DNA from: Catenulispora acidiphila DSM 44928
GTDB lineage: Bacteria > Actinomycetota > Actinomycetes > Streptomycetales > Catenulisporaceae
NCBI RefSeq assembly: GCF_000024025.1
Contig: NC_013131.1
Location: forward strand, 7,440,001-7,504,000
DNA length: 64,000 bases
Reading direction: 5' to 3'
A program made the translations under genes and the position numbers. Numbering within the stretch: position 1 is the stretch's first letter; every line of letters starts with the position of its first letter. The notes below the pieces were generated by a model. The model searched no databases. It was not told the DNA's origin and saw nothing but the letters and a program-made list of their open reading frames with translations. Below, piece after piece: positions 1 through 64,000 of this stretch.

Positions 1-115
1 CCCTGATGTCGGGCCGAGTCCGCGACAGGGCTTCGCGCACTGGATTCCAGACCGCCGCAGTCGTCGCGGCGCCGTGGATGAGGACCACTCGCGGCGCGGG
101 CACGCCGATCAGCAT
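1..115 (-). CDS. alpha/beta hydrolase, N-terminus only
   Basis: The first 38 codons of a minus-strand gene that runs off the left edge. Reading from the ATG at 113-115 gives MLIGVPAPRVVLIHGAA followed by TTAAVWNPVREAL. This is the first beta strand and the HG oxyanion-hole motif of the alpha/beta hydrolase fold, with the usual W-x-P-V helix start after it. The catalytic serine, acid and histidine lie outside the window, so neither substrate nor length can be judged. It is divergent from the GntR-type regulator that starts at 207; a shared promoter region in the 91-bp gap is inference. Confidence 0.6.
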   Translation of the reverse strand, partial: MLIGVPAPRVVLIHGAATTAAVWNPVREALSRTRPDIR

Positions 116-206
116 AGAGTGCGCGGCGGCAGGCCGCGGCGTGTGTCAGGGCCCTGTCGGACGGCGGGGATTGATGCCGAAGTAACACCTGGGTAACGGC
201 CGTGAC

Positions 207-941
207 ATGCCGTCTGTGGAGGATCGCGGCATGGATTCCGCCGTGGATACGCTTCAGGATCCCGCTCCGTCGAACATGTCGCCCAGCGAGTCCGCCTACC
301 GGCAGCTGCGCGACCGGCTGCTGATCGGCGGGTTCCCGCTGACCCGGCAGCTGGCGGAGAAGCGGCTCGCGGCGATGTTCGGGGTGTCGCGGACGCCGGT
401 CCGGCACGCGCTGATCCGCCTGCACGGCGAAGGGCTCGTCAGCCAGCACGCGCAGGGCGGCTACCGTCCCGCGGTTCCCGATCCGAACGACATCGCCTGC
501 CTCTACGAGGCGCGCCGAGCACTGGAGATCGGCGCGCTCTGGCGACCCGAGGAGGCCGGTACGTCGCACGACCGCGGGAAGTTGGACGCGCTGCGCGAGG
601 ACTGGGAGGCGCTGCGCCGCGATCCGCCTCCGGCCGACGCCGAGTTCGTCACCACCGACGAGGACTTCCACATCCGGCTCGCTCAGGCCGCCGGGAACGA
701 GGTCGTCGCCGACCTGCTGCGGTCGGTCAACGCGCGGATCCGAGTGATCCGGATTCACGACTTCCTCAGCGACGACCGCATCGAGGTGACCATCGGCGAG
801 CATCTCGGGATCCTCCAAGCCGTCGCCGCCGACGATCCGGCCGGCGCCGAGAAGCTCTTCCGCGCGCACCTCGCGAAATCCAAGGAGATCGCCGAGGAGC
901 GGGCCCTGCGTGCCATCGCCCGGATGGCCACCCTCGACTGA
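207..941 (+). CDS. GntR-family regulator (FadR/FCD subfamily)
   Basis: DNA-binding transcription factor of 244 residues. Residues about 29-95 are a GntR winged helix ([17 protein letters not shown], then [16 protein letters not shown]). The remainder is a helical FCD ligand-binding domain with the usual D..FH..L..AAGN motif ([14 protein letters not shown]) and a downstream EH histidine (IGEHLGIL). In this family the histidines and an acidic residue commonly bind a metal and an organic acid effector. A second in-frame ATG at 231 is an equally possible start. The cysteine hydrolase gene begins 14 bp after the stop, so the two are probably co-transcribed and that hydrolase or its substrate is the likely target. 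Confidence 0.85.
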
Positions 942-955
942 AGAGAGGCACACCG

Positions 956-1681
956 ATGACCGAGGCTCAGGCGGCGCCCCAGACGGCGCCTCGGACCTAT
1001 GGCACCGTCGCGGCCGAACCGTACGCGTGGCCCTACGACGGTGTCCTGAACCCGGCGGCCACCGCGCTCGTCTGCATCGACTGGCAGACGGACTTCTGCG
1101 GCCCCGGCGGCTACGTCGACACCATGGGCTACGACCTCGCCCTGACCAGAGCCCCGCTCATCCCGACCGCGCGCGTCCTGGCCGCGGCTCGCGCCCTCGG
1201 CTTCACCGTGATCCACACGCGGGAGGGCCACCGCGCCGACCTCGCCGACTGCCCGCCCAACAAGCTATGGCGCTCGCGGCAGATCGGCGCGGGCATCGGC
1301 GATTCAGGGCCCTGCGGCCGCATCCTGGTGCGGGGCGAGCCCGGCTGGCAGATCGTCCCGGAGGCCGCGCCGCTGGAAGGCGAGCTGATCGTCGACAAGC
1401 CCGGAAAGGGCGCCTTCTACGCCACCGACCTCGACCTGCTGCTGCGCACACGCGGGATCACCCACATCGTCCTGACCGGCATCACGACGGACGTCTGCGT
1501 TCACACGACGATGCGCGAGGCCAACGACCGAGGCTATGAGTGCCTGCTCCTGACCGACTGCACCGGAGCCACCGATCCGGCCAACCACGAGGCCGCGGTG
1601 CGCATGGTGACGATGCAGGGCGGCGTGTTCGGAGCCGTCGCGTCCTCGGAGGCGCTCCTGAAGACGCTCGACATGGGCTGA
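956..1681 (+). CDS. isochorismatase-family cysteine hydrolase (biuret/ureidoacrylate amidohydrolase-like)
   Basis: Cytoplasmic amidohydrolase of the isochorismatase fold, 241 residues. The triad is visible: Asp in [16 protein letters not shown], Lys in [16 protein letters not shown], and the nucleophilic Cys in [19 protein letters not shown]. The C-terminus ([17 protein letters not shown]) and the Gly-rich FCGPGGY loop resemble biuret hydrolases and RutB-like ureidoacrylate amidohydrolases more than true isochorismatases. Hydrolysis of a small linear amide or urea derivative is therefore the best guess, not proven. AGAGAGGC upstream of the ATG is a usable ribosome site. It forms a two-gene unit with the preceding GntR regulator. 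Confidence 0.85.
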
Positions 1682-1823
1682 TCCCGGGGAGAGCGCAGAA
1701 GACGGGGCAGCGGTAAAAGCGGCTGCGCCCAGCTCACGAGTCGGGCCCGGCCTCGGGGACAGTCAGGCCGGCGTGTGAACCCCGGCCAGGTGAAGCGCCC
1801 CGGGTTCAGACCATGGCGACGGC

Positions 1824-1864
1824 TTTGACTGCCAGGTCAGAGGGCCGCTGACGTGGCAGTCAAA
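1824..1864. terminator. long stem-loop after the hydrolase gene
   Basis: Two 17-base arms (TTTGACTGCCAGGTCAG and its complement with one mismatch) enclose a 7-base loop. The right arm is followed by CGGAAAAG rather than a T run. It lies 140 bp after the hydrolase stop and before the fragment-rich stretch. It may act as a terminator or be the end of a small palindromic element. Confidence 0.5.
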
Positions 1865-1895
1865 CGGAAAAGTGTGGCACGAACCCGGTGCGGTT

Positions 1896-1947
1896 CACAG
1901 GCGTCATTCAGGCCACGGTGAACAACTTCGCACAGACTTCGTTCTGA
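1896..1947 (+). pseudogene. C-terminal gene fragment, copy A of a duplicated tail
   Basis: A plus-strand stretch ending in TGA reads ...FTGVIQATVNNFAQTSF. The same tail recurs at 2761-2838 (GVIQATVKNFVQTAN) with an equivalent stop. No start or upstream coding sequence fits in this frame, so it looks like the last ~15 codons of a lost gene. The family was not recognised. Confidence 0.45.
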
Positions 1948-1955
1948 CCAGAGCG

Positions 1956-2516
1956 TTAGGCCTTACGAACCAGCGGCTTAAACGGCTGGGCGACGATCCA
2001 CTCTTGACCCTCGTGGCACGGGTCACGATCCTTAAACCATGGCTCCCACCCGGGAACTGCATTCTTGTTGACCATGAGGTAGTGGCCCCTAGCTACGTCA
2101 CGGATCAGGCAACCGATACCGTCGGGAGTCTCTTCCAGGCGCCAACGTTGCCACGAAGCGCCATGCCCCTCCCACATGACCGGCTGGTGGTCATCCCTGG
2201 TCGCATCAAGTACGAGTCCGTTACTTGCGCTCACGATAAGCACCTCATGTGGTACGCCACTCGGGCGTAGCATCCACAGGTGCTGCCGCTTGCCACTCGA
2301 TAGTTGCATGTTGGGCCTCGTCCCCGACGCTGTGCTGGAGCGGCCATTAAGCGCAAGCCCGCAAACTCTAGATGTGATTATGAAGGGGCCGACCTCTCCG
2401 CGCCGTGACTGGCGCTTGAGCCGAAGGCCGATGTCGTCTACACCGACCTCTAATTCGGGCATCGGCACGATGAACGGTACTGGGGCGCGCAGCCCCAACT
2501 TCACACGAACTGCCAC
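1956..2516 (-). CDS. ricin-type beta-trefoil-like protein
   Basis: 186 residues, no signal peptide or membrane segment. The middle and end look like carbohydrate-binding trefoil repeats: LIVSASNGLVLDATRDD, then WQRWRLEETPDGIGCLIRD, then GHYLMVNKN and QEWIVAQP. These give the repeating pattern 'aliphatic - S/G-N-G-L-V-L-D ... Q-x-W'. The N-terminal ~60 residues match nothing I know. Base composition is visibly less G+C rich than in the following catabolic region, and the gene is bracketed by two copies of the same gene-tail fragment, so transfer with the surrounding mosaic is likely. Lectin function is inferred from the repeat pattern only. Confidence 0.55.
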   Translation of the reverse strand: MAVRVKLGLRAPVPFIVPMPELEVGVDDIGLRLKRQSRRGEVGPFIITSRVCGLALNGRSSTASGTRPNMQLSSGKRQHLWMLRPSGVPHEVLIVSASNGLVLDATRDDHQPVMWEGHGASWQRWRLEETPDGIGCLIRDVARGHYLMVNKNAVPGWEPWFKDRDPCHEGQEWIVAQPFKPLVRKA

Positions 2517-2760
2517 TCTCGGACTGTATCCGTGCTCGACGATTCTTTACAGGTCTCGACTGTTTCGCTGAGCAGTTTGATCCGTAAGGCGTGGAGAGTT
2601 GAACTCGGCCTCCGAGGCCGCACCAAGTACCATGCCTCCTGCCCGACCTAGCGAATGCCGTCGGTGGCTGCTCGATCACTTGGCGCTGGTTTCCCCAGCC
2701 AGAGCTGGTCCTGCATGAACGCCCTGTCCGGGGCGTACGCGGCGGCCTAGTTCTCCTCCG

Positions 2761-2838
2761 TTCGGAATCGCCAACGCCAGCGATGGCGGCGGCGTCATCC
2801 AGGCCACGGTGAAGAACTTCGTCCAGACGGCGAACTGA
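2761..2838 (+). pseudogene. C-terminal gene fragment, copy B of a duplicated tail
   Basis: Reads FGIANASDGGGVIQATVKNFVQTAN then TGA across the tail part, and is the better preserved of the two copies. Over the last ~45 bases it differs from the 1896-1947 copy at only a few positions. Upstream the frame becomes Pro/Arg-rich with no credible start. It is a relic or a duplicated junction sequence flanking the lectin-like gene. Confidence 0.45.
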
Positions 2839-2866
2839 TCACTCTCGGTTCGGGTACGCAGTTGAG

Positions 2867-3073
2867 CTAGTGCCAGACCTGTGGCGATGGCTTAAGATCC
2901 CCGACGGCAGCCTCGGTGATGCCCGCCGAGAACAGCCTGGTGCGGATCTCGTCGCTCAATGCAAGGTCGATTACCGTTCCACGGATCGTCGAGGCACTTG
3001 GATAGCCGCCGAAGGTTGGTGTCGCTGAGACCAGCAGCGCGTTGTCTTTACCACTGAGACGCCGGCTGCTCGA
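2867..3073 (-). pseudogene. open fragment, C-terminal part of an unrecognised protein
   Basis: A 69-codon minus-strand frame without a usable start, ending at TAG. It has ordinary protein-like composition: SATPTFGGYPSAST followed by RGTVIDLALSDEIRTRLFSA, then GITEAAVGDLKPSPQVWH. Its 5' end overlaps the 3' end of the next minus-strand gene in another frame. A frameshift between the two, or an unrelated truncated gene, would both explain it. Family not recognised. Confidence 0.35.
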
Positions 3074-3836
3074 TTAGGGCGGTTGTCTGCTTTCGCTCGA
3101 CCCACAGGTCCTTGAGTAGATTTGCAGCTCCGTCAAGATAGGTGACGACCGACTCTGTCAGATCGTCAAGGAAGGCGTCGGCCAGCGCTTCGAAGTGGGT
3201 TGGAACCGTGCCGCCAGCGTAGACACATGCCTGGATCTCGGTGAGCTCCGGGGATCGAGGCAGCTTCATGTTGATCCCTTCGACGAGGTTGCCCGCACCG
3301 ATGTCGATGTCCCAAGTCATGATCCGACGAGCCCGATGGACGTCGGTGTTCCGCATCGCGATCAACCACTCCATCCACCCGGCAGGGCCGGCAGCGGCGG
3401 TAATCGCGTTCAGATCGCTCGCGAGCTGCGCCTGGCGGACGTTGGATTTTGCTGCTTTCGTCAGTTGATCGCGGGCGCTGGACAGGGCGGCCTTCACGAT
3501 GTCTGTCGGCAATCCGGGCACTCCGACAAGGCAGCCCCCCAGACAGTCCAGTGCGCTGGCGAGTGCTCGCAGCGCGCCGCAGAAGTGGGTCGTCACTCGC
3601 ACAGGGCTGAAGTCGTCTGCTGGACCACGTTCCTTCGTCCCGAGGTCGGTGTAGCTGCTCCACCAGCCGATGCCCTTTTGAACCTCGTCCAAGTCGTCCA
3701 CGATCACGTCTGCGAGCTCGGCCAGGTTCTCCAAACCGATGCCGAGGAACTTGGCCACGCGGACATCGTTCGGGCCCGGTTCCGGAGGCGAAGGGCTGTA
3801 CGGGACCTTCAGGTGGTCCCTCGTGCGTGGCTTCAT
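3048..3836 (-). CDS. hypothetical protein, helical, unrecognised
   Basis: 262 residues from the ATG at 3836 (MKPRTRDHLKVPYSPSP). The body is soluble and helix-rich, for example FLGIGLENLAELADVIVDDL, GALRALASALDCLGGC and ALSSARDQLTKAAKSN, with a WMEWLIAMRNTDVHRARRI segment carrying the short R-N-x-x-x-H-R pattern seen in some HEPN-like proteins. The resemblance is weak and not relied on. The frame stays open upstream of 3836, but that part is antisense to a better coding fragment, so the start is placed at the junction. No ribosome site is visible there, so the true N-terminus may have been lost. Confidence 0.45.
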   Translation of the reverse strand: MKPRTRDHLKVPYSPSPPEPGPNDVRVAKFLGIGLENLAELADVIVDDLDEVQKGIGWWSSYTDLGTKERGPADDFSPVRVTTHFCGALRALASALDCLGGCLVGVPGLPTDIVKAALSSARDQLTKAAKSNVRQAQLASDLNAITAAAGPAGWMEWLIAMRNTDVHRARRIMTWDIDIGAGNLVEGINMKLPRSPELTEIQACVYAGGTVPTHFEALADAFLDDLTESVVTYLDGAANLLKDLWVERKQTTALIEQPASQW

Positions 3837-4104
3837 GACATGGCAGCCGCTTGCCGCAGCGGACGCCGAAGTCCTGCGGGCCGCGGGCGACACCCCGCCC
3901 GGGACCGTCGTCGAGGTCGTCGACGTCCCCATAGACCGGACCGCCGCCCACTCGGCCATGTCGGTTTTCGCCGAAGCCTTCGACCCGTTCGCCGGACGCC
4001 ACCCCGGCCGGTTCCTGGCCTTCACCGACCAGGCCGCCGGCAGCTCCACCTGCACCATCGACGAGTCCACCGGTTTGCGCATCGGCATCCACGTCGACAA
4101 CTTC
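3835..4104 (+). pseudogene. truncated gene fragment, N-terminal ~90 residues of an unrecognised protein
   Basis: Plus-strand codons from ATG 3835 read MTWQPLAAADAEVLRAAGD, then TPPGTVVEVVDVPIDRTAAH, SAMSVFAEAFDPFAGRHP, GRFLAFTDQAAGSSTCTI and DESTGLRIGIHVDN. Composition and third-position G+C are those of a real actinobacterial gene. The text stops abruptly near 4104, where the antisense end of the next gene begins. Its ATG overlaps the start codon assigned to the minus-strand neighbour. I read it as a piece of a normal chromosomal gene trapped between two unrelated minus-strand genes. Confidence 0.5.
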
Positions 4105-4118
4105 TACTGCGGCGGGCG

Positions 4119-5465
4119 TCACAGCCCTGCCGCTATCGCGGCGTTCCCGGCGACCTTGACGAAGTTCGTGAAGTTGGCCGAGGCGGTGTTCGCGCCGATG
4201 CCGAAGCCGCTCACGTCCCGGTACTCGACCAGGACCACCGGGTTGTTCGGGTCGGCGTTGACGCGGCCCATCGCATAGGTGAACCAGGCTGTCGCGCGGG
4301 CCGGGTGGGTGTGGGCGGGGTAGCCCAGCGGCGGGGACAGGCGGTCGTAGTTCGCGCCGCGCGGGCCGATGCCGGCGAAGTCGTCGTCCAGGGACGGGAT
4401 GCCGGCGCCGGCGTCGCCGAGGCGGATCGAGTCGAGCCACTGGCCCCAGGTGAGGGTGTTGACGATCGCGGTGTCCCCGGCCTTGTAGCCGTGCGGGCAC
4501 ATGGGGACGTTCCGGGCGGCCGGGGCCAGCGCGCCGACCAGCGCGTCGAAGATGCCCCGGTCGGCGTTGTCAAGCAGCACCTGGTACACCGACCGCACGT
4601 TCATCCGGGGGAGCAGGCCGAACCCGGCCTTGGGGCCGTCGTCGATGGTTCTGATGGTGGGCTGGGCGAACATCGCCCGGTAGTAGTAGAGCATCGTCAC
4701 GAAGCCGGTGAGCTCCGGGCTCGCGCCCTGGCCGTGCAGCCACTGGGCAGCGTTCTGCTCGGCTTGCGGGCTGAACGGCCGGATCATCGCGGTCAGGTCG
4801 CTCAGCGGCCGCTCCATGGTGCACTGGGGAACGCCGTTGTACGCCCCGTCGTGCATTCCGAAGACCGCGATCCGGTCGCCGGCGTTCCGGAAGTTGGTGG
4901 CGGGCACCTCGACGTCGTTGACAACGTCGACGGGATCGTGGATGTCCGCGGCCAGCAGGAAGGCCAGCAGCTTCTTGTCGTCGGACTCGTTGATGGCCAC
5001 GGTCGGCACGCCGACGATGTCCCGGAGCTGGATGTGCCCGCCGGCGTCGAGGTTGACCTGCTGCGGATACTTGATGACGTTCGCCGCTTTACGCTTCGGC
5101 CGGACCATACCGCCGCCGGTCACGTTCGACCCGATACCCAGCCCGGTACCGAACGAGCTCTGCTCCATGGAGGTCCGGATCCGCCCCATCGGCAGGCTGC
5201 CGAAATCCGGCGGAGCCATCCCCAGCGCCAGCAACACCTCCCCGATGAGTACGAGCTGCCCCACCATGGCACCCCACGTCGTCACCGGATCGGTGATGAT
5301 CTCGACCTCACCCGAGTCCGACTCGATCTTCACCCCGGGGTTGGCCCAGTGGAAGATCAGGCCCTTGGACGGGATGTCGGTGATCAGACCCCACGGACCG
5401 CCGTTCCTCTCCTGGAACGTCAGATCAGTGGCGTTGAACTGCCATTCGAATCCGATCCTCGGCAC
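4119..5465 (-). CDS. hypothetical protein, weakly amidoligase-like N-terminus
   Basis: 448 residues starting at GTG 5465, behind a strong GAGGGGG ribosome site. No signal peptide or membrane span. The N-terminus MPRIGFEWQFNATDL, the segment VKIESDSGEVEIITDPVTTW and a later GGHIQLRD have the order and spacing of the 'F-G-x-E-x-E-F', 'D-x-G-x-x-E-I-x-T-x-P' and 'H-x-H' regions of putative amidoligases. Key residues are imperfect (W for E; HIQ for HxH), so this is only a suggestion. The C-terminal half (PTIRTIDDGPKAGFGLLPRM, SVYQVLLDNADRGIFDALVG, WFTYAMGRVN) was not recognised. It follows the small winged-helix-like gene by 12 bp and is probably co-transcribed with it. Confidence 0.55.
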   Translation of the reverse strand: MPRIGFEWQFNATDLTFQERNGGPWGLITDIPSKGLIFHWANPGVKIESDSGEVEIITDPVTTWGAMVGQLVLIGEVLLALGMAPPDFGSLPMGRIRTSMEQSSFGTGLGIGSNVTGGGMVRPKRKAANVIKYPQQVNLDAGGHIQLRDIVGVPTVAINESDDKKLLAFLLAADIHDPVDVVNDVEVPATNFRNAGDRIAVFGMHDGAYNGVPQCTMERPLSDLTAMIRPFSPQAEQNAAQWLHGQGASPELTGFVTMLYYYRAMFAQPTIRTIDDGPKAGFGLLPRMNVRSVYQVLLDNADRGIFDALVGALAPAARNVPMCPHGYKAGDTAIVNTLTWGQWLDSIRLGDAGAGIPSLDDDFAGIGPRGANYDRLSPPLGYPAHTHPARATAWFTYAMGRVNADPNNPVVLVEYRDVSGFGIGANTASANFTNFVKVAGNAAIAAGL

Positions 5466-5477
5466 GATGCGTCCCCC

Positions 5478-5885
5478 TCAGTAGAACGATTTACCCCTTG
5501 TAATTTCAGCACGACATCCTCCGGAACGCCGGGAAAACCGATGACGGGATTCCATTGCGGTGATACCTCGTCGGGGCGCCGTTCGCGCGCGTCCGCGAGC
5601 CGCCTGACCGAGGGCCTCAGCTCGCCGGACCGGGTTGGCCCGAGTCGTGGCCGCCGCTTTGCGCACGGCCTCACCGGCCTCGGTCAAGCCTGCGGTGACC
5701 GTCCCGTCCGCTTCTGAAAGATCGACGAGACTCGCCGCGGCGAGGTACTCGGCGGTCGCGAGCACCGACTCAAGCCCGAGGTCGCGGGCGATCTGAGCCA
5801 GATCGATCCGCTCGCCGGCGCCGGCAGCGGTCTGACCGATCGCCTCGAGCACCACAAAGCTGAATAGCTCGGGATCCTGTGTCAC
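5478..5885 (-). CDS. small winged-helix-like protein, possible frameshift near its end
   Basis: About 135 residues from GTG 5885: VTQDPELFSFVVLEAIGQTA, then RIDLAQIARDLGLESVLATA, EYLAAASLVDLSEADGTVTA and GLTEAGEAVRKAAATTRANP. The helix-turn-helix-wing-like order and the 'L-T-E-A-G' ending are typical of small winged-helix proteins. After about residue 95 the frame becomes Arg-rich. The neighbouring frame then reads PDEVSPQWNPVIGFPGVPED and VVLKLQG, which looks more natural, so a frameshift around 5620-5645 is suspected. The start codon coincides with the left edge of the tRNA fragment, so its promoter would lie on the chromosomal side of the junction. Confidence 0.5.
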   Translation of the reverse strand: MTQDPELFSFVVLEAIGQTAAGAGERIDLAQIARDLGLESVLATAEYLAAASLVDLSEADGTVTAGLTEAGEAVRKAAATTRANPVRRAEALGQAARGRARTAPRRGITAMESRHRFSRRSGGCRAEITRGKSFY

Positions 5886-5928
5886 TTCCAATCCGATGGT
5901 CGCAGGTTCGAATCCTGCCGGGGGCACC
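5884..5928 (+). other. 3' fragment of a tRNA-Arg gene: attachment-site junction
   Basis: The 45 bases end with a perfect tRNA T-arm (GCAGG-TTCGAAT-CCTGC) followed by CGGGGGCACC, the 3' acceptor strand. They start in the 3' half of an anticodon arm (ACTTC.AATCCG). From memory this is the 3' half of actinobacterial tRNA-Arg (GCCCCCG acceptor, UCU/CCU anticodon class). Upstream there is no D-arm or 5' acceptor strand. Such 3' tRNA duplicates are the classic att sites left by tyrosine-integrase elements. Because the 3' end faces right and is followed by a terminator, the inserted DNA should lie to the left. Confidence 0.75.
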
Positions 5929-5935
5929 GAAGTCG

Positions 5936-5965
5936 AACCCCAGGATCATGCCCTGACCTGGGGTT
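5936..5965 (+). terminator. terminator behind the tRNA fragment
   Basis: Perfect 9-base arms AACCCCAGG and CCTGGGGTT around a 12-base loop, followed by TAATGTTTTC. It sits 7 bp after the tRNA acceptor sequence, where native tRNA genes usually terminate. This supports 5929 onward being the original chromosome. Confidence 0.75.
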
Positions 5966-5983
5966 TAATGTTTTCTTGACTCG

Positions 5984-6222
5984 GCGACTCGACTCAGCTC
6001 AAGCCGTAAAGTCGTTGAAACGGCCCGGTGTGATGACGGGCGTACGAAGTGCGTATGGTGACGGGCTGTTTTTTGCCGTGCCGCCGTATCGTTCTCGTGC
6101 TGGAATCGCGCCGTTCGCCGCCCGTCCGGGTCGTTTCTAGGGTCGAGCCTTCTGATTTTGGTCCGCGAACCCGCGCCTTCAGCGCTCAAGCCGGGTTCAG
6201 AGAGCCAGCCAGTGAGAGGCAT
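5984..6222. repeat. dispersed repeat, copy 1
   Basis: About 240 bp that recur in the same orientation at 60285-60537 with roughly 75-80% identity by eye. Shared blocks include GCCGTAAAGTCGT, GTGTGATGACGG, CGTACGAAGT-CGTATGGTG, a G/T-rich TTTTTTGCCG box, GAGCCTTCTGA-TTTG and GGTTCAGAGAG-CAGCCAGT. One block is a short inverted repeat (TACG-N5-CGTA). No ribosome site or intact gene fits both copies. It lies immediately right of the tRNA junction. Confidence 0.7.
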
Positions 6223-6682
6223 GGTCGCCCGGGCGGACCCGTGAAAATCGGAGCTGTAGGAACTCGAAGAATCGCCGGTCAGCGTTGGTGTCGCGGCCTG
6301 AGACCCATCGGGCATGCCGGGCCGTTCCAGCTGGAGCAGGCTGACCCACTCCGCCGACTTTGGCACCCCCGCCGCTGTCGTCGCCGGACGGACGGCCGGG
6401 GCCGCAGCCACAGGATGCGGCTTCATAACCAAGAAGGCGACCGGACAGCTTTGGCTGTGGTCGACGGCGTCGGATTCTGGGCGCTAGCTGACATCGTCGC
6501 GGCACCAGAAGCCGGATCGGCACCACAACACGAGTTCCAGGTCAGCATCGACTGCACCGATCAACAGGTCAACCATCGCTGCGTCGCAACGCCCTGCTAG
6601 GGCAGAGCGGTTCCGCGTCTCGCCTTAACCTCGCCACAGCAAACCGCTCGCCCCAGCGAACCAGGCGAAGCCGCCAGAAAGT
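6223..6682. other. gene-free stretch with a possible coding relic
   Basis: No convincing gene. On the plus strand, 6427-6600 reads NQEGDRTALAVVDGVGFWAL followed by ADIVAAPEAGSAPQHEFQVS and IDCTDQQVNHRCVATPC before TAG. That is protein-like, but it has no start of its own: the frame enters from the repeat. Treated as a possible pseudogene tail of unknown family. Confidence 0.3.
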
Positions 6683-6706
6683 CGGGGTCGAGGTACCTCG
6701 ACCCCG
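6683..6706. terminator. perfect 24-bp palindrome
   Basis: CGGGGTCGAGGT followed directly by its exact complement. There is no T run. Placed 69 bp beyond the cupin stop on the minus strand, it could terminate the cupin transcript or be a dimeric protein site. Confidence 0.45.
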
Positions 6707-6774
6707 GCTCGAGGAGTCACGCCGGTGGCTCGTACAGCATGGAGCTATTCGGCGGGGCTGCGGTGTGGCCGGTG

Positions 6775-7167
6775 TTAGAGCGCGTGGCCGGTTGTGCTGT
6801 CGACGTGCTGGGGGATGGCGCCTTCGTGCCGGTCTCCGGTGGTCGAGGTTCCGGTGGGTTCGAACATCAAGATGGCGCCGCCGGGTGAGGACGGCTTGTG
6901 CTCAGTGCCGCGGGGCACGACGAAGGTGTCGCCCTTGTGGAGGACGACAGTTGTCTCTGTCCCGTCGGCTGCGCGGAGTGAGACGTCGAACTGGCCCTCG
7001 AGGACGAGGAAGAACTCGTCGGTGTTCTCGTGTACGTGCCAGACGTGCTCGCCTTTGGTGTGCGCGATCCGGACGTCGTAGTCGTTCATGTGGGCGACGA
7101 TCCTTGGGCTGTAGACGTCGTCGAACGAGGCGAGGGCGGCTGTGAGGTTCACTGGATTGCTGGTCAT
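6775..7167 (-). CDS. cupin-domain protein
   Basis: Small single-domain cupin of about 130 residues, read from ATG 7167 (MTSNPVNLTAALASFDDVYS). The two cupin motifs are clear: HVWHVHENTDEFFLVLEGQF (metal ligands H, H, E) and GDTFVVPRGTEHKPSSPG (third H). It is likely a metal-binding cytoplasmic protein of the group often acting as small-molecule isomerase, dioxygenase or sensor; the substrate cannot be told. It is divergent from the AraC-type regulator, which is the expected partner and probable regulator. Confidence 0.8.
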   Translation of the reverse strand: MTSNPVNLTAALASFDDVYSPRIVAHMNDYDVRIAHTKGEHVWHVHENTDEFFLVLEGQFDVSLRAADGTETTVVLHKGDTFVVPRGTEHKPSSPGGAILMFEPTGTSTTGDRHEGAIPQHVDSTTGHAL

Positions 7168-7216
7168 GGCCCTCATCGTCGTCCAGGGGCGTGCTCTGCG
7201 CTTGTACGATATTGAT

Positions 7217-8035
7217 GTGGACGTGGATGCGCCGGTCCCACGGCGTTGCCAGGTGACGGCCTGGCGACCGGAGGTTCCCGGGATCGATGAGGTGTTCCAC
7301 GCTCACATCGTTGACTACGCCTATCCGCCGCACTGTCACGACACCTGGACCGTGCTCATCGTCGATGCCGGCGCGATCCGCTACGACCTCGACACCCGAC
7401 ACTGTGGCGCCAGTCGTGAGACCGTCGCCATCTTGCCGCCTGGTGTCATCCACGATGGCCGGCCCGACGATCGTGCACGTGAGGGCTTCTGGAAGCGGAA
7501 CATCTACCTGAACGCCTCGATGCTGCCCACCGGGCTGACCGGGGCCGCCGTCGACAAGACCAACCTGCACGACCCGTTTCTTCGGGCCGCGTTGGTCGGC
7601 CTCCACGAGTCGCTCACGATCAGAGAAGAACCGCTCGACGGTGAGGCGCGCCTGGCGATGATCGCCGAACGCATCGCGGCTCACCTCCTGACCCGTCGGC
7701 CTCGCCTGGCAGCGCCGGAAACCTCGATCGCGCACACCCTTCGGCAGCTGCTGGACGAGCACCTCACCGAACCGATCACCCTTCAGCAAGCAGCACGCTC
7801 ACTCGATCGCTCTGTGCCCCACCTGATTCGCAGCTTCCGTCAGGCCTTTGCCATAAGCCCGCACGCCTATGTCATCGGACGCCGCGTCGAAGCCGCGCGC
7901 GGCATGCTGCTTCGAGGAGCCAAACCCGCCGCCGTCGCTGTGGACGTGGGCTTCTACGACCAAGCCCATTTCACCCGGCATTTCAAGAAACACACCTCTG
8001 TCTCCCCCGCTAAGTACGCCGCAGGTGGGAGATAG
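7217..8035 (+). CDS. AraC-family transcriptional regulator
   Basis: About 272 residues. An N-terminal cupin-like sensing domain (FHAHIVDYAYPPHCHDTWTV, ILPPGVIHDG) precedes two helix-turn-helix motifs at the C-terminus (ITLQQAARSLDRSVPHLIRS and AAVAVDVGFYDQAHFTRHFK, ending in KKHTSVSPAKYA). The longer frame starts at 7142 inside the 5' end of the divergent cupin gene, so I prefer the GTG at 7217; GTG 7223 is also possible. Proteins with this H-P-H-x-H-D sensing motif typically control an adjacent divergent gene, here the cupin. Confidence 0.8.
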   Translation: MDVDAPVPRRCQVTAWRPEVPGIDEVFHAHIVDYAYPPHCHDTWTVLIVDAGAIRYDLDTRHCGASRETVAILPPGVIHDGRPDDRAREGFWKRNIYLNASMLPTGLTGAAVDKTNLHDPFLRAALVGLHESLTIREEPLDGEARLAMIAERIAAHLLTRRPRLAAPETSIAHTLRQLLDEHLTEPITLQQAARSLDRSVPHLIRSFRQAFAISPHAYVIGRRVEAARGMLLRGAKPAAVAVDVGFYDQAHFTRHFKKHTSVSPAKYAAGGR

Positions 8036-8087
8036 GGCCGCATCGCTACACGATCGTCATCGTCGGCGATCGTGGTCGTGGTCGTGG

Positions 8088-8456
8088 TCAGGAGTCCCGG
8101 GTGAAGGTGTCGGCGTTGGTCAGCACCGCGTGCGCCCACGGCAGCTTCATCAGCTGTGCCTGCTCGCCCGGCGCGGGTGGCTTCACCGCGGAGTCGGACA
8201 CCACATGCCATAGGGTCTGCAGCTTTCCCTCGCGGAGCAGGCCGGTGAAGGAGCAGATGGATTCTCCGGTCGCGGATGAGGTGCTGAAGTTGAAGGTGAT
8301 GCACTCGCCCTGATGGATGCCGGAGATCTCGGCTTCTTCTCCGGCGAATGCGCTGTCGCCCAAAGCGGTGCGGAACGAGCCTTGGATCCGGTGGTCAGAC
8401 TCATCGGTGATGGTCAGCCTTGAACCGTACTGGTTGTGCCAGGTTCCGACCCACAT
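8088..8456 (-). CDS. avidin/streptavidin-family protein, no signal peptide
   Basis: 122 residues with the avidin fold pattern: GTWHNQYGSRLTIT at the start, QGSFRTALGDS, a Trp strand LQTLWHVVS, LPWAHAVLTNADTFTRDS at the end. Compared with streptavidin from memory, biotin contacts Asn23, Ser27, Trp108, Trp120 and Asp128 correspond to N8, S12, W83, W107 and D116. Tyr43 is F28, Ser45 is T30, and the Trp79 strand is replaced by Phe. The perfect GGGAGG ribosome site 7 bp before ATG fixes the start and rules out a leader, so the protein is probably cytoplasmic, unlike secreted streptavidin. Weaker biotin affinity or another small ligand is possible. It stands alone and is convergent with the AraC gene. 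Confidence 0.8.
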   Translation of the reverse strand: MWVGTWHNQYGSRLTITDESDHRIQGSFRTALGDSAFAGEEAEISGIHQGECITFNFSTSSATGESICSFTGLLREGKLQTLWHVVSDSAVKPPAPGEQAQLMKLPWAHAVLTNADTFTRDS

Positions 8457-8581
8457 AGATTGCCTCCCTGTCGATGTCGTGTCGATGACGCCTGCGCGCC
8501 GCTGCTACCCGCAACGCCTACGGATCACACGACTGATAGACGTGGGGTCTCACTAGGGATGGGGCGCGGGCACGGTCACGC

Positions 8582-9019
8582 TCATGCGACGAACTGGTGA
8601 TCAGTACGGATCCGTGCGTCAGCATCAAAAGTGAGAACGTCGAAGCCGGCTCCCGCCACACTGCCGTCCGCGCGGTCGCGCATCACCCAGGAGAAGCTCA
8701 CCGCCGCGCCGGCCTGCCGAACCGGCCCGCCGTTCAGCTCGAAGGTGTACTGGCCCGGCGCGACGAACAACTCGTAGGCTCGGCGGACCCGCGCGTCGAA
8801 GGCGTCGTGGCCTCGCACCTCCAGCAACGGAGAGGCGATGCCGTGGTGTGCGGCGGTCTCCCGGATCTCTTGCGGAGGGTTGACCAGCACCTGCAAACCG
8901 TCGACGGCCCAGACCTGCCGGATCATGTCCGACCGCCGCTCGGCATCCCCCTCGTTCCACTGCGCGAGGTACAGGTCGAGCAACTGCTTCAGTTCGAAGT
9001 CCGTGGGCTCATAGCTCAT
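8582..9019 (-). CDS. NTF2/SnoaL-like protein
   Basis: 145 residues, one alpha+beta NTF2-like domain: an N-terminal helix with LLDLYLAQWNEGDAERRSDM (the 'W-N-x-G-D' start), HDAFDARVRRAYELFVAPGQ in the middle, SFSWVMRDRADGSVAGAGFD and VLTFDADARIRTDHQFVA in the last strands. Members are cytoplasmic and bind small hydrophobic ligands; some are cyclases or isomerases, many have no known activity. The upstream gap to the amidohydrolase gene carries that gene's promoter in the opposite direction. No operon partner. Confidence 0.75.
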   Translation of the reverse strand: MSYEPTDFELKQLLDLYLAQWNEGDAERRSDMIRQVWAVDGLQVLVNPPQEIRETAAHHGIASPLLEVRGHDAFDARVRRAYELFVAPGQYTFELNGGPVRQAGAAVSFSWVMRDRADGSVAGAGFDVLTFDADARIRTDHQFVA

Positions 9020-9241
9020 ACCAAGCAGTCTTGACGGTCGCCCGGGTCCGGTCGATTCCCTTCAGGGAATGGCAGTGGTGTCCAGCCCTGGGTCCAGCCC
9101 TCCAGCCCGATCAGAGGAGTCCAGACGCAGCCGAAGCTTTGCTTCCCCGTGACTGACGATGATGAAATCCTCATGTACGATCCCGACATCAAGAACGATC
9201 GTCTCAGCAGTATGCCCCAAAACCCACTTTCAGGAGGCATC

Positions 9242-10342
9242 ATGGCCACGCGTCGTCAAGCACTGACCGGATTGGGCGCACTGGCGGTGACCGGAGTCGG
9301 CATGTCCCAGCTCACCCCTGCGATGGCGGCACCGAAGGGAACAAAGAGCACATCGGCGCAAGCGGTGCGCTCAGCGGCCGCGGGCGGGCCCTTGGTGGGG
9401 GCGGTCGACGTTCACGCCCACTACCTCACACCCACCTACCGCCAGGCCCTGATCAACGCGGGCATCACCCAGCCGGACGGTATGCCGTCCATCCCGCAGT
9501 GGAGCGCCGACAGCGCGCTGGCCACGATGGACACCACTGGTATCGCCGTGGCGATGCTGTCCGTTTCCTCGCCGGGATTCGACTTCGGCGAGGCGGGCAA
9601 GGTGAGTGACCTGGTCCGCCAGGTCAACGAGGAGGGCGCCGCGATCGTCAAAGCCCATCCCACCCGCTTCGGGCTGATGGCGTCGTTGCCGCTGCCGGAC
9701 ATCAACGCCGCCGTCGCCGAGGTGAACTACGCGTTCGATGTGCTGAAGGCCGACGGGATCGCCCTGGAGACCAACTACGGCGGCACCTACCTGGGGGACC
9801 CCTCTTTCAGCCCGGTCCTGGCCGAGTTGCACAAGCGGAATGCCGTCGTCCATCTGCACCCGACCTCGCCGGCCTGCTGGGAAGCCACGTCGCTCGGCGC
9901 ACCCCGCCCCATGATCGAGTTCCTCTTCGACACGACGCGGACGATCACGCAGCTGATCCTCGGGGGCGTCCTGCTGAAGTACCCCGGCATCCGCTTCATC
10001 GTTCCCCACACCGGCGCCGCGCTGCCTGTCCTCGCCGACCGGATCTCCGCGTTCGACCTGACTCAGCCTTCGCCGGTCGATGTCATCGGCGCGCTCAAGC
10101 GCCTGCACTACGACGTCGCCGGCTTCGCTCTGCCTCGGGCGCTGCCCGCGCTGCTCAATCTCGTCGGCCCGGAGACGCTTCTCTACGGCAGTGACTTCCC
10201 GTTCACCGAGGACCCCATCGTCAAGCTGCTGGCAGCACAGCTGGCGGGCACCACCGTCCTGACGCCGCAGCAGAAGCAGGCCATGCTCAACGGCAACGCC
10301 GCCGGACTCTTCCCACGGCTGAAGAACATGGCGCGACTGTAG
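9242..10342 (+). CDS. Tat-exported amidohydrolase (ACMSD-like)
   Basis: 366 residues. The ATG at 9242 has the ribosome site CAGGAGG; longer frames lack one. The N-terminus MATRRQALTGLGALAVTGVG is a twin-arginine signal, with a cleavage-like AMA near residue 31. The mature part is a TIM-barrel metal hydrolase of amidohydrolase family 2. It has the DVHAHY metal site, a HLHPTSP strand, a FIVPHTGAAL strand and the C-terminal YGSDFPFTED aspartate. This arrangement is shared with ACMSD-type decarboxylases and 2-pyrone/aromatic acid decarboxylases or lactonases. A strong inverted repeat follows the stop, so it is a separate transcription unit from the monooxygenase run. Confidence 0.8.
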   Translation: MATRRQALTGLGALAVTGVGMSQLTPAMAAPKGTKSTSAQAVRSAAAGGPLVGAVDVHAHYLTPTYRQALINAGITQPDGMPSIPQWSADSALATMDTTGIAVAMLSVSSPGFDFGEAGKVSDLVRQVNEEGAAIVKAHPTRFGLMASLPLPDINAAVAEVNYAFDVLKADGIALETNYGGTYLGDPSFSPVLAELHKRNAVVHLHPTSPACWEATSLGAPRPMIEFLFDTTRTITQLILGGVLLKYPGIRFIVPHTGAALPVLADRISAFDLTQPSPVDVIGALKRLHYDVAGFALPRALPALLNLVGPETLLYGSDFPFTEDPIVKLLAAQLAGTTVLTPQQKQAMLNGNAAGLFPRLKNMARL

Positions 10343-10375
10343 GGAGTCCGCTCCAGAGCCTGGTCGAGGGCCGTT

Positions 10376-10430
10376 TGCGGTCGGCGGGATGCCGGCGTCA
10401 CTTGGCGCCGGGACACTTCCGCCGACCGCA
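10376..10430 (+). terminator. nested hairpin after the amidohydrolase
   Basis: Perfect 12-base outer arms (TGCGGTCGGCGG and its complement at 10419-10430) enclose an inner CCGGCG...CGCCGG hairpin. It separates the amidohydrolase from the downstream catabolic run. Confidence 0.6.
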
Positions 10431-10519
10431 TCGTGTTCCTGCGCCTGCTTCCTGCACCAGCGCCTTCGGCGCGTCGGCCCGGCATCCCGTCCGCTCGGCG
10501 CTTCCTTGACATGCACACC

Positions 10520-10549
10520 ATCTTAACTGATGCTTTCATCATTATTGAT
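10520..10549. promoter_or_regulatory. TetR-type operator before the monooxygenase run
   Basis: Half-site ATCTTAACTGATG at the left, a two-base centre and TCATCA plus a degenerate right half. The left half is the exact complement of the right half of the palindrome at 20511-20540 (CATCAGTTAAGAT), so one regulator should bind both. It lies 15 bp before the monooxygenase ATG and just downstream of a TTGACA at 10506. The TetR gene at 19809 is the likely binder. Confidence 0.65.
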
Positions 10550-10564
10550 GAAGCATAGCGAAGC

Positions 10565-12109
10565 ATGAGGACGGTCATGGAAGACGCCGAGCAGCAGCGG
10601 GACCACACGGACGGCACCACCAGGCACGTGGACGTCCTGATCGTCGGCGCCGGCCTGACGGGAATCGGTGCCGCCTGGCGCCTGCAGTCGACGCATCCGG
10701 GCAAGACCTACCTGATCGTCGAGGCGCGCGAGGAGATCGGGGGGACGTGGGATCTGTTCCGCTACCCCGGGATCCGCTCGGACTCGGACATGCAGACGTT
10801 CGGATATCGGTTCCGCCCCTGGCGCGAGCCGCGAGCCATCGCTGACGGAGCCTCGATCCTGCAGTACATACGGGATACCGCCGCCGAGGCCGGCATCGAC
10901 CGCCACATCCGTTTCCGCCACCGCGTCGTCAGCGCGTCCTGGTCCACCGCAGACGCCTCGTGGAAGGTCGAACTGCTTCGGGACGGAGACGTGGAGACCA
11001 CAACGATGACCTGCGGTTTCCTCTACATGTGCACCGGCTACTACCGCTACGACAAGGGCTACGCGCCGCATTTCGCCGGTCGGGAGAAGTTCACCGGCCG
11101 TGTCGTCCACCCGCAGCAGTGGCCGCAGGACTTGGATTGCGCGGACAAACGAGTCGTGGTCATCGGCAGCGGGGCGACAGCGGTCACCCTGGTCCCCACA
11201 CTGGCCCGAACCGCAAGCCATGTCACCATGCTGCAGCGCTCGCCGACCTACATCATCTCGCTGCCCAGCAAGGATCCGATCGCCAGCGGCTTGCAGCGGC
11301 TGATCGGCAAGCGCGCCGCGTACCCGATCGTGCGCTGGAAGAACATTGCGATCAACTCCGCGTCCTATCAGCTGGGGCAGCACGCCCCGGCCATCAGCCG
11401 GGCCTTCATCCGTGGACGGCTCAAACGTCTACTGCCCAAGGGCTACGACATCGGCACCCACTTCAACCCGCGCTACAAGCCATGGGATCAGCGGCTGTGC
11501 GTCGTGCCGGACGCAGACCTCTTCAAGGCCATCGGCGACGGGAGGGCTTCCGTCGTCACCGACGCCATCGAGTCCTTCTCCGAGTCGGGAGTGCGCCTTA
11601 CCTCAGGACAGGAACTGAGCGCGGACGTCGTCGTCACCGCAACCGGACTGGACCTGGTCGGCCTGGGCGGCATCCAGCTTTTCGTGGACGGCGACGAGAT
11701 AGTCCTGTCCGACACCGTGGCGTACCGGGGGGTGATGCTCAGCGGAGTGCCCAACCTCGTCTTCACCGTCGGGTACACCAATGCCTCCTGGACGTTGAAG
11801 GCCGACCTTGTCAGCCAGTTCGCCTGCCGCCTGCTGGCCCACATGGACCGTCACGGGCATCGCCAGTGCGTCCCCACCGAACCGCCCGGCGCGACCCGCC
11901 GTCCACTGCTGGATTTCTCTGCGGGCTACGTCCAACGGTCCATCGACCGCCTTCCGCGAAGCGGTACCGAGGACCCTTGGCGTTCCGGCAACAACTACGT
12001 ACGTGACTTCGTCACCTTCAAGCGCGCCCGCCTCGACGATCAGGCGCTGCACTACTCCTCGCCCGACCCGGCCACCGCGGCCGTACACCCAGCTCGGACC
12101 GCCTCATGA
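10565..12109 (+). CDS. Baeyer-Villiger monooxygenase, EtaA-type
   Basis: 514 residues (or 510 from the ATG at 10577). FAD site VDVLIVGAGLTGIGAAWRL, second Rossmann motif RVVVIGSGATAVTLVP for NADPH, and between them the Baeyer-Villiger fingerprint FTGRVVHPQQWP (F-x-G-x-x-x-H-x-x-x-W-P). Such enzymes insert oxygen next to a carbonyl to give an ester or lactone; EtaA of Mycobacterium, with the same 'HPQxWP' stretch, oxidises ketones and thioamides. The stop overlaps the next gene's ATG (ATGA), so the ester product could pass to that alpha/beta hydrolase. Cytoplasmic; operator-like palindrome just upstream. Confidence 0.9.
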   Translation: MRTVMEDAEQQRDHTDGTTRHVDVLIVGAGLTGIGAAWRLQSTHPGKTYLIVEAREEIGGTWDLFRYPGIRSDSDMQTFGYRFRPWREPRAIADGASILQYIRDTAAEAGIDRHIRFRHRVVSASWSTADASWKVELLRDGDVETTTMTCGFLYMCTGYYRYDKGYAPHFAGREKFTGRVVHPQQWPQDLDCADKRVVVIGSGATAVTLVPTLARTASHVTMLQRSPTYIISLPSKDPIASGLQRLIGKRAAYPIVRWKNIAINSASYQLGQHAPAISRAFIRGRLKRLLPKGYDIGTHFNPRYKPWDQRLCVVPDADLFKAIGDGRASVVTDAIESFSESGVRLTSGQELSADVVVTATGLDLVGLGGIQLFVDGDEIVLSDTVAYRGVMLSGVPNLVFTVGYTNASWTLKADLVSQFACRLLAHMDRHGHRQCVPTEPPGATRRPLLDFSAGYVQRSIDRLPRSGTEDPWRSGNNYVRDFVTFKRARLDDQALHYSSPDPATAAVHPARTAS

Positions 12110-13032
12110 GCACGCCTCGCGACCTTCCGACGTTCTCCTTCACGCGCACGGACGTCACCTTCACCTCCGGGAATGACGACTGTGCGGCGTGGCTTTACCG
12201 CCCCGATGGCGACCAGTCGTCCCTGCCCTGCGTCATCCTCGCTCACGGGCTCGGCGCTACTCGCGCCGGCCGGCTGGACGCCTTCGCCGAACGTTTCGCA
12301 GCCGCCGGCTTCAATGCCCTGGTCTTCGACTACCGCTACTTCGGCGACAGCACTGGCGAGCCCCGCTGCCTGCTGTCCGTCAAAGCACAGCTCCAGGACT
12401 GGCGTGCCGCCATCGGCTTCGCTCGTAGTCTGCCTGGCATCGACCGTTCCAGGATCGCGTTGTGGGGCACATCCTTCAGCGGCGGCCACGTTACCCTCAT
12501 CGCTGCCCAGGACCCCGCCATCGCCGCTGTGATCTCCATGAACCCGTTCCTGGACGGCCGTACCAGCATCAGGAGTACTCCGCCCAGACGCGCGCTGGCC
12601 CTTGGCGTCGCCGGACTGCGAGATCTCGCTCACGCAGCCCTGAGGCGTCCCCCTTATCTGGTCCCTGCGATCGGCGATGACGGGGACACCGCCGCCATGG
12701 CCAGCCGCGAAGCTCTTGAGGGGTTTCTGGCGATGTTCCCCGCCGACGCCCCGCCATCCACTGACATCTCGGCGCGGATCCTGCTGCGTCTGGGCTTGCA
12801 TCGTCCGGTCACCCGCGCCGCTCGCGTCGCATGCCCCTGGCTCCTCCAAGCCGGAACCACCGACACGATCAGCCCGGCCGGCCCAGCTCGCCGCGCCGCT
12901 GCCCGAGCCCCCAACGCGCAGATGTCGATGTATGACGGCGGCCACTTCGCCCCCTACGTCGGGGCGGCCTTCGAACAGGTCGTCACGGAGCAGGTCCGCT
13001 TCCTGACCCGCCACCTGCAGTTCAGGACGTGA
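12106..13032 (+). CDS. alpha/beta hydrolase (esterase-like)
   Basis: 308 residues. Oxyanion-hole region ILAHGLGATRAGRLD, nucleophile elbow ALWGTSFSGGHV (Ser), an acid in LQAGTTDTISPAG (Asp) and the catalytic His in DGGHFAPY. The lid and YFGDSTGEP segment place it near the peptidase S15/dienelactone hydrolase-like group. Coupled by ATGA to the Baeyer-Villiger enzyme and by TGATG to the following hydroxylase. Cleavage of the ester made by the monooxygenase is the natural inference. Cytoplasmic, no signal. Confidence 0.85.
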   Translation: MSTPRDLPTFSFTRTDVTFTSGNDDCAAWLYRPDGDQSSLPCVILAHGLGATRAGRLDAFAERFAAAGFNALVFDYRYFGDSTGEPRCLLSVKAQLQDWRAAIGFARSLPGIDRSRIALWGTSFSGGHVTLIAAQDPAIAAVISMNPFLDGRTSIRSTPPRRALALGVAGLRDLAHAALRRPPYLVPAIGDDGDTAAMASREALEGFLAMFPADAPPSTDISARILLRLGLHRPVTRAARVACPWLLQAGTTDTISPAGPARRAAARAPNAQMSMYDGGHFAPYVGAAFEQVVTEQVRFLTRHLQFRT

Positions 13033-14645
13033 TGCCGACCATGAGCGAAGCTCAGCCAGCGACGACGCAAGCGCCGGTTCTCATCGTCGGTGGCGGCCCG
13101 GTGGGTCTGGTGGTCGCCAATCTGCTGGCCGCGCGCGGCGTAGCCCTGGTACTGGTCGAGCGCAACAAGTCAACCAGCGAAGAAGCGAAAGCCATCAGCC
13201 TGGATGACGAGTCCCTGCGGGCCTTGCACGCGGCGGGTCTCGCCGAGGATGTCCTGGACATCGTCGTTCCCGGCACGGGTACTCGCTACTTCGGCCGTAA
13301 GGGACGGCCGCTCCTGCACGCTCGCGGCCCGCAGGGGTACCGGCTCGGGTTTCCGTTCAAGAACCAGTTCGCGCAGCCCGAACTGGAAGCGCTGCTTCTG
13401 AACGCACTGACGTCGAGGCCTGAGGCGGACATCCGCTTCGGTACGGAACTGCTCGCCGTGACGGAGGATCCCGACGGTACCAGCGCTACCGCCGTTGTCC
13501 GCGCGCCAGGGCAGACAACGACACAGACTTTCCGCGCGAGCTGGGTGCTGGCGTGCGATGGAGGCCGCTCCACCGTGCGGGACCTGCGCGGCATTCCTAT
13601 GTCCGGTACCAGCCACCGCCAGGTCTGGCTGGTCGCCGACACCACAGGCGACCCGCATGACGAGCGGTATGGAATCCACCTCGGCACTCCCCACCGGCCC
13701 ACCGTGATCGTGCCCGGCCGAGACGGCCGATGCCGCTACGAGTTCCTGCTGCGACCGGACGAAGGCACCAGAGGAGTCCGCCCCGACTTCGAGACGCTGC
13801 GGCGGCTGGTCGCGCCCTACCGCAGCCTGACCGAGGCACAGGTCGAGCGGTGCACGGCTTACACCTTCAACGCCGTTGTGGCCGACCGGTGGCACGACGG
13901 GCACGTCCTGCTCCTCGGCGACGCCGCGCACATGATGCCGCCGTTCGCCGGCCAGGGGCTCAACTCCGGAATCCGGGACGCCGCGAACCTCGCGTGGAAG
14001 ATCGAGCAGGTGGTGCGCGGGCGTGCTCGCGAGGCCCTGCTGCGTACTTATGAAGTCGAGCGACGTCCGCACGCCACCGCGATGGTCCGCTATTCCGAGC
14101 GGCTCGGATCCATCGTGATGACCACCGACCGGCGGCGCGCTCTGGTGCGAGACCTGGCGACCCGCGCGCTATTGGCGCTGCCTCAGGGACGGCGCTATCT
14201 CACCGAGATGCGGTTCAGGCCGCGGGCCCGGTTCGAAGCGGGGCTGGTCACCGGCTCGCATCCGTTGACCGGGACCCAACTTCCGCAGCCACTCGTCCTA
14301 ATACCGCCAGGGCTTCGCCCACGGCTTCTCGACGACATCCTCGGCCCGTCGTTCGCGGTGCTCGGGGTGGACGTCCCCGAGGCTGCCTGGCGCCAGTTCG
14401 ACGGCGCGGACTGGCCGGACATCATGGCGGACGCCACGCGGATCGACGTGTTCCTCGACGACAGGCTCCCTCCGACGACAGGCCCTCGTACGGCCGTCGC
14501 CGATGCCGACGGCCGCCTGGAGCAGGCACTCGATACGGCACGCAACCGATTCGTATTGATCAGACCTGATCGCTACATCGCGGCCGTCATCGGGCCGGGT
14601 GGCCTTCCGGCAGCTGTCGCCGCGCTAGGCAGAACCATCCGGTGA
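13032..14645 (+). CDS. FAD-dependent aromatic hydroxylase (PheA/MhpA type)
   Basis: About 537 residues. N-terminal FAD-binding VLIVGGGPVGLVVANLLAA, the DG motif ACDGGRSTVRDLRGI (FAD and NADPH contact), and GDAAHMMPPFAGQGLNSGIR with DAANLAWKI, the GD motif of class A flavoprotein monooxygenases. A C-terminal thioredoxin-like extension (after residue ~400) is as in phenol and 3-(3-hydroxyphenyl)propionate hydroxylases. It would add an ortho hydroxyl to a phenol, the step needed before ring cleavage. ATG 13032 overlaps the previous stop; GTG 13029 and ATG 13041 are alternatives. Confidence 0.85.
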   Translation: MPTMSEAQPATTQAPVLIVGGGPVGLVVANLLAARGVALVLVERNKSTSEEAKAISLDDESLRALHAAGLAEDVLDIVVPGTGTRYFGRKGRPLLHARGPQGYRLGFPFKNQFAQPELEALLLNALTSRPEADIRFGTELLAVTEDPDGTSATAVVRAPGQTTTQTFRASWVLACDGGRSTVRDLRGIPMSGTSHRQVWLVADTTGDPHDERYGIHLGTPHRPTVIVPGRDGRCRYEFLLRPDEGTRGVRPDFETLRRLVAPYRSLTEAQVERCTAYTFNAVVADRWHDGHVLLLGDAAHMMPPFAGQGLNSGIRDAANLAWKIEQVVRGRAREALLRTYEVERRPHATAMVRYSERLGSIVMTTDRRRALVRDLATRALLALPQGRRYLTEMRFRPRARFEAGLVTGSHPLTGTQLPQPLVLIPPGLRPRLLDDILGPSFAVLGVDVPEAAWRQFDGADWPDIMADATRIDVFLDDRLPPTTGPRTAVADADGRLEQALDTARNRFVLIRPDRYIAAVIGPGGLPAAVAALGRTIR

Positions 14646-14718
14646 CCGCGACGGCACCCGCCGGGTAGGCGCCGGCCCTGCGTGTTCTGTTTGCCCCCCC
14701 GCACGAAAGGAAAAGCAG

Positions 14719-15864
14719 TTGCCCATATCCACCACCGTCGCGGTAGCCCGTTCCGGTCAGGACACTTTCCAGTGGGAGCGCGCCGTCCTGGATGATCCGG
14801 GACCTGGCGAAGTTCTCGTTCGCCTTGTGGCAACCGGTCTGTGCCACACGGACCTTTCAGTATTGGCCGAACGGCTTCCCACTCCGCTTCCCGCGGTCCT
14901 CGGCCACGAAGGCGCAGGCGTCGTTGAGGCTGTGGGCGCCGACGTGGCCGGTATCGCACGCGGCGACCGCGTCGTGCTCTCCTTCAACTCCTGCGGACAT
15001 TGCGATGCCTGCCGTACTGGTCGGCCGACCCGCTGTGCCACGTACTTCCCGCTGAACTTCTCCGCTGCCCGTCCGGACGGCACCACCCCCATCCATTCGG
15101 TTGAGGGAACCGCGCTGGGCGGCATGTTCTTCGGGCAGTCCTCCTTGGCCCGACACGCGGTCGTCTCTGCGCAAAGCGTGGTCCGTGTCGATGCGGCCGA
15201 CGATGACGAACTCGCTCTGCTGGCACCCGTCGGGTGCGGCATCCAGACCGGCGCCGGAACGGTATTGAACATTCTGCGACCCCGCTATGGCGACATCGTT
15301 GCGGTCTTCGGCGCTGGCGCGGTGGGACTCTCGGCCGTCATGGCGGCGCGGCTTACTCCAGCTCGCGCCATCATCGCGGTCGACGTCGTGCACGAGCGGC
15401 TGGTTCAGGCCGCGGAACTCGGCGCCACCCATACTGTCAACAGCCGTACAGAGGACCTGCCCTCGCGTCTGGCCGAAATCGCCGGGTCCGCCGGAGTGAC
15501 CCACGTCGTGGAGACCACCGGCGTCCCTTCCCTGCTGGAACTGGCCGCCACGGCGATAGCCGCCCACGGAACAGTCGCGGTCGTCGGCGCCCCGCCCGCC
15601 GGGAGTTGGGCCGCCTTCAACGTCAATGCCCTGATCGACGGCCGCACCATCCGCGGTGTCGCCGAGGGCGGCAGCGACCGCATCACGTTCATCCCCGCTC
15701 TGATCGACCTGGCTCGCCAAGGCCGGCTGCCCTACGAGAAGCTCATCCGCTTCTACACCGAGGACCAGCTCCAGCAGGCCGTGACCGATGCCAGGTCGGG
15801 AAAAACGGTGAAACCGGTGATCCGCTTCGACCCGCCCACAGCAGCACGAGGAGAGAGCCGATGA
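14719..15864 (+). CDS. zinc-dependent alcohol dehydrogenase (aryl-alcohol type)
   Basis: 381 residues, TTG start with GAAAGGAAAAG ribosome site. Catalytic zinc ligands in GLCHTDLSV (Cys) and LGHEGAGVVEAVG (His-Glu). The structural-zinc lobe is reduced: CGHCDACRTGRPTRC keeps four cysteines. Rossmann motif VAVFGAGAVGLSAVMAA for NAD. The sequence style matches XylB-like aryl/benzyl alcohol dehydrogenases of the class III/ADH group. The stop overlaps the aldehyde dehydrogenase ATG (ATGA), so alcohol to aldehyde to acid is the expected two-step oxidation. A gap of 73 bp separates it from the hydroxylase. Confidence 0.85.
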   Translation: MPISTTVAVARSGQDTFQWERAVLDDPGPGEVLVRLVATGLCHTDLSVLAERLPTPLPAVLGHEGAGVVEAVGADVAGIARGDRVVLSFNSCGHCDACRTGRPTRCATYFPLNFSAARPDGTTPIHSVEGTALGGMFFGQSSLARHAVVSAQSVVRVDAADDDELALLAPVGCGIQTGAGTVLNILRPRYGDIVAVFGAGAVGLSAVMAARLTPARAIIAVDVVHERLVQAAELGATHTVNSRTEDLPSRLAEIAGSAGVTHVVETTGVPSLLELAATAIAAHGTVAVVGAPPAGSWAAFNVNALIDGRTIRGVAEGGSDRITFIPALIDLARQGRLPYEKLIRFYTEDQLQQAVTDARSGKTVKPVIRFDPPTAARGESR

Positions 15865-17300
15865 GCCTGCCGCATGCCCGCAACTTCATCGACGGCCGAT
15901 GGTCCGACGCGCCCACCGCCGGCACCACCAGTTCACCGGCTACCGGAATGCCCATCGGCACGTACGCCGACGACGGAGCCGCCAGTGCTCGCAACGCCAT
16001 CGACGCCGCGCGCCGCACTTTTCGCGCCGGAACGTGGGCCCGCGATCGGCGGTTGAGGGCACGCGCCTTATCGGAAATGGCCGACCGGATGGCACAACGC
16101 CGCGACGAACTGGTCGATCTGCTCTCGCGCGAGAACGGTAAACGCCGAGCCGAGGCAGCCATGGAAGTCGACGCCGCCATCCCCAAGCTGCGCTACAACG
16201 CGGCGCTGGCCCTGACCGACACCGGCCGCGCTGCCGAAACCAGCCCGTCCAGCTACTCCATGACGATCCACCAGCCCGCCGGGGTCGCCGCCGTCATCGT
16301 CCCGTGGAACTCACCGGTCATCCTGGCCGTGCGATCCTTCGCACCCGCCCTCGCCGCAGGCTGCACCGTGGCCATGAAAATGCCCGCCCAGACGGCGCTG
16401 ACCAACGGCCTGCTCTACGAAATCATCGCCGAGACCACCGCCCTGCCCGCCGGCGCTGTCAACGCCTTCACCGAATCAGGCGACGACGGTGCCCGCCTGC
16501 TGGTCACCGATCCGGGAACCGACGTCGTCAGCTACACCGGCTCCACCGCCGTCGGCCGGACCATCATGGCCGAGGCCGCGCGGCACGTGAAGGGATGCTC
16601 CCTCGAACTCGGCGGAAAGACCCCGATGATCGTCTTCGACGACGCGGACCTGGACGCCGCCGTCCCCGTGCTGACCGCGGCCGTCACCACCTTCTCCGGC
16701 CAGTTCTGCATGGCTGGCAGCCGCATCCTCGCCCAGCGGTCGGTAGCCGACGAACTGCGCGCCCGGCTCACAGCAGCCCTCGAAGCCGTCCCGGTCGGTC
16801 CGGATCAGGATCACGAATCCGCCATGGGCCCGGTCATCGACCGGACCCAGGCCCTGCGTATCGACGCCATCGTCGCCGCGTCCTCCGCCTGGGGAAGCAT
16901 TCTCCTGCGCGGCGGGCTGGTCACCGACGGAAACGACGCCTACCTGCGTCCCAGCCTGGTGGAGATCGATGACGTCTCCGCCCCGCTCATCCACCAGGAG
17001 GTGTTCGGCCCGACCGCCACCTTCGAAGTGTTCGACCACGAGAGCGATGCCGTCACCCGCGCGAACGCCACCGAATACGGACTCGCAGCCTCAGTGTGGA
17101 GCCGAGACGTCGACCGCCCCCTGCGGGTAGGCCGCCAATTGGACGTCGGCACCGTGTGGATCAACGACTGGGCAGTCATCCACGACCAGTTCGAAGAAGG
17201 CGGCTTCAAACAGAGCGGCATCGGCAGACTCAATGGTCCCCGCGGACTGGCGGAATTCCAGGAGATCAAGCACTTCGTCCATAGCCCTGGACAGGGTTGA
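15861..17300 (+). CDS. NAD(P)-dependent aldehyde dehydrogenase
   Basis: 479 residues from the ATG coupled to the alcohol dehydrogenase stop; longer upstream reading is only an open shadow frame. Motifs: PWNSPV (N150 oxyanion), YTGSTAVGR (nucleotide loop), LELGGKTP with general base E249 and GQFCMAGSR with nucleophile C283. C-terminal HQEVFGPTATF and the terminal GRLNGPRGLAEFQEIKH complete the fold. Likely oxidises the aldehyde produced by the preceding enzyme. Last gene of the plus-strand run; convergent with the fumarylacetoacetate hydrolase. Confidence 0.9.
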   Translation: MSLPHARNFIDGRWSDAPTAGTTSSPATGMPIGTYADDGAASARNAIDAARRTFRAGTWARDRRLRARALSEMADRMAQRRDELVDLLSRENGKRRAEAAMEVDAAIPKLRYNAALALTDTGRAAETSPSSYSMTIHQPAGVAAVIVPWNSPVILAVRSFAPALAAGCTVAMKMPAQTALTNGLLYEIIAETTALPAGAVNAFTESGDDGARLLVTDPGTDVVSYTGSTAVGRTIMAEAARHVKGCSLELGGKTPMIVFDDADLDAAVPVLTAAVTTFSGQFCMAGSRILAQRSVADELRARLTAALEAVPVGPDQDHESAMGPVIDRTQALRIDAIVAASSAWGSILLRGGLVTDGNDAYLRPSLVEIDDVSAPLIHQEVFGPTATFEVFDHESDAVTRANATEYGLAASVWSRDVDRPLRVGRQLDVGTVWINDWAVIHDQFEEGGFKQSGIGRLNGPRGLAEFQEIKHFVHSPGQG

Positions 17301-17376
17301 CACCGCTCTTAGCTTGCCGTTTAAGGTCAGGTGTTGATCAGGGTTCTGCTGCTGTCCTGCAACCGGCTTGGCCTGC

Positions 17377-18213
17377 CTACACACCGGATTCGCGGAGGCA
17401 GCGATTGCGCGTCTCACCGAGACATTCGATGACAGTGCGCAGAACCTGCCCCGGCGCGAGGTAGACCTTGGGATCGCGGCCGTCCCCGACGCCGCCCGGC
17501 GTGCCGGTGAGAATCACATCGCCCGGCAGCAAAGTGATGATTCCGCTCACGTACGCCACGATGTCGGGGACGCCGAACAGCAGATCCGACGTGCGCGAGC
17601 GCTGCATCACCTCCCCGTCCACCTCGCACAGGATCTCCAGATCCGGTTCCCTGCCCCCGAACTCGTCGGCGGTGACCAACTCAGGTCCCAGCGGAGTGGT
17701 CGCCTCGAAGGTCTTGCCTGCCAGGAACTCCCGGGTACGCCGCTGGTACTCGCGCACCGTGACGTCGTTGGCCACGGTGTAGCCGGCGACGTATTCGAGA
17801 GCCTCGGACTCGGCGACGTGGCGGGCGGACCTGCCGATCACCACGGCGAGCTCTGCTTCCCAGTCCACGGTGTCGCTCACCACAGGCAGCACAACCGGGT
17901 CGTGGGCGCCGATCAATGCGCCGTCGTACTTCGCGAACAGCGTCGGGTAACGGGGTGTGTCGCGCCCCATCTCCTTGATGTGGGTGGCGTAGTTGAGCCC
18001 CAGGCAGATGATCTTGTTGGGGTGCGGAACCACGGGTGCGAAGTCCGCTTCAGCCACCGCCACGCGTCCCGTTTCCTCCGCCGCGGCAGCTTGAAGCCAG
18101 TCGTCCGAACTGAGCAGAGCACCGACGCTGGCATGCGGCAGGACGGCGTAGAAGCCCTCCTCGCGCCGTGCCGCCCGGGTCCCCTCATCCGTCCGCAAAG
18201 TCGCAAGGCGCAT
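17377..18213 (-). CDS. fumarylacetoacetate hydrolase-family protein
   Basis: 278 residues from ATG 18213 behind AGAGGGAGAGGG; the frame extends upstream without a ribosome site. The C-terminal FAH domain has the metal-binding set: KIICLGLNYATHIKEMG, DWEAELAVVIG (E-x-E), the VANDVTVREYQRR aspartate and PLGPELVTADE, ending in ITLLPGDVILTGTPGGVG. Members hydrolyse or decarboxylate ring-fission products such as 2-hydroxymuconate derivatives or acylpyruvates. Divergent from the VOC ring-cleavage-type protein, with an IclR-type operator between, which supports a joint role in aromatic breakdown. Confidence 0.85.
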   Translation of the reverse strand: MRLATLRTDEGTRAARREEGFYAVLPHASVGALLSSDDWLQAAAAEETGRVAVAEADFAPVVPHPNKIICLGLNYATHIKEMGRDTPRYPTLFAKYDGALIGAHDPVVLPVVSDTVDWEAELAVVIGRSARHVAESEALEYVAGYTVANDVTVREYQRRTREFLAGKTFEATTPLGPELVTADEFGGREPDLEILCEVDGEVMQRSRTSDLLFGVPDIVAYVSGIITLLPGDVILTGTPGGVGDGRDPKVYLAPGQVLRTVIECLGETRNRCLRESGV

Positions 18214-18282
18214 GCTCGCAGCCCTCTCCCTCTGGTGCCGTTTCGGCGCCTGACCATACAATCGATTCATTAGTCAGGATAC

Positions 18283-18302
18283 ATGTCCTGCAAAACGAGA
18301 CA
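18283..18302. promoter_or_regulatory. IclR-type operator between the FAH and VOC genes
   Basis: ATGTCCTGCAAAACGAGACA matches the palindrome at the IclR gene start (ATGTCCTGCATGACAGGACA) at 16 of 20 positions. It is preceded by a further CAGGA...TCCTG repeat at 18275-18290. Placed between divergent promoters, so both genes are probably IclR-controlled. Confidence 0.55.
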
Positions 18303-18318
18303 GCGAGGGAGTGGCGGT

Positions 18319-18813
18319 ATGGCGATCACGGGATTGGGACACACCGGGCTGTGGGTCTACGACCTGGCGACGATGCGGCGTTTCTACGAGCACGTCATGG
18401 GATTGTCGGTGACCGACGCGGACGACGAGCTCGGGATCGTGTTCCTCAGCGCGCGTCCCGAGCAGGAGCACCACGAGCTCGTTCTCCAGTCCGGTCGCAC
18501 CGCGCCCATAGGCGTCAAACAGCAGCACCAGATCTCGTGGCGCGTCCAGTCGCTCGATGACCTGCGGAACTTCCACCACCGGTTCGAGACCGAGGGGGTG
18601 ACTGTCCAGCAGGAGGTGACTCACGGCAACGCGCTGGGCATCTACTTCTTCGACCCCGAGGGCAACCGGAACGAGGTCTATCTGCGCATCGACCGCGACG
18701 TGCGGCAGCCGTTCCGCAAATCCATCGACTTCGGCCGGTCACCCGAGGAGATCTACGCAGAGGCCGAGCGACTGCTGACCGACGGTGGTGCGGCGTATCG
18801 GCCGGTTGCCTGA
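18319..18813 (+). CDS. VOC-family protein (single-domain extradiol dioxygenase-like)
   Basis: 164 residues from ATG 18319 with ribosome site GAGGGAG; an upstream ATG at 18283 overlaps the operator. Two beta-alpha-beta-beta-beta modules with the metal triad of extradiol dioxygenases: His in ITGLGHTGLWV, His in VKQQHQISWRV and Glu in EGNRNEVYLRI. Cleavage of a catechol-type ring next to the hydroxyls is plausible, since an aromatic hydroxylase and an FAH-type hydrolase are nearby. Glyoxalase or isomerase activity is not excluded, because classic BphC enzymes have two such domains. Confidence 0.75.
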   Translation: MAITGLGHTGLWVYDLATMRRFYEHVMGLSVTDADDELGIVFLSARPEQEHHELVLQSGRTAPIGVKQQHQISWRVQSLDDLRNFHHRFETEGVTVQQEVTHGNALGIYFFDPEGNRNEVYLRIDRDVRQPFRKSIDFGRSPEEIYAEAERLLTDGGAAYRPVA

Positions 18814-18845
18814 TGCCTGCAGAGATACTGTCTCGCCTCGTAGGA

Positions 18846-18864
18846 TGTCCTGCATGACAGGACA
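18846..18864. promoter_or_regulatory. IclR operator overlapping the iclR-type start codon
   Basis: Perfect inverted repeat TGTCCTG-CATGA-CAGGACA. It covers the start codon of the IclR-type gene, so binding would block its own expression (autorepression, inferred). Confidence 0.65.
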
Positions 18865-19654
18865 AGAGTCGGCAACGGTTGGAGCGAGCCAGTACCGGGA
18901 GCGCAACTCCACCGCCGATCGGGCGCTGGACATCCTGGGGCTGTTCTCGGAAAGCAGGCTGTCGGTGTCGGGCCAAGAAGTGGCCACAGCATTGGGTGCC
19001 GCCCGTTCGACGGCATACCGGTACCTGCAGAGCCTGGTTGCGAGCGGCTTTCTCGAAGAGGACCCCGCCGGTGGATTCCGGCTCGGTGTCCGCATCTTGG
19101 AGCTGGCACGCCTGGCACGACGCGGCTACGGCCTATCGGAGATCGCGCTTCCGGTCATGAACGACCTGTGCGCCGAGGTCGGCGAGACCGTACTGCTGAC
19201 CCGCCGCTCCGGCAGCGCGGCGGTCTGCATCGAACGCTGCGAGGCACAGCAGCCAGTGCGGATCTCCTATGAGCGCGGCAGCGTGCTTCCGGCCAACGCG
19301 GGAGCTTCCGCCCTGGCACTTCTCGCCTGGTTGCCCGAGCAGCAGTGCCGCCAGGAACTGGCCGGCCAGCGGCTCCAGCGGTTCACCGCCCGCACGATCA
19401 CTGACGTCGAGACGCTCATGGAACGGCTCGCGAAAATCCGCCGCGACGGCTACAGCGTCAGCCGGGGAGAACTGGACACCGACATTCTCGGTATCGCCGC
19501 GCCCGTCCGAGGAGCCTCCGGCGAGGTGGTCGCCGCCGTGAGCATCGCCGCGCTGGAGCATCGGGTCCCCGACCGCAGACTCGACGACGTCGTGACAGCG
19601 CTCCGGGAGGCCGCCGAGCTCATGAGCAGCCGCTTGGCGGTCATCGGAGACTGA
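18854..19654 (+). CDS. IclR-family transcriptional regulator
   Basis: 266 residues from ATG 18854 (MTGQESATV); ATG 18845, three codons upstream, is also possible. Residues ~15-75 are the IclR winged helix (NSTADRALDILGLFSES, LGAARSTAYRYLQSLVASGF). The rest is the GAF-like effector domain (ELARLARRGYGLSEIALPVM, RISYERGSVLPANAGASALA, YSVSRGELDTDILGIAAPVR). Family members sense aromatic or acid intermediates. Its palindromic operator lies at its own start and between the FAH and VOC genes, so control of ring-cleavage genes is the likely job. Confidence 0.85.
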   Translation: MTGQESATVGASQYRERNSTADRALDILGLFSESRLSVSGQEVATALGAARSTAYRYLQSLVASGFLEEDPAGGFRLGVRILELARLARRGYGLSEIALPVMNDLCAEVGETVLLTRRSGSAAVCIERCEAQQPVRISYERGSVLPANAGASALALLAWLPEQQCRQELAGQRLQRFTARTITDVETLMERLAKIRRDGYSVSRGELDTDILGIAAPVRGASGEVVAAVSIAALEHRVPDRRLDDVVTALREAAELMSSRLAVIGD

Positions 19655-19808
19655 CCACACCGGAATACCCGAAGCCGGCCGGCCGAGCTGATAGGGCAAT
19701 CCGCATAACGGGCTGCCGACGCCACCGCGGCCGTCTCGGCCAGGCTGTCCACTCCTCCCATGGTCCCGCCGAACGATCTCGCAGCCCGGCCCTGGCTACG
19801 ATGGCGGG

Positions 19809-20462
19809 ATGACGCAGCCCGCAGACCCCCCTGCCAACCGGCACGATCGTCGGCGTGCCGCCACACGCAGCGCGCTCATCGGGGCTGCACGCGAGATTCT
19901 CGCGCAGTCCACAGGCACTGACATCAGTATCCAGCGGATCGCGGAGCAGGCGGACGTCGGCTTCGGCACGTTCTACAACCACTTCTCCACCAAGGCCGAA
20001 CTGTTCGAAGCCGCCTTGACCGATTCCCTGGAGGAGTACGGGCGCACCGTGGACGCGCTCACCGCGGACATCGAAGACCCCGCGGAGGTCTTCGCAGCCA
20101 GCGTCAGGCTGACCGTCCTCATGGTCGAATCCGCCCCGCAGCTTATGCAGATCCTGCGCCGCCACGGCCTCGGCCAGCTCAACAGAAACAGCGGCCTGGC
20201 ACCCCGCGCGCTGCGCGACCTGGAACGAGCCGCAGCCTCCGGACGCTTCGAGCTGAGCGACCCGCAAGCCACCCTGTTCGCCATCGGCGGCGCCCTCATC
20301 GGACTGGTGGAATACCAGTTCAGCGAACCGCCGCCGCCCAGCGCCCCCACAGGGGAATCCGTCGCCGAACTCCTTCTGCGCATGCTTGGGCTCCCTGCGG
20401 AAGAAGCACGCGAGATTGCCTCCCGGCCTCTGCCTCTGCCTCTGCCTCTGCCTGCACCGTGA
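19809..20462 (+). CDS. TetR-family regulator
   Basis: 217 residues. N-terminal helix-turn-helix: RSALIGAAREILAQSTGTDI, then SIQRIAEQADVGFGTFYNHF and STKAELFEAAL. Helical C-terminal ligand domain, ending in an unusual Leu-Pro tail encoded by a CTGCCT hexamer run at about 20427-20456. It precedes the DHA2 exporter gene in the same direction, with a 30-bp palindrome between them that is half-repeated at the monooxygenase promoter. Predicted local repressor of both. Confidence 0.85.
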   Translation: MTQPADPPANRHDRRRAATRSALIGAAREILAQSTGTDISIQRIAEQADVGFGTFYNHFSTKAELFEAALTDSLEEYGRTVDALTADIEDPAEVFAASVRLTVLMVESAPQLMQILRRHGLGQLNRNSGLAPRALRDLERAAASGRFELSDPQATLFAIGGALIGLVEYQFSEPPPPSAPTGESVAELLLRMLGLPAEEAREIASRPLPLPLPLPAP

Positions 20463-20510
20463 GCCGCGTGATTTCGTGGAGACCTGACGGATCCAAAGAC
20501 TGATCGGCCT

Positions 20511-20540
20511 ATCTTATTTGATGAGTTCATCAGTTAAGAT
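20511..20540. promoter_or_regulatory. TetR-type operator before the DHA2 exporter
   Basis: Inverted repeat of 14-base halves, ATCTTATTTGATGA and TCATCAGTTAAGAT, with a two-base centre and two mismatches. It ends six bases before the exporter ATG; TAAGAT inside it is a good -10 for a leaderless transcript. It shares the exact half-site CATCAGTTAAGAT with 10520-10549. Confidence 0.7.
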
Positions 20541-20546
20541 GTGCGC

Positions 20547-22151
20547 ATGGAGATCAGTGATGTCGGCGGCGAGCCAGCAGCCGGAGCGGGCCGGAACGGC
20601 CAGAGCGGCGTGCTCTTCGCCATGTGCCTGTCGCTGGTACTGGTGGTCGCATCGGTCTCGGCGTTGAACCTGGCCCTGCCGAATCTCGCCGTGGAGCTCG
20701 GAGCCACCAATTCCGCACTGACCTGGATAGCGGACGGATACACCGTGGCATTGGCCGCGCTCGTCCTGCCGCTGGGCGCCCTCGGCGACCGAATAGGACG
20801 TCGCAAGGTGTTGATCGCCGGAAACCTCGTCTTCGGCACGGCGGCGGTGTTCGCGGCGTACTCTCCCACGACCTCGGATCTGATCGTGAGCCGCGTGGTG
20901 ATGGGCATAGGAGCGGCGATGATCATGCCGGGAACGTTGTCGACGATCACTGCGGTGTTCCCCCCGGAGAAAAAGGACCGCGGGGTGGCGATCTGGTCGG
21001 GGTTCGCGGCAGCCGGCGCGATCATCGGCATGCTCGTCGCCGGCGGCCTGCTCGAGCGGTTCAGTTGGACGTCGATCTTCTGGGCCAGTTCTGCGACCGC
21101 CGTGGTGTGTGCTGTCGCGGCATGGGCGCTGGCGCCGGAGACACGAAGTTCTGAGCGGCAGCGGTTCGACTACGGCGGGTCGGTCACCACGGCGGTGGCT
21201 ATCGGGGCACTGGTCTACGGAATCGTTGAGGGCAACGAGAGTGGCTGGACCCGGCCGGAAGTCGTGGCCGCGTTCGCGGTGGCGGTTCTCGGCCTTGCCG
21301 CCTACGTGCCCATGGGATTGCGTACGCGTCATCCGCTTCTCGATCCACGTCTGTTCAAGCTCCGCGGCTTCCGGGCGGGGACTCTGGCGATCCTGACACA
21401 GTTCATGGCGGTCTTCGGGTTCTTCTTCGTGGGTCTGCAGTTCCTTCAGCTGATCTTGAGCTACAGCCCGCTGAAGAGCGCCATCGCTCTGGTACCAGTG
21501 GCGGCGGTGGTCTTGCCGACATCCGTGCTCACGCCACGCCTCGCGGAGCGGCTGGGCGTCAGGACCGTCATGCCTGCCGGACTGCTGTGCCTGGCAGGGG
21601 GAATGTTCTGGCTCACCATGCTGCATGTCGACAGCGGCTACCTAGTGTTTCTGGGCGCACTGGTGCTGGCAGGTGTCGGCATCGGCTTGACCAGTTCCAC
21701 CGGAACGAGCGCGATTGTGGAATCCCTCGGACCCGACAGCCAGGGTGTGGCTTCGGCGATGAACGACACCACTCGCGAAGTCGGTTCGGCCGTGGGGATC
21801 GCGCTGATGGGCTCGGTGTTCTCCAGCCATTACCGGTCCGCGCTCCCCGCTGACGTGAGCCGACTACCGGCTCAGGCGGCTGCTGCGGTACACCACTCGG
21901 CTGCGGCCGGACTGGAAGCCGCCTCACGCCTGGGGGTCCACGGAGCACCGCTGGCGGCAGCGGTGCGCGGCGCGTTCATGTCCGGTTTCACCACCGCGAT
22001 GGGCGTCATCGCCGCGATCTTGGCAGCGGCCGCTCTCGTGTGCGCCTTCACCGCGCCGCGTCGCAGCACAAGCGATGCTGCGCCGCTTGGGGAACAGAGC
22101 GGCGAGCCATCCGCAGACGCTATAGAGAGTTCCTTCGCGCCCAAGCGTTGA
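20547..22151 (+). CDS. DHA2-type MFS drug exporter (EmrB/QacA-like)
   Basis: 534 residues with about 14 hydrophobic spans, the length and topology of DHA2 proton antiporters. The first span contains LALPNLAVELGATNSALTWI (motif D1 region) and the loop GALGDRIGRRKVLIAG (motif A). The middle repeat shows GVASAMNDTTREVGSAVGIA (motif C-like). It would export an amphiphilic toxic compound, perhaps the pathway's substrate or an intermediate. GTG 20541 is an alternative start. The 3' end overlaps the convergent haloalkane dehalogenase-like gene by 32 bp. Confidence 0.88.
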   Translation: MEISDVGGEPAAGAGRNGQSGVLFAMCLSLVLVVASVSALNLALPNLAVELGATNSALTWIADGYTVALAALVLPLGALGDRIGRRKVLIAGNLVFGTAAVFAAYSPTTSDLIVSRVVMGIGAAMIMPGTLSTITAVFPPEKKDRGVAIWSGFAAAGAIIGMLVAGGLLERFSWTSIFWASSATAVVCAVAAWALAPETRSSERQRFDYGGSVTTAVAIGALVYGIVEGNESGWTRPEVVAAFAVAVLGLAAYVPMGLRTRHPLLDPRLFKLRGFRAGTLAILTQFMAVFGFFFVGLQFLQLILSYSPLKSAIALVPVAAVVLPTSVLTPRLAERLGVRTVMPAGLLCLAGGMFWLTMLHVDSGYLVFLGALVLAGVGIGLTSSTGTSAIVESLGPDSQGVASAMNDTTREVGSAVGIALMGSVFSSHYRSALPADVSRLPAQAAAAVHHSAAAGLEAASRLGVHGAPLAAAVRGAFMSGFTTAMGVIAAILAAAALVCAFTAPRRSTSDAAPLGEQSGEPSADAIESSFAPKR

Positions 22152-22983
22152 TCGCCGCCGCCATCTCCTCAGGGCGGTCCTCCGGGCAGTGGTGGCCGGC
22201 GACCCCGTGCCGGGAGACCTCCAGCCCTGCGATGTTGGCCTCGCACCAGGCCACCGCTCCGGCATCGGTCATCGCGCCGGGACCGGGTTCGAACGCGACG
22301 AGCAGTTTCGGTACCTCTGGACTCGTGGCCAGCCAACGGTCGTAGCGCTCGACACGCGCGACGACGTCCGCGGGCTCGCCGTCCAACGGCATCATGCGCG
22401 TCCAGGCCAAGATCGGGCGGCGGCTTTCCGGCGTGGGGAAGGGCCGGCGGTAGACGTCGAGGTCGGCGGGGTCTAGCGGAGTGGCGAGGGTGCCCTGGAC
22501 TCCTTCGATGAACAACGACTTCTCCAGGACCATCTCCTCTCCCACGCCCGGCATACGCAACTGCTCGAACAACTCCCGGCCCGCCACCGGGAACTCGTCG
22601 CCGACGAGCGGTTTGACAATGGTCTCGGCGAAGGCGAGGCCACGGACGCGCTCGGGCAGGCGGGCCGCACGGTCGAAGGCGAGCGCGCCGCCCCAGTCGT
22701 GGCCGACGAGGACCGCCTCGTCCACGCCGAGCGCGTCGAACCAGGCGTCGAGGTAGCGAGCGTGGTCGTCGAAGGAGTAGGCGAGGTCGGGCTTGCCGGA
22801 GGCGCCCATACCGATCAGGTCGGGAGCCAGCAGGCGACGGCCGGGTGCGGCCACTCGAGGCAGGACGTCTCGCCATAGGTGGGAGGAAGTGGGGTTGCCG
22901 TGCAGGAACACGAACGGCAGGCCGTTGGGATCGCCGGACTCGCGGTAGTGGATGGCGGAGTCCAGGACGGGAAGCAGGGGCAT
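22120..22983 (-). CDS. haloalkane dehalogenase-type alpha/beta hydrolase
   Basis: 287 residues, close to the 290-300 usual for DhaA/LinB (subfamily HLD-II). FLHGNPTSSHLWRDV carries the halide-stabilising Asn (N30). LVGHDWGGALAFDRAARLP has the nucleophile D96 and the halide-binding W97. LAFAETIVKPL has the catalytic acid E120, and AGHHCPED the catalytic His (264 or 265). All five functional residues of the HLD-II type are thus present. It would release halide and an alcohol from haloalkanes. The small PPOX gene lies upstream in the same direction. Confidence 0.82.
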   Translation of the reverse strand: MPLLPVLDSAIHYRESGDPNGLPFVFLHGNPTSSHLWRDVLPRVAAPGRRLLAPDLIGMGASGKPDLAYSFDDHARYLDAWFDALGVDEAVLVGHDWGGALAFDRAARLPERVRGLAFAETIVKPLVGDEFPVAGRELFEQLRMPGVGEEMVLEKSLFIEGVQGTLATPLDPADLDVYRRPFPTPESRRPILAWTRMMPLDGEPADVVARVERYDRWLATSPEVPKLLVAFEPGPGAMTDAGAVAWCEANIAGLEVSRHGVAGHHCPEDRPEEMAAAINAWARRNSL

Positions 22984-23022
22984 GGCGATGTCACTTCACC
23001 TTCGACAGAGAAATCAGGGCTT

Positions 23023-23409
23023 TCAGAGGTTGAGACCCAGGACACGATCAACGGTGATCTCGATGAGGACCAGGTCCGGAGGCGCCGGCGGGGCCATGCC
23101 GTAGCGCATGGCGTAGCGGCGCACGGCCTCGGCGAGGTCTGACGGATCGTCGGTGAGGCGGGCCCGGCCTTCGAGCGACATCCACCGGGCGCCGTCGACC
23201 TGACACAGCACGACTCGAGCGTTGACTGCCACGTTCCGGGCCTTGCGCGCCGCTGCTCGAGTCGTGACCCGGGCTCGGCCGACATTCATGTCCGCGGTGA
23301 AGCGGACGGGGGTGACGTGCGGAGTCCCGTCGGGTCGAAGGGTGGTGAAGGTAGCCGTGGCGGGACGCGCGAGAAACGCCCGGGCGTTTGGCGACAGCCG
23401 GATGTACAT
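23023..23409 (-). CDS. PPOX-class F420/flavin-binding protein
   Basis: 128 residues, the split beta-barrel of the pyridoxamine-phosphate-oxidase-like group. ATFTTLRPDGTPHVTPVRFT is the typical first strands, and RARVTTRAAARKARNVAVNA the central cofactor loop (K-A-R-N). VVLCQVDGARWMSLEGRARL follows, with a C-terminal LVLIEITVDRVLGLNL. Such short proteins bind F420 or FMN. Divergent from the TetR gene at 23494 and just upstream of the dehalogenase-like gene (39 bp gap); a two-gene unit is likely. Confidence 0.8.
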   Translation of the reverse strand: MYIRLSPNARAFLARPATATFTTLRPDGTPHVTPVRFTADMNVGRARVTTRAAARKARNVAVNARVVLCQVDGARWMSLEGRARLTDDPSDLAEAVRRYAMRYGMAPPAPPDLVLIEITVDRVLGLNL

Positions 23410-23493
23410 CGGGTTCGCCTCCTGTGGTCGGTCGAGTGCGCTACTTGCAACGCCCTTGACTGTGCCGACCTGGAGACCGCAGGCTCAACGCTG

Positions 23494-24111
23494 ATGAATA
23501 ACCGTGTGACTGCGCCCGCCCGCACTCGAGGACGCCCCCGGGGCAAGCCGCCGACTCGCGAGTCGATCATCTCCGCGGCGCGCCCGCTGTTCCTGGAAAA
23601 CGGATACCGGCGCACCACCCTGCGTGCAGTCGCCGCAGCCGCCGGAGTCGACGCAGCGCTGATCGCCTATCACTTCGGCTCGAAGAAGGGCCTGTTCGCG
23701 CACGTCATGCAGGTCCAATGCGCCGAGGCACTGACGACCGGCGCAGTCCTCGACGCGGACCCCGCCACCCTCGCCGACCGGCTGATCGACGCGGTGACCG
23801 ACCTGTGGGAAGACCCTGACTTCCGCCGCCTCACCGACCAAGGCGACGAAGCCGCGCAGGCGATCGGTGAGTACCTGGAAACCGAGCTACTCACCCGCCT
23901 CGTTGAATTTCTCGGCGGCCGCGACGCCACCGCCCGCGCCACCGCGGCAGTGACCATCCTCGGCGGCCTCATCTACACCCGCTACATCAACCCACTGCCG
24001 ACGCCCGCCGCCCTGACTCCCTCCCAGGCCCGGCACGCCCTCGTCCCGGCACTGCGCGCCGCATTGGCGCCAAGGCCGCTCGTCGGCCGGAACCACCCGG
24101 CTGCCTTCTGA
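23494..24111 (+). CDS. TetR-family regulator
   Basis: 205 residues from ATG 23494 (MNNRVTAPARTRGRPRGKPP); the longer frame is antisense to the PPOX gene. Helix-turn-helix: RESIISAARPLFLENGYRRT, then TLRAVAAAAGVDAALIAYHF and GSKKGLFAHVM. The C-terminal part (DLWEDPDFRRLTDQGDEAAQ, ATAAVTILGGLIYTRYINPL) fits the TetR_C group with a conserved 'G-x-x-x-x-R-Y'. Divergent from the PPOX/dehalogenase pair, which it probably controls. 245 bp of gene-free sequence follow its stop. Confidence 0.85.
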   Translation: MNNRVTAPARTRGRPRGKPPTRESIISAARPLFLENGYRRTTLRAVAAAAGVDAALIAYHFGSKKGLFAHVMQVQCAEALTTGAVLDADPATLADRLIDAVTDLWEDPDFRRLTDQGDEAAQAIGEYLETELLTRLVEFLGGRDATARATAAVTILGGLIYTRYINPLPTPAALTPSQARHALVPALRAALAPRPLVGRNHPAAF

Positions 24112-24356
24112 GGATTCATGTCGACGCTCCACTCGCAAGGCGTCGTAGTTGCGAGCGAGGTAGGGGTGTTCCTGCGGCCGGCCGAGGAGTCCTGGCCCGG
24201 GTGCTCACAAACAAACTCTGGATTGGTTGCCGGGGTCCATTGCTGACGGGCGGGTACTGGGCCGGTTGTTGGCGGCAACCCGTCTGGCCGCTGTTGCGTG
24301 ACCAGTATTTGGCGGGCCGATCGGCGGTCGCGCCGTCGCTGGCCTTCGGGGGGCAC

Positions 24357-24887
24357 ATGCGGGACTCACAGAGCTTTGATGACTTCTATTTGGCCAGCGT
24401 GCGTCGGGTGACCAGTTATGTCCATGCGTGGACGGGGAACCTGGCCGACGCCGAGGACATCGTGCAGGAGGCGTTCGCCAAGGCGTGGCAGCACTGGGGC
24501 AAGGTCGGCGGGTATGCGGACCCGGAGGGCTGGGTGCGTACGGTCGCCTTCCGGCACCGGGTCAGCGTGTGGCGCAAAGCCACGACCAGGCTCACGGCCC
24601 ACCGCCTGCACGGGCCGCCGGGCGACGAGCCCGAAGTCAGCCCGGACTACGTGGCGATCATCGCCGCGCTGCGCAAGATCCCGGAGGCTGAGCGGCGGGC
24701 GATCGTCTTGCACCACATCGTCGGGCTCACGGTGGAGGACGTCGCCGCCGAAACCGGCGTCGCGCAGGGGACCGTCAAAGCCCGGCTGCACCGGGGACGG
24801 CACCGGCTGTCCGGGCATTTGACCATCGACGATCCCGTCGGCCGGTCGCAGGAATCGATACGGAAGGAGATGCACGGCCATGAATGA
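24357..24887 (+). CDS. ECF sigma factor, SigE/SigM-like (SigE family of actinobacteria)
   Basis: 176 residues from ATG 24357. Region 2: FDDFYLASVRRVTSYVHAWT, NLADAEDIVQEAFAKAWQHW and GYADPEGWVRTVAFRHRVSV. Region 4: ALRKIPEAERRAIVLHHIVG and LTVEDVAAETGVAQGTVKAR, then LHRGRHRLSGHL. The D-A-E-D-I-V-Q-E-A-F signature is typical of SigE-type ECF factors in actinobacteria that lack a classic zinc anti-sigma. It overlaps the next gene's ATG by 8 bases, making that membrane protein its likely partner. Confidence 0.88.
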   Translation: MRDSQSFDDFYLASVRRVTSYVHAWTGNLADAEDIVQEAFAKAWQHWGKVGGYADPEGWVRTVAFRHRVSVWRKATTRLTAHRLHGPPGDEPEVSPDYVAIIAALRKIPEAERRAIVLHHIVGLTVEDVAAETGVAQGTVKARLHRGRHRLSGHLTIDDPVGRSQESIRKEMHGHE

Positions 24888-25764
24888 CCTCTTCGACACG
24901 GCTCGGTCCGGCGCCCGGGATCTGGCCGGGCGGCTCACGCCGCCCAGTGCCGCGGCCGTGCGGGCCCGTGGCGACGTCCGGCGGCGCCGCACGGCGGTCG
25001 CGGCCACCCTGGCCCTGGCCGGGACGGTCGCGGTGGGCGGCGTCGCCTTCGCCGCGAGCGGCTCCGGGCGCCACGACCGGAGTGAGCTCAGGCCCGGAAC
25101 CACGGCCACGCCCAGCGGCGCGGGAACGCCTAGCAGCGCGGGTACGCCAAGCAGTACGAGCTCAAGCACTGCGAGCCCGACACAACCGTCGACACCGCGT
25201 TCGTCGCCGTCCTCATCGGCGGCGACCAGCCCCAACGCTCCCACCACGACTGCGACGACGAGCACGCGGAGCGCCGCGCCGCCGCCGTCGTCGCCATCGT
25301 CGACCTCGCCCGCGACCTGCGCGCCGGGTGTCCTGGCCGTCACCCACAGCCCATGGACCGGCCGGACCGGCCACATCATCGGCCTGCTTGTCTTCCAGAA
25401 CACGGGTTCGGCGCCGTGCCGTGTCTCCGGGTACCCGCGGGTGAGCGGCCTCGACGAGGGAACGACCACGACCACGGCCGCCCACACGCTCTCAGGATGG
25501 GCCGGGCCGCAGCTCACTGCGATCCCGTCGGTCGACCTCGCCCCGGGCGGGTACGCCTCGGCGGGGATCGAGTGGCAGAACAGTACCGATGCCGGTGGCA
25601 AGTGCGCCTTGGTCGCGGAGTTCGACGTCATACCGCCCGCCGGCGGGAACCCGACGCGGATCCCGGTCGGGACCCCCAGCTTGACCGACGGCCCGGCCTG
25701 CGCGTCGTTCCAGGTCCATCCGCTCGTCGCCGGCGTCGACCCCTCCTACGGCTACACCCCCTGA
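24880..25764 (+). CDS. membrane-anchored protein with Ser/Thr-rich linker and DUF4232-like domain
   Basis: 294 residues. A short cytoplasmic start (MNDLFDTARSGARDLAGRLT) and one membrane span (TAVAATLALAGTVAVGGVAF) are followed by a ~90-residue Ser/Thr/Pro linker. The external domain has two Cys pairs, with GLLVFQNTGSAPCRVSGYPR and ending PACASFQVHPLVAGVDPSY, as in DUF4232 lipoproteins. Overlapping the sigma factor gene, it may be a sensor or anti-sigma-like partner, but no zinc-binding anti-sigma motif is seen in the cytoplasmic stub. Topology is predicted, the regulatory role inferred. Confidence 0.75.
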   Translation: MNDLFDTARSGARDLAGRLTPPSAAAVRARGDVRRRRTAVAATLALAGTVAVGGVAFAASGSGRHDRSELRPGTTATPSGAGTPSSAGTPSSTSSSTASPTQPSTPRSSPSSSAATSPNAPTTTATTSTRSAAPPPSSPSSTSPATCAPGVLAVTHSPWTGRTGHIIGLLVFQNTGSAPCRVSGYPRVSGLDEGTTTTTAAHTLSGWAGPQLTAIPSVDLAPGGYASAGIEWQNSTDAGGKCALVAEFDVIPPAGGNPTRIPVGTPSLTDGPACASFQVHPLVAGVDPSYGYTP

Positions 25765-25798
25765 AAACCGCCTCGGCGGCCCCAGCCCGGCCCATCCC

Positions 25799-26164
25799 GT
25801 GAACACGAACCGACCCCCGGCGCCGCACCAGGTCAGCACATCCGACCACGAGGACGAGGCCGAGAGGTTGCTCACCGGCTACATGTTCGGCCCGCACGAG
25901 TGGTCGGCGCCGCTGTGCGACCTCAGCGCCGGGGAGCTCCGCCGGCTGCTGCTCGACGAGCCGACGAACGATCTGGCGTTCGAGTCCCTGAACGTCGTTG
26001 GGGAAGCGCTCCGCGAGTTCATCGGCACAGCGGTGATGGTCAGCCACGACCGGTACTTCGCCGAACAGGTCGGCTTCACCGGGATCTGGGAGGCCGGGAC
26101 GGCGCCGCCTGCCGCCGCACTCATCGAAGGCCTCGCCGCTCGCGGAACGGCGCGGAACAGCTGA
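25799..26164 (+). pseudogene. ABC-F ATPase remnant with internal deletion
   Basis: 121 codons from the last third of an ABC-F protein. The signature LSAGELRR is joined directly to the Walker B text LLLDEPTNDLAFESLNVVGE, then GTAVMVSHDRYFAEQVGFT with the switch His. Normally ~15-20 residues separate signature and Walker B; these are missing, as are both Walker A motifs and the whole first ATPase domain. It cannot bind ATP as an ABC-F enzyme, so it is a decaying gene. Confidence 0.8.
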
Positions 26165-26231
26165 GGAACGGCATGGAACGCCCTCAAGACGACACGTCAA
26201 TCTTCGAGGGGAGAAAGTCCGTGACCAGCCC

Positions 26232-26792
26232 ATGAAACGCCTCCGCAATGCCATATTCGCCGCCGGCTTCGCGGCCGTCGCGTCCGGTGTTTTTGGGGCG
26301 GCGACTGTCGCACACGCTTCGACCAGCGGACCGCTGACGATCTCCAACTTCGGGACCAACCAATGCCTCCAACCGGTCGGGGAATCGACCGCAGCGGGGG
26401 CAGCGATCGTCCAGGAGCCGTGCGACGGCAGCCCCGCCCAGACCTGGTTCGAGTATCCCGTCGGCGGGACCATCGGCCACTACAAGAACAGCTACAGCGG
26501 GCTGTGCCTCGACGCCAGAGGGAGCGCTGTCAACGGCACCCCGGTTCAGCAGTGGGTGTGCAACGGCATCAGCAACGAGAACTGGGAATACCCAGACGTC
26601 CCGTCAGACGACGTTCCGCCGCTGATCTCCCGGGTTTCCGGGACCAGCACCCACTGCCTCGACGTTCCCGGCGCGCAGAACACCCCCGGGCTCGCCATGC
26701 AGATCTACCGCTGCAACGGCTCCGAGGCGCAGCTGTGGTGGCAGTGGCCACCTACCCCGCCAAGCATCAACCTTGAGAAGGGACTGACATGA
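26232..26792 (+). CDS. secreted ricin-type beta-trefoil lectin 1
   Basis: 186 residues with a Sec signal peptide (MKRLRNAIFAAGFAAVASGV, cleavage near AHA-ST). The mature protein is one beta-trefoil with three repeats: TNQCLQPVGESTAAGAAIVQ, GLCLDARGSAVNGTPVQQWV and THCLDVPGAQNTPGLAMQIY, each ending in a Q-x-W-like motif (QTWF, ENWEY, QLWWQW). Expected to bind sugars outside the cell. Its stop overlaps the ATG of a paralogue (ATGA), so the two are made together. Confidence 0.82.
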   Translation: MKRLRNAIFAAGFAAVASGVFGAATVAHASTSGPLTISNFGTNQCLQPVGESTAAGAAIVQEPCDGSPAQTWFEYPVGGTIGHYKNSYSGLCLDARGSAVNGTPVQQWVCNGISNENWEYPDVPSDDVPPLISRVSGTSTHCLDVPGAQNTPGLAMQIYRCNGSEAQLWWQWPPTPPSINLEKGLT

Positions 26793-27289
26793 TCAAGCAC
26801 CGTCACGCCGCGCTGGCCCTCGTCGCCGCGATCGCCGCCAGCGGTCTGGCGGCCTCGGCCCCGGCCCACGCCGAGGACCCGATCGTCAAACTCGTGAGCT
26901 CCCAGAACGGCAAGTGCCTGCAGCCGGTCAACGGCTCGCTGCTCCAGGGGGACGCGGTCGTGCAGATGACCTGCAACGGCAGCCGCGCCCAGCAGTGGAC
27001 GGTCACGGGGATCTCCTCGACGGCCGTCCACCTGGTCAACCGGAACAGCCAGCTGTGCCTCGACGCCCGCGGCGGGGCCGTCAACGGCACGCCGATCCAG
27101 CAGTGGACGTGCAACTCGATCTCCAACGAGAAGTGGGGCTTCGGCATCACGAACAACCTTTTGGTGTCGTTCGTCGCCGGCACCGCCAGCCATTGCATCG
27201 CCACGCCGGGATTCCCGGACGGCCTGCCGATGGAGCTGCGGTTCTGCGACAGTAACTCGTCGCAGCTCTGGAGCCGTCCCGCCGGCTGA
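26789..27289 (+). CDS. secreted ricin-type beta-trefoil lectin 2
   Basis: 166 residues, Sec signal (MIKHRHAALALVAAIAASGL, cleavage near AHA-ED). Trefoil repeats GKCLQPVNGSLLQGDAVVQM, QLCLDARGGAVNGTPIQQWT and SHCIATPGFPDGLPMELRFC. Clearly a tandem duplicate of lectin 1: both share CLDAR-G-AVNGTP and the CN.ISNE..W segment. No catalytic domain is attached, so these are free-standing lectins. Two hairpins directly behind the stop end the operon. Confidence 0.82.
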   Translation: MIKHRHAALALVAAIAASGLAASAPAHAEDPIVKLVSSQNGKCLQPVNGSLLQGDAVVQMTCNGSRAQQWTVTGISSTAVHLVNRNSQLCLDARGGAVNGTPIQQWTCNSISNEKWGFGITNNLLVSFVAGTASHCIATPGFPDGLPMELRFCDSNSSQLWSRPAG

Positions 27290-27297
27290 GGCAAGAC

Positions 27298-27318
27298 GAC
27301 GGCCCTCGGAGGGCCGTC
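27298..27318 (+). terminator. hairpin after the lectin pair
   Basis: GACGGCCCTC, one base, then the exact complement, followed by AGAAAATGAA. Ten bases after the lectin 2 stop. Confidence 0.6.
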
Positions 27319-27326
27319 AGAAAATG

Positions 27327-27368
27327 AACGGTGTTCCCGTACCCCGCCGAGGGGTAAGGAACACCGTT
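27327..27368. terminator. bidirectional terminator
   Basis: 11-base arms AACGGTGTTCC / GGAACACCGTT with a nested TACCCC-GCCGA-GGGGTA stem. It sits between the convergent lectin and tetratricopeptide genes. Confidence 0.75.
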
Positions 27369-27372
27369 CGCT

Positions 27373-29322
27373 TCAAAGCCGGTAGGAGCAGGACGTGCCG
27401 GTCCGCACGGCAGTCGCCAGGTGTTCGCCGATCACAGCGTCGACTTCGGTGACATGGGCGACGGCTCGGCGGATCGCTTTGGTCGCCGCGACCCGGGCCC
27501 GCTCGCCGCTCTGGACGAACCGTCGCGGACGGCTGCCGATCCCTGTCGCGTCGGCCAGCTCGGCGACCAGCCAGTCGCGCTCGACCCGCGAGGCCGACAC
27601 GGACTCGTCGTCGCCCCGGCGTTCCAGCTCGTCCATCTCCCCCGACAGCTCCAAGAGCCGTCGGCGGTACTGCTTGACCGCCATAGGATCGAGAACGGAC
27701 TGCGCTGACAGGTTCACCGCTTCGTCACGCACCGAGGCACCCGCTGTGCCGCTCAGCGCGGACACCCCCGCGACCAGGTCGAGAGCGCGGATTTCCTGCC
27801 CGGGATTGGCGATCAGCACCGCCAGGTGCAGCATCCCGACACTGTCCTTGACGACGGCCGTACGCGGCCCCAAGGCGAGGTGCCAAGAGCGGCCCGCTCG
27901 CACGCACACGGCCTGCAAGGGTCCTGGTTTGCTCGCGACGCCGCCCGGCAATGCGACGCCGAGGGCGGTGGCCTCCTGGTCGGCGGCGGCGAGTTCGAGC
28001 TGAACGACAGGGGCATCCTGCGGCTGTGCGCGGAGAGCGAGTGCCTGCGCATAGCGTGCGCGGGAAATCGCAGCGGCGGGCCAGTGCTCCAACCCGAGGT
28101 TCTGCTGAACCGCTTCGCGCAAGTGGTCCACAGCTCTGTCGACGTCGCCGGCTGTCAGGGACGCGAGGCCCAAGGCCTGGTGGACCGATCCGAAACAGGC
28201 CACCCCGAGGCTGACTATCGCTGGCAGGTTGCCGAACGGCGCCAGCATCTCATAGGCCCGCGACGCGGTCTCGGCGTCCCCCAGCAGGTGCGCGGCCTCC
28301 ACGATGCCGGTCATCGTCACCAACCAGCTGCTGGACCGCGGCAGGTCCTCGCGATCGCAGCCACGGAGCGCGGACAGCAGGCCGACCGCCCTCCGACGGT
28401 CTCCGGTCATCGCCGCGGCCACGGCCAGCGCCGCCGAACACGCGTTGTCCACGACGCTCAGCGACGGGGAGTGGACCAGATCCTCCATCAGCGGAAGCAG
28501 CTCGGGCAGCCGGCCCTGGTACCACCGGATCGCGACCAGCTGCGCGCAGTACCACGCGGTGGCGTCGACGTCGCCAGCCGCTGTCCCGCGCTCGTGGCAG
28601 AGGGCCGCCAGCTTTTCGGCCCGGTCGAAGTCCCCTTCGCGAAGGGCGAGCATCACGTCGATCGCGCTCACCACGAACCCGACCGCGAGATGGTCGTCAC
28701 GGGCCGTGTGGTCGCGCAGCTCGCCGAGCCGCCGCCGAGCGTGCGGGTCGCCGTCGAGGAACAGATCGACCGTCTGCCACAGCAGGCCCATCAGCAGATG
28801 GCTGCGCCGCCCGGAGGCGACGGCCTCCCGCACGAGCTCGTCGGCCAGTTCCCGCCGCAGCGGGCCCTGGCCGGGACCCAGCAGACAGTGGTGGGCCAGG
28901 TTCAGCACCTCGGCGCGCGCCTCGGGATCCAGCAGCTTCCGCGCCTCGTCGAGCACCGCGAGGATCTCGGCGTGCCCGCCGTGGCGGTAGTCGGACTCGG
29001 CGGCCAGCCGTGCCCTGAGACGGACGCCGAGTACGGACTGCGGATCGACCTGCGCCAAAGCACCTCGCAGACGCGTCTGGAGCGATGCCCAGCCCGCCGC
29101 CGTCCGGTCCTCATGGACCCACAGACCACCGATCCCCAACACGGCGACGGCCATCGCCCGAACATCCCCCGCATCCGCGGCCATCTGATACGCCGCCTCG
29201 AAACGCTGCCGCGCGGCTGCCAGATCGCCGTCGCGGTCCTGGGTGTATCGACCCGCCGCGAGGAATGCTCCCCGGTCTTCGGCCGGCGCGTCCGGTGGCC
29301 TACCATCACGAATCGCGCTCAT
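27373..29322 (-). CDS. large tetratricopeptide protein with the C-terminal region of ATPase-type regulators
   Basis: 649 residues from ATG 29322 behind GGGGGGAAAAAG. Helical TPR-like repeats fill residues ~1-430 (for example AARQRFEAAYQMAADAGDVR and FDRAEKLAALCHERGTAAGD). The C-terminal part contains WHLALGPRTAVVKDSVGMLH and LAVLIANPGQEIRALDLV, then VKQYRRRLLELSGEMDELER and AVAHVTEVDAVIGEHLATAV, ending RTGTSCSYRL. That C-terminal block is known from actinobacterial TPR proteins that follow AAA/adenylate cyclase or LuxR-type regulators; here no ATPase or DNA-binding domain precedes it. Likely a protein-interaction module in signalling; the partner is unknown. Confidence 0.65.
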   Translation of the reverse strand: MSAIRDGRPPDAPAEDRGAFLAAGRYTQDRDGDLAAARQRFEAAYQMAADAGDVRAMAVAVLGIGGLWVHEDRTAAGWASLQTRLRGALAQVDPQSVLGVRLRARLAAESDYRHGGHAEILAVLDEARKLLDPEARAEVLNLAHHCLLGPGQGPLRRELADELVREAVASGRRSHLLMGLLWQTVDLFLDGDPHARRRLGELRDHTARDDHLAVGFVVSAIDVMLALREGDFDRAEKLAALCHERGTAAGDVDATAWYCAQLVAIRWYQGRLPELLPLMEDLVHSPSLSVVDNACSAALAVAAAMTGDRRRAVGLLSALRGCDREDLPRSSSWLVTMTGIVEAAHLLGDAETASRAYEMLAPFGNLPAIVSLGVACFGSVHQALGLASLTAGDVDRAVDHLREAVQQNLGLEHWPAAAISRARYAQALALRAQPQDAPVVQLELAAADQEATALGVALPGGVASKPGPLQAVCVRAGRSWHLALGPRTAVVKDSVGMLHLAVLIANPGQEIRALDLVAGVSALSGTAGASVRDEAVNLSAQSVLDPMAVKQYRRRLLELSGEMDELERRGDDESVSASRVERDWLVAELADATGIGSRPRRFVQSGERARVAATKAIRRAVAHVTEVDAVIGEHLATAVRTGTSCSYRL

Positions 29323-29498
29323 CTTTTTCCCCCCGCAACCTCTTTCGCGGACCCGCAGCAGAGTTCTCCTCCTCCAGGGCCCTCTCCCTGTCATACTCAC
29401 GATTCGGGATGTTGTCATCGGCCCCGGGCGCTGACCTCCATGAGTCAGGACCCATGAATACGTCGCTGGTGTGACTGTCAAGGTCGGAAACTCGACCA
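29323..29498. other. gene-free upstream region
   Basis: Promoter-side sequence of the tetratricopeptide gene. No gene, palindrome or promoter I can name. Confidence 0.3.
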
Positions 29499-29740
29499 AT
29501 GGGCCTGACGTCGAGGTATCTCGCAGCATTATCGAGGTCTGCGGCCGTCGATTTGCTTTACCGGATCTTCGTGAACCTCCTGTCTTGGCTGGCGTTGCTG
29601 GCCCGTTCGCAGGCGTCGAAGAACCGTGAGATATTTCCTCCCGATCGAACGCGCCGTGCGTCCCGGATCGCCCGCGCTTCCAGCCTGTCCTGGTCGAAAA
29701 CGCCGATACTGGCGCTGGCCCGGGTCTTCGCGCCGGACAC
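29499..29740 (+). pseudogene. transposase/integrase N-terminal remnant
   Basis: Plus-strand text SRSAAVDLLYRIFVNLLSWL, ALLARSQASKN, then a garbled stretch and LSWSKTPILALARVF. This matches the start of a widespread actinobacterial integrase-core transposase ('LLY.IF..L..WL.LL.RS.ASKD.E.L.LRHE', then 'LSW.D...LA.L.R.LP'), but the E-x-L-x-L-R-H-E block is destroyed. No inverted repeats or catalytic core follow. A 51-bp part is repeated at 59001-59051. Confidence 0.7.
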
Positions 29741-29880
29741 AAGCCGACAGAAAACCGGCCGCCCTGGCGATCGCGGAGGACGACTACCCCGACAAGCTGA
29801 TTCGGGTCTCGACCTGGCAGCAGATCCGCGCTTTGAAGAAGGTACGCGCTCCTCTCTGAGAGGCCCTCTAGTTTGCGCAT
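29741..29880. other. debris with a short coding-like tail
   Basis: 29755-29859 on the plus strand reads KPAALAIAEDDYPDKLIRVS followed by TWQQIRALKKVRAPL and a stop, without a start. It is probably the end of another broken gene in the transposase debris. Family not recognised. Confidence 0.3.
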
Positions 29881-30051
29881 CTAACGGTGAGACGAACCGT
29901 CGGACGAGTGGTGGTTCGGATCCGCTGCTTGGGCAAGCGTGTCGTCGAGGATTCGTCGGGCGCTGATGGCGTAGCGCATGGCGGTGGCACGATCGACGCC
30001 ATCGACCATGAGCTCTCCACCATGTGCTGACGCGAGATCACGTACGTGCAC
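29881..30051 (-). CDS. small hypothetical protein or fragment
   Basis: 56 codons from GTG 30051: VHVRDLASAHGGELMVDGVD, then RATAMRYAISARRILDDTLA and QAADPNHHSSDGSSHR. The helical middle has gene-like composition. There is no clear ribosome site and a strong hairpin lies just upstream, so it may be a fragment of a larger lost gene. Not recognised. Confidence 0.3.
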   Translation of the reverse strand: MHVRDLASAHGGELMVDGVDRATAMRYAISARRILDDTLAQAADPNHHSSDGSSHR

Positions 30052-30057
30052 GGCAAT

Positions 30058-30089
30058 TGGGGCGCGCGCCGTCAGCGGCGCGCGCCCCA
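30058..30089. terminator. strong terminator at the left end of the polyketide cluster
   Basis: Perfect 14-base arms TGGGGCGCGCGCCG and complement around a TCAG loop. It ends the minus-strand transaldolase/PPOX/DUF6081 operon. Confidence 0.75.
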
Positions 30090-30115
30090 CTTCCGGTCTC
30101 TGCCCGGTGTCGTGG

Positions 30116-31315
30116 TCAGACTCCGGCGGTCTGGTGCAGCGCGGTGGCGGCCGCGTCTCGTACCGCGTGCCAGGCGATGCGGGAGCGGCGTGCGGCTGCG
30201 GTGCGCAGGGCGGTGGCGACGTCGTCGAAGTCGATGCCGACGTCGCGGAGGTCGGCGAGGGTTTGCTCGGCGTTCTTCAGGTGTGCGCCGTGCAGGGTGT
30301 CGTCGGTGATGGGGTCGGATTCGGCGACGATGCCCATCGTGGCTTCGGTCATCGCGGTGGCGACGCCGGGGGCTACCAGGGTGTCGACGTAGAGAGTCTC
30401 GGAGTAGTAGGGGTCGCGGGCTCGGGTGGCTGACCACAGCAGGAGTGGCGGGCGGGCGCCGGCGGCTGCCAGCGGTTTCCAGCGCTCGGCGCGGAGGGTT
30501 TCTTCGTGGGCTGCGAAGGTGGTGCGGGCCAGGGCCACTGCGGTGCGGCCGCGGAAGGAGGCCGAGCGGTCGGTGGCGATGGCCCAGAGGCGTTTGTCGA
30601 CTTCGGTGTCGGTGTGGCTCAGGGCGAAGCCGATCGCGCCGGGGAGCTTGCTCAGGTCGTGTCCGGCTGCGCGCGCCTTGTCCAGTCCGGCCACGTACGC
30701 CTCGACGGCCGCGCCGTGGGCGGCCGGGTCGGCGACCGGGCCGATCAGGATGCTGATTCCGTCGGCGAGCGCCGCGGTGGCCGCGGTCAGGCCCGCGGGG
30801 GTCGCGGGGATCGTCACCAGGAGGTTGGGGCGGGCGACCGCGGTGGTGAACCGGCGGACGGTCTGGCCGATGTGGTGCGCGGCGGTCTCGGTGTCGGCTT
30901 CGGTATCGGCTTCAGCGTCCGCTCCGGTGTCGGCTGCGGTGCCGGCTTCCGTCTCGGCTCCGGTCTCCGCCGCCGTCCCGTAATCCAGCTCGACCGCGAC
31001 CATGCCGGTCTGTCCGGGCCCGGCGGTGAACGCCGGCAGCACGACGTCGCAGGCTTCTTGGGCGTCGGTGGCGAGCAGGTCCAGGACGATCTCGGCGGGC
31101 TCGTGCCCGGCCAGGCCGGCGATCTGCTCCCGGTAGGCTCCCGCTTTCAGCGCCGGCAGCAGGCCGGCCGCGCCGAGGACCGCGCCGGTGACCGAGCGGC
31201 GCGCGACCAGGGAGGCCAGGCCGCGCTCGCGGATCCGGTCGCGGGCCAAGCCGTCGGCCCAGATGCCGTCGATCCGGGAGGCGAGCTGCCCCAGGCGTCC
31301 GTCCGTCGCGGTCAC
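30116..31315 (-). CDS. transaldolase homologue without the catalytic lysine
   Basis: 399 residues from GTG 31315, overlapping the previous stop (GTGA). Transaldolase text is clear: DGIWADGLARDRI, MVAVELDYG, ARPNLLVTIPATPAG, LSHTDTEVDKRL, ERWKPLAAAGARPPLLLWSA and YSETLYVDTLVAPGVATAM. In active enzymes the Schiff-base lysine sits in 'NLFIKIPAT'; here it is Thr (NLLVTIPAT, codon ACG), and the TTNP asparagine is also lost (VTGAVLGA). An acidic Glu/Asp/Thr/Ala insert of ~30 residues, encoded by 12-bp repeats, follows the VELD strand. It is predicted unable to do transaldol chemistry; a structural or altered role in the polyketide cluster is inferred. Confidence 0.8.
   Translation of the reverse strand: MTATDGRLGQLASRIDGIWADGLARDRIRERGLASLVARRSVTGAVLGAAGLLPALKAGAYREQIAGLAGHEPAEIVLDLLATDAQEACDVVLPAFTAGPGQTGMVAVELDYGTAAETGAETEAGTAADTGADAEADTEADTETAAHHIGQTVRRFTTAVARPNLLVTIPATPAGLTAATAALADGISILIGPVADPAAHGAAVEAYVAGLDKARAAGHDLSKLPGAIGFALSHTDTEVDKRLWAIATDRSASFRGRTAVALARTTFAAHEETLRAERWKPLAAAGARPPLLLWSATRARDPYYSETLYVDTLVAPGVATAMTEATMGIVAESDPITDDTLHGAHLKNAEQTLADLRDVGIDFDDVATALRTAAARRSRIAWHAVRDAAATALHQTAGV
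30884..30975. repeat. 12-bp minisatellite inside the transaldolase homologue
   Basis: About seven imperfect copies of a 12-base unit (GGTGTCGGCTTC on the plus strand), in frame, encoding the acidic Glu/Ala/Asp/Thr insert. The unit keeps the frame, so length variation would not break the gene. Confidence 0.65.
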
Positions 31316-31746
31316 CGGGCCCCCGCTCCGGCTTCGACGCTGCGCCGGACCATCGCCAGGTGCTCCTCGTCGATGCCCCAGGTGAACAGGCGCGCCGGGT
31401 GGATGCGGATCAGCTCGGGGCTGAGGAACTCCAGATCCGGCGGGACCGGCTGGTCCACCAGGGCCTCGGCCAGGCCGCGGATCTCGATGCCGCGCACCCG
31501 CCAGGGCCGCCGGGAGACGATGTCGTCCACGACGAAGGAGGCCTTGCCGTTGGCCCGGACGTTGCGGAACTTCTGGGTGGTGGCCATCGCGCGGCCGCCG
31601 ATGTCGATGGTCTGCAGCTCGGCGTTGTACCAGTAGACGACCGGGTTGTTCTGCAGCGAGCCGTTGTTCTGCATCGTGGCCAGGCGGCCGAGGCGCTGCG
31701 AGGCCAGGTATTCCAGTTCCTCTTCGGTGAAGACGGTGACGCCCAT
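31312..31746 (-). CDS. PPOX-class F420-dependent oxidoreductase 1
   Basis: 144 residues from ATG 31746 behind GGGAGGAAC. MGVTVFTEEELEYLASQRLG and RLATMQNNGSLQNNPVVYWY open the split barrel; IDIGGRAMATTQKFRNVRAN is the cofactor-binding loop (K-F-R-N-V). It closes with RRPWRVRGIEIRGLAEAL and LIRIHPARLFTWGI. Closely related to the 122-residue protein encoded at 35387, sharing Q-x-x-P-V, FRNVR and PWRVR-EIRG-AEAL. Probably an F420 or FMN reductase in tailoring; operon with the transaldolase homologue and DUF6081-like gene. Confidence 0.82.
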   Translation of the reverse strand: MGVTVFTEEELEYLASQRLGRLATMQNNGSLQNNPVVYWYNAELQTIDIGGRAMATTQKFRNVRANGKASFVVDDIVSRRPWRVRGIEIRGLAEALVDQPVPPDLEFLSPELIRIHPARLFTWGIDEEHLAMVRRSVEAGAGAR

Positions 31747-31757
31747 GGCGTTCCTCC

Positions 31758-32603
31758 CTATCCGGTGGTGGCTTGGCGAATGGTGAACTGCTGCACTGCG
31801 AGCCGGACGCCCTGCCCCCACACCTGGTCGGTGAAAACGCCCAGGCCGAAGGAGAACTGAGCGGGCACCGCGATCTGGGCACGGAGCCCGTTGTCACGCT
31901 TGGCGAACCGTGCGGCCTGCTCTCCCGGCAGCCGCAGCCCGAGCTCGTCCACGGCCAGGACCTGCTCGCCGCCGACGGACCAGCGCGCGGTGCCGGCCGG
32001 GGCGTCGTAGAGGATCGCGAGGTCGTGATGGTCGCCGGGCTCGCGATCCAGAACCGGTACGGCGTAAGAGAATCCGGCCCAGTCCGTACCTGGGAACGCC
32101 AGGCGCTCATAGACCGCGAAGACGCAGCGGTCGGTGACGATGAAGTCGAGCACGATCCCGGTCGGCCGGTCCACGCAGATCAGCACGGCCGCGCCGCATT
32201 TGAGCTCGCGGTGCGGGTCCGGCACGGAATCGCCGTACGGATGCCGGTCCAGGCCGAAGCCCTGGGCCGAGATCGTCGCCGACACCTCGGTCCGGCCGGC
32301 CGCGTCCGGCGGCGGGACGTCGGCGAAGGCCGCCCAGCGCAGGTGGTCCATCTCGCCGAGCGGGCCGTCGGTCGGGCTGAAGGCCGGCTCGCCGGTGTCC
32401 GGGTCGGTGTGCGCGGGCACGACCACGAGCCCTGCGGACCCCGTGCTCACGACGCCGTCGCCGTCGGGGAGCCCGGCACCGGCCGGCCGCAGCCGCCAGG
32501 ACCCCGGGGCGAGGGCAGAACCGGCTCGGAAATCGTCCCGGAACACCACGCGCCAGGACGCGGCGATCGGGTCGGCGGCTTCGGCCGCGCTGCTAAAGGC
32601 CAT
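31758..32603 (-). CDS. DUF6081-like protein 1
   Basis: 281 residues from ATG 32603. Beta-rich and lectin/concanavalin-like in feel: VVFRDDFRAGSALAPGSWRL, VVPAHTDPDTGEPAFSPTDG, VLDFIVTDRCVFAVYERLAF, ARWSVGGEQVLAVDELGLRL and a final WGQGVRLAVQQFTI. It is a clear paralogue of the protein encoded at 34519, with the same order HTDP-TGEP-F, D-F-V--RVFAVYERL and GQGVRL. I know this family only as an uncharacterised one seen near aromatic polyketide genes. First gene of the leftward operon, with a SARP-type repeat array 35 bp upstream. Confidence 0.7.
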   Translation of the reverse strand: MAFSSAAEAADPIAASWRVVFRDDFRAGSALAPGSWRLRPAGAGLPDGDGVVSTGSAGLVVVPAHTDPDTGEPAFSPTDGPLGEMDHLRWAAFADVPPPDAAGRTEVSATISAQGFGLDRHPYGDSVPDPHRELKCGAAVLICVDRPTGIVLDFIVTDRCVFAVYERLAFPGTDWAGFSYAVPVLDREPGDHHDLAILYDAPAGTARWSVGGEQVLAVDELGLRLPGEQAARFAKRDNGLRAQIAVPAQFSFGLGVFTDQVWGQGVRLAVQQFTIRQATTG

Positions 32604-32637
32604 GAGACGCACCGTGGACCGCCCGGCTCGCCGTGCG

Positions 32638-32666
32638 CTCGAACCCCGGTGGAGCAGTACTCGAGT
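32638..32666 (-). promoter_or_regulatory. SARP-type heptad repeats for the leftward operon
   Basis: On the minus strand: ACTCGAG-TACT-GCTCCAC-CGGG-GTTCGAG, three heptads with an 11-bp period, 35 bp before the DUF6081-like start. Back to back with the rightward array at 32672. Confidence 0.6.
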
Positions 32667-32671
32667 GCGGA

Positions 32672-32700
32672 TCTCGAGCCGTGTTCCAGCCACCTTCCAG
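32672..32700 (+). promoter_or_regulatory. SARP-type heptad repeats for the rightward operon
   Basis: TCTCGAG-CCGT-GTTCCAG-CCAC-CTTCCAG: three heptads at 11-bp period, the spacing of SARP (ActII-ORF4/DnrI-type) sites, 65 bp before the secreted protein's ATG. Confidence 0.7.
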
Positions 32701-32765
32701 ACCGTGCGGGCATCGTCGCCCTGGCCATGCAGACCTTGTTTTCCCCACGACACACGGAGGCATCG

Positions 32766-33452
32766 ATGGGTTCGAGCACTGATACGGACGCCGGGACGAA
32801 ACGGCGCCGCGGCCAGCGCACCGCGGTGGCCGCCCTGGCCGTGGCCACGGCCACCGCGCTCGGCTCGGCCGGCGCCGGCGCGCACTCGGCCCGCACCCCG
32901 GGCTGGGCCGACGCCGCCAAGCCGGGCACGTCCACCGTCGGGACCTCCGCGTACACGTGCTTCGTGACCTACCCCGGCGGCAGCACGAACGTCCAGTACA
33001 GCCTGACGTTCACCGGTCAGGCGCCGGACCAGGTCGGCGCGCACCAGCCCTACGTCGCCGGCGTCACCTTCCCGACGATCACGCCGAACCCGGCCATCAA
33101 CGAGCGCGTCGTGGACGTGACCTTCCGGTTCCGCCTCCCGGCCGGCTCGATCCTGTTGACCTGGAAGCTCAGCGGCGGCTCGGGCGTCACCGACCCGAGC
33201 GTCTCAGTGCTCGGCGACACCGTCACGGTCGAGGCCGACGGCCCGTTCCAGGCCTCGGCCCCCTTCCAGTTCCCGAATCTCAGCCTTCTGCTGCTCTCCG
33301 GCTCGGCCGGCACCGAGTCGCTGCTCCAGGAGGGCTCGAACCTGTCGGAGCCGTCCTTCTCCTGGGAACGCACCGACCTGGACGGAACGCAGCGTCCCTT
33401 CGCCTGCTTCCTGCCCACCGGCACCACGCTGACCAGCACGACAGTCGGCTGA
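32766..33452 (+). CDS. secreted protein of unknown function
   Basis: 228 residues. A twin-arginine-like/Sec signal occupies the start (KRRRGQRTAVAALAVATATA, cleavage near GAHA/GAG-AHS). The mature part is beta-rich: YTCFVTYPGGSTNVQYSLTF, VAGVTFPTITPNPAINERVV, DVTFRFRLPAGSILLTWKLS, ending with RPFACFLPTGTTLTSTTVG and two cysteines that may pair. No catalytic motif was recognised. First gene of the rightward SARP-type promoter; its presence in a polyketide cluster suggests an extracellular or wall role connected to product handling. Confidence 0.65.
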   Translation: MGSSTDTDAGTKRRRGQRTAVAALAVATATALGSAGAGAHSARTPGWADAAKPGTSTVGTSAYTCFVTYPGGSTNVQYSLTFTGQAPDQVGAHQPYVAGVTFPTITPNPAINERVVDVTFRFRLPAGSILLTWKLSGGSGVTDPSVSVLGDTVTVEADGPFQASAPFQFPNLSLLLLSGSAGTESLLQEGSNLSEPSFSWERTDLDGTQRPFACFLPTGTTLTSTTVG

Positions 33453-33491
33453 AACGCCCACGACACCGAACCGGACAAGGAGGTGCGGGCC

Positions 33492-34439
33492 ATGACGGTC
33501 CGGCATGCCGACAAGACGCGGCACGAGATCCTGGTGCTCGGCGCGACCGGGAAACAGGGCGGATCCACCGCCCGGCAGCTGCTCAAGCGGGGGTGGCAGG
33601 TCCGCGCCTTCGTCCGGGATCCGGCCAAGGCGCAAGCGGTGGACCTGGCCGGGCTGGGCGCGACGCTGTACGTCGGCGACCTCGACGACGCCGACAGCAT
33701 CCACCGCGCGATGTACGGGGTCTACGGCGTGTTCAGCGTGCAGACGCCGCTCGGCCCGGCCGGAGTGCCCGGCGAGGAACGGCACGGCAAGCTCGTCGCC
33801 GACATCGCCGCGCACAACGGCGGCGTACGCCACTACGTCCACAGCTCGGTCGGCGGCGCCACGCGGCCCGAGGGTCTGCACTGGCGCGAGGCGAAGCTCC
33901 GGGTCGAGGAACGCGTGCTGGAGCACGGGCTTCCGGCCACGTTCCTTCGTCCGGCGTACTTCATGGAGAACCTGAACACCGACATGTATCCGCCGATCCT
34001 GGAGGACGGCGGGCTGGTCTACCGGCGAGGGCTGGCGGACGGCGTGAAGCTCCAGATGATCGCCGCGGCCGACATCGGCGTGTTCGCCGCGCAGGTCTTC
34101 GACGAAGGGCCCGAAGACGCCGTCGGGCACCATCTGGAGCTGGCCGGCGACGAGCTGACCGGCGCGGAGATCGCCGAGGCCTTCGCCCGGCACACCGGAC
34201 TGAGCGCCCGGTACGAGGCCATCGCGCCGGACGACCTGGTCAACCAGAGCCACTGGCAGGTCGAGGCATACGGCTGGCTCAACCGCATCGGATACAGCGC
34301 GGACATCCCGGCGCTGCGCGAGCGGTTCCCGGAGCTGTCGACGCTGGACAGCTGGCTTGCCCGGACCGCCTGGAAGCCCGGCGCCCCGGCCGCTGCCCCA
34401 GCCGCTGCCCCGGCTGCCGCCTCCAGCCCGCAAGCCTGA
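33492..34439 (+). CDS. NmrA-like NAD(P)-binding protein
   Basis: 315 residues from ATG 33492 with ribosome site AAGGAGGTG. Atypical SDR: EILVLGATGKQGGSTARQLL (G-x-x-G-x-x-G), RAFVRDPAKAQ (Arg for NADP), YVHSSVGGATRPEGLHWREA with the catalytic Tyr-x-x-x-Lys missing, and FLRPAYFMENLNTDMYPPIL. That is the NmrA/isoflavone reductase-like pattern. It may reduce a quinone or enol intermediate or act as a redox sensor. The tail is an Ala/Pro run (PGAPAAAPAAAPAAA). Likely the second gene of the rightward operon. Confidence 0.8.
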   Translation: MTVRHADKTRHEILVLGATGKQGGSTARQLLKRGWQVRAFVRDPAKAQAVDLAGLGATLYVGDLDDADSIHRAMYGVYGVFSVQTPLGPAGVPGEERHGKLVADIAAHNGGVRHYVHSSVGGATRPEGLHWREAKLRVEERVLEHGLPATFLRPAYFMENLNTDMYPPILEDGGLVYRRGLADGVKLQMIAAADIGVFAAQVFDEGPEDAVGHHLELAGDELTGAEIAEAFARHTGLSARYEAIAPDDLVNQSHWQVEAYGWLNRIGYSADIPALRERFPELSTLDSWLARTAWKPGAPAAAPAAAPAAASSPQA

Positions 34440-34518
34440 GCCGTCGAAAGAGTCCGGCGCCGCTGCCGGAACCGTAAGAGTCCTGATCCGCACCACCGGC
34501 TGCTAAGGCGGGGTACCG

Positions 34519-35340
34519 ATGTCCCAGCACGATCCGACCGGGCTGGAGGCGGCGCGGACCGCTTCACCGGTGTTCCACGACGACTTCCACAAAGGCTTCG
34601 CCGCCGCGGGTCCCGGCGCGCTCTGGCAGGTCCGGCCGGCTGCCGGTCTGCCCGCCGGCGACGGAGCCGTTCTCGTCTCCCCCCTCGGGCTGCACGTCGC
34701 GCCGCCGCACACCGATCCGGCGACCGGCGAGCCCCGGTTCGCCGACGCCGGGGACCAGCCGGTGCACGTGCGCTGGGCGGCGTTGGCGGCGCGCACCTCG
34801 AAGGCGGACTTCCCCGGTTTCGACGCCGTCCCGGGCACCTGGCTGGTGCTGGAGACCCAGATGTCGGTGACGCCCTTCGGCCTGGAGCGGATCGGCGCGG
34901 CCGCCGACGACCCCGCGGTCGCCGCCGCCGCGCTGATCACCACGGACCGGGAGACCGGCATGGTGTTCGACTTCATGGTCACCGGCGGCCGGGTGTTCGC
35001 CGTCTACGAACGCCTCGGCGCCCCGGACGCGCCGCACGCGGCGTTCACCTACACGGTTCCGGTCGCCGTCACCCAGCCGGGGCGCTCCCATACCTGTGTC
35101 GTCGCCTACGACGCGAGCGCCGGCACCGTAAGGTGGATCCTGAACGGAAGCAATGTACTGACAGTCGACCGCATCGGCGAACGGATGCCGGACGACAGCG
35201 CCCTGACCCGCGACAACGGCCGGCCGGCCGCGGTGTGCACCCCGCGTCAGCTGGCCGTGGGGCTGGGGATGTTCGCCGAGAAGTCGCTGGGGCAGGGCGT
35301 GCGCCTCGTGGTGCGCCGGGTGACGGTGCGGCGGGGCTGA
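34519..35340 (+). CDS. DUF6081-like protein 2
   Basis: 273 residues, paralogue of the protein encoded at 31758. VFHDDFHKGFAAAGPGALWQ, VAPPHTDPATGEPRFADAGD, MVFDFMVTGGRVFAVYERLG, VRWILNGSNVLTVDRIGERM and LGMFAEKSLGQGVRLVVRRV align segment by segment. The two copies sit on opposite sides of the divergent promoter, each beside a PPOX gene, so a DUF6081-PPOX pair was duplicated and inverted. Function unknown; retained twice in one cluster, suggesting two related but distinct substrates. Confidence 0.7.
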   Translation: MSQHDPTGLEAARTASPVFHDDFHKGFAAAGPGALWQVRPAAGLPAGDGAVLVSPLGLHVAPPHTDPATGEPRFADAGDQPVHVRWAALAARTSKADFPGFDAVPGTWLVLETQMSVTPFGLERIGAAADDPAVAAAALITTDRETGMVFDFMVTGGRVFAVYERLGAPDAPHAAFTYTVPVAVTQPGRSHTCVVAYDASAGTVRWILNGSNVLTVDRIGERMPDDSALTRDNGRPAAVCTPRQLAVGLGMFAEKSLGQGVRLVVRRVTVRRG

Positions 35341-35386
35341 CCGCCGGCCGCGCCCCGCGGCCCCGAACCCCTCGTAGGAGCCTGCC

Positions 35387-35755
35387 ATGCCGGACACCGA
35401 GCCTTTCACCGAGAGCCAGCTGGCCTACCTCGCGACCCAGCGGCTGGGCCGGTTGGCCACCATCCGCCCGGACGGCTCGCCGCAGAACAGCCCGGTCGGC
35501 TTCCGGGTCAACACCCGGCTGGGCACGATCGACATCGGCGGCATGAACATGACCGCCAGCAAGAAGTTCCGCAACGTGCGCCTCAACGACCGGGTGTCGC
35601 TGGTGATCGACGACATCGCCTCGGCCAACCCCTGGCGGGTGCGCGCCTGCGAGATCCGGGGCCGCGCCGAGGCGCTGGAGGACCCGGAGTTCCCGGCGAT
35701 CGGCGGCCCGATCATCCGGATCCACCCCACGCGGATCGTCAGCTGGGGTCTGTGA
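35387..35755 (+). CDS. PPOX-class F420-dependent oxidoreductase 2
   Basis: 122 residues. TESQLAYLATQRLGRLATIR, PDGSPQNSPVGFRVNTRLGT, IDIGGMNMTASKKFRNVRLN, ANPWRVRACEIRGRAEALED and IIRIHPTRIVSWGL. Same family as the 31312 protein but ~20 residues shorter at the C-terminus. 46 bp behind the second DUF6081-like gene, forming the second DUF6081-PPOX pair. Cofactor F420 or FMN is predicted from the KKFRNVR loop. Confidence 0.82.
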   Translation: MPDTEPFTESQLAYLATQRLGRLATIRPDGSPQNSPVGFRVNTRLGTIDIGGMNMTASKKFRNVRLNDRVSLVIDDIASANPWRVRACEIRGRAEALEDPEFPAIGGPIIRIHPTRIVSWGL

Positions 35756-35805
35756 CCGCCGGGCCGGACACCCCGCGATCCCGCCGGTGTCCGGCACCGG
35801 CGCGC

Positions 35806-35857
35806 CCGAACCGCGTCATCCGAACCGCCTCGTCCGAACCGCCTCGTCCGAACGTCC
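35806..35857. repeat. 14-bp tandem repeat upstream of KS-alpha
   Basis: CCGAACCGCGTCAT, then two exact copies of CCGAACCGCCTCGT and a partial fourth unit. It lies between PPOX 2 and the ketosynthase promoter. Confidence 0.7.
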
Positions 35858-35874
35858 AGCCCACCGATACCGGT

Positions 35875-35903
35875 GTTCGAGCCCGGCTCCAGCCCGGGCC
35901 CGG
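35875..35903 (+). promoter_or_regulatory. SARP-type heptad repeats for the minimal PKS operon
   Basis: GTTCGAG-CCCG-GCTCCAG-CCCG-GGCCCGG at 11-bp period, ending ~60 bp before the KS-alpha ATG. Same pattern as the other arrays in the cluster. Confidence 0.7.
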
Positions 35904-35912
35904 ATCCTGAAG

Positions 35913-35936
35913 GCCGCGGGAGCCGGCTCCCGCGGC
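35913..35936. promoter_or_regulatory. perfect 24-bp palindrome in the KS-alpha leader
   Basis: GCCGCGGGAGCC followed by its exact complement, 26 bp before the ATG. It could form an mRNA hairpin just upstream of the ribosome site CGGGAGGCAGG. Confidence 0.5.
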
Positions 35937-35961
35937 ATGTGGACTCCTCGGGAGGCAGGCA

Positions 35962-37227
35962 ATGACACGACGAGCCGTCATCACCGGAATCGGGGTGCGC
36001 GCGCCGGGCAGTCCCGGCGTGAAGGAGTTCTGGGATCTCCTGTCCGGCGGGCGTACCGCCACCCGGCGCATCACCTTCTTCGACCCCGCGCCCTACCGGT
36101 CCCAGGTGGCCGGGGAGTGCGACTTCGACCCGGCCGCCGAAGGGCTCAGCCCGCGGCAGGTACGGCGTCTGGACCGGGCCGCGCAATTGGCCGTGGTCTG
36201 CGCCGAGGCGGCGTTGCAGGACAGCGGCTTGGACCGTGCGGACCTCGTCCCCGAGCGCACCGGCGTGGTCCTGGGCAGCGCGGTCGGCGCGGCCAGCAGT
36301 CTGGAACGCGAGTACCTGGTGCTCTCGGACAGCGGCCGCAGCTGGGTCCCGGATCTGGGGCACCTGACGCCGCACATGGCCGACTACCTGACGCCCAGCG
36401 CGATGGCCGCCGAGACGGCCTGGACGGTCGGCGCCGAGGGCCCGGCGCTGCTGGTCTCCGACGGCTGCACCTCGGGCCTGGACTCGGTCGGGCACGCCGC
36501 CGACCTGATCGCCGAGGGGACCTGCGAGGTGGTGATCACCGGCGCGGCCGACGCCCCGGTCTCGCCGATCGTCGTGGCCTGCTTCGACGCGATCCGGGCC
36601 ACCACCTCGCGCAACGGCGAGCCGGACACCGCCAGCCGGCCGTTCGACCGCACCCGTGACGGCTTCGTACTGGCCGAGGGCGCGGCGGTGTTCGTGCTGG
36701 AGGAGTACGAACACGCCCGGGCCCGCGGCGCGACCGTCTACGGCGAGATCGCCGGCTTCGCGACCCGCTGCAACGCCTACCACATGACCGGTCTGCGGCC
36801 CGACGGCCGGGAGATGGCCGAGGCGATCCGGCAGGCGCTGGCCGAGGCCCGGACCGGGGGCGGCGAGATCGACTACATCAACGCGCACGGCTCGGGCACC
36901 AAGCAGAACGACCGCCACGAGACCGCGGCGTTCAAGCGGAGTCTGGGCGAGCACGCCTACGCCACCCCGGTCAGCTCCATCAAGTCGATGATCGGGCACT
37001 CCCTGGGCGCGATCGGCTCGCTGGAGATCGCCGCCTCGCTGCTGGCGATGCGGCACGACCTGGTACCGCCGACGGCGAACCTGCACGAGGCCGACCCCGA
37101 GTGCGACCTGGACTACGTGCCGGTCGTGGCGCGGGAGCGGCGACTGGACACGGTGCTGTCGGTGGGCAGCGGCTTCGGCGGGTTCCAGAGCGCGATGGTG
37201 CTCAAGAGCGTGCCCGAGGCGGCGTGA
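35962..37227 (+). CDS. type II PKS ketosynthase, KS-alpha
   Basis: 421 residues. Claisen condensing subunit of the minimal PKS, working with the chain length factor and ACP to build a poly-beta-ketone from malonyl units. Active-site Cys169 in [15 protein letters not shown], His309 in [12 protein letters not shown] and His346 in [13 protein letters not shown]; the Lys of SSIKSMIG is also present. Start [16 protein letters not shown] is canonical. Translationally coupled to the next gene by TGATG. A SARP-type array and a palindrome lie upstream. Confidence 0.97.
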
Positions 37228-38540
37228 TGAGTACCCTGATGAACGCCGGCGCCACCACCGCCGATGCCGCCGACGCCTTTCTGGACGCCGCGGCCGGCGC
37301 GCCCCGTACGGCCCATCCGGTGATCACCGGCATCGGGATCGCCGCGCCGACCGGCCTGGACCTGGCGGCGCACTGGACGGCCACGGTCGAGGGCCGCAGC
37401 GGGATCGTGGAGTTGGAAGGCCTTCAGGACAGCGCCTATCCGAGCCTGCTGGCCGGGACGGTCGCAGGGTTCGATGACGCCCGGCGGGTCCCGTCACGGC
37501 TGCTGCCGCAGACCGACCGCGTGACCCGGCTGGCGCTGCACGCCGCGCAGCAGGCGCTCCTGGACGCCGGTGCCGATACGACGGCGGCTTCCGACGAGGA
37601 ATTCCGCATGGGCGTCGTGCTGTCCAACGGCCAGGGCGGCTTCGAGTTCACGCACCGGGAGTTCCGCAAGCTGTGGTCCAAGGGCCCTGGTTTCGTCAGC
37701 GTGTACGAGTCCTTCGCCTGGTTCTACGCGTGCAACACCGGCCAGATCTCGATCCGGCACGCGCTGCGCGGGCCCAGCGCCGCCCTGGTCGCCGACCAGG
37801 CCGGCGGGCTGGACGCGATCGGCTACGCGCGGCGCGGTGTGCGGCGGGGCACCTCGCTGGTGCTGACCGGCGGGCTGGACTCGGCGCTGGACCCGTGGGG
37901 GTTCGCCAGCCAGCACGCGCCGGGCGACACCGCTCGGGGCGTCGGCGCGGCGTACCTGCCGTTCTCGCCGCGGGCCCGCGGGCACGTGCCGGGCGAGGGC
38001 GGGGCCGTCCTGGTACTGGAGGACGCCGAGTCCGCCGCCGCGCGCGGCGCCAAGCAGGTCTACGGCGCGGTCTCCGGGTACCGCGCGAGTTTCGATCCGG
38101 CGCCGGGATCGGACCGGCCGCCGACGTTGGAGCGCGCGATCCGCGGCGCTCTGGCCGACGCCGGGCTGGAGCCGTGCGAGGTGGACGCGGTGTTCGCCGA
38201 CGGCGCCGGAAACCCGGCGGCTGACGCGTCCGAGGCCGCGGCGCTGGCCGCGGTGTTCGGGCCGCACGGCGTGCCGGTGACCGTGCCCAAGACGCTGACC
38301 GGCCGGCTGTGCGCCGGCGGCGGTCCGCTGGACGTGGCCACCGCGCTGCTGGCGATCCGGGCCGGCCTGATCCCGCCGTCCGGTCCCACCGACGCCCCTG
38401 ATCGGCAGTACCGGCTCGACCTGGTCCGCCAGGCCCGGCCGGCCCGGCTTCGCAATGTCCTGATCCTGGCCCGGGGGCGGGGCGGCTTCAACAGCGCTCT
38501 GGTCCTCTCCGCGCCGCCGACGGCCCTGAGCCACCACTGA
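37227..38540 (+). CDS. type II PKS chain length factor, KS-beta
   Basis: 437 residues from the ATG overlapping the KS-alpha stop. Same fold as KS-alpha, but the active-site Cys is replaced by Gln191 (ALVADQAGGLDAIGY), the hallmark of chain length factors. The second-half histidines are also replaced (DGAGNPAADASEAAALAAVF; LTGRLCAGGGPLDVATALL). It pairs with KS-alpha and sets chain length. The N-terminus has ~30 extra residues ([18 protein letters not shown]...) compared with typical factors. Confidence 0.96.
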   Translation: MSTLMNAGATTADAADAFLDAAAGAPRTAHPVITGIGIAAPTGLDLAAHWTATVEGRSGIVELEGLQDSAYPSLLAGTVAGFDDARRVPSRLLPQTDRVTRLALHAAQQALLDAGADTTAASDEEFRMGVVLSNGQGGFEFTHREFRKLWSKGPGFVSVYESFAWFYACNTGQISIRHALRGPSAALVADQAGGLDAIGYARRGVRRGTSLVLTGGLDSALDPWGFASQHAPGDTARGVGAAYLPFSPRARGHVPGEGGAVLVLEDAESAAARGAKQVYGAVSGYRASFDPAPGSDRPPTLERAIRGALADAGLEPCEVDAVFADGAGNPAADASEAAALAAVFGPHGVPVTVPKTLTGRLCAGGGPLDVATALLAIRAGLIPPSGPTDAPDRQYRLDLVRQARPARLRNVLILARGRGGFNSALVLSAPPTALSHH

Positions 38541-38572
38541 CCAACCACGGACTGACCAAGGGGAGGAACGCC

Positions 38573-38881
38573 ATGACCACACACGAGATGACCTTGCAGG
38601 AGCTGCGCGACATCCTGCTGGAGTGCGCCGGCGCCGAGGAGGGGATCGACCTGGCCGGCGACATCGCCGACCGCGGCTTCGACGAGCTCGGCTACGACTC
38701 GCTGGCGCTGCTGGAGATGGCGGCCAAGATCGAGCAGACCCGCGAGGTGAGGATCCCCGACGACGCGGTCTCCGGCCTGCGCACCCCGCGCTCGGTCCTG
38801 GACCTGGTGAACAGCGAGGCGGCAGCCGTGCCGGCCGTGTCGGCCGCGGCAGCCGCGGCGACTCCGGGGGCGGACCGGTGA
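38573..38881 (+). CDS. acyl carrier protein of the type II PKS
   Basis: 102 residues. Four-helix ACP with the phosphopantetheine serine S43 in DELGYDSLALLEMAAKIEQT. MTLQELRDILLECAGAEEGI is the first helix and RIPDDAVSGLRTPRSVLDLV the last. It carries the growing polyketide. An Ala-rich tail of ~20 residues follows helix 4. Ribosome site GGGGAGGAACGCC; stop overlaps the aromatase/cyclase GTG (GTGA). Confidence 0.95.
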   Translation: MTTHEMTLQELRDILLECAGAEEGIDLAGDIADRGFDELGYDSLALLEMAAKIEQTREVRIPDDAVSGLRTPRSVLDLVNSEAAAVPAVSAAAAAATPGADR

Positions 38882-39870
38882 GCGGCGCCGACGCCTCCGG
38901 CGGCCCGGGCCCGGGCACGCCGGTGCGCACCACGCACACGATCCGGGCCTCGGCACCGGCCCAGACCGTCTACGGGCTGCTGGCCGCCGCCGGCAACTGG
39001 CCGGCGGTCTTCGAGCCCACGGTGTTCGTCGACCCGCTGGAGCACGGCCCGGTGGCCGGCGGCGTCACCTTCGAGCGCTTCCGGTTGTGGGCCACGGTGA
39101 ACGGCCAGGTCGTGTCCTGGTCCTCGCGCCGCGAACTGGACCCGGGCAGCCGGCTGATCACGTTCCGGCAGGAGCACAGCACACCGCCGATCGCGTCGAT
39201 GTCAGGGAGCTGGCACGTCGAGGAACGCGGCGCCGAGGCCAGCGACGTCACGCTGGTCCACGAGTTCACGACCGTCGACGGCAGCGAGCAGTCCGCGCGG
39301 TGGATCACCGCGGCCCTGGACCGCAACAGCACCGCCGAGCTCGGCCAGCTCGCACGGCTGGCCGCGCTGGACGCCGCGCACGAGGCCGGCGGCGCGCTCG
39401 TGGACTCCTTCGAGGACGTCTTCGACATCGACGCCCCGCCGGCGGCGGTGTACGAGTTCCTCGACCGCGGCGACCTGTGGCACGAGCGGCTGCCGCACGT
39501 CGAGGAATCGGTGCTGACCATCAGCGAGGACGGCGCGCAGCACCTGGCGCTGACCACGGTGACGCCGGACGGCGACCGGCACCACACGGCGTCCACGCGG
39601 ATCCGCGTCGACGCCTCGCGACTGGCGTACAAGCAGGAGAAGACGCCGGAGATCCTGCTCGGGCACGCGGGCCTGTGGACCATCGCGCCGCTGGACGGCG
39701 GAGCGCGGACGCGCGCCACCTCACGGCACACGTTCACGCTGCGTCCGGACGCACTGGAGCGGGTGCTCGGCGCGGGGACGACGGTCGCGGCGGCGCGGGC
39801 GCACATGCGCGAGGCGCTGGGGGCGAACAGTCGGGCGACGTTGGAGCACGCGGCGAAGTTCGCTTCCTGA
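38878..39870 (+). CDS. didomain polyketide aromatase/cyclase
   Basis: 330 residues from GTG 38878. Two START-like (Bet v1) domains: residues ~15-150 (TTHTIRASAPAQTVYGLLAA, WPAVFEPTVFVDPLEHGP) and ~170-320 (DVFDIDAPPAAVYEFLDRGD, WHERLPHVEESVLTISEDGA). This is the ActVII/WhiE-type ARO/CYC that closes and aromatises the first ring of a reduced or unreduced chain. With an ActIII-type ketoreductase in the cluster, C7-C12 first-ring closure is expected. Last gene before a strong terminator. Confidence 0.92.
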   Translation: MSGADASGGPGPGTPVRTTHTIRASAPAQTVYGLLAAAGNWPAVFEPTVFVDPLEHGPVAGGVTFERFRLWATVNGQVVSWSSRRELDPGSRLITFRQEHSTPPIASMSGSWHVEERGAEASDVTLVHEFTTVDGSEQSARWITAALDRNSTAELGQLARLAALDAAHEAGGALVDSFEDVFDIDAPPAAVYEFLDRGDLWHERLPHVEESVLTISEDGAQHLALTTVTPDGDRHHTASTRIRVDASRLAYKQEKTPEILLGHAGLWTIAPLDGGARTRATSRHTFTLRPDALERVLGAGTTVAAARAHMREALGANSRATLEHAAKFAS

Positions 39871-39884
39871 TTCGTGGCGCGGTG

Positions 39885-39929
39885 CGGCGGGACGCTCGGC
39901 CGGGTGCGTGGCGGCCGAGCGTCCCGCCG
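39885..39929 (+). terminator. terminator of the minimal PKS operon
   Basis: Perfect 17-base arms (CGGCGGGACGCTCGGCC and complement) around an 11-base loop, 14 bp after the aromatase stop. Confidence 0.85.
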
Positions 39930-40021
39930 TTGCTGTGGCCGCTTCGCTGTGGTCGCTTTGCTGCGCCACTTCGCCCTCGCCGCTTTGCTGCGGCCGGTCG
40001 GGGACGTGGGCCCCTAGCCGC

Positions 40022-40039
40022 TGTCGAGCGCCGTTCCAG
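40022..40039 (+). promoter_or_regulatory. SARP-type heptad repeats before the monooxygenase gene
   Basis: TGTCGAG-CGCC-GTTCCAG, two heptads at 11-bp period, 62 bp before the GTG at 40102. Confidence 0.6.
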
Positions 40040-40101
40040 CACCGGGCGCGAGGCTGGTTCACCAAGAACCCGGCTCCGCCAAGACCTGCAAGGAGTGCGA
40101 C

Positions 40102-41265
40102 GTGGTCACCCATCCTCCGCAATCACCGCCGCCCCGGCCGTCCGATCCAGCTCGCCTGCCGGCAGCGGCCGAGAAGGTCGCGGTCTTGGCCGCTGAGCAT
40201 TCCGCCGAGACCGAAGCGGCTCGGGACCTGGCGCCGGAGGTGGTCGCGGCGGTCGTCGAGGCCGGCTTCGCGCGCTTCTACGTTCCCTCGCGTTTCGGGG
40301 GCGGCGTCGCGCCGGACGCCGCGCCGGACTATCGCGGCCTGGTCGAGGCCGTCGCCGCGGTCGGTCTCGGATGTGCCTCCACCGCGTGGTTCGCTTCGCT
40401 CACCGCGAGTCTGGGGCGGATGGCCGCGTTCCTGGCGGATTCCGCGCAGGAGGCGGTGTGGGGTGACGGGCCGGATCCGGTCGTCGTCGGGGCGCTGATG
40501 CCTGCTGGGAAGGCTGCTCGCGAGGGTGACGGGTGGCGGCTCAGTGGTGCCTGGCCTTATGTCAGTGGTGTGACGTCCTCGGACTGGGCTCTGCTGTGCG
40601 CGATGGCCGAGGGTGATGAGGGGGCGAAGCCGCACGCGCGGTTCTTCGCTGTCCCGCGCTCGGCTTACACGATCACCGAGAGCTGGTTCAGCGTCGGGAT
40701 GCGGGGAACCGGGAGCAACACGGTCACGGTTCGGGACGTGCGTGTCGCCGCTGACTTCACCGTCACCCGCGAGGCGCTGCTCGCCGGGCAGGGACCGGAC
40801 GCGGCGCCGGCCTATCGGGCTCCGCTGCGCTCCATCAATGGTCTGACATTCGCGGCGCCGCTGCTGGGTGCCGCGCGCGCCGCGCTGAACGCGCACACCG
40901 CCTCGCTGGCCGCCAAGCCCGCGCCGCTCGCCGACGACGCCGCCGCGCTGATCGGCCGGGTCGACGGTGAGATCGAGGCCGCCGCGGCGTTGCTGGACCG
41001 GGTGGCTTCGGCTGCCGAGCGCGGCGAGCACTCCCCCGACGAGGTCGCGCGCGCCACCCGGGACTGCGCGCTGGCCGCCGAGCTGCTGCCGGCCGCGATC
41101 GACCGGCTGGTACGCGCCTCGGGCACCTCGGCGATGGCCGAGACCTCGGCGCTGCAACGGTTCTGGCGCGACCTCAACGTCGGCTCCAGCCACATCGTGC
41201 TGAAGCAGCATCCCGCGGCCGCGGCCTACGGCGCGGCCCTCGTGAAGAAGGCAGGTGCGCGGTGA
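40102..41265 (+). CDS. acyl-CoA dehydrogenase-fold flavin monooxygenase
   Basis: 387 residues. Acyl-CoA dehydrogenase fold used as the oxygenase part of two-component hydroxylases (ActVA-ORF5/HsaA type): GFARFYVPSRFGGGVAPDAA, CASTAWFASLTASLGRMAAF, WRLSGAWPYVSGVTSSDWAL, SWFSVGMRGTGSNTVTVRDV, and a C-terminal VGSSHIVLKQHPAAAAYGAA. The glutamate base of true dehydrogenases is absent. Reduced FMN would come from the flavin reductase encoded at 45202. Expected to hydroxylate the aromatic polyketide or open it to a quinone. Coupled to the ABM gene by GTGA. Confidence 0.85.
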   Translation: MVTHPPQSPPPRPSDPARLPAAAEKVAVLAAEHSAETEAARDLAPEVVAAVVEAGFARFYVPSRFGGGVAPDAAPDYRGLVEAVAAVGLGCASTAWFASLTASLGRMAAFLADSAQEAVWGDGPDPVVVGALMPAGKAAREGDGWRLSGAWPYVSGVTSSDWALLCAMAEGDEGAKPHARFFAVPRSAYTITESWFSVGMRGTGSNTVTVRDVRVAADFTVTREALLAGQGPDAAPAYRAPLRSINGLTFAAPLLGAARAALNAHTASLAAKPAPLADDAAALIGRVDGEIEAAAALLDRVASAAERGEHSPDEVARATRDCALAAELLPAAIDRLVRASGTSAMAETSALQRFWRDLNVGSSHIVLKQHPAAAAYGAALVKKAGAR

Positions 41266-41588
41266 CGAACGGCGAGGACGACTTCGTGGCCACCGTCGTG
41301 ATCCCGGTGGCCGACGCGGACAAGGCGCGCGAACTGATCGAGGCGATGGCCGAGGACGTGCGCCAGTGGGTCCGGCACCTCCCGGGCTTCGTGTCCGCGA
41401 ACTACCACATCAGCCTGGACGGCAAGCGGGTGTTCAACTACGCGCGCTGGACGAACGAGAAGGCCTACCTCGACGGCTTCCGCGCCGACCCGCGCAGCGC
41501 CGCGATGCGGGAGCAGATTCTGGCGCTGGCCGAGGGCGGACCGGAGATGGTCGGGTACCAGCCGGTGCGGTCGGTGGTGGCGGGCTGA
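41262..41588 (+). CDS. ABM-family quinone-forming monooxygenase
   Basis: 108 residues, a single ferredoxin-like antibiotic biosynthesis monooxygenase domain: FVATVVIPVADADKARELIE, WVRHLPGFVSANYHISLDGK, RVFNYARWTNEKAYLDGFRA. ActVA-ORF6-type enzymes with this fold oxidise a phenol to a quinone without any cofactor. Overlap with the preceding monooxygenase (GTGA) makes successive hydroxylation and quinone formation a reasonable inference. Confidence 0.85.
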   Translation: MTNGEDDFVATVVIPVADADKARELIEAMAEDVRQWVRHLPGFVSANYHISLDGKRVFNYARWTNEKAYLDGFRADPRSAAMREQILALAEGGPEMVGYQPVRSVVAG

Positions 41589-41617
41589 GAAGGGCCACAG
41601 GCCGACAGCCGAACACG

Positions 41618-41740
41618 CCAAGCAACCAAGCAACCAAGCAACCAAGCAACCAAGCAACCAAGCTCAACCAAGCCCAACCAAGCCCAACCAAGCCCAACCA
41701 AGCCCAACCAAGCCCAACCAAGCCCAACCAAGCCCAACCA
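41618..41740. repeat. two adjacent tandem repeat arrays
   Basis: Five copies of the 8-base unit CCAAGCAA (41618-41657), one transitional CCAAGCTCAA, then seven exact copies of the 10-base unit CCAAGCCCAA (41668-41737). The array is almost free of T on the plus strand, so its transcript cannot fold on itself. It lies behind the ABM stop and before a terminator, outside any gene I accept. Confidence 0.9.
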
Positions 41741-41893
41741 AGCAGCAAACCAAGCCCCGACAACCAAGCGACCAGCAACCAAATCTCGCAGCCAGGCGCA
41801 GGAGCGGCCTGCCGAGCGAACAGGCGCGCAGCCGGGGCACGGCAGTGCCCAGCCAGACAGGCAGCCTCGCCGTCGAGCGCCAAGGCAGCGCGG

Positions 41894-41942
41894 AACCGTG
41901 ATCGGCCCTCGGAATTCGGGATTCCGGGGGCCGATCACGGTT
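41894..41942. terminator. bidirectional terminator between convergent operons
   Basis: 15-base arms AACCGTGATCGGCCC and complement around a nested stem. It separates the rightward monooxygenase operon from the leftward ketoreductase operon. Confidence 0.8.
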
Positions 41943-41964
41943 GCGTTGCTTCGGTGTCGCGCGG

Positions 41965-42975
41965 CTAGGCGTGCCAGGCCTTGCCGATGGCGCGGATCGT
42001 GGCGATGCGTTCGGTGGTGTCGGCGTCGGCGGAGGACACCATGGCGCTGACCGTGGTGGCTCCGGCTTCGCGGTAGGCGGCGAGGCGTTCGGCGATGCGG
42101 CTGGGTGGCCCGATCAGTGCGGTGGCGTCGATGAATCCCTGCGGGACCGCCTTGGCCGCCGCCACACGATCGCCTGCCGCGACGTACTTGTACAGAGCGT
42201 CGAGCTCCGCGCCGTAGCCCATGCCGCGCGCCAGCCGTACGTAGATGTTGCGGCCGGGGCCGCCGACGGTGAGCAGGTGTGCGTAGTGCCCGCGCAGGCG
42301 GTCGGCGGCGAGCGCCGGGTCGTCGTGCACGAAGGCCGGTGCGCACACCAGGTAGTCGAACCCCGCGATGTCGCGGTCCGCGGCCGCGGCGCCGGCGTCG
42401 ATCGCGGCGATGGAGGCGGTGGTCTGCTCCGGTGAGGAGAACATGCCGATCCAGCCGTCGGCGACGCGGCCGGTGAGCCGCAGGTTGCCCGGGCCGCCGG
42501 CGGCCAGGTAGACCGGTACGGCGCCGGGTGCCGCCGGAGCCAGCGGCAGCCGTACCGCGCCGGTGCCGTCGGTGCGCTCCGGATCGGTCGCGGCAGCCAT
42601 ACCCTCCCCGCTGATCGCCGCCCGGACCACCCGGACGTACTGCGCCGTGCGGCTCAGCGGCCGGTCGAAGGGCACCCCGTACCAGGACTCGGAGATGTCG
42701 GGGTTGGACACGCCCAGCCCCAGCCGGAACCGGCCGCCGGACAGCGTGTGCAGCGTCATCGCGGTCAGCGCGGTCAGGATCGCCGGCCGGGCCGGGATCT
42801 GCATGACACCGGAGGCCAGCAGGATCCCGTCGGTGGCGCCGGCCACCGCGCCCAGGACGCTCGGCGCGTCGGAGCGGTAGCCCTCGGGCGCGAGGACGAT
42901 GCGGTAGCCGGCGTCCTCGGCGGCGCGCGCCAGCGGGACGGCGCCGTGGTGCAGGAGGTTGACGCCCAGATGCAT
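41965..42975 (-). CDS. LLM-class F420-dependent oxidoreductase
   Basis: 336 residues, luciferase-like TIM barrel: MHLGVNLLHHGAVPLARAAE, SGVMQIPARPAILTALTAMT, LSGGRFRLGLGVSNPDISES, VPVYLAAGGPGNLRLTGRVA and DGWIGMF. This order is typical of F420-dependent reductases such as those acting on quinones or unsaturated acids in antibiotic clusters. Third gene of the leftward KR-SDR-LLM operon, 43 bp behind the SDR stop. Probable tailoring reductase or monooxygenase; F420 rather than FMN is inferred from family. Confidence 0.85.
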   Translation of the reverse strand: MHLGVNLLHHGAVPLARAAEDAGYRIVLAPEGYRSDAPSVLGAVAGATDGILLASGVMQIPARPAILTALTAMTLHTLSGGRFRLGLGVSNPDISESWYGVPFDRPLSRTAQYVRVVRAAISGEGMAAATDPERTDGTGAVRLPLAPAAPGAVPVYLAAGGPGNLRLTGRVADGWIGMFSSPEQTTASIAAIDAGAAAADRDIAGFDYLVCAPAFVHDDPALAADRLRGHYAHLLTVGGPGRNIYVRLARGMGYGAELDALYKYVAAGDRVAAAKAVPQGFIDATALIGPPSRIAERLAAYREAGATTVSAMVSSADADTTERIATIRAIGKAWHA

Positions 42976-43018
42976 GGCAGAACCTTTCTTCCCACCCCGG
43001 TCGGGAGCGGCGCTGGAT

Positions 43019-43744
43019 CTAGATGAGGTGGGCGCCGCCGTCGGCGAGCAGCACCTGGCCGGTGGTGTAGCCGGAGCCGATCAGACCCCAGACGGCGTCG
43101 GCGACGTCCTCGGGGGTGCCGAGGCGGCGCAGCGGGACCGCGGCCTCGACGTGCTCGCGGATGTCGGTCATCTCGGCGGTCCAGGGCGTGTCGATGAGCC
43201 CCGGCGCGACCGCGTTGACCCGGATGTCCGGGCCGAGCGCGTTGGCCAGCAGCCGGGTCAGGTGGGCCAGCGCCGCCTTGCTGGCCGCGTAGGGCACGCT
43301 GCTGCCGGCCGGGCGCTCGCCGGCGACCGAGGACACGTTGATGATGCTGCCGCCGCTGCCGCGCAGATACGGCACCGCGGCCACGGTCGCGGCCCAGGCG
43401 GCGAAGACGTTGAGCTCGAACACGTCCCGCCACAGCGACAGGGGCGCGCCCTCCAGGTCGGCGTGCGCCACCCGCTGCGTGCGGCCGGCGTTGTTGACCA
43501 GCAGGTCCAGCCCGCCCAGCGCCTCGGCGGCCTCGGCGACGAGCCGTTCGGGCTCGCCGGGGGCGGCCAGGTCGGCCCGCAGGTAGACGGCCTCGGGCAG
43601 CTCGGCGGCCAGTTCGGCGCCGGCCTCGGCCGAGCGCGCCGAGTTCAGCGCCACCCGCCAGCCCTCGGCGGCCAGGCGGCGGGCCACCGCCAGGCCGATG
43701 CCCGAGGTGGAGCCGGTGATCAGCGCGGTTTTGCGATCAGTCAT
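43019..43744 (-). CDS. SDR-family oxidoreductase
   Basis: 241 residues from ATG 43744. TALITGSTSGIGLAVARRLA (T-G-x3-G-I-G), ALNSARSAEAG, LLVNNAGRTQRV, IINVSSVAGERPAGSSVPYA and ASKAALAHLTRL (Ser, Tyr-x3-Lys triad), ending VNAVAPGLIDTPW. A classical NADP(H) ketoreductase/dehydrogenase, 17 bp behind the ActIII-type ketoreductase. It may reduce a second carbonyl of the polyketide or form a stereocentre of a pyran ring. Confidence 0.88.
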   Translation of the reverse strand: MTDRKTALITGSTSGIGLAVARRLAAEGWRVALNSARSAEAGAELAAELPEAVYLRADLAAPGEPERLVAEAAEALGGLDLLVNNAGRTQRVAHADLEGAPLSLWRDVFELNVFAAWAATVAAVPYLRGSGGSIINVSSVAGERPAGSSVPYAASKAALAHLTRLLANALGPDIRVNAVAPGLIDTPWTAEMTDIREHVEAAVPLRRLGTPEDVADAVWGLIGSGYTTGQVLLADGGAHLI

Positions 43745-43761
43745 GAGGATTCCCGTCCGGC

Positions 43762-44538
43762 TCAGTAGTTGCCCAGGCCGCCGCAGACGTTCAGCGCCTG
43801 CGCGGTGACCGGTGCGGCGTCCTCGGAGACGAGGTAGGCGACCATGCCGGCGACTTCCTCGGGCGTGACGTAGCGCCCCAGCGGGACCCGCTCGGTGATC
43901 CGGGAGAAGGCCTGTTCGACGGTCGTGTCCCACACGCCGGCGTAGTACTCGCGCACCGCGGCGGCCATCGGGGTCTCGACGAAGCCGGGGCACACGGCGT
44001 TCACCGTGATGCCGGTGCGGGCCAGCTCCAGCCCGAGGGCCTTGGTGAAGCCGACGACCCCGTGCTTGGAGGCGCTGTACGGGCTGGCGTGCACGACGCC
44101 CTGCTTGCCGCCGGTGGAGGCGATGTTGATGATCCGGGCCGTGGGCAGCTCCCGCATGCCGCCGTCGGCGAGAACCCGCTTGGTCACCCGGAAGACGCTG
44201 GTGAGGTTGGTGGCGATGACGTCGTCCCAGACGTCGTCCGCGACCGACCCGATGTCGCCGCCGCCGGGCCGCCCGGCGTTGTTCACCAGGACGCCGATCG
44301 GTCCGGACGCGGCCACCGCGGCGGCCACCAGCGCGTCGATCTGAGCCGGGTCGCGCACGTCGGCGACCAGGCCGTCGGCCTTGGCCCCGGCCCGGCGCAG
44401 CTCGTCGATCGCGGCGGCCAGGCGCTCGCCGTCGCGGCCGCAGACGAACACCGGGGCGCCCAGCGCGCCGAGCCGCCGCGCCACGGCCAGGCCGATGCCC
44501 TGGGTCGCGCCGGTGACCAGCGCGGTCTGATTCAGCAT
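43762..44538 (-). CDS. ActIII-type polyketide C9 ketoreductase
   Basis: 258 residues, nearly text-identical in motifs to actinorhodin ActIII: ALVTGATQGIGLAVARRLGA, DVLVNNAGRPGGG (here GVLVNNAGRPGGGDIGSV), NLTSVFRVTKRVL, IINIASTGGKQGVVHASPYS, ASKHGVVGFTKALGLELART, GITVNAVCPGFVETPMAAAV and the C-terminal VTAQALNVCGGLGNY. It reduces the C9 carbonyl of the nascent chain before first-ring closure, using NADPH. First gene of the leftward operon, with a SARP-type array 44 bp upstream. Confidence 0.95.
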   Translation of the reverse strand: MLNQTALVTGATQGIGLAVARRLGALGAPVFVCGRDGERLAAAIDELRRAGAKADGLVADVRDPAQIDALVAAAVAASGPIGVLVNNAGRPGGGDIGSVADDVWDDVIATNLTSVFRVTKRVLADGGMRELPTARIINIASTGGKQGVVHASPYSASKHGVVGFTKALGLELARTGITVNAVCPGFVETPMAAAVREYYAGVWDTTVEQAFSRITERVPLGRYVTPEEVAGMVAYLVSEDAAPVTAQALNVCGGLGNY

Positions 44539-44582
44539 GGTTCCTCCCTGGGGGTCTTGGGTCTCCAGCCTCGGCGCGGCTG

Positions 44583-44611
44583 CTGGAAGCGGCCTGGAGG
44601 GGCGATCGAGT
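44583..44611 (-). promoter_or_regulatory. SARP-type heptad repeats before the ketoreductase operon
   Basis: On the minus strand ACTCGAT-CGCC-CCTCCAG-GCCG-CTTCCAG, three heptads at 11-bp period. Confidence 0.6.
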
Positions 44612-44667
44612 CCGGCGGTGCGCCCGGCGGTGCGTCCCGCGGTGCGCCCGACGCGTGCTCCGCCCGG

Positions 44668-44692
44668 CTTCGAGCCGGTCTCCAGGCACCGC
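44668..44692 (+). promoter_or_regulatory. SARP-type heptad repeats before the SnoaL-like gene
   Basis: CTTCGAG-CCGG-TCTCCAG-GCAC at 11-bp period, 49 bp before the ATG at 44735. Confidence 0.65.
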
Positions 44693-44734
44693 GGGCACGG
44701 TGGACCCGGCCCACTGGACCCGGCACGGGAGGGA

Positions 44735-45205
44735 ATGACGATGGCCGACCACTGGTCGCAAGCCGCGCTGTACGCGGAGGTGCAGCAGCACCAAGCCCGT
44801 CAGATGCACGCCCTGGACGAGGGGAAGTTCGAGGAGTACGCGGACACGTTCACCCCCGACGGGGTCTTCCGGCACACCCCAGGCCGCGACCCGGCGATCG
44901 GCCGCGAGGCGATCGTGCGGGAGCTGAACGAGTTCCACGAGCGCTATGCCGAGGACCCCGTCCAGCGCCGGCACATGTTCACCATGCTGGCCATCGACGA
45001 GCTCGACGAGCTCGACGACTCAGCGGTGCAGGCGGACTTCTACACGCTGGTCCTGACCACCCGGGTCGACGGGCTGACGGTCGGTCCCAGCTGCCCGGTG
45101 CGCGACGTGCTGGTGCGCGGCGCGGACGGCCGGCTGCTGACCGCCAGCCGCTGGGTGGAGCACGACAACCGGACCGTGGCCGAGCGGACCGCGGCCGCGC
45201 GATGA
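44735..45205 (+). CDS. SnoaL/NTF2-like protein of the polyketide cluster
   Basis: 156 residues from ATG 44735 with GGGAGGGA ribosome site. NTF2-like fold: VQQHQARQMHALDEGKFEEY, ADTFTPDGVFRHTPGRDPAI, GREAIVRELNEFHERYAEDP, a strand VQADFYTLVLTTRVDGLTVG and RLLTASRWVEHDNRTVAERT. Relatives in aromatic clusters include ring cyclases and hydroxylase-like proteins (SnoaL, Aln and Med types) and the small subunit of ring-hydroxylating dioxygenases; which one cannot be settled. Coupled by ATGA to the flavin reductase. Confidence 0.82.
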   Translation: MTMADHWSQAALYAEVQQHQARQMHALDEGKFEEYADTFTPDGVFRHTPGRDPAIGREAIVRELNEFHERYAEDPVQRRHMFTMLAIDELDELDDSAVQADFYTLVLTTRVDGLTVGPSCPVRDVLVRGADGRLLTASRWVEHDNRTVAERTAAAR

Positions 45206-45708
45206 CCGGGACCGTGGCACGCGGCCAGGACGGCGCGGCGTTCCGCGCCGCGATGAGCCGGTGGGCCAGCGGCGTGGCCGTGGTCACCACCCGCGACGCG
45301 GCGGGCCGCTGCCACGGCTTCACCGCGACCTCGTTCACCTCGGTGTCGCTGGACCCGCCGATGGTCCTGGTGTGTCTGGACCGGGCGGCCTCCTGCGCCG
45401 AGGCGTTCGCCGTCGCCACGACGTACGCGGTGCACATCCTGCACGGCGGCCAGGAGGAGCTGGCCCGGCGCTTCGCGCGCAAGGGCGGCGACAAGTTCGC
45501 GGACCTGCCGGTCCGGGTGTTCGGGACCCCGGTGCTGCCGGACTCGCTGGCGGTGCTGGAGTGCCGGGTCGCCGACCGGTTCGCGGCCGGGGACCACACC
45601 GTTCTGCTGGGCTTGGTACGGCGCGCGGAGTCCTTCGCCGGCGCCCCGCTGCTGTACCACGACCGGGCGTTCGCGGACGTGGCCGCCCGGGTGTCCGCGC
45701 CGGGGTGA
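45202..45708 (+). CDS. flavin reductase (ActVB/HpaC-like)
   Basis: 168 residues. FMN-binding split barrel: FRAAMSRWASGVAVVTTRDA, CHGFTATSFTSVSLDPPMVL, VCLDRAASCAEAFA, VHILHGGQEELARRFARKGG and a C-terminal GDHTVLLGLVRRAESFAGAP. This is the small NADH:FMN oxidoreductase that feeds reduced flavin to two-component oxygenases, here most likely the acyl-CoA-dehydrogenase-like monooxygenase encoded at 40102. Last gene of its operon; a hairpin follows. Confidence 0.9.
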   Translation: MTGTVARGQDGAAFRAAMSRWASGVAVVTTRDAAGRCHGFTATSFTSVSLDPPMVLVCLDRAASCAEAFAVATTYAVHILHGGQEELARRFARKGGDKFADLPVRVFGTPVLPDSLAVLECRVADRFAAGDHTVLLGLVRRAESFAGAPLLYHDRAFADVAARVSAPG

Positions 45709-45725
45709 CGCCGGGCGCGCGCGAA

Positions 45726-45756
45726 GCGGCGCCACCGAGCTGGTCGGTGGCGCCGC
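45726..45756. terminator. hairpin after the flavin reductase
   Basis: 13-base perfect arms (GCGGCGCCACCGA and complement) around GCTGG, 17 bp after the stop. Confidence 0.7.
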
Positions 45757-45772
45757 CTCAGGTTCGGACACA

Positions 45773-45855
45773 GTCAGAGGTCTGACGCACTCGAAGTTCC
45801 GGCATAATCAGCGCTCTGATATGCCCGGAAACTCCGACACTCTCAGAGTTCTGAT
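45773..45855. promoter_or_regulatory. three phased palindromes of one operator-like motif
   Basis: GTCAGA-GG-TCTGAC (45773), ATCAGC-GC-TCTGAT (45807) and CTCAGA-GT-TCTGAT (45842), centres 34 and 35 bp apart. They lie between two convergent genes' 3' ends, where no promoter is needed. Could be a protein-binding array or a degraded promoter. Confidence 0.5.
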
Positions 45856-45865
45856 CCGCGCAGCG

Positions 45866-46783
45866 CTACATCGTCAGTACGATCTTGCCGCGCAGGTGCC
45901 CGCGCTCGCTCTCCCGGTGCGCCGCGGCGGCCTGCGCCAGCGGGAACTCCTTCCACACCGCGACCCGCAGCTGCCCCTCGGAGTAGAGCCGGAGCAGCTC
46001 CCCGAGCCGGTCGGCCGAGCGCCGGGTGCCGATCGAGCGCAATCCGAGCCGGGCCGCTCCGCCCTGGTCGGCGATGGTGCCGATGCGGTCGCGCTTGCCG
46101 ACCACCTCCAGCGACACCTCCAACGCCTCCCCGCCGGCGCCGTCCAGCGCGGCGTCGACGCCGGCCGGGGCGACCTCCTTGATCCGGTCCACCAGACCCG
46201 GGCCGTAAGCGACCGGCAGGGCGCCCAAAGACCGCAGGAACTCGTGGTTCTCCGGACTGGCTGTCGCCACGACCAAAGCGCCCCGGAGCCGCGCCAGCTG
46301 CACCGCGATGTGTCCCACTCCGCCGGCGGCGGCGTGGATCAGAACGGTGTCGCCGGCGGCGACCCCCAGGTCCTCCAGGGCGGTGTGCGCGGTCTGGCCC
46401 GAGGCGGACAGCGCGCCGGCCTCGATCCAGGGCATGATCGCCGGCTTGGCCGCGATCTGGTCGGCCTGGAACAGCACGCTCTCGGCGTACGCTCCGGCGG
46501 CCGGGCCCAGGACCTCGTCGCCGACGGCGAACCCGGCGACGCCGGGCCCGACCGCGTCGATGACGCCCGCGCCCTCGTTGCCCAGGCGCGCCGGGAAGCG
46601 CACCGGCATCCAGGCCTGCCACGCGCCGCTGCGGCTGCGGGTGTCCGCCGGCTGCACGCCGGCGGCCTTCATCCGGACCCTGACCTGCCCCGGACCCGGC
46701 TCGGGGGTCGGGACCTCGAGGAGCCGCAGCACGTCGGGATCGCCGTATTCGGTGAAGACAATGGCCTTCGACATGGTCGCCAT
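45866..46783 (-). CDS. quinone oxidoreductase / enoyl reductase-like (MDR family)
   Basis: 305 residues from ATG 46783 with AGGAG eight bases upstream (ATG 46774 is possible). Zinc-free medium-chain reductase: IVFTEYGDPDVLRLLEVPTP, PARLGNEGAGVIDAVGPGV, GDTVLIHAAAGGVGHIAVQL (NADPH loop A-A-x-G-G-V-G). ActVI-ORF2-type enzymes of this family reduce the pyran-ring enoyl bond in benzoisochromanequinone pathways, so a late reductive step is plausible. It shares a minus-strand unit with the MFS exporter, 37 bp behind that stop. Confidence 0.85.
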   Translation of the reverse strand: MATMSKAIVFTEYGDPDVLRLLEVPTPEPGPGQVRVRMKAAGVQPADTRSRSGAWQAWMPVRFPARLGNEGAGVIDAVGPGVAGFAVGDEVLGPAAGAYAESVLFQADQIAAKPAIMPWIEAGALSASGQTAHTALEDLGVAAGDTVLIHAAAGGVGHIAVQLARLRGALVVATASPENHEFLRSLGALPVAYGPGLVDRIKEVAPAGVDAALDGAGGEALEVSLEVVGKRDRIGTIADQGGAARLGLRSIGTRRSADRLGELLRLYSEGQLRVAVWKEFPLAQAAAAHRESERGHLRGKIVLTM

Positions 46784-46820
46784 GTTCGTGGACTCCTGTT
46801 CGTTTTCCGGTGGACGGTGC

Positions 46821-48713
46821 TCAGTCCGCCGTGTTCTGCGTGCCCGAATACTGCTGCCATTCGTTGGCCGACTGGCCGGGGACGGCTTTGCCGTCGGCGC
46901 CGGTTCCAGTGCCGGTTCCAGCTCCGGCTCCGGCGTTCTCGCCGTCCGCGCCGTCCCCGCCGCCCTGGCCGCCCCAGCCCGCGCCGCCGTCGCCGTCGTC
47001 TTGGCCGCCCCAGTCCTGGTTGGCCCAGTCACCCTGCTGCGCGGCCTTCATCGGCAGGGCGAATCCGAGGACGAACGCCGCGGCGAGCAGCCCGACGACC
47101 GTCCAGATCGTCTCCTGCACCGCCGAGCTGAAGCCCGCCTTGGCGGCCTTGACCGCGGTGGTGCCGACGGCCTGGCCGACCTCCGGGCCGTGCTCGGCGG
47201 AGGCCTTGCCGACCGCGGTGTTCAGGACGGCGCAGGAGGCCGGGACGGCGGCCGGGTCGCTGGCCGTGGCCCGGTCCTGCTCGCAGGTGTGCAGGTTCGC
47301 CAGGATCGTGTCCTGGTCCGCGGAGCTGACCCCGGCCACGCTCAGCTGCGTGCGCAGGGCCGGCGCGTGGCTGTCCACGGCTGAGGCGACGTGGCCGCCG
47401 AGCACCCCGAAGAACACCGTGCCGACCACCGCGATGCCGAGCGCCCCGGCGAACTGCTGCACCGCGTTCAGCGTGCCGGAGGCCGAGCCGTACTCGCCGG
47501 CCTCCACCCCGGCCAGCACGATGTCGAAGAACGGCGCCAGGAACATGCCCAGGCCGATGCCGGTGAACAGCAGCGAGGGGATCAGGTCGTAGGGGGTCAG
47601 GCCGGTCCCGGCGTAGTGGATCGTCAGGAACGTGCCGATCACCCCGGCGGTCATGCTCACCAGGCCCAGGTGCAGCATGCGCCGCCCGAGCTTGGCGGCC
47701 AGGCCCGCGCCGGCCGCGATGAACCCGACGACGCTGCCGACGGCCTGCGGCAAAGTGGTCAGACCGGCCTTCAGCGGGGAGTAGCCCAGACCGATCTGCA
47801 CGAAGACGGTGAACACCAGCGAGAAGCCGACGATCGCGGTGAAGAAGGCCAGGCCGGTGAACAGGCCGCCGGTGAAGGCCCGTTTGCGGAACAGCGTGGG
47901 CACCACCAGCGGGTCGCCGCCGCGGTTGTGGATGCGGGTCTCCACCCAGCCGAAGATCCCGAAGACCACCACCGAGGCGGCGATCATCACGAAGGTCCAG
48001 GCCGGCCAGCCCAGCGAGCGGCCCTGCACCACCGGGTAGACCACGAGCAGCGCCGCGCTCGAGGCCAGCACGGTGCCGAGCAGGTCCAGTTTGATCGGGG
48101 CGCGCTCGTCGCGGTCCGACGGCAGGTACTTGATCGCGCCGACGAGCGCCACCAGGCCCAGCGGCAGGTTGATCAGGAAGATCATGCGCCAGCTGCTGCC
48201 GAACAGGTTGGCGTCGATCAGGGTGCCGGCGATCACCGGGCCGAGCACGGTGGAGAAGCCCATCGCCGGCCCGTAGGCGCCGAAGGCCTTGGCCAGCTCC
48301 TGCGGCGGGAAAACCGCCTTGATCACGCCCAGGCCCTGGGGCAGCATCACCGCGCCGAACAGGCCCTGCGCCACCCGGCAGCCGATCAGCATGCCCGGGG
48401 AGAAGGAGCTCGCGCACAGCACCGAGGCCACGGTGAAGCCGATGACGCCGACGATGAAGACCGGTTTGCGGCCGTAGATGTCGCCGAGCCGGCCGCCGGT
48501 GATCAGGCCGGCGGCCATGGCCAGCGTGTAGCCGGCACCGAGCCACTGGATCAGCGCCGGCCCGCCGCCGATGTCGGCCCGGATGGTGGGACCGGCGATG
48601 TTGGTGACCAGCGAGTCGAGCAGGTCCATCACCGAGGCCAGCAGGACGACGGCGAAGGCCGCCCAGCGCCAGCGGTAGGGGGGACCGGCCGTGGCCGGGT
48701 TGTTCCACGTCAT
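46821..48713 (-). CDS. MFS exporter of the polyketide cluster (DHA2, with Gly/Asp-rich tail)
   Basis: 630 residues, about 14 transmembrane spans. FAVVLLASVMDLLDSLVTNI opens span 1, and GGRLGDIYGRKPVFIVGVIG is motif A. A large loop with two Cys (NLHTCEQDRATASDP... PASCAVL) lies between the last spans, as in many antibiotic efflux DHA2 proteins. The extra C-terminal ~70 residues are hydrophilic and Gly/Asp/Gln-rich (WGGQDDGDGGAGWGGQGGGD), unusual for the family. Divergent from a TetR gene, the ActII-ORF1/ORF2 arrangement: repressor and self-resistance pump. Confidence 0.92.
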   Translation of the reverse strand: MTWNNPATAGPPYRWRWAAFAVVLLASVMDLLDSLVTNIAGPTIRADIGGGPALIQWLGAGYTLAMAAGLITGGRLGDIYGRKPVFIVGVIGFTVASVLCASSFSPGMLIGCRVAQGLFGAVMLPQGLGVIKAVFPPQELAKAFGAYGPAMGFSTVLGPVIAGTLIDANLFGSSWRMIFLINLPLGLVALVGAIKYLPSDRDERAPIKLDLLGTVLASSAALLVVYPVVQGRSLGWPAWTFVMIAASVVVFGIFGWVETRIHNRGGDPLVVPTLFRKRAFTGGLFTGLAFFTAIVGFSLVFTVFVQIGLGYSPLKAGLTTLPQAVGSVVGFIAAGAGLAAKLGRRMLHLGLVSMTAGVIGTFLTIHYAGTGLTPYDLIPSLLFTGIGLGMFLAPFFDIVLAGVEAGEYGSASGTLNAVQQFAGALGIAVVGTVFFGVLGGHVASAVDSHAPALRTQLSVAGVSSADQDTILANLHTCEQDRATASDPAAVPASCAVLNTAVGKASAEHGPEVGQAVGTTAVKAAKAGFSSAVQETIWTVVGLLAAAFVLGFALPMKAAQQGDWANQDWGGQDDGDGGAGWGGQGGGDGADGENAGAGAGTGTGTGADGKAVPGQSANEWQQYSGTQNTAD

Positions 48714-48802
48714 GACTGCGACCTCGAGTCGGCTCAAGAGACGAGATGGGTGGTGCTGAGGGAAGAGCTTCGGACCGCTTCCATCGTCCCGATCACTGAT
48801 CG

Positions 48803-48826
48803 GTTGACGATCGATGCTCTGTCAAC
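48803..48826. promoter_or_regulatory. operator-like inverted repeat between exporter and TetR
   Basis: GTTGAC-N12-GTCAAC with GATCGATC-like inner sequence in the divergent promoter region. Probable binding site of the adjacent TetR protein. Confidence 0.5.
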
Positions 48827-48907
48827 GATTCCCATTCGACTAGCGATCGCTGTTCGTGTCAAGTAGGCTGCAGCGTGAGATCGCCCGAACGGTGTGAGGA
48901 GCGCCCA

Positions 48908-49648
48908 GTGACCACAAGCGACGGCGTCGACCTGCCCGCACCGCCGTGGCGCCCCGCCCGGGGCCCGCGGCGGCCCGTCCGTCAGCGCCTGCCGCTGTCC
49001 AAGGACCTGATCGTCGCCACCGCGCTGCGCATCGCGGTCGCCGAAGGCCTGGACGCCGTCACCGTGCGGCGCGTCGGCGAGGAGTTGGAGACCGGCTCGG
49101 CCAGCTTGTACACGCACATCTCCGGCAAAGACGAGCTGTTCGAGCTGGTGCTGGACGCGGCCACCGCGGACGTCACGGTCCCGGCGCCGGAGACCGGGCG
49201 CTGGATGGAGCAGGTGCACGAGGTCGCCTGGCAGATCTACCGGGTGCTCACGGCGCACAACGACGTGGCGCGGGTCTCGCTGGGGGTGATCCCCACCGGG
49301 CCGAACATGCTGCGGATCGCCGAAGGGCTGCTGGACATCATGATCAGCGGCGGGGTGCCGGTGCAGACCGCCGCGTGGACCATCGACAGGCTGCTGCTGT
49401 ACATCGCTTCGGACGCGTATCAGAGTGCGCTGTTTCTGGCTCACCGGAAGCCGGAGCAGAGCATTCCGGAGTATGCGGTGCAGTTCCTGAGCGATATTCG
49501 GGAGTTCTACGCTTCGCTGCCGGCCGATCGGTTCCCCCATACGAGCGGGAATGCCGAGACGCTCACCACGGGCGGCGGGGATGAGCGGTTCGAGTACGGG
49601 TTGAGTTTGCTGTTGGACGGGTTGGCGGCTCGGTTGCCTGGGGCTTAA
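48908..49648 (+). CDS. TetR-family regulator of the exporter
   Basis: 246 residues from GTG 48908 (GTGAGGAGCG upstream). The helix-turn-helix begins after a Pro/Arg-rich leader: LPLSKDLIVATALRIAVAEG, LDAVTVRRVGEELETGSASL and YTHISGKDELFELVLDAATA, followed by a TetR_C ligand domain (YRVLTAHNDVARVSLGVIPT, MLRIAEGLLDIMISGGVPVQ). Same size and context as ActII-ORF1-type repressors that sense the product or a late intermediate and release the exporter promoter. Confidence 0.88.
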   Translation: MTTSDGVDLPAPPWRPARGPRRPVRQRLPLSKDLIVATALRIAVAEGLDAVTVRRVGEELETGSASLYTHISGKDELFELVLDAATADVTVPAPETGRWMEQVHEVAWQIYRVLTAHNDVARVSLGVIPTGPNMLRIAEGLLDIMISGGVPVQTAAWTIDRLLLYIASDAYQSALFLAHRKPEQSIPEYAVQFLSDIREFYASLPADRFPHTSGNAETLTTGGGDERFEYGLSLLLDGLAARLPGA

Positions 49649-49669
49649 GGCTGGCGCCGCCGCCTTGCT

Positions 49670-50629
49670 TCATGCGTGGCAGGGCGGCATGCCTCCGTGG
49701 TACTCGGCCATCTCGCCGAAGATGCGGGGGACGTCCAGCGGAGTGCCTTCGGGGGCTCCGTCGAGTTCTGCGTAGACGCGCGCGAGGTTGCCGACGAGGC
49801 GTTCGGTTTCGCGGAGGTCGGCGAAGCGGCCGAGGTCGGTGGTGCGGGCCAGGGCCAACGGGTCCAGTTCGCGTTCGCGGCCGCTCTTCGCCAGGTCTTG
49901 GAGCCAGTGGAGGTATTCCTCGGCGACGTCGAACAGTTCGGGACCGCCTACCGGGCCGTGGCCGGGGACGACTGTTTCGGCGCCCAGGGCGCGGAGGCGG
50001 TCGATCGCGCGCAGGGATCCCGTGACGGAGCCCATCAGGCAGAAGGGGGTCGCGCCGCCGAGGACCACGTCGCCGACGAAGAGGATGCCGTCGTCGGGGA
50101 GGTGGACGACGGAGTCGTCGGGGGTGTGGGCCGGTCCTACGTGCAGGACTTCTATGGTGCGGGTGTCGTCGGTGCGGGTGTCGTCGTCGCCGAAGCGGTA
50201 GGCGTCGCGGTAGGTGGTGGTCGGGAGCGTGAGTTCGATGTCGCCCCAGTCGGCGCGCGGCCATACCGCCAGCAGGGCCAGGCCCAGCTCGGCCATGGCC
50301 GTGGCGGTGCGTTCGTGGGCGATGATCGTGGCTTCGGGGGCGAAGGCGGCGTTGCCGAAGGTGTGGTCGCCGTGGTGGTGGGTGTTGACGACGGCGAGGG
50401 CGGGGCCTTCTTCGGTCGTTCGCGTGGCTGCGGCTTCGGCGGCCCGGTCGACGATCTCGCGGAGGCGGCGGGAGCGGCGTTCGGTGGCCATGGTGTCGAC
50501 GACGACGGTGCGGGCCGGGCCGGTGATCACGCCGGCGTTGCTCAGGCACCAGCCGCCGTCGTACTGGACGACGGCGAGGACCCCGTCACCGATCTCGGCG
50601 ACCTCGGGTTCGGCGAAGCCGGTGTTCAC
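49670..50629 (-). CDS. metallo-beta-lactamase-fold protein, possible ActIV-like cyclase
   Basis: 319 residues from GTG 50629, overlapping the carboxylase stop (GTGA). Zinc-binding motif [20 protein letters not shown] (H-x-H-x-D-H), [20 protein letters not shown] and VGDVVLGG (Asp), [12 protein letters not shown] (His). ActIV-type second-ring cyclase/thioesterases of actinorhodin-like pathways have this fold and length. Encoded in the malonyl-supply operon of a type II cluster, it is a good candidate for cyclisation and release from ACP, but a hydrolase of other thioesters or lactones fits equally. Confidence 0.75.
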
Positions 50630-52482
50630 AGCGTCTCCTCGATGCGGCAGACCGGTTCCCCGGCGGCGATGACGTCGCCCGGGACCACGGCGAGCTTGGT
50701 GATCACGCCGTCGCGGTGGGCGGGCAGCGGCTGCTCCATCTTCATCGCCTCCATGACCACGACGGTCTCGCCCGCCCGGACGGTTTGGCCCTCGATGACC
50801 CGCAGCGCGACGACCGTGCCGGTCATCGGGGCGACGAGTTCTTCGCCGGCTGCCGGGGCGATGCCGCGGGGACGGGAAATGCGGCGGGCGCGCTGGGTAG
50901 CCGGGACGGCTTCGGCGGGGGTCAGGCCGATCGGGAGGGTCATTTCCAGCCGTTTGCCGGCGACTTCGACGACGACTGTGGTGCGCTCGCCGGCGCCCAC
51001 GACCTCGCCGGGGGTGCCGGCGTAGGGCGGGATCGTGTTGTCGAATTCGGTCTCGATCCAGCGGGTGTGGACGTGGAACGGGCCCTCTTCCGGCGTGAAC
51101 GCCGGGTCGTCCATCACCGCGACGTGGAACGTCAGCGCGGTGGGCATCCCGTCGATCTCAAACTCGGCCAGAGCGCGGCGGGCACGCTCCACAGCCTGCT
51201 GCCGATCGCGGCCGGAGATGATCAGCTTCGCCAGCAGCGAGTCGAAGTTCTGTCCGATCTCCGCACCCTGCTCGATCCCGGAGTCCAGACGCACGCCCGG
51301 ACCCGACGGCGGACGCCATGTGGTCACCACACCGGGGGCGGGCAGGAAGTTCCGACCCGGGTCCTCACCATTGATCCGGAACTCGAAGGAGTGCCCACGA
51401 ACCTCCGGATCGCCGTAGCCCAGCTCCTCGCCATCAGCGATCCGGAACATCTCCCGCACCAGGTCGAGACCGGTGACTTCCTCGGTGACCGGGTGCTCCA
51501 CCTGCAAACGGGTGTTCACCTCCAAGAAGGAGATGGTGCCGTCCTGACCGACCAGGAACTCGCAGGTCCCGGCCCCGACGTACCCGGCTTCCTTCAAGAT
51601 CGCCTTGGACGCCCGGTACAGCTCAGCAGTCTGCTCCTCGCTCAAATACGGCGCGGGAGCCTCCTCCACCAGCTTCTGGTGCCGGCGCTGCAACGAGCAG
51701 TCACGCGTGGAGACCACGACCACGTTGCCGTGCTTGTCAGCCAGGCACTGCGTCTCCACATGCCGCGGCCGGTCCAGGTAGCGCTCCACGAAGCACTCGC
51801 CGCGACCGAAGGCACTGACCGCCTCACGCACCGCCGAGTCGAACAGCTCCGGAATCTCCTCCAGCGTGCGCGCCACCTTCAACCCACGCCCACCGCCACC
51901 GAACGCCGCCTTGATCGCCACCGGCAGCCCGTGCTCCTTGGCGAACGCCACCACCTCGTCGGACCCGCTCACCGGATCGGCCGTACCGGCCACCAGCGGC
52001 GCCCCGACACGCTGCGCGATATGCCGCGCCGAAACCTTGTCACCCAACGAACTGATCGCCGCCGCCGACGGACCGATCCACGTCAGACCGGCGTCCACCA
52101 CCGCCTGCGCGAACTCGGCGTTCTCCGAAAGAAATCCATACCCGGGATGCACCGCGTCCGCCCCGGAATCAACCGCGGCCTTCACCAACTTCCCGATCAC
52201 CAGATACGACTCGGCAGGCGTGGACCCGCCCAACGCCCAAGCCTCATCAGCCACCCGCACATGCAACGCGTCCCGATCCGGCTCGGCATACACCGCCACC
52301 GAACCCATACCCGCATCCCGACACGCCCGAGCCACCCGGACCGCGATCTCACCCCGATTGGCGATCAGCACCTTGCGGATACCCGGCCGCGACAACTCGC
52401 CCGCCGACCGCGGATCCCCGCCGACACCTCGCTCAGTCAGATCGCCCCGCGCCGCACGCGCCCCACCCGCGCCCCGCCTCAC
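50626..52482 (-). CDS. accA: acyl-CoA carboxylase alpha subunit (biotin carboxylase + BCCP)
   Basis: 618 residues if started at GTG 52482, which overlaps the epsilon subunit stop (GTGA); the conserved part begins at [20 protein letters not shown] near 52380, so TTG 52395 is possible. ATP-grasp biotin carboxylase: [57 protein letters not shown]. Then the biotinyl domain with the carboxylated-biotin lysine in [20 protein letters not shown]. With the beta and epsilon subunits it makes malonyl-CoA for the PKS. Confidence 0.93.
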
Positions 52483-52718
52483 CGACCGGCCCCCGGCCAC
52501 GGCCCGCCGCCGACCCCGGTCCACGCCGCCGCCGGCAGATGCCGTCCGCGCGCGTGGGTGATCCGCCGCCGCGAGTGCCAGTGCGGGCGGGTCGTGCGCG
52601 ACACCGGCCGCACAACTGTCCGCGCGGTCGCGGCCAGGCTCAGCAGTACCGTGACCGCCGCCGCCAGTTCCTCTGGGGTGGGGTTGCCGCGCAGTACGGT
52701 GAAGTGTCCCCCGGGCAT
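52479..52718 (-). CDS. accE: acyl-CoA carboxylase epsilon subunit
   Basis: 79 residues from ATG 52718 behind AAGGAGGCAGCG. Small epsilon subunit of actinobacterial acyl-CoA carboxylases: [20 protein letters not shown] is the conserved 'V-x-R-G-x-P-x-x-E-E-L-A-A' helix, and the C-terminus ends in a Trp-rich piece ([20 protein letters not shown]). It stabilises the alpha-beta complex. Order beta-epsilon-alpha with overlapping stops is the usual one. Confidence 0.9.
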
Positions 52719-52750
52719 CGCTGCCTCCTTCTGGTCGCGTGGGCTGCCGG

Positions 52751-54340
52751 TCACATCGGCGGGTTGCCGTGTTTGCGGACGGGGTTGGGTTCGTACTTGC
52801 CGCGGAGCATGGCCAGGGCTTCGATCAGGATCGGGCGGGTGTCCGAGGGGTCGATGACGTCGTCCACGAGGCCGTGTTCGGCGGCGTAGTCGGGGTGCGT
52901 CAACTGGCGGCGGTACTCCGTCATACGTTGGGTGCGGACGGCTTCGGGGTCGGCGGCGGCTGCTATCTCGCGGCGGAAGAGGACGTCGGCTGCCGCCTGG
53001 GCGCCCATCACCGCGATCTCGTTGACCGGCCAGGCGTAGGAGAGGTCGGCGCCGATGGAGCGGGAGTCCATCACGATGTAGGCGCCGCCGTAGGCCTTGC
53101 GGAGGACCACCTGGACGCGGGGGACTGTGGCGTCGCAGTACGCGTACAGGAGCTTCGCGCCGTGGCGGATGATGCCGTCGCGTTCCTGGTCGGTGCCGGG
53201 GAGGAACCCGGGGACGTCCACCAGCGAGACGATCGGGAGGTGGAAGGCGTCGCAGAGTTGGACGAAGCGGGCCGCCTTCTGGGCGGCGGCGATGTCCAGG
53301 GCGCCGGCCAGGACCGCGGCCTGGTTGGCCAGGACGCCGACCGGGTGGCCGTCCAGCCGCGCCAGGGCGCACACCACGTTCGGCGCCCAGCTTTCGTGGA
53401 CCTCCAGGTAGTCGCCGTCGTCGAAGACCTCGCCGAGGACCGCGCGCACGTCGTACACCCGGTTCAGCTCCGCGGGCACCAGGTCCAGCAGCGCCTCGCA
53501 GCGGCGGTCGGGGGTGTCCGCCGGCGGCGTCCAGGGCGGTGCGGTGTGGTTGTTGTCGGGCAGGAACGCCAGCAGCGTGCGGACCGCCTCGAAGCACTCG
53601 CGCTCGTCGTCGTGCACGAAGGCCGCCACGCCGGAGGTCCTCGCGTGGACGTCGGCGCCGCCCAGATCCTCGTGCGTGACCTGCTCGCCGGTCACCGCGC
53701 GGACCACGTCCGGGCCGGTGACGTACATCTGCCCGGCGCCGCGGACCATGAACACGAAGTCGCACAGGGCCGGGGCGTACGCCGCGCCGCCGGCGCACGG
53801 GCCCAGGACCACACTGATCTGCGGGATCACGCCGGAGCCGCGCACGTGCCGGGAGAAGATGCCGCCATAGCCGGCCAGCGCGACCACGCCCTCCTGGATG
53901 CGCGCCCCGGCGCCGTCGCACAGGGCGATCAGCGGCGCGCCGGTCGCCAGCGCCAGGTCCATCACCTTGTGGATCTTCGCGGCGTGGGCCTCGCCGAGGG
54001 AGCCGCCGAAGACCCGGAAGTCGTGCGCGTAGTAGAACACCCGGCGTCCGTCGACCGCGCCCCAGCCGGCGACCACGCCGTCGCCGTACGGGCGCTTGGC
54101 CTCCAGCCCGAAGCCCGAGGCGCGGTGTCGGCGCAGGGTCTCCACCTCGACGCAGGACCCTTCGTCGAACAGCGCCGCCAGGCGTTCCTCGACCGTGAGT
54201 TTGCCGCGGGAGTGCTGGATGCCGGGTTCGGCGCGCGCCGCCAGGATCTCGGCGCGGGTGCGGCGGTGCTCCCTGGCGCGGGCACGCATGTCCGCCGCCG
54301 CAGGGGCGGAGCCGGCGCGGGTTTGGGCCGAGGTCTGCAT
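52751..54340 (-). CDS. accB: acyl-CoA carboxylase beta subunit (carboxyltransferase)
   Basis: 529 residues. Two crotonase-like domains of the carboxyltransferase: N-domain [41 protein letters not shown]-domain [20 protein letters not shown] and [20 protein letters not shown]. The residue after GGAY is Ile; in Streptomyces enzymes Ile here goes with acetyl-CoA acceptance and Asp with propionyl-CoA only, so malonyl-CoA formation is expected. First gene of the accB-accE-accA-MBL operon, with a SARP-type array just upstream of its ATG. Confidence 0.93.
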
Positions 54341-54363
54341 GCCCGAAAGCGTCGCGCCCGGCC

Positions 54364-54381
54364 CTGGAGACCCGCTTGAGA
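54364..54381 (-). promoter_or_regulatory. SARP-type heptad repeats before the carboxylase operon
   Basis: On the minus strand TCTCAAG-CGGG-TCTCCAG, two heptads at 11-bp period, 23 bp before the accB ATG, implying a very short or leaderless transcript. Confidence 0.55.
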
Positions 54382-54409
54382 ACGGACCGGGGCCGGGCGC
54401 GGACGCCGG

Positions 54410-55168
54410 TCAGGAGGCCAGGATCGCCTGGTGGACCTCGCGGACCTCGGCGCCGGGCTCCAGACCGAGTTCGTCGATCAGCACGCTGCGCAGATCCTGG
54501 TAGGCGCGCAGGGCCTCGACCCGGCGGCCGGACTGGGACAGGGCCCGCATGTACTGGGCGTGGAAGGACTCGTTGAACGGGTGCCGCCGGGTCAGCGAGA
54601 CCAGCTCGCCGATGACCTGGTCGACCCGTCCGACCTGGAGGTCCGCCTCGATGCGCAGGCCCATCGCCTGCAGCCGCGCCTCCTCCAGACGGCGGGTCTC
54701 GGCCTGGAGCGCCGGGCCGGGCACGATGCCGCCGAAGGCGTTGCCGGACCACAGTTCCAGCGCGCCGCGCCACATGCGGCCGGCCTCGGCGAAGCGCCGT
54801 TGGACCATGGCCTCCCTGGCGGCGGAGCTCAGGGTGTCGAAGCGGAACAGGTCGCTGTCACCCGCCGCGCAGCTGAGACGGTAGCCGTCGGCGTGCGTGG
54901 CCAGTTGGCAGGAGGCGACTTCGCGCAGGCTCATCCCCGAAACCTGCGCGAACACCTTGCGGATGTGAAGGATGTACGTCTGCAGCGTCGTCCGCGCGCT
55001 GCGCGGCGGACGACCGTCCCAGATCTCGTTCATCAGGGCCTCGCCGGTGACGACCCGGCCGGCATTCAGTGCCAGCAACGCCAGCACGGTGCGCGGTTTG
55101 GCCCCCGCGGGCACCACTGTTTCGCCGTTGACAATGACGTCGAAGGCTCCGAGCATGCGAACACGCAT
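54410..55168 (-). CDS. SARP-family pathway activator
   Basis: 252 residues. N-terminal OmpR-type winged helix (MRVRMLGAFDVIVNGETVVP, KPRTVLALLALNAGRVVTGE, LMNEIWDGRPPRSARTTLQT and YILHIRKVF) followed by the bacterial transcriptional activation domain (FRFDTLSSAAREAMVQRRFA, to FNESFHAQYMRALSQSGRRV and EALRAYQDLRSVLIDELGLE). Same size class as ActII-ORF4 and RedD. These activators bind 11-bp-spaced heptads next to -10 boxes; seven such arrays occur at this cluster's promoters. Predicted pathway-specific switch. Confidence 0.93.
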   Translation of the reverse strand: MRVRMLGAFDVIVNGETVVPAGAKPRTVLALLALNAGRVVTGEALMNEIWDGRPPRSARTTLQTYILHIRKVFAQVSGMSLREVASCQLATHADGYRLSCAAGDSDLFRFDTLSSAAREAMVQRRFAEAGRMWRGALELWSGNAFGGIVPGPALQAETRRLEEARLQAMGLRIEADLQVGRVDQVIGELVSLTRRHPFNESFHAQYMRALSQSGRRVEALRAYQDLRSVLIDELGLEPGAEVREVHQAILAS

Positions 55169-55306
55169 TAAGGTTCTCCCCCTCCAGAACTCATAGTGCG
55201 GGCGTACTCCGGAATCCCCCGTGGCTACCGCGGGTTCACCGCTTTAACGGATGCTTAGCCCATTGGGCTTCAATTTCACAATCCGGACACACCCACCACA
55301 GCGAGT

Positions 55307-55332
55307 GACCATAGCAGTACTCTGCTATGGTC
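55307..55332. promoter_or_regulatory. 26-bp palindrome upstream of the SARP gene
   Basis: GACCATAGCAG-TACT-CTGCTATGGTC, perfect 11-base arms, 139 bp upstream of the SARP start codon. A-T content is higher than nearby; a regulator site for SARP expression is the likeliest reading. Confidence 0.55.
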
Positions 55333-55699
55333 GCAAGCCTGCCCAAAGGGGGTGTCTGGGGCGCGAAGTGGCACGCGAGCCGGGCGTCACGCGCTATGGC
55401 CGCCACCCAGCGGTGCGCGGCGGTCCGGGGTTGCCCTGATGACTCGGAACCCTTTGTTTCGCATTTGTTTCACGCCACCTCCCTAAAGCAGTCCGCTTTT
55501 ATTCCGGTATATTGCGCGAAGCCTGCGCGAGGCGTCGGCGACCCGTGGGCGGATCGGAGGAGAGCATCGCCGAGCTGTGCGAAGCAGCCGCCGACCTCAT
55601 CGGGACACGACGATCATTTGGTCTCGGCTCGCGCCTGGATTGCCCCTGGCTGGCACGACCGGATTCACACCCGAAGTACCGAGCCGGCCTTCCCCACCA
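55333..55699. other. gene-free stretch
   Basis: No credible gene on either strand. Codon composition is erratic and open frames are short. Holds probable upstream regulatory sequence of the SARP gene on the left and decayed sequence on the right. Confidence 0.35.
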
Positions 55700-55915
55700 T
55701 CCGCATAGCGTTTGTAGAGCTGTCCGGCGCCGCACTCGCCCTAAACCCGGTCCCCAAGCGCACCGCGGCGTTCGGAGCAAGCTTCCCCCCGCTCACCACG
55801 TCACTGCTCAGCAGGACGCGGCGCGCGGCCGGAAGGTCGACAGGTGTGTCCGAAGATCGTCTCGCGGCGCAGAGCCGGCGCCTCGCGATACACGGTCAGC
55901 GCCGACTCGCCGCTC
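55700..55915 (-). pseudogene. decayed C-terminus of a GH13 alpha-glucosidase-like gene
   Basis: Two minus-strand pieces in different frames: SALTVYREAPALRRETIFG (~55912-55858), resembling 'L-x-L-Y-R-x-A-L-x-L-R-R-E' of GH13 glucosidases, then VDLPAARRVLLSSDVVSGGK and LAPNAAVRLG (~55845-55750), resembling their C-terminal beta domain ('V-L-L-S-S-D ... L-A-P-N-x-A-V-W-L'). The frameshift between them and the absence of the barrel mark it as a relic. It lies just left of the GH18 gene on the same strand. Confidence 0.45.
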
Positions 55916-56026
55916 CTGATCCTGCACCGCCGCCGTGACCTCACTCCAGGAGGTCCCCGGCGTCCCCGGATCAGGCTGCCCTCAGCTTCGATCAGGCCGC
56001 TGCGACGGCCCGACAGTGCAGGTCTT

Positions 56027-57769
56027 TCACTTGGACACCACGGCGATCTTGTCGATGTCGGGGACGTCGCCGGTGGTTCCCGTGTTGCTGAACAGGATGG
56101 TGTTGGTTCCGACCGCCAGGCTCACAGTGATGGTGCCGGTCGCGGGGGTGTCCCAGTTCGTCGTCGGCGCGCCGGTGAAGGTGGCGTTGGCGCCACCGTT
56201 GACGCTGAGCATGATCCGGAGGTTGCCGGTGTCGCCGTTGGTGTACGCGATCGTGACCTGGTAGCTGCCCGCGGTGGCCACGGTGATGTTCTTCATGGTC
56301 AGCGTGCCGGTGCCGCCGAGGTATCCGACCCGGGCTCCACCCGAACACGCCGCGCAGGTGACGACCTTCGCGCCGCCGGCCAGGACGCTGGAGGAAGCTT
56401 CCGCTTCGTAGACGGTGGAACCGCTCGCGGTGGTGACCGTCAGTGTGTACGTCGCGGTGTGACTACCTGATGCCGCGCGTCCGGTCACCGTGATCGGATA
56501 CGTGCCCACCGGTGTGGAAGAGGACGTCGTCACCGTCATCGTCGAGGACGAACCCGCGGTCACCGATGCCGGGGAGAACGAGACACTCGCGCCGGCGGGC
56601 ACACCGCCGGCCGTCAGAGCGACCGACTGCGCGGTACCGGACGTGACCGCGGTGCTGACTGTCGACGTCGACGAGGCGCCGGCCGCCACCGAGCCCGACG
56701 CCGGGCTCGCCGCCACCGAAAAGCCATTGGCCGGAGCGGTGACCGGGAGCGGGTCGGACAGGCCCAGCGACCACAGCGCCATGCCGTGGACCGCGTACTT
56801 CTGAGCGAGTGTGGCCCGCAGCGGCCACGACTTCGCATCGGACCACCACATGACCGTGCCGTTCTTCAGGGTGGCGGTCCACTCGCCCTGGGTGCTGTCC
56901 CAGGTCGCGGTCGACCCGTCGCCCGCCACCATCTGCCGGGCCTGCGCGTCGCTGACTTGCCTGCCGGTGCCTGTCTTCGGCCAGGTGTAGCCGTATCCTG
57001 CGACGCCGAGGTCGACCTTGGCGGCGGGGACCTGGGTGAGCAGCTGCCGCAAACATGCTTCCTGCCACGGCAGCCCGCCGATCGGGCCCACGCCGTTCCA
57101 GGTCGGGCCGTGCTCGTCGTACGCCATCAGCGCGATCCGGTCCACGGCGCCGCCCAGACCCGAGAGGTTGTAGCCGTTGGCGGTGTACTCGGCGGCGGTC
57201 TGGTATGCCGTGACGTCGATGCTGACCGTCTTGGCCGCCGGCATCGCCTGCTTCAGTGCCGTGCTGAAATCGACCAGGCCCTGGGCGTCCTGGCCGAGGA
57301 TCGACTCGAAGTCGATCGTGACGCCGTCCCAGCCTTGCGAATTCACAGCGTTCACCACGGTCGTGACCACGCTGTTGATGTTGCTCGGCGAGCTCAGCAG
57401 TCTGTCCAGCGCGGCGGGGTCGAAGTCGCCGATCGAGCTGGAATAGTTGCCCACCAAGAACTCGGCTCGCAGGTTGTCCGCGTGCGCCTTGGCAAGCAGG
57501 GAGGTCGCCCCGGCGTCCGGCGCCGGAGCACTGGTACCGGCGGAGTTTATGTTGATGCCGTCGACGCCGACAGTGGCCATCGCCGCCGCACTCGCGTCAA
57601 TCGCGCTGTTGGCGGTGCCCTCCTCGGCGTAGCCCGTGACGGCCAGGGTGGGTGCCGCCGTCGCGGAGTGCGCGAACAGCATCGATCCTGCGACGGCGGT
57701 GACAGCGGCGAGTGACAAGGCCACGACGCCGCTGACGCCAGTGCGGTACAGGGTGGGGGGTGATGTCAT
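56027..57769 (-). CDS. secreted GH18-family glycosidase with CBM
   Basis: 580 residues from ATG 57769. Signal peptide through GVVALSLAAVTAVAGSMLFA (cleavage near ATA-AP). Residues ~35-320 form a GH18 barrel: GWDGVTIDFESI carries the D-G-x-x-x-D-x-E catalytic signature (acid Glu), with RIALMAYDEHGPTWNG, GVAGYGYTWPKTGTGRQVSD and MWWSDAKSWPLRATLAQKYA like spore-cortex/YaaH-type or chitinase-like enzymes. Then an Ig-like domain and a C-terminal CBM35-like module (VYEAEASSSVLAGGAKVVTC...). Extracellular cleavage of chitin-like or peptidoglycan glycans. Divergent operators point to the next-door GntR protein. Confidence 0.85.
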   Translation of the reverse strand: MTSPPTLYRTGVSGVVALSLAAVTAVAGSMLFAHSATAAPTLAVTGYAEEGTANSAIDASAAAMATVGVDGININSAGTSAPAPDAGATSLLAKAHADNLRAEFLVGNYSSSIGDFDPAALDRLLSSPSNINSVVTTVVNAVNSQGWDGVTIDFESILGQDAQGLVDFSTALKQAMPAAKTVSIDVTAYQTAAEYTANGYNLSGLGGAVDRIALMAYDEHGPTWNGVGPIGGLPWQEACLRQLLTQVPAAKVDLGVAGYGYTWPKTGTGRQVSDAQARQMVAGDGSTATWDSTQGEWTATLKNGTVMWWSDAKSWPLRATLAQKYAVHGMALWSLGLSDPLPVTAPANGFSVAASPASGSVAAGASSTSTVSTAVTSGTAQSVALTAGGVPAGASVSFSPASVTAGSSSTMTVTTSSSTPVGTYPITVTGRAASGSHTATYTLTVTTASGSTVYEAEASSSVLAGGAKVVTCAACSGGARVGYLGGTGTLTMKNITVATAGSYQVTIAYTNGDTGNLRIMLSVNGGANATFTGAPTTNWDTPATGTITVSLAVGTNTILFSNTGTTGDVPDIDKIAVVSK

Positions 57770-57785
57770 ACCGGGGATGGTCCGC

Positions 57786-57805
57786 TGGTAAATACCACTG
57801 GTCAA
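57786..57805. promoter_or_regulatory. DasR-like operator sequences before the GH18 gene
   Basis: TGGTAAATACCA (TGGT-N4-ACCA) runs into ACTGGTCAA, similar to the left half of the DasR consensus (ACTGGTCTAGACC). 17-36 bp before the GH18 ATG. The same ACTGGTCAA occurs upstream of the GntR gene. Confidence 0.55.
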
Positions 57806-57874
57806 TAGTTGCGGCGAAGAAATCTCGGCGGAAGCCGACGCACGCCTCACAGGTGACGCATTCAGGGTAGATAT

Positions 57875-58711
57875 TCAGTGCCCGGTCACCGGCGCCGCGA
57901 AGAAAGGATCGGCAGGCATCACCACGCCCACGGGCTCCGCCGCGGTCGACCACGCGCCGGACAGCACACGGCCCCGCCGACGGTCCTTTGACAAAGTCAG
58001 CTGCGACACGATCCGGTACCGATCTCGCCGGTAGACCGCGTGCGCGAACTCCACGACGCGACCTTGTTCGTCCTCGGTCACGCGCTCGAACAGCAGCGCC
58101 GGATCGTACTCCGGCACGCCGAGCAGCGCCGCCTCGTCGGCGTTGAGGGCCGTCGGCTCGATGGTCTGCGTCGCTGTGGCCACACCGATCCCATAACGAC
58201 TCTCCAGCAGGTCATAGAACGAGTGCCGTTCCAGATCGCCAGCCGTCAGACCGGGGACCAGTTCCGCCGGGATGTGAAGTGTGTCAAGGGACATGGGCTC
58301 GGCGTCGACGAAGCGCAGGCGGCTGATGCGCAGCACACGCGCCGACGGCGCCAGCCGCAGGAACTTGCCGACCCGCGCGCCGGCCCCGGTCTCCTGGAAA
58401 CCGACGGTGCGGCTGGACCAGACCCCGTCGACGCCTGCCACCGCGTGGCGCGCGGAGCCCGCGCCGACCAGGTTCTGGGCGATCTTCGGCTGTGCCACGA
58501 ACATCCCCTGGCCGTGCCGGCGTATCAGCAGACCGTCCCGGACCAGGTCGTCCACGGCGGCGCGGACCGTGGGCCGCGAGACGCCGAGTTGGTCGCACAG
58601 CCGCCGCTCCGACGGGATCGCCCCTCCCGGACCGAGCGTCTCGACCAGGTCGAGCAGGTGCTCACGGATCCGCTCCCGCTTCGAGAAGCCCCCTACCGCA
58701 TCGACCGCCAC
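57875..58711 (-). CDS. GntR-family regulator (HutC/DasR-like)
   Basis: 278 residues from GTG 58711. Winged helix SKRERIREHLLDLVETLGPG, GAIPSERRLCDQLGVSRPTV and RAAVDDLVRDGLLIRRHGQG. UTRA effector domain with RVLRISRLRFVDAEPMSLDT, LHIPAELVPGLTAGDLERHS and SFYDLLESRYGIGVATATQT, IEPTALNADEAALLGVP. HutC-type UTRA domains commonly sense sugar phosphates such as GlcN-6-P. Lying directly upstream of the GH18 gene on the same strand, with ACTGGTCAA boxes at both promoters, it probably controls itself and the glycosidase. Confidence 0.88.
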   Translation of the reverse strand: MAVDAVGGFSKRERIREHLLDLVETLGPGGAIPSERRLCDQLGVSRPTVRAAVDDLVRDGLLIRRHGQGMFVAQPKIAQNLVGAGSARHAVAGVDGVWSSRTVGFQETGAGARVGKFLRLAPSARVLRISRLRFVDAEPMSLDTLHIPAELVPGLTAGDLERHSFYDLLESRYGIGVATATQTIEPTALNADEAALLGVPEYDPALLFERVTEDEQGRVVEFAHAVYRRDRYRIVSQLTLSKDRRRGRVLSGAWSTAAEPVGVVMPADPFFAAPVTGH

Positions 58712-58779
58712 CCTGCCCCCGATCCCTTCCCGTCGCTCCGTGCCCGCACCTCAGCCCTGATCCTCCCTCCGCCGCGACC

Positions 58780-58810
58780 ACTGGTCAACCACCGGGCGTC
58801 ACTGGTAAAG
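58780..58810. promoter_or_regulatory. DasR-like boxes upstream of the GntR gene
   Basis: ACTGGTCAACCACC with palindromic core TGGTCAACCA (58782-58791), followed by a second ACTGGTAAAG at 58801. 70-90 bp before the regulator's start; likely autoregulation. Confidence 0.45.
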
Positions 58811-58950
58811 AAGGCCGTCATCGAGATCGAAAGCCGCCGCGCCTATCTGCTGGGTGTCACCGACCACCCGACCGGCGCCTGGGCCACCCAGATGGCACGG
58901 GAGTCGGCTGGCGATCTGGAGCAGGCCGGGCACCCATCGGCGTCGAGATC
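58802..58950 (+). pseudogene. integrase-core transposase fragment
   Basis: Plus-strand text LVKKAVIEIESRRAYLLGVT, DHPTGAWATQMARESAGDLE, QAG resembles the middle of the rve core of actinobacterial transposases ('V-x-x-E-x-x-S-R-R-V-x-L-x-G-V-T-x-x-P-T-G-x-W-x-x-Q-x-A-R'). Nothing before or after continues it, so it is a short relic. It overlaps the DasR-like boxes. Confidence 0.65.
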
Positions 58951-59000
58951 CTGCTCACCACCCCGCAGGCGCCCAGGATGAACGCCTACGACCAACCCGC

Positions 59001-59051
59001 GGCATGAAAGCCCAGCCCAGCGCGAGTATCAGGATTTTCGACCAGGACAGG
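59001..59051 (-). pseudogene. transposase N-terminal fragment, repeat of 29684-29734
   Basis: On the minus strand LSWSKILILALGWAFMP; the DNA matches the remnant at 29684-29734 at about 80% of 51 positions. It lies opposite in strand to the core fragment at 58802 and abuts the stop codon of the SnoaL-like gene. Confidence 0.6.
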
Positions 59052-59453
59052 TCAGAACATTCCGTGTGGGTGGAGCACCTCGTCGGGTATCGGCTGAACC
59101 ACGTCCCAGTGCTCGATGAGCATGCCACCGTCGACCCGGAAGATGTCGACGGTGGCAAGGTCGCCGTTCGGGGTGGCCACGTGGGTGTGCACTGCGACCA
59201 GGTCTCCGTCGGCAAGCAGGTGTTTGGCTGCTACGGTCGCGTCCCGCAGGTGTGCGCTGCCGGGTCCGCTCAAGAAGTCCGCGAACGCCTCGCGCCCGGA
59301 CTGTGCCGAGGGGTCGTGTGCCACGCGCGGGTTGTGTGAGACGAACCCTTCACCCAGCAGTTCGGTGAAGCCGGCGATGTCGCCCGCACCGAAGCGGGAG
59401 ACCGCCTCCAGGACGAGCCGCCGGTTCTCTTCGGTGGATAGCGTCGATGTCAT
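59052..59453 (-). CDS. SnoaL-like (ester cyclase/NTF2) protein
   Basis: 133 residues from ATG 59453. STEENRRLVLEAVSRFGAGD, IAGFTELLGEGFVSHNPRVA, SGREAFADFLSGPGSAHLRD and DGDLVAVHTHVATPNGDLAT, with the C-terminal VDIFRVDGGMLIEHWDVVQP. The 'H-N-P' and 'E-H-W-D' motifs are those of SnoaL-like predicted ester cyclases. Divergent from the SigJ-type sigma factor gene, with a palindrome in between. Substrate unknown. Confidence 0.82.
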   Translation of the reverse strand: MTSTLSTEENRRLVLEAVSRFGAGDIAGFTELLGEGFVSHNPRVAHDPSAQSGREAFADFLSGPGSAHLRDATVAAKHLLADGDLVAVHTHVATPNGDLATVDIFRVDGGMLIEHWDVVQPIPDEVLHPHGMF

Positions 59454-59510
59454 GGCATGCCTTTCGAGTCGGTGGTCGGTAACCACTGGGTAGACGTATT
59501 CGGGTCAGTC

Positions 59511-59528
59511 GGCGTCACGCGTGACGCC
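59511..59528. promoter_or_regulatory. palindrome in the SnoaL/sigma divergent promoter
   Basis: GGCGTCACG followed by its exact complement, near a second inverted repeat GTGGT-CGGTA-ACCAC (59472-59486). Probable regulator site for the divergent pair. Confidence 0.45.
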
Positions 59529-59572
59529 GGAGCCTGCTGAGCCGTCTTACTGATGAGGTCTAGGAGGATGTG

Positions 59573-60160
59573 ATGGATAGGGCGGGCGAGCTGTTCGAGA
59601 AACACCGGGCCACGCTTTCGGCAGCGGCGTACCGGATGCTCGGCAGCCGGGCAGATGCCGACGATGTCCTTCAGGAGGCATGGCTTCGCTGGAGCCGGGT
59701 GGACCACGCCTCGGTTGCGGACCCCGGTGCGTATCTGTTCCGGTTGGTGACCCGGCAGGCGATCGATGAGCTTCGCCGCATACGGGCACGCCGAGAAGTG
59801 CACGCTGCCCATGGTCTGCCGGACACGCCAGCGGCCGGACCTGGCGTCGGACTCCGACCGGTCGAAGAAGTAGAGGCGGGCCTTCTGGTGGTTCTGGAGA
59901 CCCTGGCTCCGACAGAGCGCGCAGTGTTCCTGCTGCACGACGTGTTCGGCTTCTCGCACGCGGAAATCGCAGCCATCGTCGGGCGCACCGAACGAGCGGT
60001 CCAGCAGATGGCCTACCGGGCCCGGCGACATATCCGAGCGCGTCGCCCACGGTTCCGGCCTACGCCAGGCGAGCACCGGGCAACCACCGACCGCTTCCTG
60101 GCCGCAGCCGCCCTGGGCGGTGACCTGGTCGGCTACGGCAGTACCTGCGCCTCAACCTGA
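59573..60160 (+). CDS. SigJ/ECF41-type sigma factor, C-terminal domain lost
   Basis: 195 residues (ATG 59573; GTG 59570 possible). Region 2: GELFEKHRATLSAAAYRMLG, SRADADDVLQEAWLRWSRVD and AYLFRLVTRQAIDELRRIRA. Region 4: ETLAPTERAVFLLHDVFGFS, HAEIAAIVGRTERAVQQMAY, RARRHIRARRPRF. Family members run to ~290-320 residues with a SnoaL-like C-terminal domain that tunes activity. Here the domain starts (TTDRFLAAAALGGDL) and breaks off in VGYGSTCAST. The break precedes the dispersed repeat by ~125 bp. Core sigma regions are intact, so it may be an unregulated factor or a decaying gene. Confidence 0.75.
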   Translation: MDRAGELFEKHRATLSAAAYRMLGSRADADDVLQEAWLRWSRVDHASVADPGAYLFRLVTRQAIDELRRIRARREVHAAHGLPDTPAAGPGVGLRPVEEVEAGLLVVLETLAPTERAVFLLHDVFGFSHAEIAAIVGRTERAVQQMAYRARRHIRARRPRFRPTPGEHRATTDRFLAAAALGGDLVGYGSTCAST

Positions 60161-60284
60161 CCAGGGCGCCCACCGGTGATACTTCCCTTGCCGAGGACCT
60201 CGCCCACTCTGGTCAGGCGGAACCGCTGCGACTCCATTCGGCCGCAAGGTCATTTTCCTTGGCGCCACCAGACCGGGCGGGGCA

Positions 60285-60537
60285 ACTCGACTCGACTCGA
60301 GCCGTAAAGTCGTCGAAACGACCCCGTGTGATGACGGTGTGATGACGGCCGTACGAAGTCCGTATGGTGGCGGTCCGTTTTTTTGCCGCGCCACCTTCTC
60401 GCTTCCACCCCGGAATCGGGGCCGTCTGCCACCCGTCCGGGCTATTTCAAACGCCGAGCCTTCTGACTTTGACCCGCGAACTCACACCTTCGCCACAATC
60501 GAGCGGCGGGTTCAGAGAGTCAGCCAGTAAGGGGATG
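60285..60537. repeat. dispersed repeat, copy 2
   Basis: About 250 bp matching 5984-6222 in the same orientation. It has an internal duplication of GTGTGATGACGG and a slightly longer right part. It keeps the GTACGAAGTCCGTA inverted repeat, the TTTTTTTGCCG box and the GGTTCAGAGAG-CAGCCAGTA end. Lies between the truncated sigma factor and the MarR gene. Confidence 0.7.
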
Positions 60538-60548
60538 GCGGGAGACGG

Positions 60549-61031
60549 TCAGCTGCGGTTTCTGCGCCGCTGGGCTGAGGACGGTGCGAGCACACGCAGC
60601 CGGTCGCGGACGGCTTCGAGTGCGTCGGCCAGGGCTTCGGTCTGTTGATCGTCGAGAGCCTCGAACATGCCCTGTTCCACGATGGCGACGTGGCCCGGGA
60701 GGACCTGGTTCAGCAGTTCCCGGCCCTGGTCGGTGATGGCGGCGGTGACTGAGCGCTCGTCGTGTGGTGAGGATTCGCGGCGCAGGAGTCCTGCGGTCTC
60801 CAGTTTCGCGGCCTGATAGGTCAGGCCGCTGCGGCTGTGGATGACGGTGTCGGCCAGGTCGGTCATCCGCATGCGTCCGTCCGGTGCCTGGGCGAGACGG
60901 GCCAGTAGGAAGAACTGGAGGTAGCTCAGGCCGCCGTCGCGCTGGAGTTGGTCCTCCATCAGCATCTGCAACAGGCCGCCGGCCTCCATCAGCGCGAAGT
61001 ACGCCTCGGTGCGCCGCTCGTCCAGGGCCAT
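60549..61031 (-). CDS. MarR-family regulator
   Basis: 160 residues. Winged helix with the MarR order: LSYLQFFLLARLAQAPDGRM, RMTDLADTVIHSRSGLTYQA, AKLETAGLLRRESSPHDERS, VTAAITDQGRELLNQVLPGH (wing D-E-R-S and helix 5). Start ATG with AAGGAGGAG ribosome site. Divergent from the quinone oxidoreductase, with two copies of an inverted repeat between. Likely represses both genes and is released by a quinone or oxidant (inference from family and neighbour). Confidence 0.88.
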   Translation of the reverse strand: MALDERRTEAYFALMEAGGLLQMLMEDQLQRDGGLSYLQFFLLARLAQAPDGRMRMTDLADTVIHSRSGLTYQAAKLETAGLLRRESSPHDERSVTAAITDQGRELLNQVLPGHVAIVEQGMFEALDDQQTEALADALEAVRDRLRVLAPSSAQRRRNRS

Positions 61032-61054
61032 GTGACTCCTCCTTCCGCTTCTTT

Positions 61055-61070
61055 GTTTCGATCTGGAAGC
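61055..61070. promoter_or_regulatory. MarR operator box 1
   Basis: GTTTCGATCTGGAAGC, matching the second box (GTTTCTAACTGGAAAC) at 13 of 16 positions. 24 bp before the MarR start. Confidence 0.6.
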
Positions 61071-61085
61071 ATGTTACCGTTCAAG

Positions 61086-61109
61086 AAGTGTTTCTAACTG
61101 GAAACACTT
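61086..61109. promoter_or_regulatory. MarR operator box 2
   Basis: Perfect inverted repeat AAGTGTTTC-TAACTG-GAAACACTT in the divergent promoter region. 31 bp from box 1, about three helical turns. Confidence 0.75.
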
Positions 61110-61155
61110 GTCGGTGCGCAACCCACCGGCCACCGGCCCAAGAACGGAGAACGAC

Positions 61156-62085
61156 ATGCAGGCAGTGCGCTACCACGACTACGGCGACCACACCCAGCTG
61201 GTCTTGGAGGAGGTCCCGACCCCTGATCCCGGGCCCGGCCAAGTGCTGCTCAAAGTCGTCGCGACCTCGTTCAACCCGGCGGACGCGGCACTGCGCGCGG
61301 GATACCTGCGCGAGATGCTCCCGCTAGAGCTGCCTCACACCCCAGGCGTGGACGTCTCCGGAACCATCGCGGCCCTGGGCGCGGACGTGACCGGCTGGGA
61401 CGTCGGCGCGGCGGTGGCGGGCTTCCTGCCGCTCAACGCCGCTGGTGCCGCGGCCGAGTACGTACTAGCCCCGGCCGAGGTACTGGCCGCGATTCCCGAC
61501 GGCGTGGACCCGGTCGACGCCGCAGCACTGCCCGCCGTCGGGCTGACCGCCTGGCAGGCCCTGTTTGAACACGCTAGCCTGACCGCCGGACAGCGCGTCC
61601 TGATCAACGGCGCCGGTGGCGCGGTCGGGAGCTACGCCGTCCAGTACGCCCACCAGGCCGGCGCGGAAGTCACCGCGACCGCCGCCCCGCGCAGCGCCGA
61701 CCGCGTCCATGGCCACGGAGCCGACCACGTCATCGACTACACCGCCACTCCGGTCCACCAGGCTGCCGAGGGTACATTCGACGTCGTACTCAATCTGGCG
61801 CCCACCACCCCGGAAGACACCGACGCGCTGGCCGCCCTGACCGCCGACGGCGGGGTCTTCGTCACCGCCACCACCGCACCGACCTCCGAGCCCGGCCGCG
61901 GTGTGCGGGTGGTGCGGATGGCTGTGCGCAGCGACGCCGCCCAGCTGGCCGACCTCCTCGCCCAAGCCGCCGCCGGAACCCTGCGCATCGACATCGCCAA
62001 CCGTCGCCCACTGGCCGAACTGCCGGATATCCACGCCCGCGCCGACCAAGGCACTCTGGGCGGCAAGACGGTCATCACCCCCTGA
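61156..62085 (+). CDS. NADPH:quinone oxidoreductase-like MDR protein
   Basis: 309 residues from ATG 61156 (ribosome site GGAGAACG). MQAVRYHDYGDHTQLVLEEV, PTPDPGPGQVLLKVVATSFN, PADAALRAGYLREMLPLELP and HTPGVDVSGTIAALGADV are the catalytic domain; GQRVLINGAGGAVGSYAVQY is the NADPH loop. No zinc ligands. One-electron or hydride reduction of quinones or enones is expected. Controlled by the divergent MarR gene through the paired operator. Confidence 0.88.
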   Translation: MQAVRYHDYGDHTQLVLEEVPTPDPGPGQVLLKVVATSFNPADAALRAGYLREMLPLELPHTPGVDVSGTIAALGADVTGWDVGAAVAGFLPLNAAGAAAEYVLAPAEVLAAIPDGVDPVDAAALPAVGLTAWQALFEHASLTAGQRVLINGAGGAVGSYAVQYAHQAGAEVTATAAPRSADRVHGHGADHVIDYTATPVHQAAEGTFDVVLNLAPTTPEDTDALAALTADGGVFVTATTAPTSEPGRGVRVVRMAVRSDAAQLADLLAQAAAGTLRIDIANRRPLAELPDIHARADQGTLGGKTVITP

Positions 62086-62170
62086 CCGCACACCCACACC
62101 GGACGCTGGCATCCGGCGGATGCCAGCCCAGATTGCCGCCCCAGACGGCCGACTCTACGTTTTCGACCGC

Positions 62171-62452
62171 ATGCCGCATCACGCCCGGAGCGCGGCCGAT
62201 CCCGGCGTCGGCCGGGCCTCAGCGCGGCTGTTCGCCAAGGAAGGCGCGAAAGTCGTTGTGGCCGGCCGCTCCCATGAGCGCGGAGACGAACTGATCGCAG
62301 AGATCAACGACAGCGGCGGCACCGCGCCCTTCGTCGAACCGGACGTCGAAATAGCGGCTCCGGCGGGCGTGGTTGCTGGCGGTGTCAGGGACATTGTGTG
62401 CGTCGGTCGCACCCTCGGAACGGGGCTTCCCAGCGCAGTCGGCTCACGCTGA
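62171..62452 (+). pseudogene. SDR fragment
   Basis: Reads PGVGRASARLFAKEGAKVVV, AGRSHERGDELIAEINDSGG and TAPFVEPDVEIAA, the first 50-60 residues of a short-chain dehydrogenase (helix after G-x-G, beta2, 'AGR'). The first glycine strand is spoiled (no T-G-x-x-x-G) and the sequence then diverges without the catalytic Tyr-Lys part. A truncated, dead gene between the quinone reductase and the helicase. Confidence 0.65.
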
Positions 62453-62479
62453 CGCCGTCCGATCGGCGAGACTGGCGGC

Positions 62480-64000
62480 GTGAATCCCGCCTGGCTCGAC
62501 CTTCCTGTCCGCGGCGCCGTTCCTGAACTCCGGCGTGCCCTGGACCGGCGCGGGACTGCCGTCCTGGCCGCCCCGCCTGGGACCGGGAAGACCACGTTGG
62601 TGCCGCTGGTCTTGGCCGGTCTGGTGCCGGAGGCCGGGCTCGATGCGGAAACGGGCAGTCCTCGGCGGGTGCTGGTTGCTGAGCCGCGTCGGCTTGCGGT
62701 TCGGGCTGCGGCGCGGCGGATGGCCTGGCTGCTGCGTGAACCGGTGGGTGAGCGGGTCGGCTTCACGGTGCGTGGTGAGCGCAAGGCCGGGCCGCGCACT
62801 GTGGTCGAGGTGGTCACCACCGGGGTGTTGCTGCAACGGTTGCAGCGCGACCAGGAATTGGCCGGCGTCGAGACTGTCGTATTGGACGAGTGCCATGAAC
62901 GGCACTTGGACGCCGACACCGCGCTGGCCTTCCTCCTCGATGTCCGGGCCACCCTGCGCCCCGACCTGCAGGTGCTCTGCGCCTCGGCGACCTCCGACAC
63001 CGACGCCTGGGCTCGGCTGCTGGGCGGGGCGGGCCAGATCCCTGCGCCCGTCGTGGAATCCGAGGGGATCCAGCACCCGGTGGAGGTGGTCTGGTCGCCG
63101 CCTTCCCGGCCGGTGCGTGCGCCGGAAGGGCTGCGCGTAGATCCCGCGCTGCTGGACCACGTCGCCGCGACCGTGCGGCGCGCACTGCGCGAACGCGAAG
63201 GGGACGTGCTGTGCTTCCTGCCCGGCGCGGGTGAGATTGGCCGGGTGGCCGAGATGTTGGCTGGGCTGCGTGACAGCGTGGACGTGCTGCAGCTGCACGG
63301 GCGGGCCGAGTCCGCTGTCCAGGAGGCGGCGCTGAGCAGTGGCGCCCGTCGGCGGGTGGTGCTGTCCACCTCCGTCGCCGAGTCCTCGCTGACCGTGCCG
63401 GGGGTACGCAGCGTCGTGGACTGCGGTCTGGCCAGGGAACCGCGCACCGACCACTCCCGCGGCCTGGCCACATTGGTCACCGTCCGGGCGTCGCTGGCGA
63501 CCGGACGTCAGCGCGCCGGGCGCGCCGGACGTGAGGCCCCCGGAACGGTCTACCGCTGTTGGGCGCAATTCGAGGACGCCAGGGCCAGGGCCATGCCGAC
63601 CCCCGAGATCATGCAGGCCGACCTCACCTCTTTCGCGCTCCAGGCCGCCTGCTGGGGTTCCCCCGGAGCCCGCGGCCTGGCACTGCTCGACCTCCCCCCG
63701 GACGGCGCGATGGCCGCCGCCCGCGACGTGCTGACTGCCCTGGGCGCCGTCGACGCCGAGGGCCGCGTCACCAAGCGGGGCGTGAGCATCAACCGCACCG
63801 GCCTGCACCCGCGGCTCGGCCGAGCCCTGCTGGACGGTGCCGCGCTGGTCGGCGCCCGCCAGGCGGCCGAACTGGTGGCGCTGTTGTCCGAGGAACCCCC
63901 GCGCGCGCTGGGCGACGACCTGGCCGCCGTCCACCGCGCTGCCGCGGCCGGCCACAGCATCTATGCCGCCCACTGGCGCGACGAGGTCCGCCGGCTGCTG
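62480..64000 (+). CDS. hrpB: ATP-dependent helicase HrpB, 5' part
   Basis: 507 codons from GTG 62480; runs off the right edge (family length ~800-840). DEAH/RHA helicase: Walker A LAAPPGTGKTTLVPLVLAGL, LVAEPRRLAVRAAARRMAW (motif Ia), VVLDECHERHLDADTALAFL (D-E-C-H, motif II), VLCASATSDTDAWARLLGG (motif III), VLSTSVAESSLTVPGVRSVV (motif V) and RQRAGRAGREAPGTVYR (motif VI). RNA-directed ATPase of bacterial HrpB type; biological role poorly known. A normal chromosomal gene, marking stable backbone at the right edge. Confidence 0.93.
   Translation, partial: MNPAWLDLPVRGAVPELRRALDRRGTAVLAAPPGTGKTTLVPLVLAGLVPEAGLDAETGSPRRVLVAEPRRLAVRAAARRMAWLLREPVGERVGFTVRGERKAGPRTVVEVVTTGVLLQRLQRDQELAGVETVVLDECHERHLDADTALAFLLDVRATLRPDLQVLCASATSDTDAWARLLGGAGQIPAPVVESEGIQHPVEVVWSPPSRPVRAPEGLRVDPALLDHVAATVRRALREREGDVLCFLPGAGEIGRVAEMLAGLRDSVDVLQLHGRAESAVQEAALSSGARRRVVLSTSVAESSLTVPGVRSVVDCGLAREPRTDHSRGLATLVTVRASLATGRQRAGRAGREAPGTVYRCWAQFEDARARAMPTPEIMQADLTSFALQAACWGSPGARGLALLDLPPDGAMAAARDVLTALGAVDAEGRVTKRGVSINRTGLHPRLGRALLDGAALVGARQAAELVALLSEEPPRALGDDLAAVHRAAAAGHSIYAAHWRDEVRRLL

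What the first reader, a model, noticed from the sequence alone, without database searches (positions are those of the whole stretch)
30116..55168. SARP regulon readable from sequence: seven phased heptad arrays delimit a type II polyketide cluster
Seen directly: arrays of 7-bp boxes (consensus about NTTCGAG, then NYTCCAG) repeated every 11 bp at 32638-32666 (minus), 32672-32700, 35875-35903, 40022-40039, 44583-44611 (minus), 44668-44692 and 54364-54381 (minus). Each lies 23-69 bp before the first gene of an operon. Known: SARP proteins of the ActII-ORF4/DnrI class bind 11-bp-spaced heptads. Inference: the SARP encoded at 54410 switches on all these operons, so the transaldolase homologue, the PPOX and DUF6081-like genes, the secreted protein and the carboxylase operon all belong to the pathway. 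The exporter and MBL-independent genes without arrays would follow other control.
Basis: partly seen in the sequence, partly recalled or inferred. Interest (0 to 1): 0.75.

Follow-up and report, generated by a model that had tools for sequence, protein, structure and literature searches.

The report
SARP-controlled dimeric-quinone antibiotic gene cluster
Seven short repeat arrays in this actinomycete DNA look like the on-switches that one regulator gene uses to turn on an actinorhodin-like antibiotic pathway; the switch design is a textbook one, but it is unusually clean here and shows which genes probably belong to the pathway.

Summary
In detail: all seven 11-bp-phased arrays exist, and all 9 window sites within one mismatch of YTCGAG-N5-YTCCAG lie in them. 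Boxes plus -10 occur 7 times in the 10.47-Mb genome, all in this cluster, at six promoters; boxes alone are less specific (3 of 8 exact sites). In 27 related clusters, arrays chosen by boxes only show the hexamer at +10 in 110 of 233 cases, 0-13 at other offsets: the published SARP promoter layout. Of 28 aligned SARP-type domains in this genome only the cluster's has the recognition helix common in those clusters. Gene content resembles actinorhodin/naphthocyclinone clusters and suggests a dimeric benzoisochromanequinone. The regulon is supported in silico: a clean new member of a known kind. Extras: complete acyl-CoA carboxylase, duplicated DUF6081-PPOX pair, a transaldolase relative lacking its Schiff-base lysine, two predicted leaderless operons. 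Binding, expression and product are untested.

The parts
54410..55168 (-). small SARP activator (OmpR-type DNA-binding domain + BTAD, 252 aa)
   Evidence: Pfam BTAD 2e-46 and Trans_reg_C 5.9e-9; AfsR structure 8hvr 9.3e-33; helix TTLQTYILHIRK unique among 28 aligned domains of the genome
32638..32666 (-). SARP array 1: CTCGAG/CTCCAC/TTCGAG (+ degenerate GGCGAG at 32627-32632), before the DUF6081b-PPOX-TAL operon
32611..32616 (-). -10-like CACGGT, 10 nt after the degenerate fourth box, 7 nt before ATG 32603 (predicted leaderless)
32672..32700 (+). SARP array 2: CTCGAG/TTCCAG/TTCCAG, before the secreted protein-NmrA-DUF6081a-PPOX operon
32711..32716 (+). -10-like CATCGT
35875..35892 (+). SARP array 3: TTCGAG/CTCCAG, before KSalpha-KSbeta-ACP-ARO/CYC
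35903..35908 (+). -10-like GATCCT
40022..40039 (+). SARP array 4: GTCGAG/TTCCAG, before HsaA-like monooxygenase-ABM
40050..40055 (+). -10-like GAGGCT
44583..44611 (-). SARP array 5: CTCGAT/CTCCAG/TTCCAG, before the SDR1-SDR2-LLM operon
44567..44572 (-). -10-like GAGGCT
44668..44685 (+). SARP array 6: TTCGAG/CTCCAG, before SnoaL-flavin reductase
44696..44701 (+). -10-like CACGGT
54364..54381 (-). SARP array 7: CTCAAG/CTCCAG, before the carboxylase operon
54348..54353 (-). -10-like GACGCT, 7 nt before ATG 54340 (predicted leaderless)
30116..31315 (-). transaldolase-family protein lacking the Schiff-base lysine (T in NLLVTIPAT)
   Evidence: Pfam TAL_FSA 3.9e-17; alignments
31312..31746 (-). PPOX-type protein 2
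   Evidence: Pfam PNPOx_N 1.5e-6
31758..32603 (-). DUF6081 protein b
   Evidence: Pfam 3.8e-82
32766..33452 (+). putative secreted protein; ActVI-3/NcnG-like is my inference from weak homology and position
   Evidence: translation; no Pfam family over its cut-off; weak homologues in 11 of 27 related clusters
33483..34439 (+). NmrA-family reductase, ActVA-4/NcnM-like (dimerisation)
   Evidence: Pfam NmrA 6e-50
34519..35340 (+). DUF6081 protein a, ActVA-3/NcnN-like oxidase (dimerisation)
   Evidence: Pfam 7.8e-71
35387..35755 (+). PPOX-type protein 1, NcnK-like
   Evidence: Pfam PNPOx_N 2.6e-12
35962..37227 (+). ketosynthase alpha
37224..38540 (+). ketosynthase beta / chain-length factor
38573..38881 (+). 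acyl carrier protein
   Evidence: Pfam PP-binding 2.7e-10
38623..39870 (+). open frame of the di-domain aromatase/cyclase (true start about 38.9 kb)
   Evidence: Pfam Polyketide_cyc2, two stretches
40102..41265 (+). flavin monooxygenase, ActVA-5/NcnH-like
41262..41588 (+). ABM monooxygenase, ActVA-6-like by order
41965..42975 (-). luciferase-like oxidoreductase, Gra-29/NcnO-like
43019..43744 (-). SDR, 3-ketoreductase (Gra-6/NcnP) type by homology
43762..44538 (-). SDR, 9-ketoreductase
44735..45205 (+). SnoaL-like, ActVI-A-like
45214..45708 (+). flavin reductase, ActVB/NcnT-like
49670..50629 (-). MBL-fold second-ring cyclase, ActIV/NcnE-like, last gene of carboxylase operon
50626..52524 (-). 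biotin carboxylase/BCCP alpha subunit (open frame; true start near or after 52479)
52479..52718 (-). acyl-CoA carboxylase epsilon subunit
   Evidence: Pfam ACC_epsilon 1.8e-13
52751..54340 (-). carboxyltransferase beta subunit, NcnS-like
   Evidence: Pfam 3e-179
45866..46783 (-). ADH, enoyl reductase type, no array
46821..48713 (-). MFS exporter, no array
48875..49648 (+). TetR regulator divergent from the exporter, no array

Best explanation
The arrays are operators of one pathway-specific small SARP (54410-55168). SARP protomers bind side by side on 11-bp direct repeats of YTCSAG that overlap the -35 region, and recruit RNA polymerase to a poor -10 (mostly SANNNT) that starts 10 nt after the last box. 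Seven such promoters drive seven operons of an actinorhodin/naphthocyclinone-type (dimeric benzoisochromanequinone) type II polyketide cluster: minimal PKS; ketoreductases and LLM oxidoreductase; SnoaL and flavin reductase; quinone-forming monooxygenases; the NmrA/DUF6081/PPOX dimerisation set; a second DUF6081/PPOX pair with a transaldolase relative; and a complete acyl-CoA carboxylase with the MBL cyclase. The MFS-ADH operon carries no array and probably answers to the divergent TetR. Shown: arrays, phase, confinement, conservation, gene content. Inferred: binding, activation, product, TetR control.
For: Arrays and -10 register. Whole-genome composite pattern 7 of 7 in the cluster at six promoters, control 3; at 1 mismatch 51 sites against 58 in the control, so the 44 others are at chance level. 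Boxes at least 11/12 plus -10: 7 hits (six promoters) in the cluster, 0 in eight other 20-kb stretches of this genome, which hold eight other BTAD-type genes, another type II PKS locus and the window's two flanks, and 0 in the rest of the window. Test in 27 related clusters, arrays chosen by boxes only: 110 of 233 have NANNNT at +10, other offsets 0-13; after collapsing similar promoters 44 of 133 against at most 7; reversed-motif control 0 of 71. ATG 6-8 nt after the hexamer in 22 of 110 such promoters against 3 of 123 arrays without it. SARP assignment. Gene content against relatives and the ncn table. Published rule and afsS -10 CACTGT.
Against: The composite pattern was derived from these arrays, so only its absence elsewhere and the relatives are independent tests. 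Boxes alone: 5 of 8 exact genome sites are elsewhere. The first array needs a degenerate fourth box; at that laxer threshold (10/12) two hits appear outside the cluster in the eight stretches. 123 of 233 box arrays in relatives lack the -10 (some are opposite-strand readings or inside genes). Two of 27 related clusters (G323, G113) have a SARP with the same helix type but no array of this kind, and two (G052, G026) showed arrays but no SARP hit in the stretch fetched. An apparently structural gene (ADH) has no array. Many relatives are close to each other, which the collapsed count only partly corrects. No expression or binding data.
Confidence: 0.88

Rival explanations
1. The arrays are real SARP operators but are read by, or shared with, another SARP of the genome, or by an AfsR-like global regulator.
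For: 33 BTAD-domain matches in the genome, two of them only about 14 and 20 kb away (7509391, 7514656).
Against: None of the other 27 aligned domains has the TTLQTY..H/Q helix; 19 of 27 have R at the position of AfsR R92 and none H or Q (my count; AfsR contacts). No array of this kind at 11/12 plus -10 in eight 20-kb stretches that hold eight other BTAD-type genes.
Confidence: 0.08
2. The arrays are chance or sequence-bias repeats (TCGAG and CCAG are common in GC-rich DNA) noticed because the reader looked for them.
For: At 2 mismatches the count in the window is not above shuffles; some exact box pairs lie in coding DNA elsewhere.
Against: Placement before seven operon starts, fixed -10 register, confinement and conservation.
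Confidence: 0.01
3. The regulon is right but the cluster makes a monomeric pyranonaphthoquinone (granaticin/medermycin type) rather than a dimer; the DUF6081 proteins act as Aln6-like C-C cleaving or other oxidases.
For: LLM and Gra-6-type SDR are shared with clusters that I take as granaticin-like (G392, G394, G395), which also have DUF6081 but no NmrA hit; Aln6 is related to NcnN and does another reaction.
Against: NmrA (58-62% identity), PPOX and ABM occur together in 5 of 27 clusters, four act-like and one (G284) that resembles ncn, and all three are here.
Confidence: 0.35

Closest known systems
Actinorhodin (act) cluster and its SARP ActII-ORF4
   Different: Here an SDR2/LLM pair of granaticin type, an extra DUF6081/PPOX pair, a transaldolase relative, carboxylase alpha and epsilon; different operon order
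Naphthocyclinone (ncn) cluster of Streptomyces arenae (PMC10697411, Table 1, section 15 read)
   Same: PPOX (ncnK), NmrA (ncnM), DUF6081 (ncnN), LLM (ncnO), two SDRs (ncnP, ncnQ), carboxylase beta (ncnS), flavin reductase, TetR, SARP
   Different: The ncn set has no ADH-type enoyl reductase, and its table lists no carboxylase alpha/epsilon and no transaldolase; it has a methyl- and an acyltransferase, not seen among the ORFs I scanned here
AfsR at the afsS promoter (cryo-EM, PMC10936776, passages and section 7)
   Same: 11-bp direct repeats overlapping -35, poor -10 CACTGT, homologous SARP domain
   Different: Box sequence differs (CGTT(T/C)ATCGNN in PMC10972967, against YTCSAG); R92 of the recognition helix is H or Q in 26 of 27 SARPs of this class

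Membership tests
SARP regulators (small) | OmpR-type DNA-binding domain followed by BTAD, no further domain | tested here: met
   Trans_reg_C 36.3 bits (cut-off 26.2), BTAD 158.4 bits, 252 aa; AfsR structures matched over residues 3-250, EmbR over 5-250
SARP regulators (small) | Targets with direct repeats every 11 or 22 bp, last repeat 8 bp from the -10 | tested here: met
   rule quoted in PMC10936776. The link of these targets to this SARP is inferred
SARP regulators (small) | Activates transcription by binding those repeats | not testable with these tools
   needs gel shift, footprint or transcript data
Benzoisochromanequinone type II PKS clusters | Minimal PKS + 9-KR + di-domain ARO/CYC + MBL (ActIV-type) cyclase | tested here: met
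   PKMiner lists one Ben cluster for Catenulispora acidiphila DSM 44928, genome 10,467,782 bp
Benzoisochromanequinone type II PKS clusters | 3-ketoreductase and two-component monooxygenase for pyran/quinone formation | tested here: met
   SDR2 57-62% identical to its counterpart in six LLM-bearing relatives; HsaA-like and flavin reductase present. By homology only
Dimeric BIQ clusters (act, ncn) | NmrA (ActVA-4) and DUF6081 (ActVA-3) dimerisation pair | tested here: met
Dimeric BIQ clusters (act, ncn) | Dimeric product | not testable with these tools
   needs chemistry
Transaldolases | Schiff-base lysine in the IKIPAT-type motif | tested here: not met
   threonine in its place against solved transaldolases and the best-scoring own-genome paralogue, which keep lysine; that this lysine is the Schiff-base one is recalled

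The most novel reading that the evidence does not exclude
The SARP regulon includes a second, divergently transcribed module (DUF6081b, PPOX2 and a lysine-less transaldolase relative with no match at E 1e-64 or better in 390 other genomes of the order and no hit in the 27 related clusters) that adds an uncharacterised oxidation or C-C bond step to a dimeric benzoisochromanequinone, so the cluster would make a dimer with new tailoring and the transaldolase fold would have been recruited to another chemistry.
Probability: 0.3. Interest if true: 0.6.

Novelty: new member of a known kind. Interest (0 to 1): 0.42.

Why it matters
The mechanism is textbook, but boxes plus a fixed -10 give a promoter rule read from one window and borne out in 25 of 27 other clusters, which marks SARP targets by sequence, including operon heads and predicted transcription starts. 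It ties otherwise anonymous genes (DUF6081b, PPOX2, the transaldolase relative, the carboxylase) to the pathway and says which gene (the SARP) to overexpress to wake it.

Tried and rejected
Boxes alone as a genome-wide regulon test: too weak (8 exact sites, 3 in the cluster; with 2 mismatches 2978 sites against 2453 in the control).

Avoidance of T at the first -10 position: considered and dropped, because T is about as rare in that context in the background (2.5%) as in the promoters (5 of 110).

Array for the exporter/TetR, the ADH and the SARP gene itself: looked for down to 9 of 12 box letters plus -10; no site in those intergenic stretches.

Transaldolase relative as an ordinary sugar enzyme: thought unlikely because the catalytic lysine and the TNP motif are replaced. 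A first attempt at that alignment (end) picked wrong frames and was redone. A first regular expression for own-genome SARP helices was too narrow and was replaced by a profile alignment, in which 28 of the 30 loci held (of 33 matches) gave an aligned domain.

A scan of genome contigs with KSbeta returned 5 loci at 59-63%; the nine other genomes of the genus gave at best 54-55%. No close orthologue of the whole cluster was found in these searches.

Leaderless SARP promoters: one paper search (listing only); PMC8780764 and others hold both words and were not read for this, so no claim of novelty is made.

Full report
Observation. The seven arrays are present at the stated coordinates. In the 64-kb window 9 of 9 sites that match YTCGAG-N5-YTCCAG with at most one mismatch lie in the arrays. 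The looser YTCSAG pair with one mismatch gives 14 sites, 10 of them in arrays, against a shuffle mean of 5.0 and a largest of 13 in 100 shuffles. At two mismatches the excess is gone (29 against 21.7 +/- 5.7).

Aligning the seven promoters on their last box shows a NANNNT hexamer that starts exactly 10 nt after YTCCAG in six of seven: CATCGT, GATCCT, GAGGCT, GAGGCT, CACGGT, GACGCT. In the seventh (DUF6081b operon) CACGGT lies one 11-bp turn further, 10 nt after a degenerate fourth box GGCGAG. If the heptad is written TCSAGNN this is a spacing of 8 bp, the rule quoted for SARP promoters in PMC10936776 (passages); the afsS -10 in that paper is CACTGT, the same kind of poor hexamer.

Whole-genome test. 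The genome is one contig of 10,467,782 bases, the size that PKMiner gives for Catenulispora acidiphila DSM 44928 (PMC3462128, Table 4, passage); the identity of the strain is my inference from that number. Exact YTCGAGN5YTCCAG occurs 8 times (control 3), 3 in the cluster; the other 5 overlap long open frames of coding-like composition. Boxes plus -10 (TCNAGN6TCCAGN11ANNNT) occur 7 times, all in the cluster, at six promoters (one hit is a nested pair of array 2); the reversed control pattern gives 3. At one mismatch the total is 51 against 58 in the control, so the 44 sites elsewhere are at chance level. The pattern was derived here, so the in-cluster count is by construction and the informative result is its absence elsewhere. 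I also scanned eight further 20-kb stretches of this genome, which hold eight other BTAD-type genes, another type II PKS locus and the window's two flanks: no site with at least 11 of 12 box letters plus -10, against 7 hits at six promoters in the cluster; at 10 of 12 the cluster has 8 (array 1 joins) and the stretches 2.

Test in relatives. KSbeta searches gave related clusters. In 27 clusters (26 from adjacent stretches, one from a short contig), 233 arrays were picked by boxes only. NANNNT starts at +10 in 110 of them; every other offset from 0 to 30 has 0-13, about 4 being expected. After collapsing similar promoters 44 of 133 remain at +10 against at most 7 elsewhere; the reversed motif gives 71 arrays and 0 at +10. 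25 of 27 clusters have at least one such promoter; G323 and G113 have none. They lie within 300 bp before KSalpha in 19 of 27 clusters, SDR1 in 14 of 25, SnoaL in 8 of 24, MBL in 7 of 20 and DUF6081a in 5 of 19 that have the gene. The first hexamer base is G or C in 94 of 110 and the consensus T in 5, which is no more than background. An ATG begins 6-8 nt after the hexamer in 22 of 110 of these promoters against 3 of 123 arrays without it (nine of the 22 come from the four act-like genomes, so they are not all independent). This supports the hexamers as -10 elements and suggests leaderless mRNAs. In the window the carboxylase (ATG 54340) and DUF6081b (ATG 32603) starts lie 7 nt after their hexamers.

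Which regulator. The 252-aa protein at 54410-55168 is a small SARP. Its recognition helix, TTLQTYILHIRK, resembles that of 27 SARP hits from 25 of the related clusters: TTLQTY in 24 of 27 and H or Q at the AfsR R92 position in 26 of 27 (my count). In this genome 28 of the 30 fetched BTAD-type loci (of 33 matches) gave an aligned domain; only the cluster SARP has that helix, and of the other 27, 19 have R and none H or Q at that position (my count). AfsR R92 contacts a base of its box (PMC10936776 section 7), so the change fits a different box; that link is inference. No array with -10, down to 9 of 12 letters, precedes the SARP gene, the TetR gene or the MFS-ADH operon.

What the cluster is. 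Families: KSalpha, KSbeta, ACP, ARO/CYC, two SDRs, LLM oxidoreductase, MBL cyclase, SnoaL, flavin reductase, HsaA-like monooxygenase, ABM, NmrA, DUF6081 twice (46% identical), PPOX twice (55% identical), a putative secreted protein, ADH, MFS, TetR, and an acyl-CoA carboxylase with beta, epsilon and alpha subunits. In the naphthocyclinone gene table (PMC10697411 section 15) PPOX, NmrA, DUF6081, LLM, both SDRs, carboxylase beta and flavin reductase have counterparts. That paper reports loss of naphthocyclinone on ncnN inactivation and about 8% of actinorhodin left on actVA-3 deletion (passages), both being DUF6081-type oxidases placed in dimerisation. The most likely product is therefore a dimeric benzoisochromanequinone; a monomeric one is not excluded. 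PKMiner already predicted one benzoisochromanequinone cluster in this species (column order read from a flattened table), so the cluster itself is not new.

Odd genes in the regulon. The transaldolase relative has threonine where the lysine of the family's IKIPAT-type motif sits, and has lost the TNP motif; the best-scoring own-genome paralogue keeps both, and a third paralogue at 3741290 has glycine at the lysine position. None of 390 other genomes of the order has a match at E 1e-64 or better, and none of the 27 related clusters has a hit. With DUF6081b and PPOX2 it forms a divergent operon with an array of its own. Its role is open.

Verdict. It is a clean new example of a known regulatory design; the additions are the phased -10, its confirmation in relatives, the regulator's matching helix, the complete carboxylase and the altered transaldolase relative. 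That such SARPs may act across related clusters is in line with PMC8588249, where ActII-ORF4 alone of five tested SARPs woke a griseusin cluster of another strain (passages).

Noticed in passing
30116-31315 (-): Transaldolase-family protein with the motif lysine replaced by threonine and the TNP motif lost; a third family member at genome 3741290-3742252 has glycine at that position.
   Followed up: partly
52479-52718 (-): Small acyl-CoA carboxylase epsilon subunit between carboxyltransferase and biotin carboxylase, so the cluster carries a complete carboxylase.
   Followed up: yes
31312-32603 (-) and 34519-35755 (+): Duplicated DUF6081-PPOX pair (46% and 55% identical) in the operons of the divergent arrays 1 and 2, whose first boxes are two palindromic CTCGAG sites at 32660-32665 and 32673-32678.
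   Followed up: partly
   Followed up: no
G323 (L142-L143) and G113 (L144-L145): Related clusters with the same SARP helix type but no YTCSAG array with -10; they may use another box.
   Followed up: no
genome 7509391 and 7514656: Two more SARP-type genes about 14 and 20 kb beyond the SARP; no array of this kind at 10 of 12 letters plus -10 in that 20-kb stretch.
   Followed up: partly
26789-27289 (+) and 56027-57850 (-): Ricin-type beta-trefoil lectin-domain protein left of the cluster and a GH18 glycosyl hydrolase with a carbohydrate-binding module right of it.
   Followed up: no
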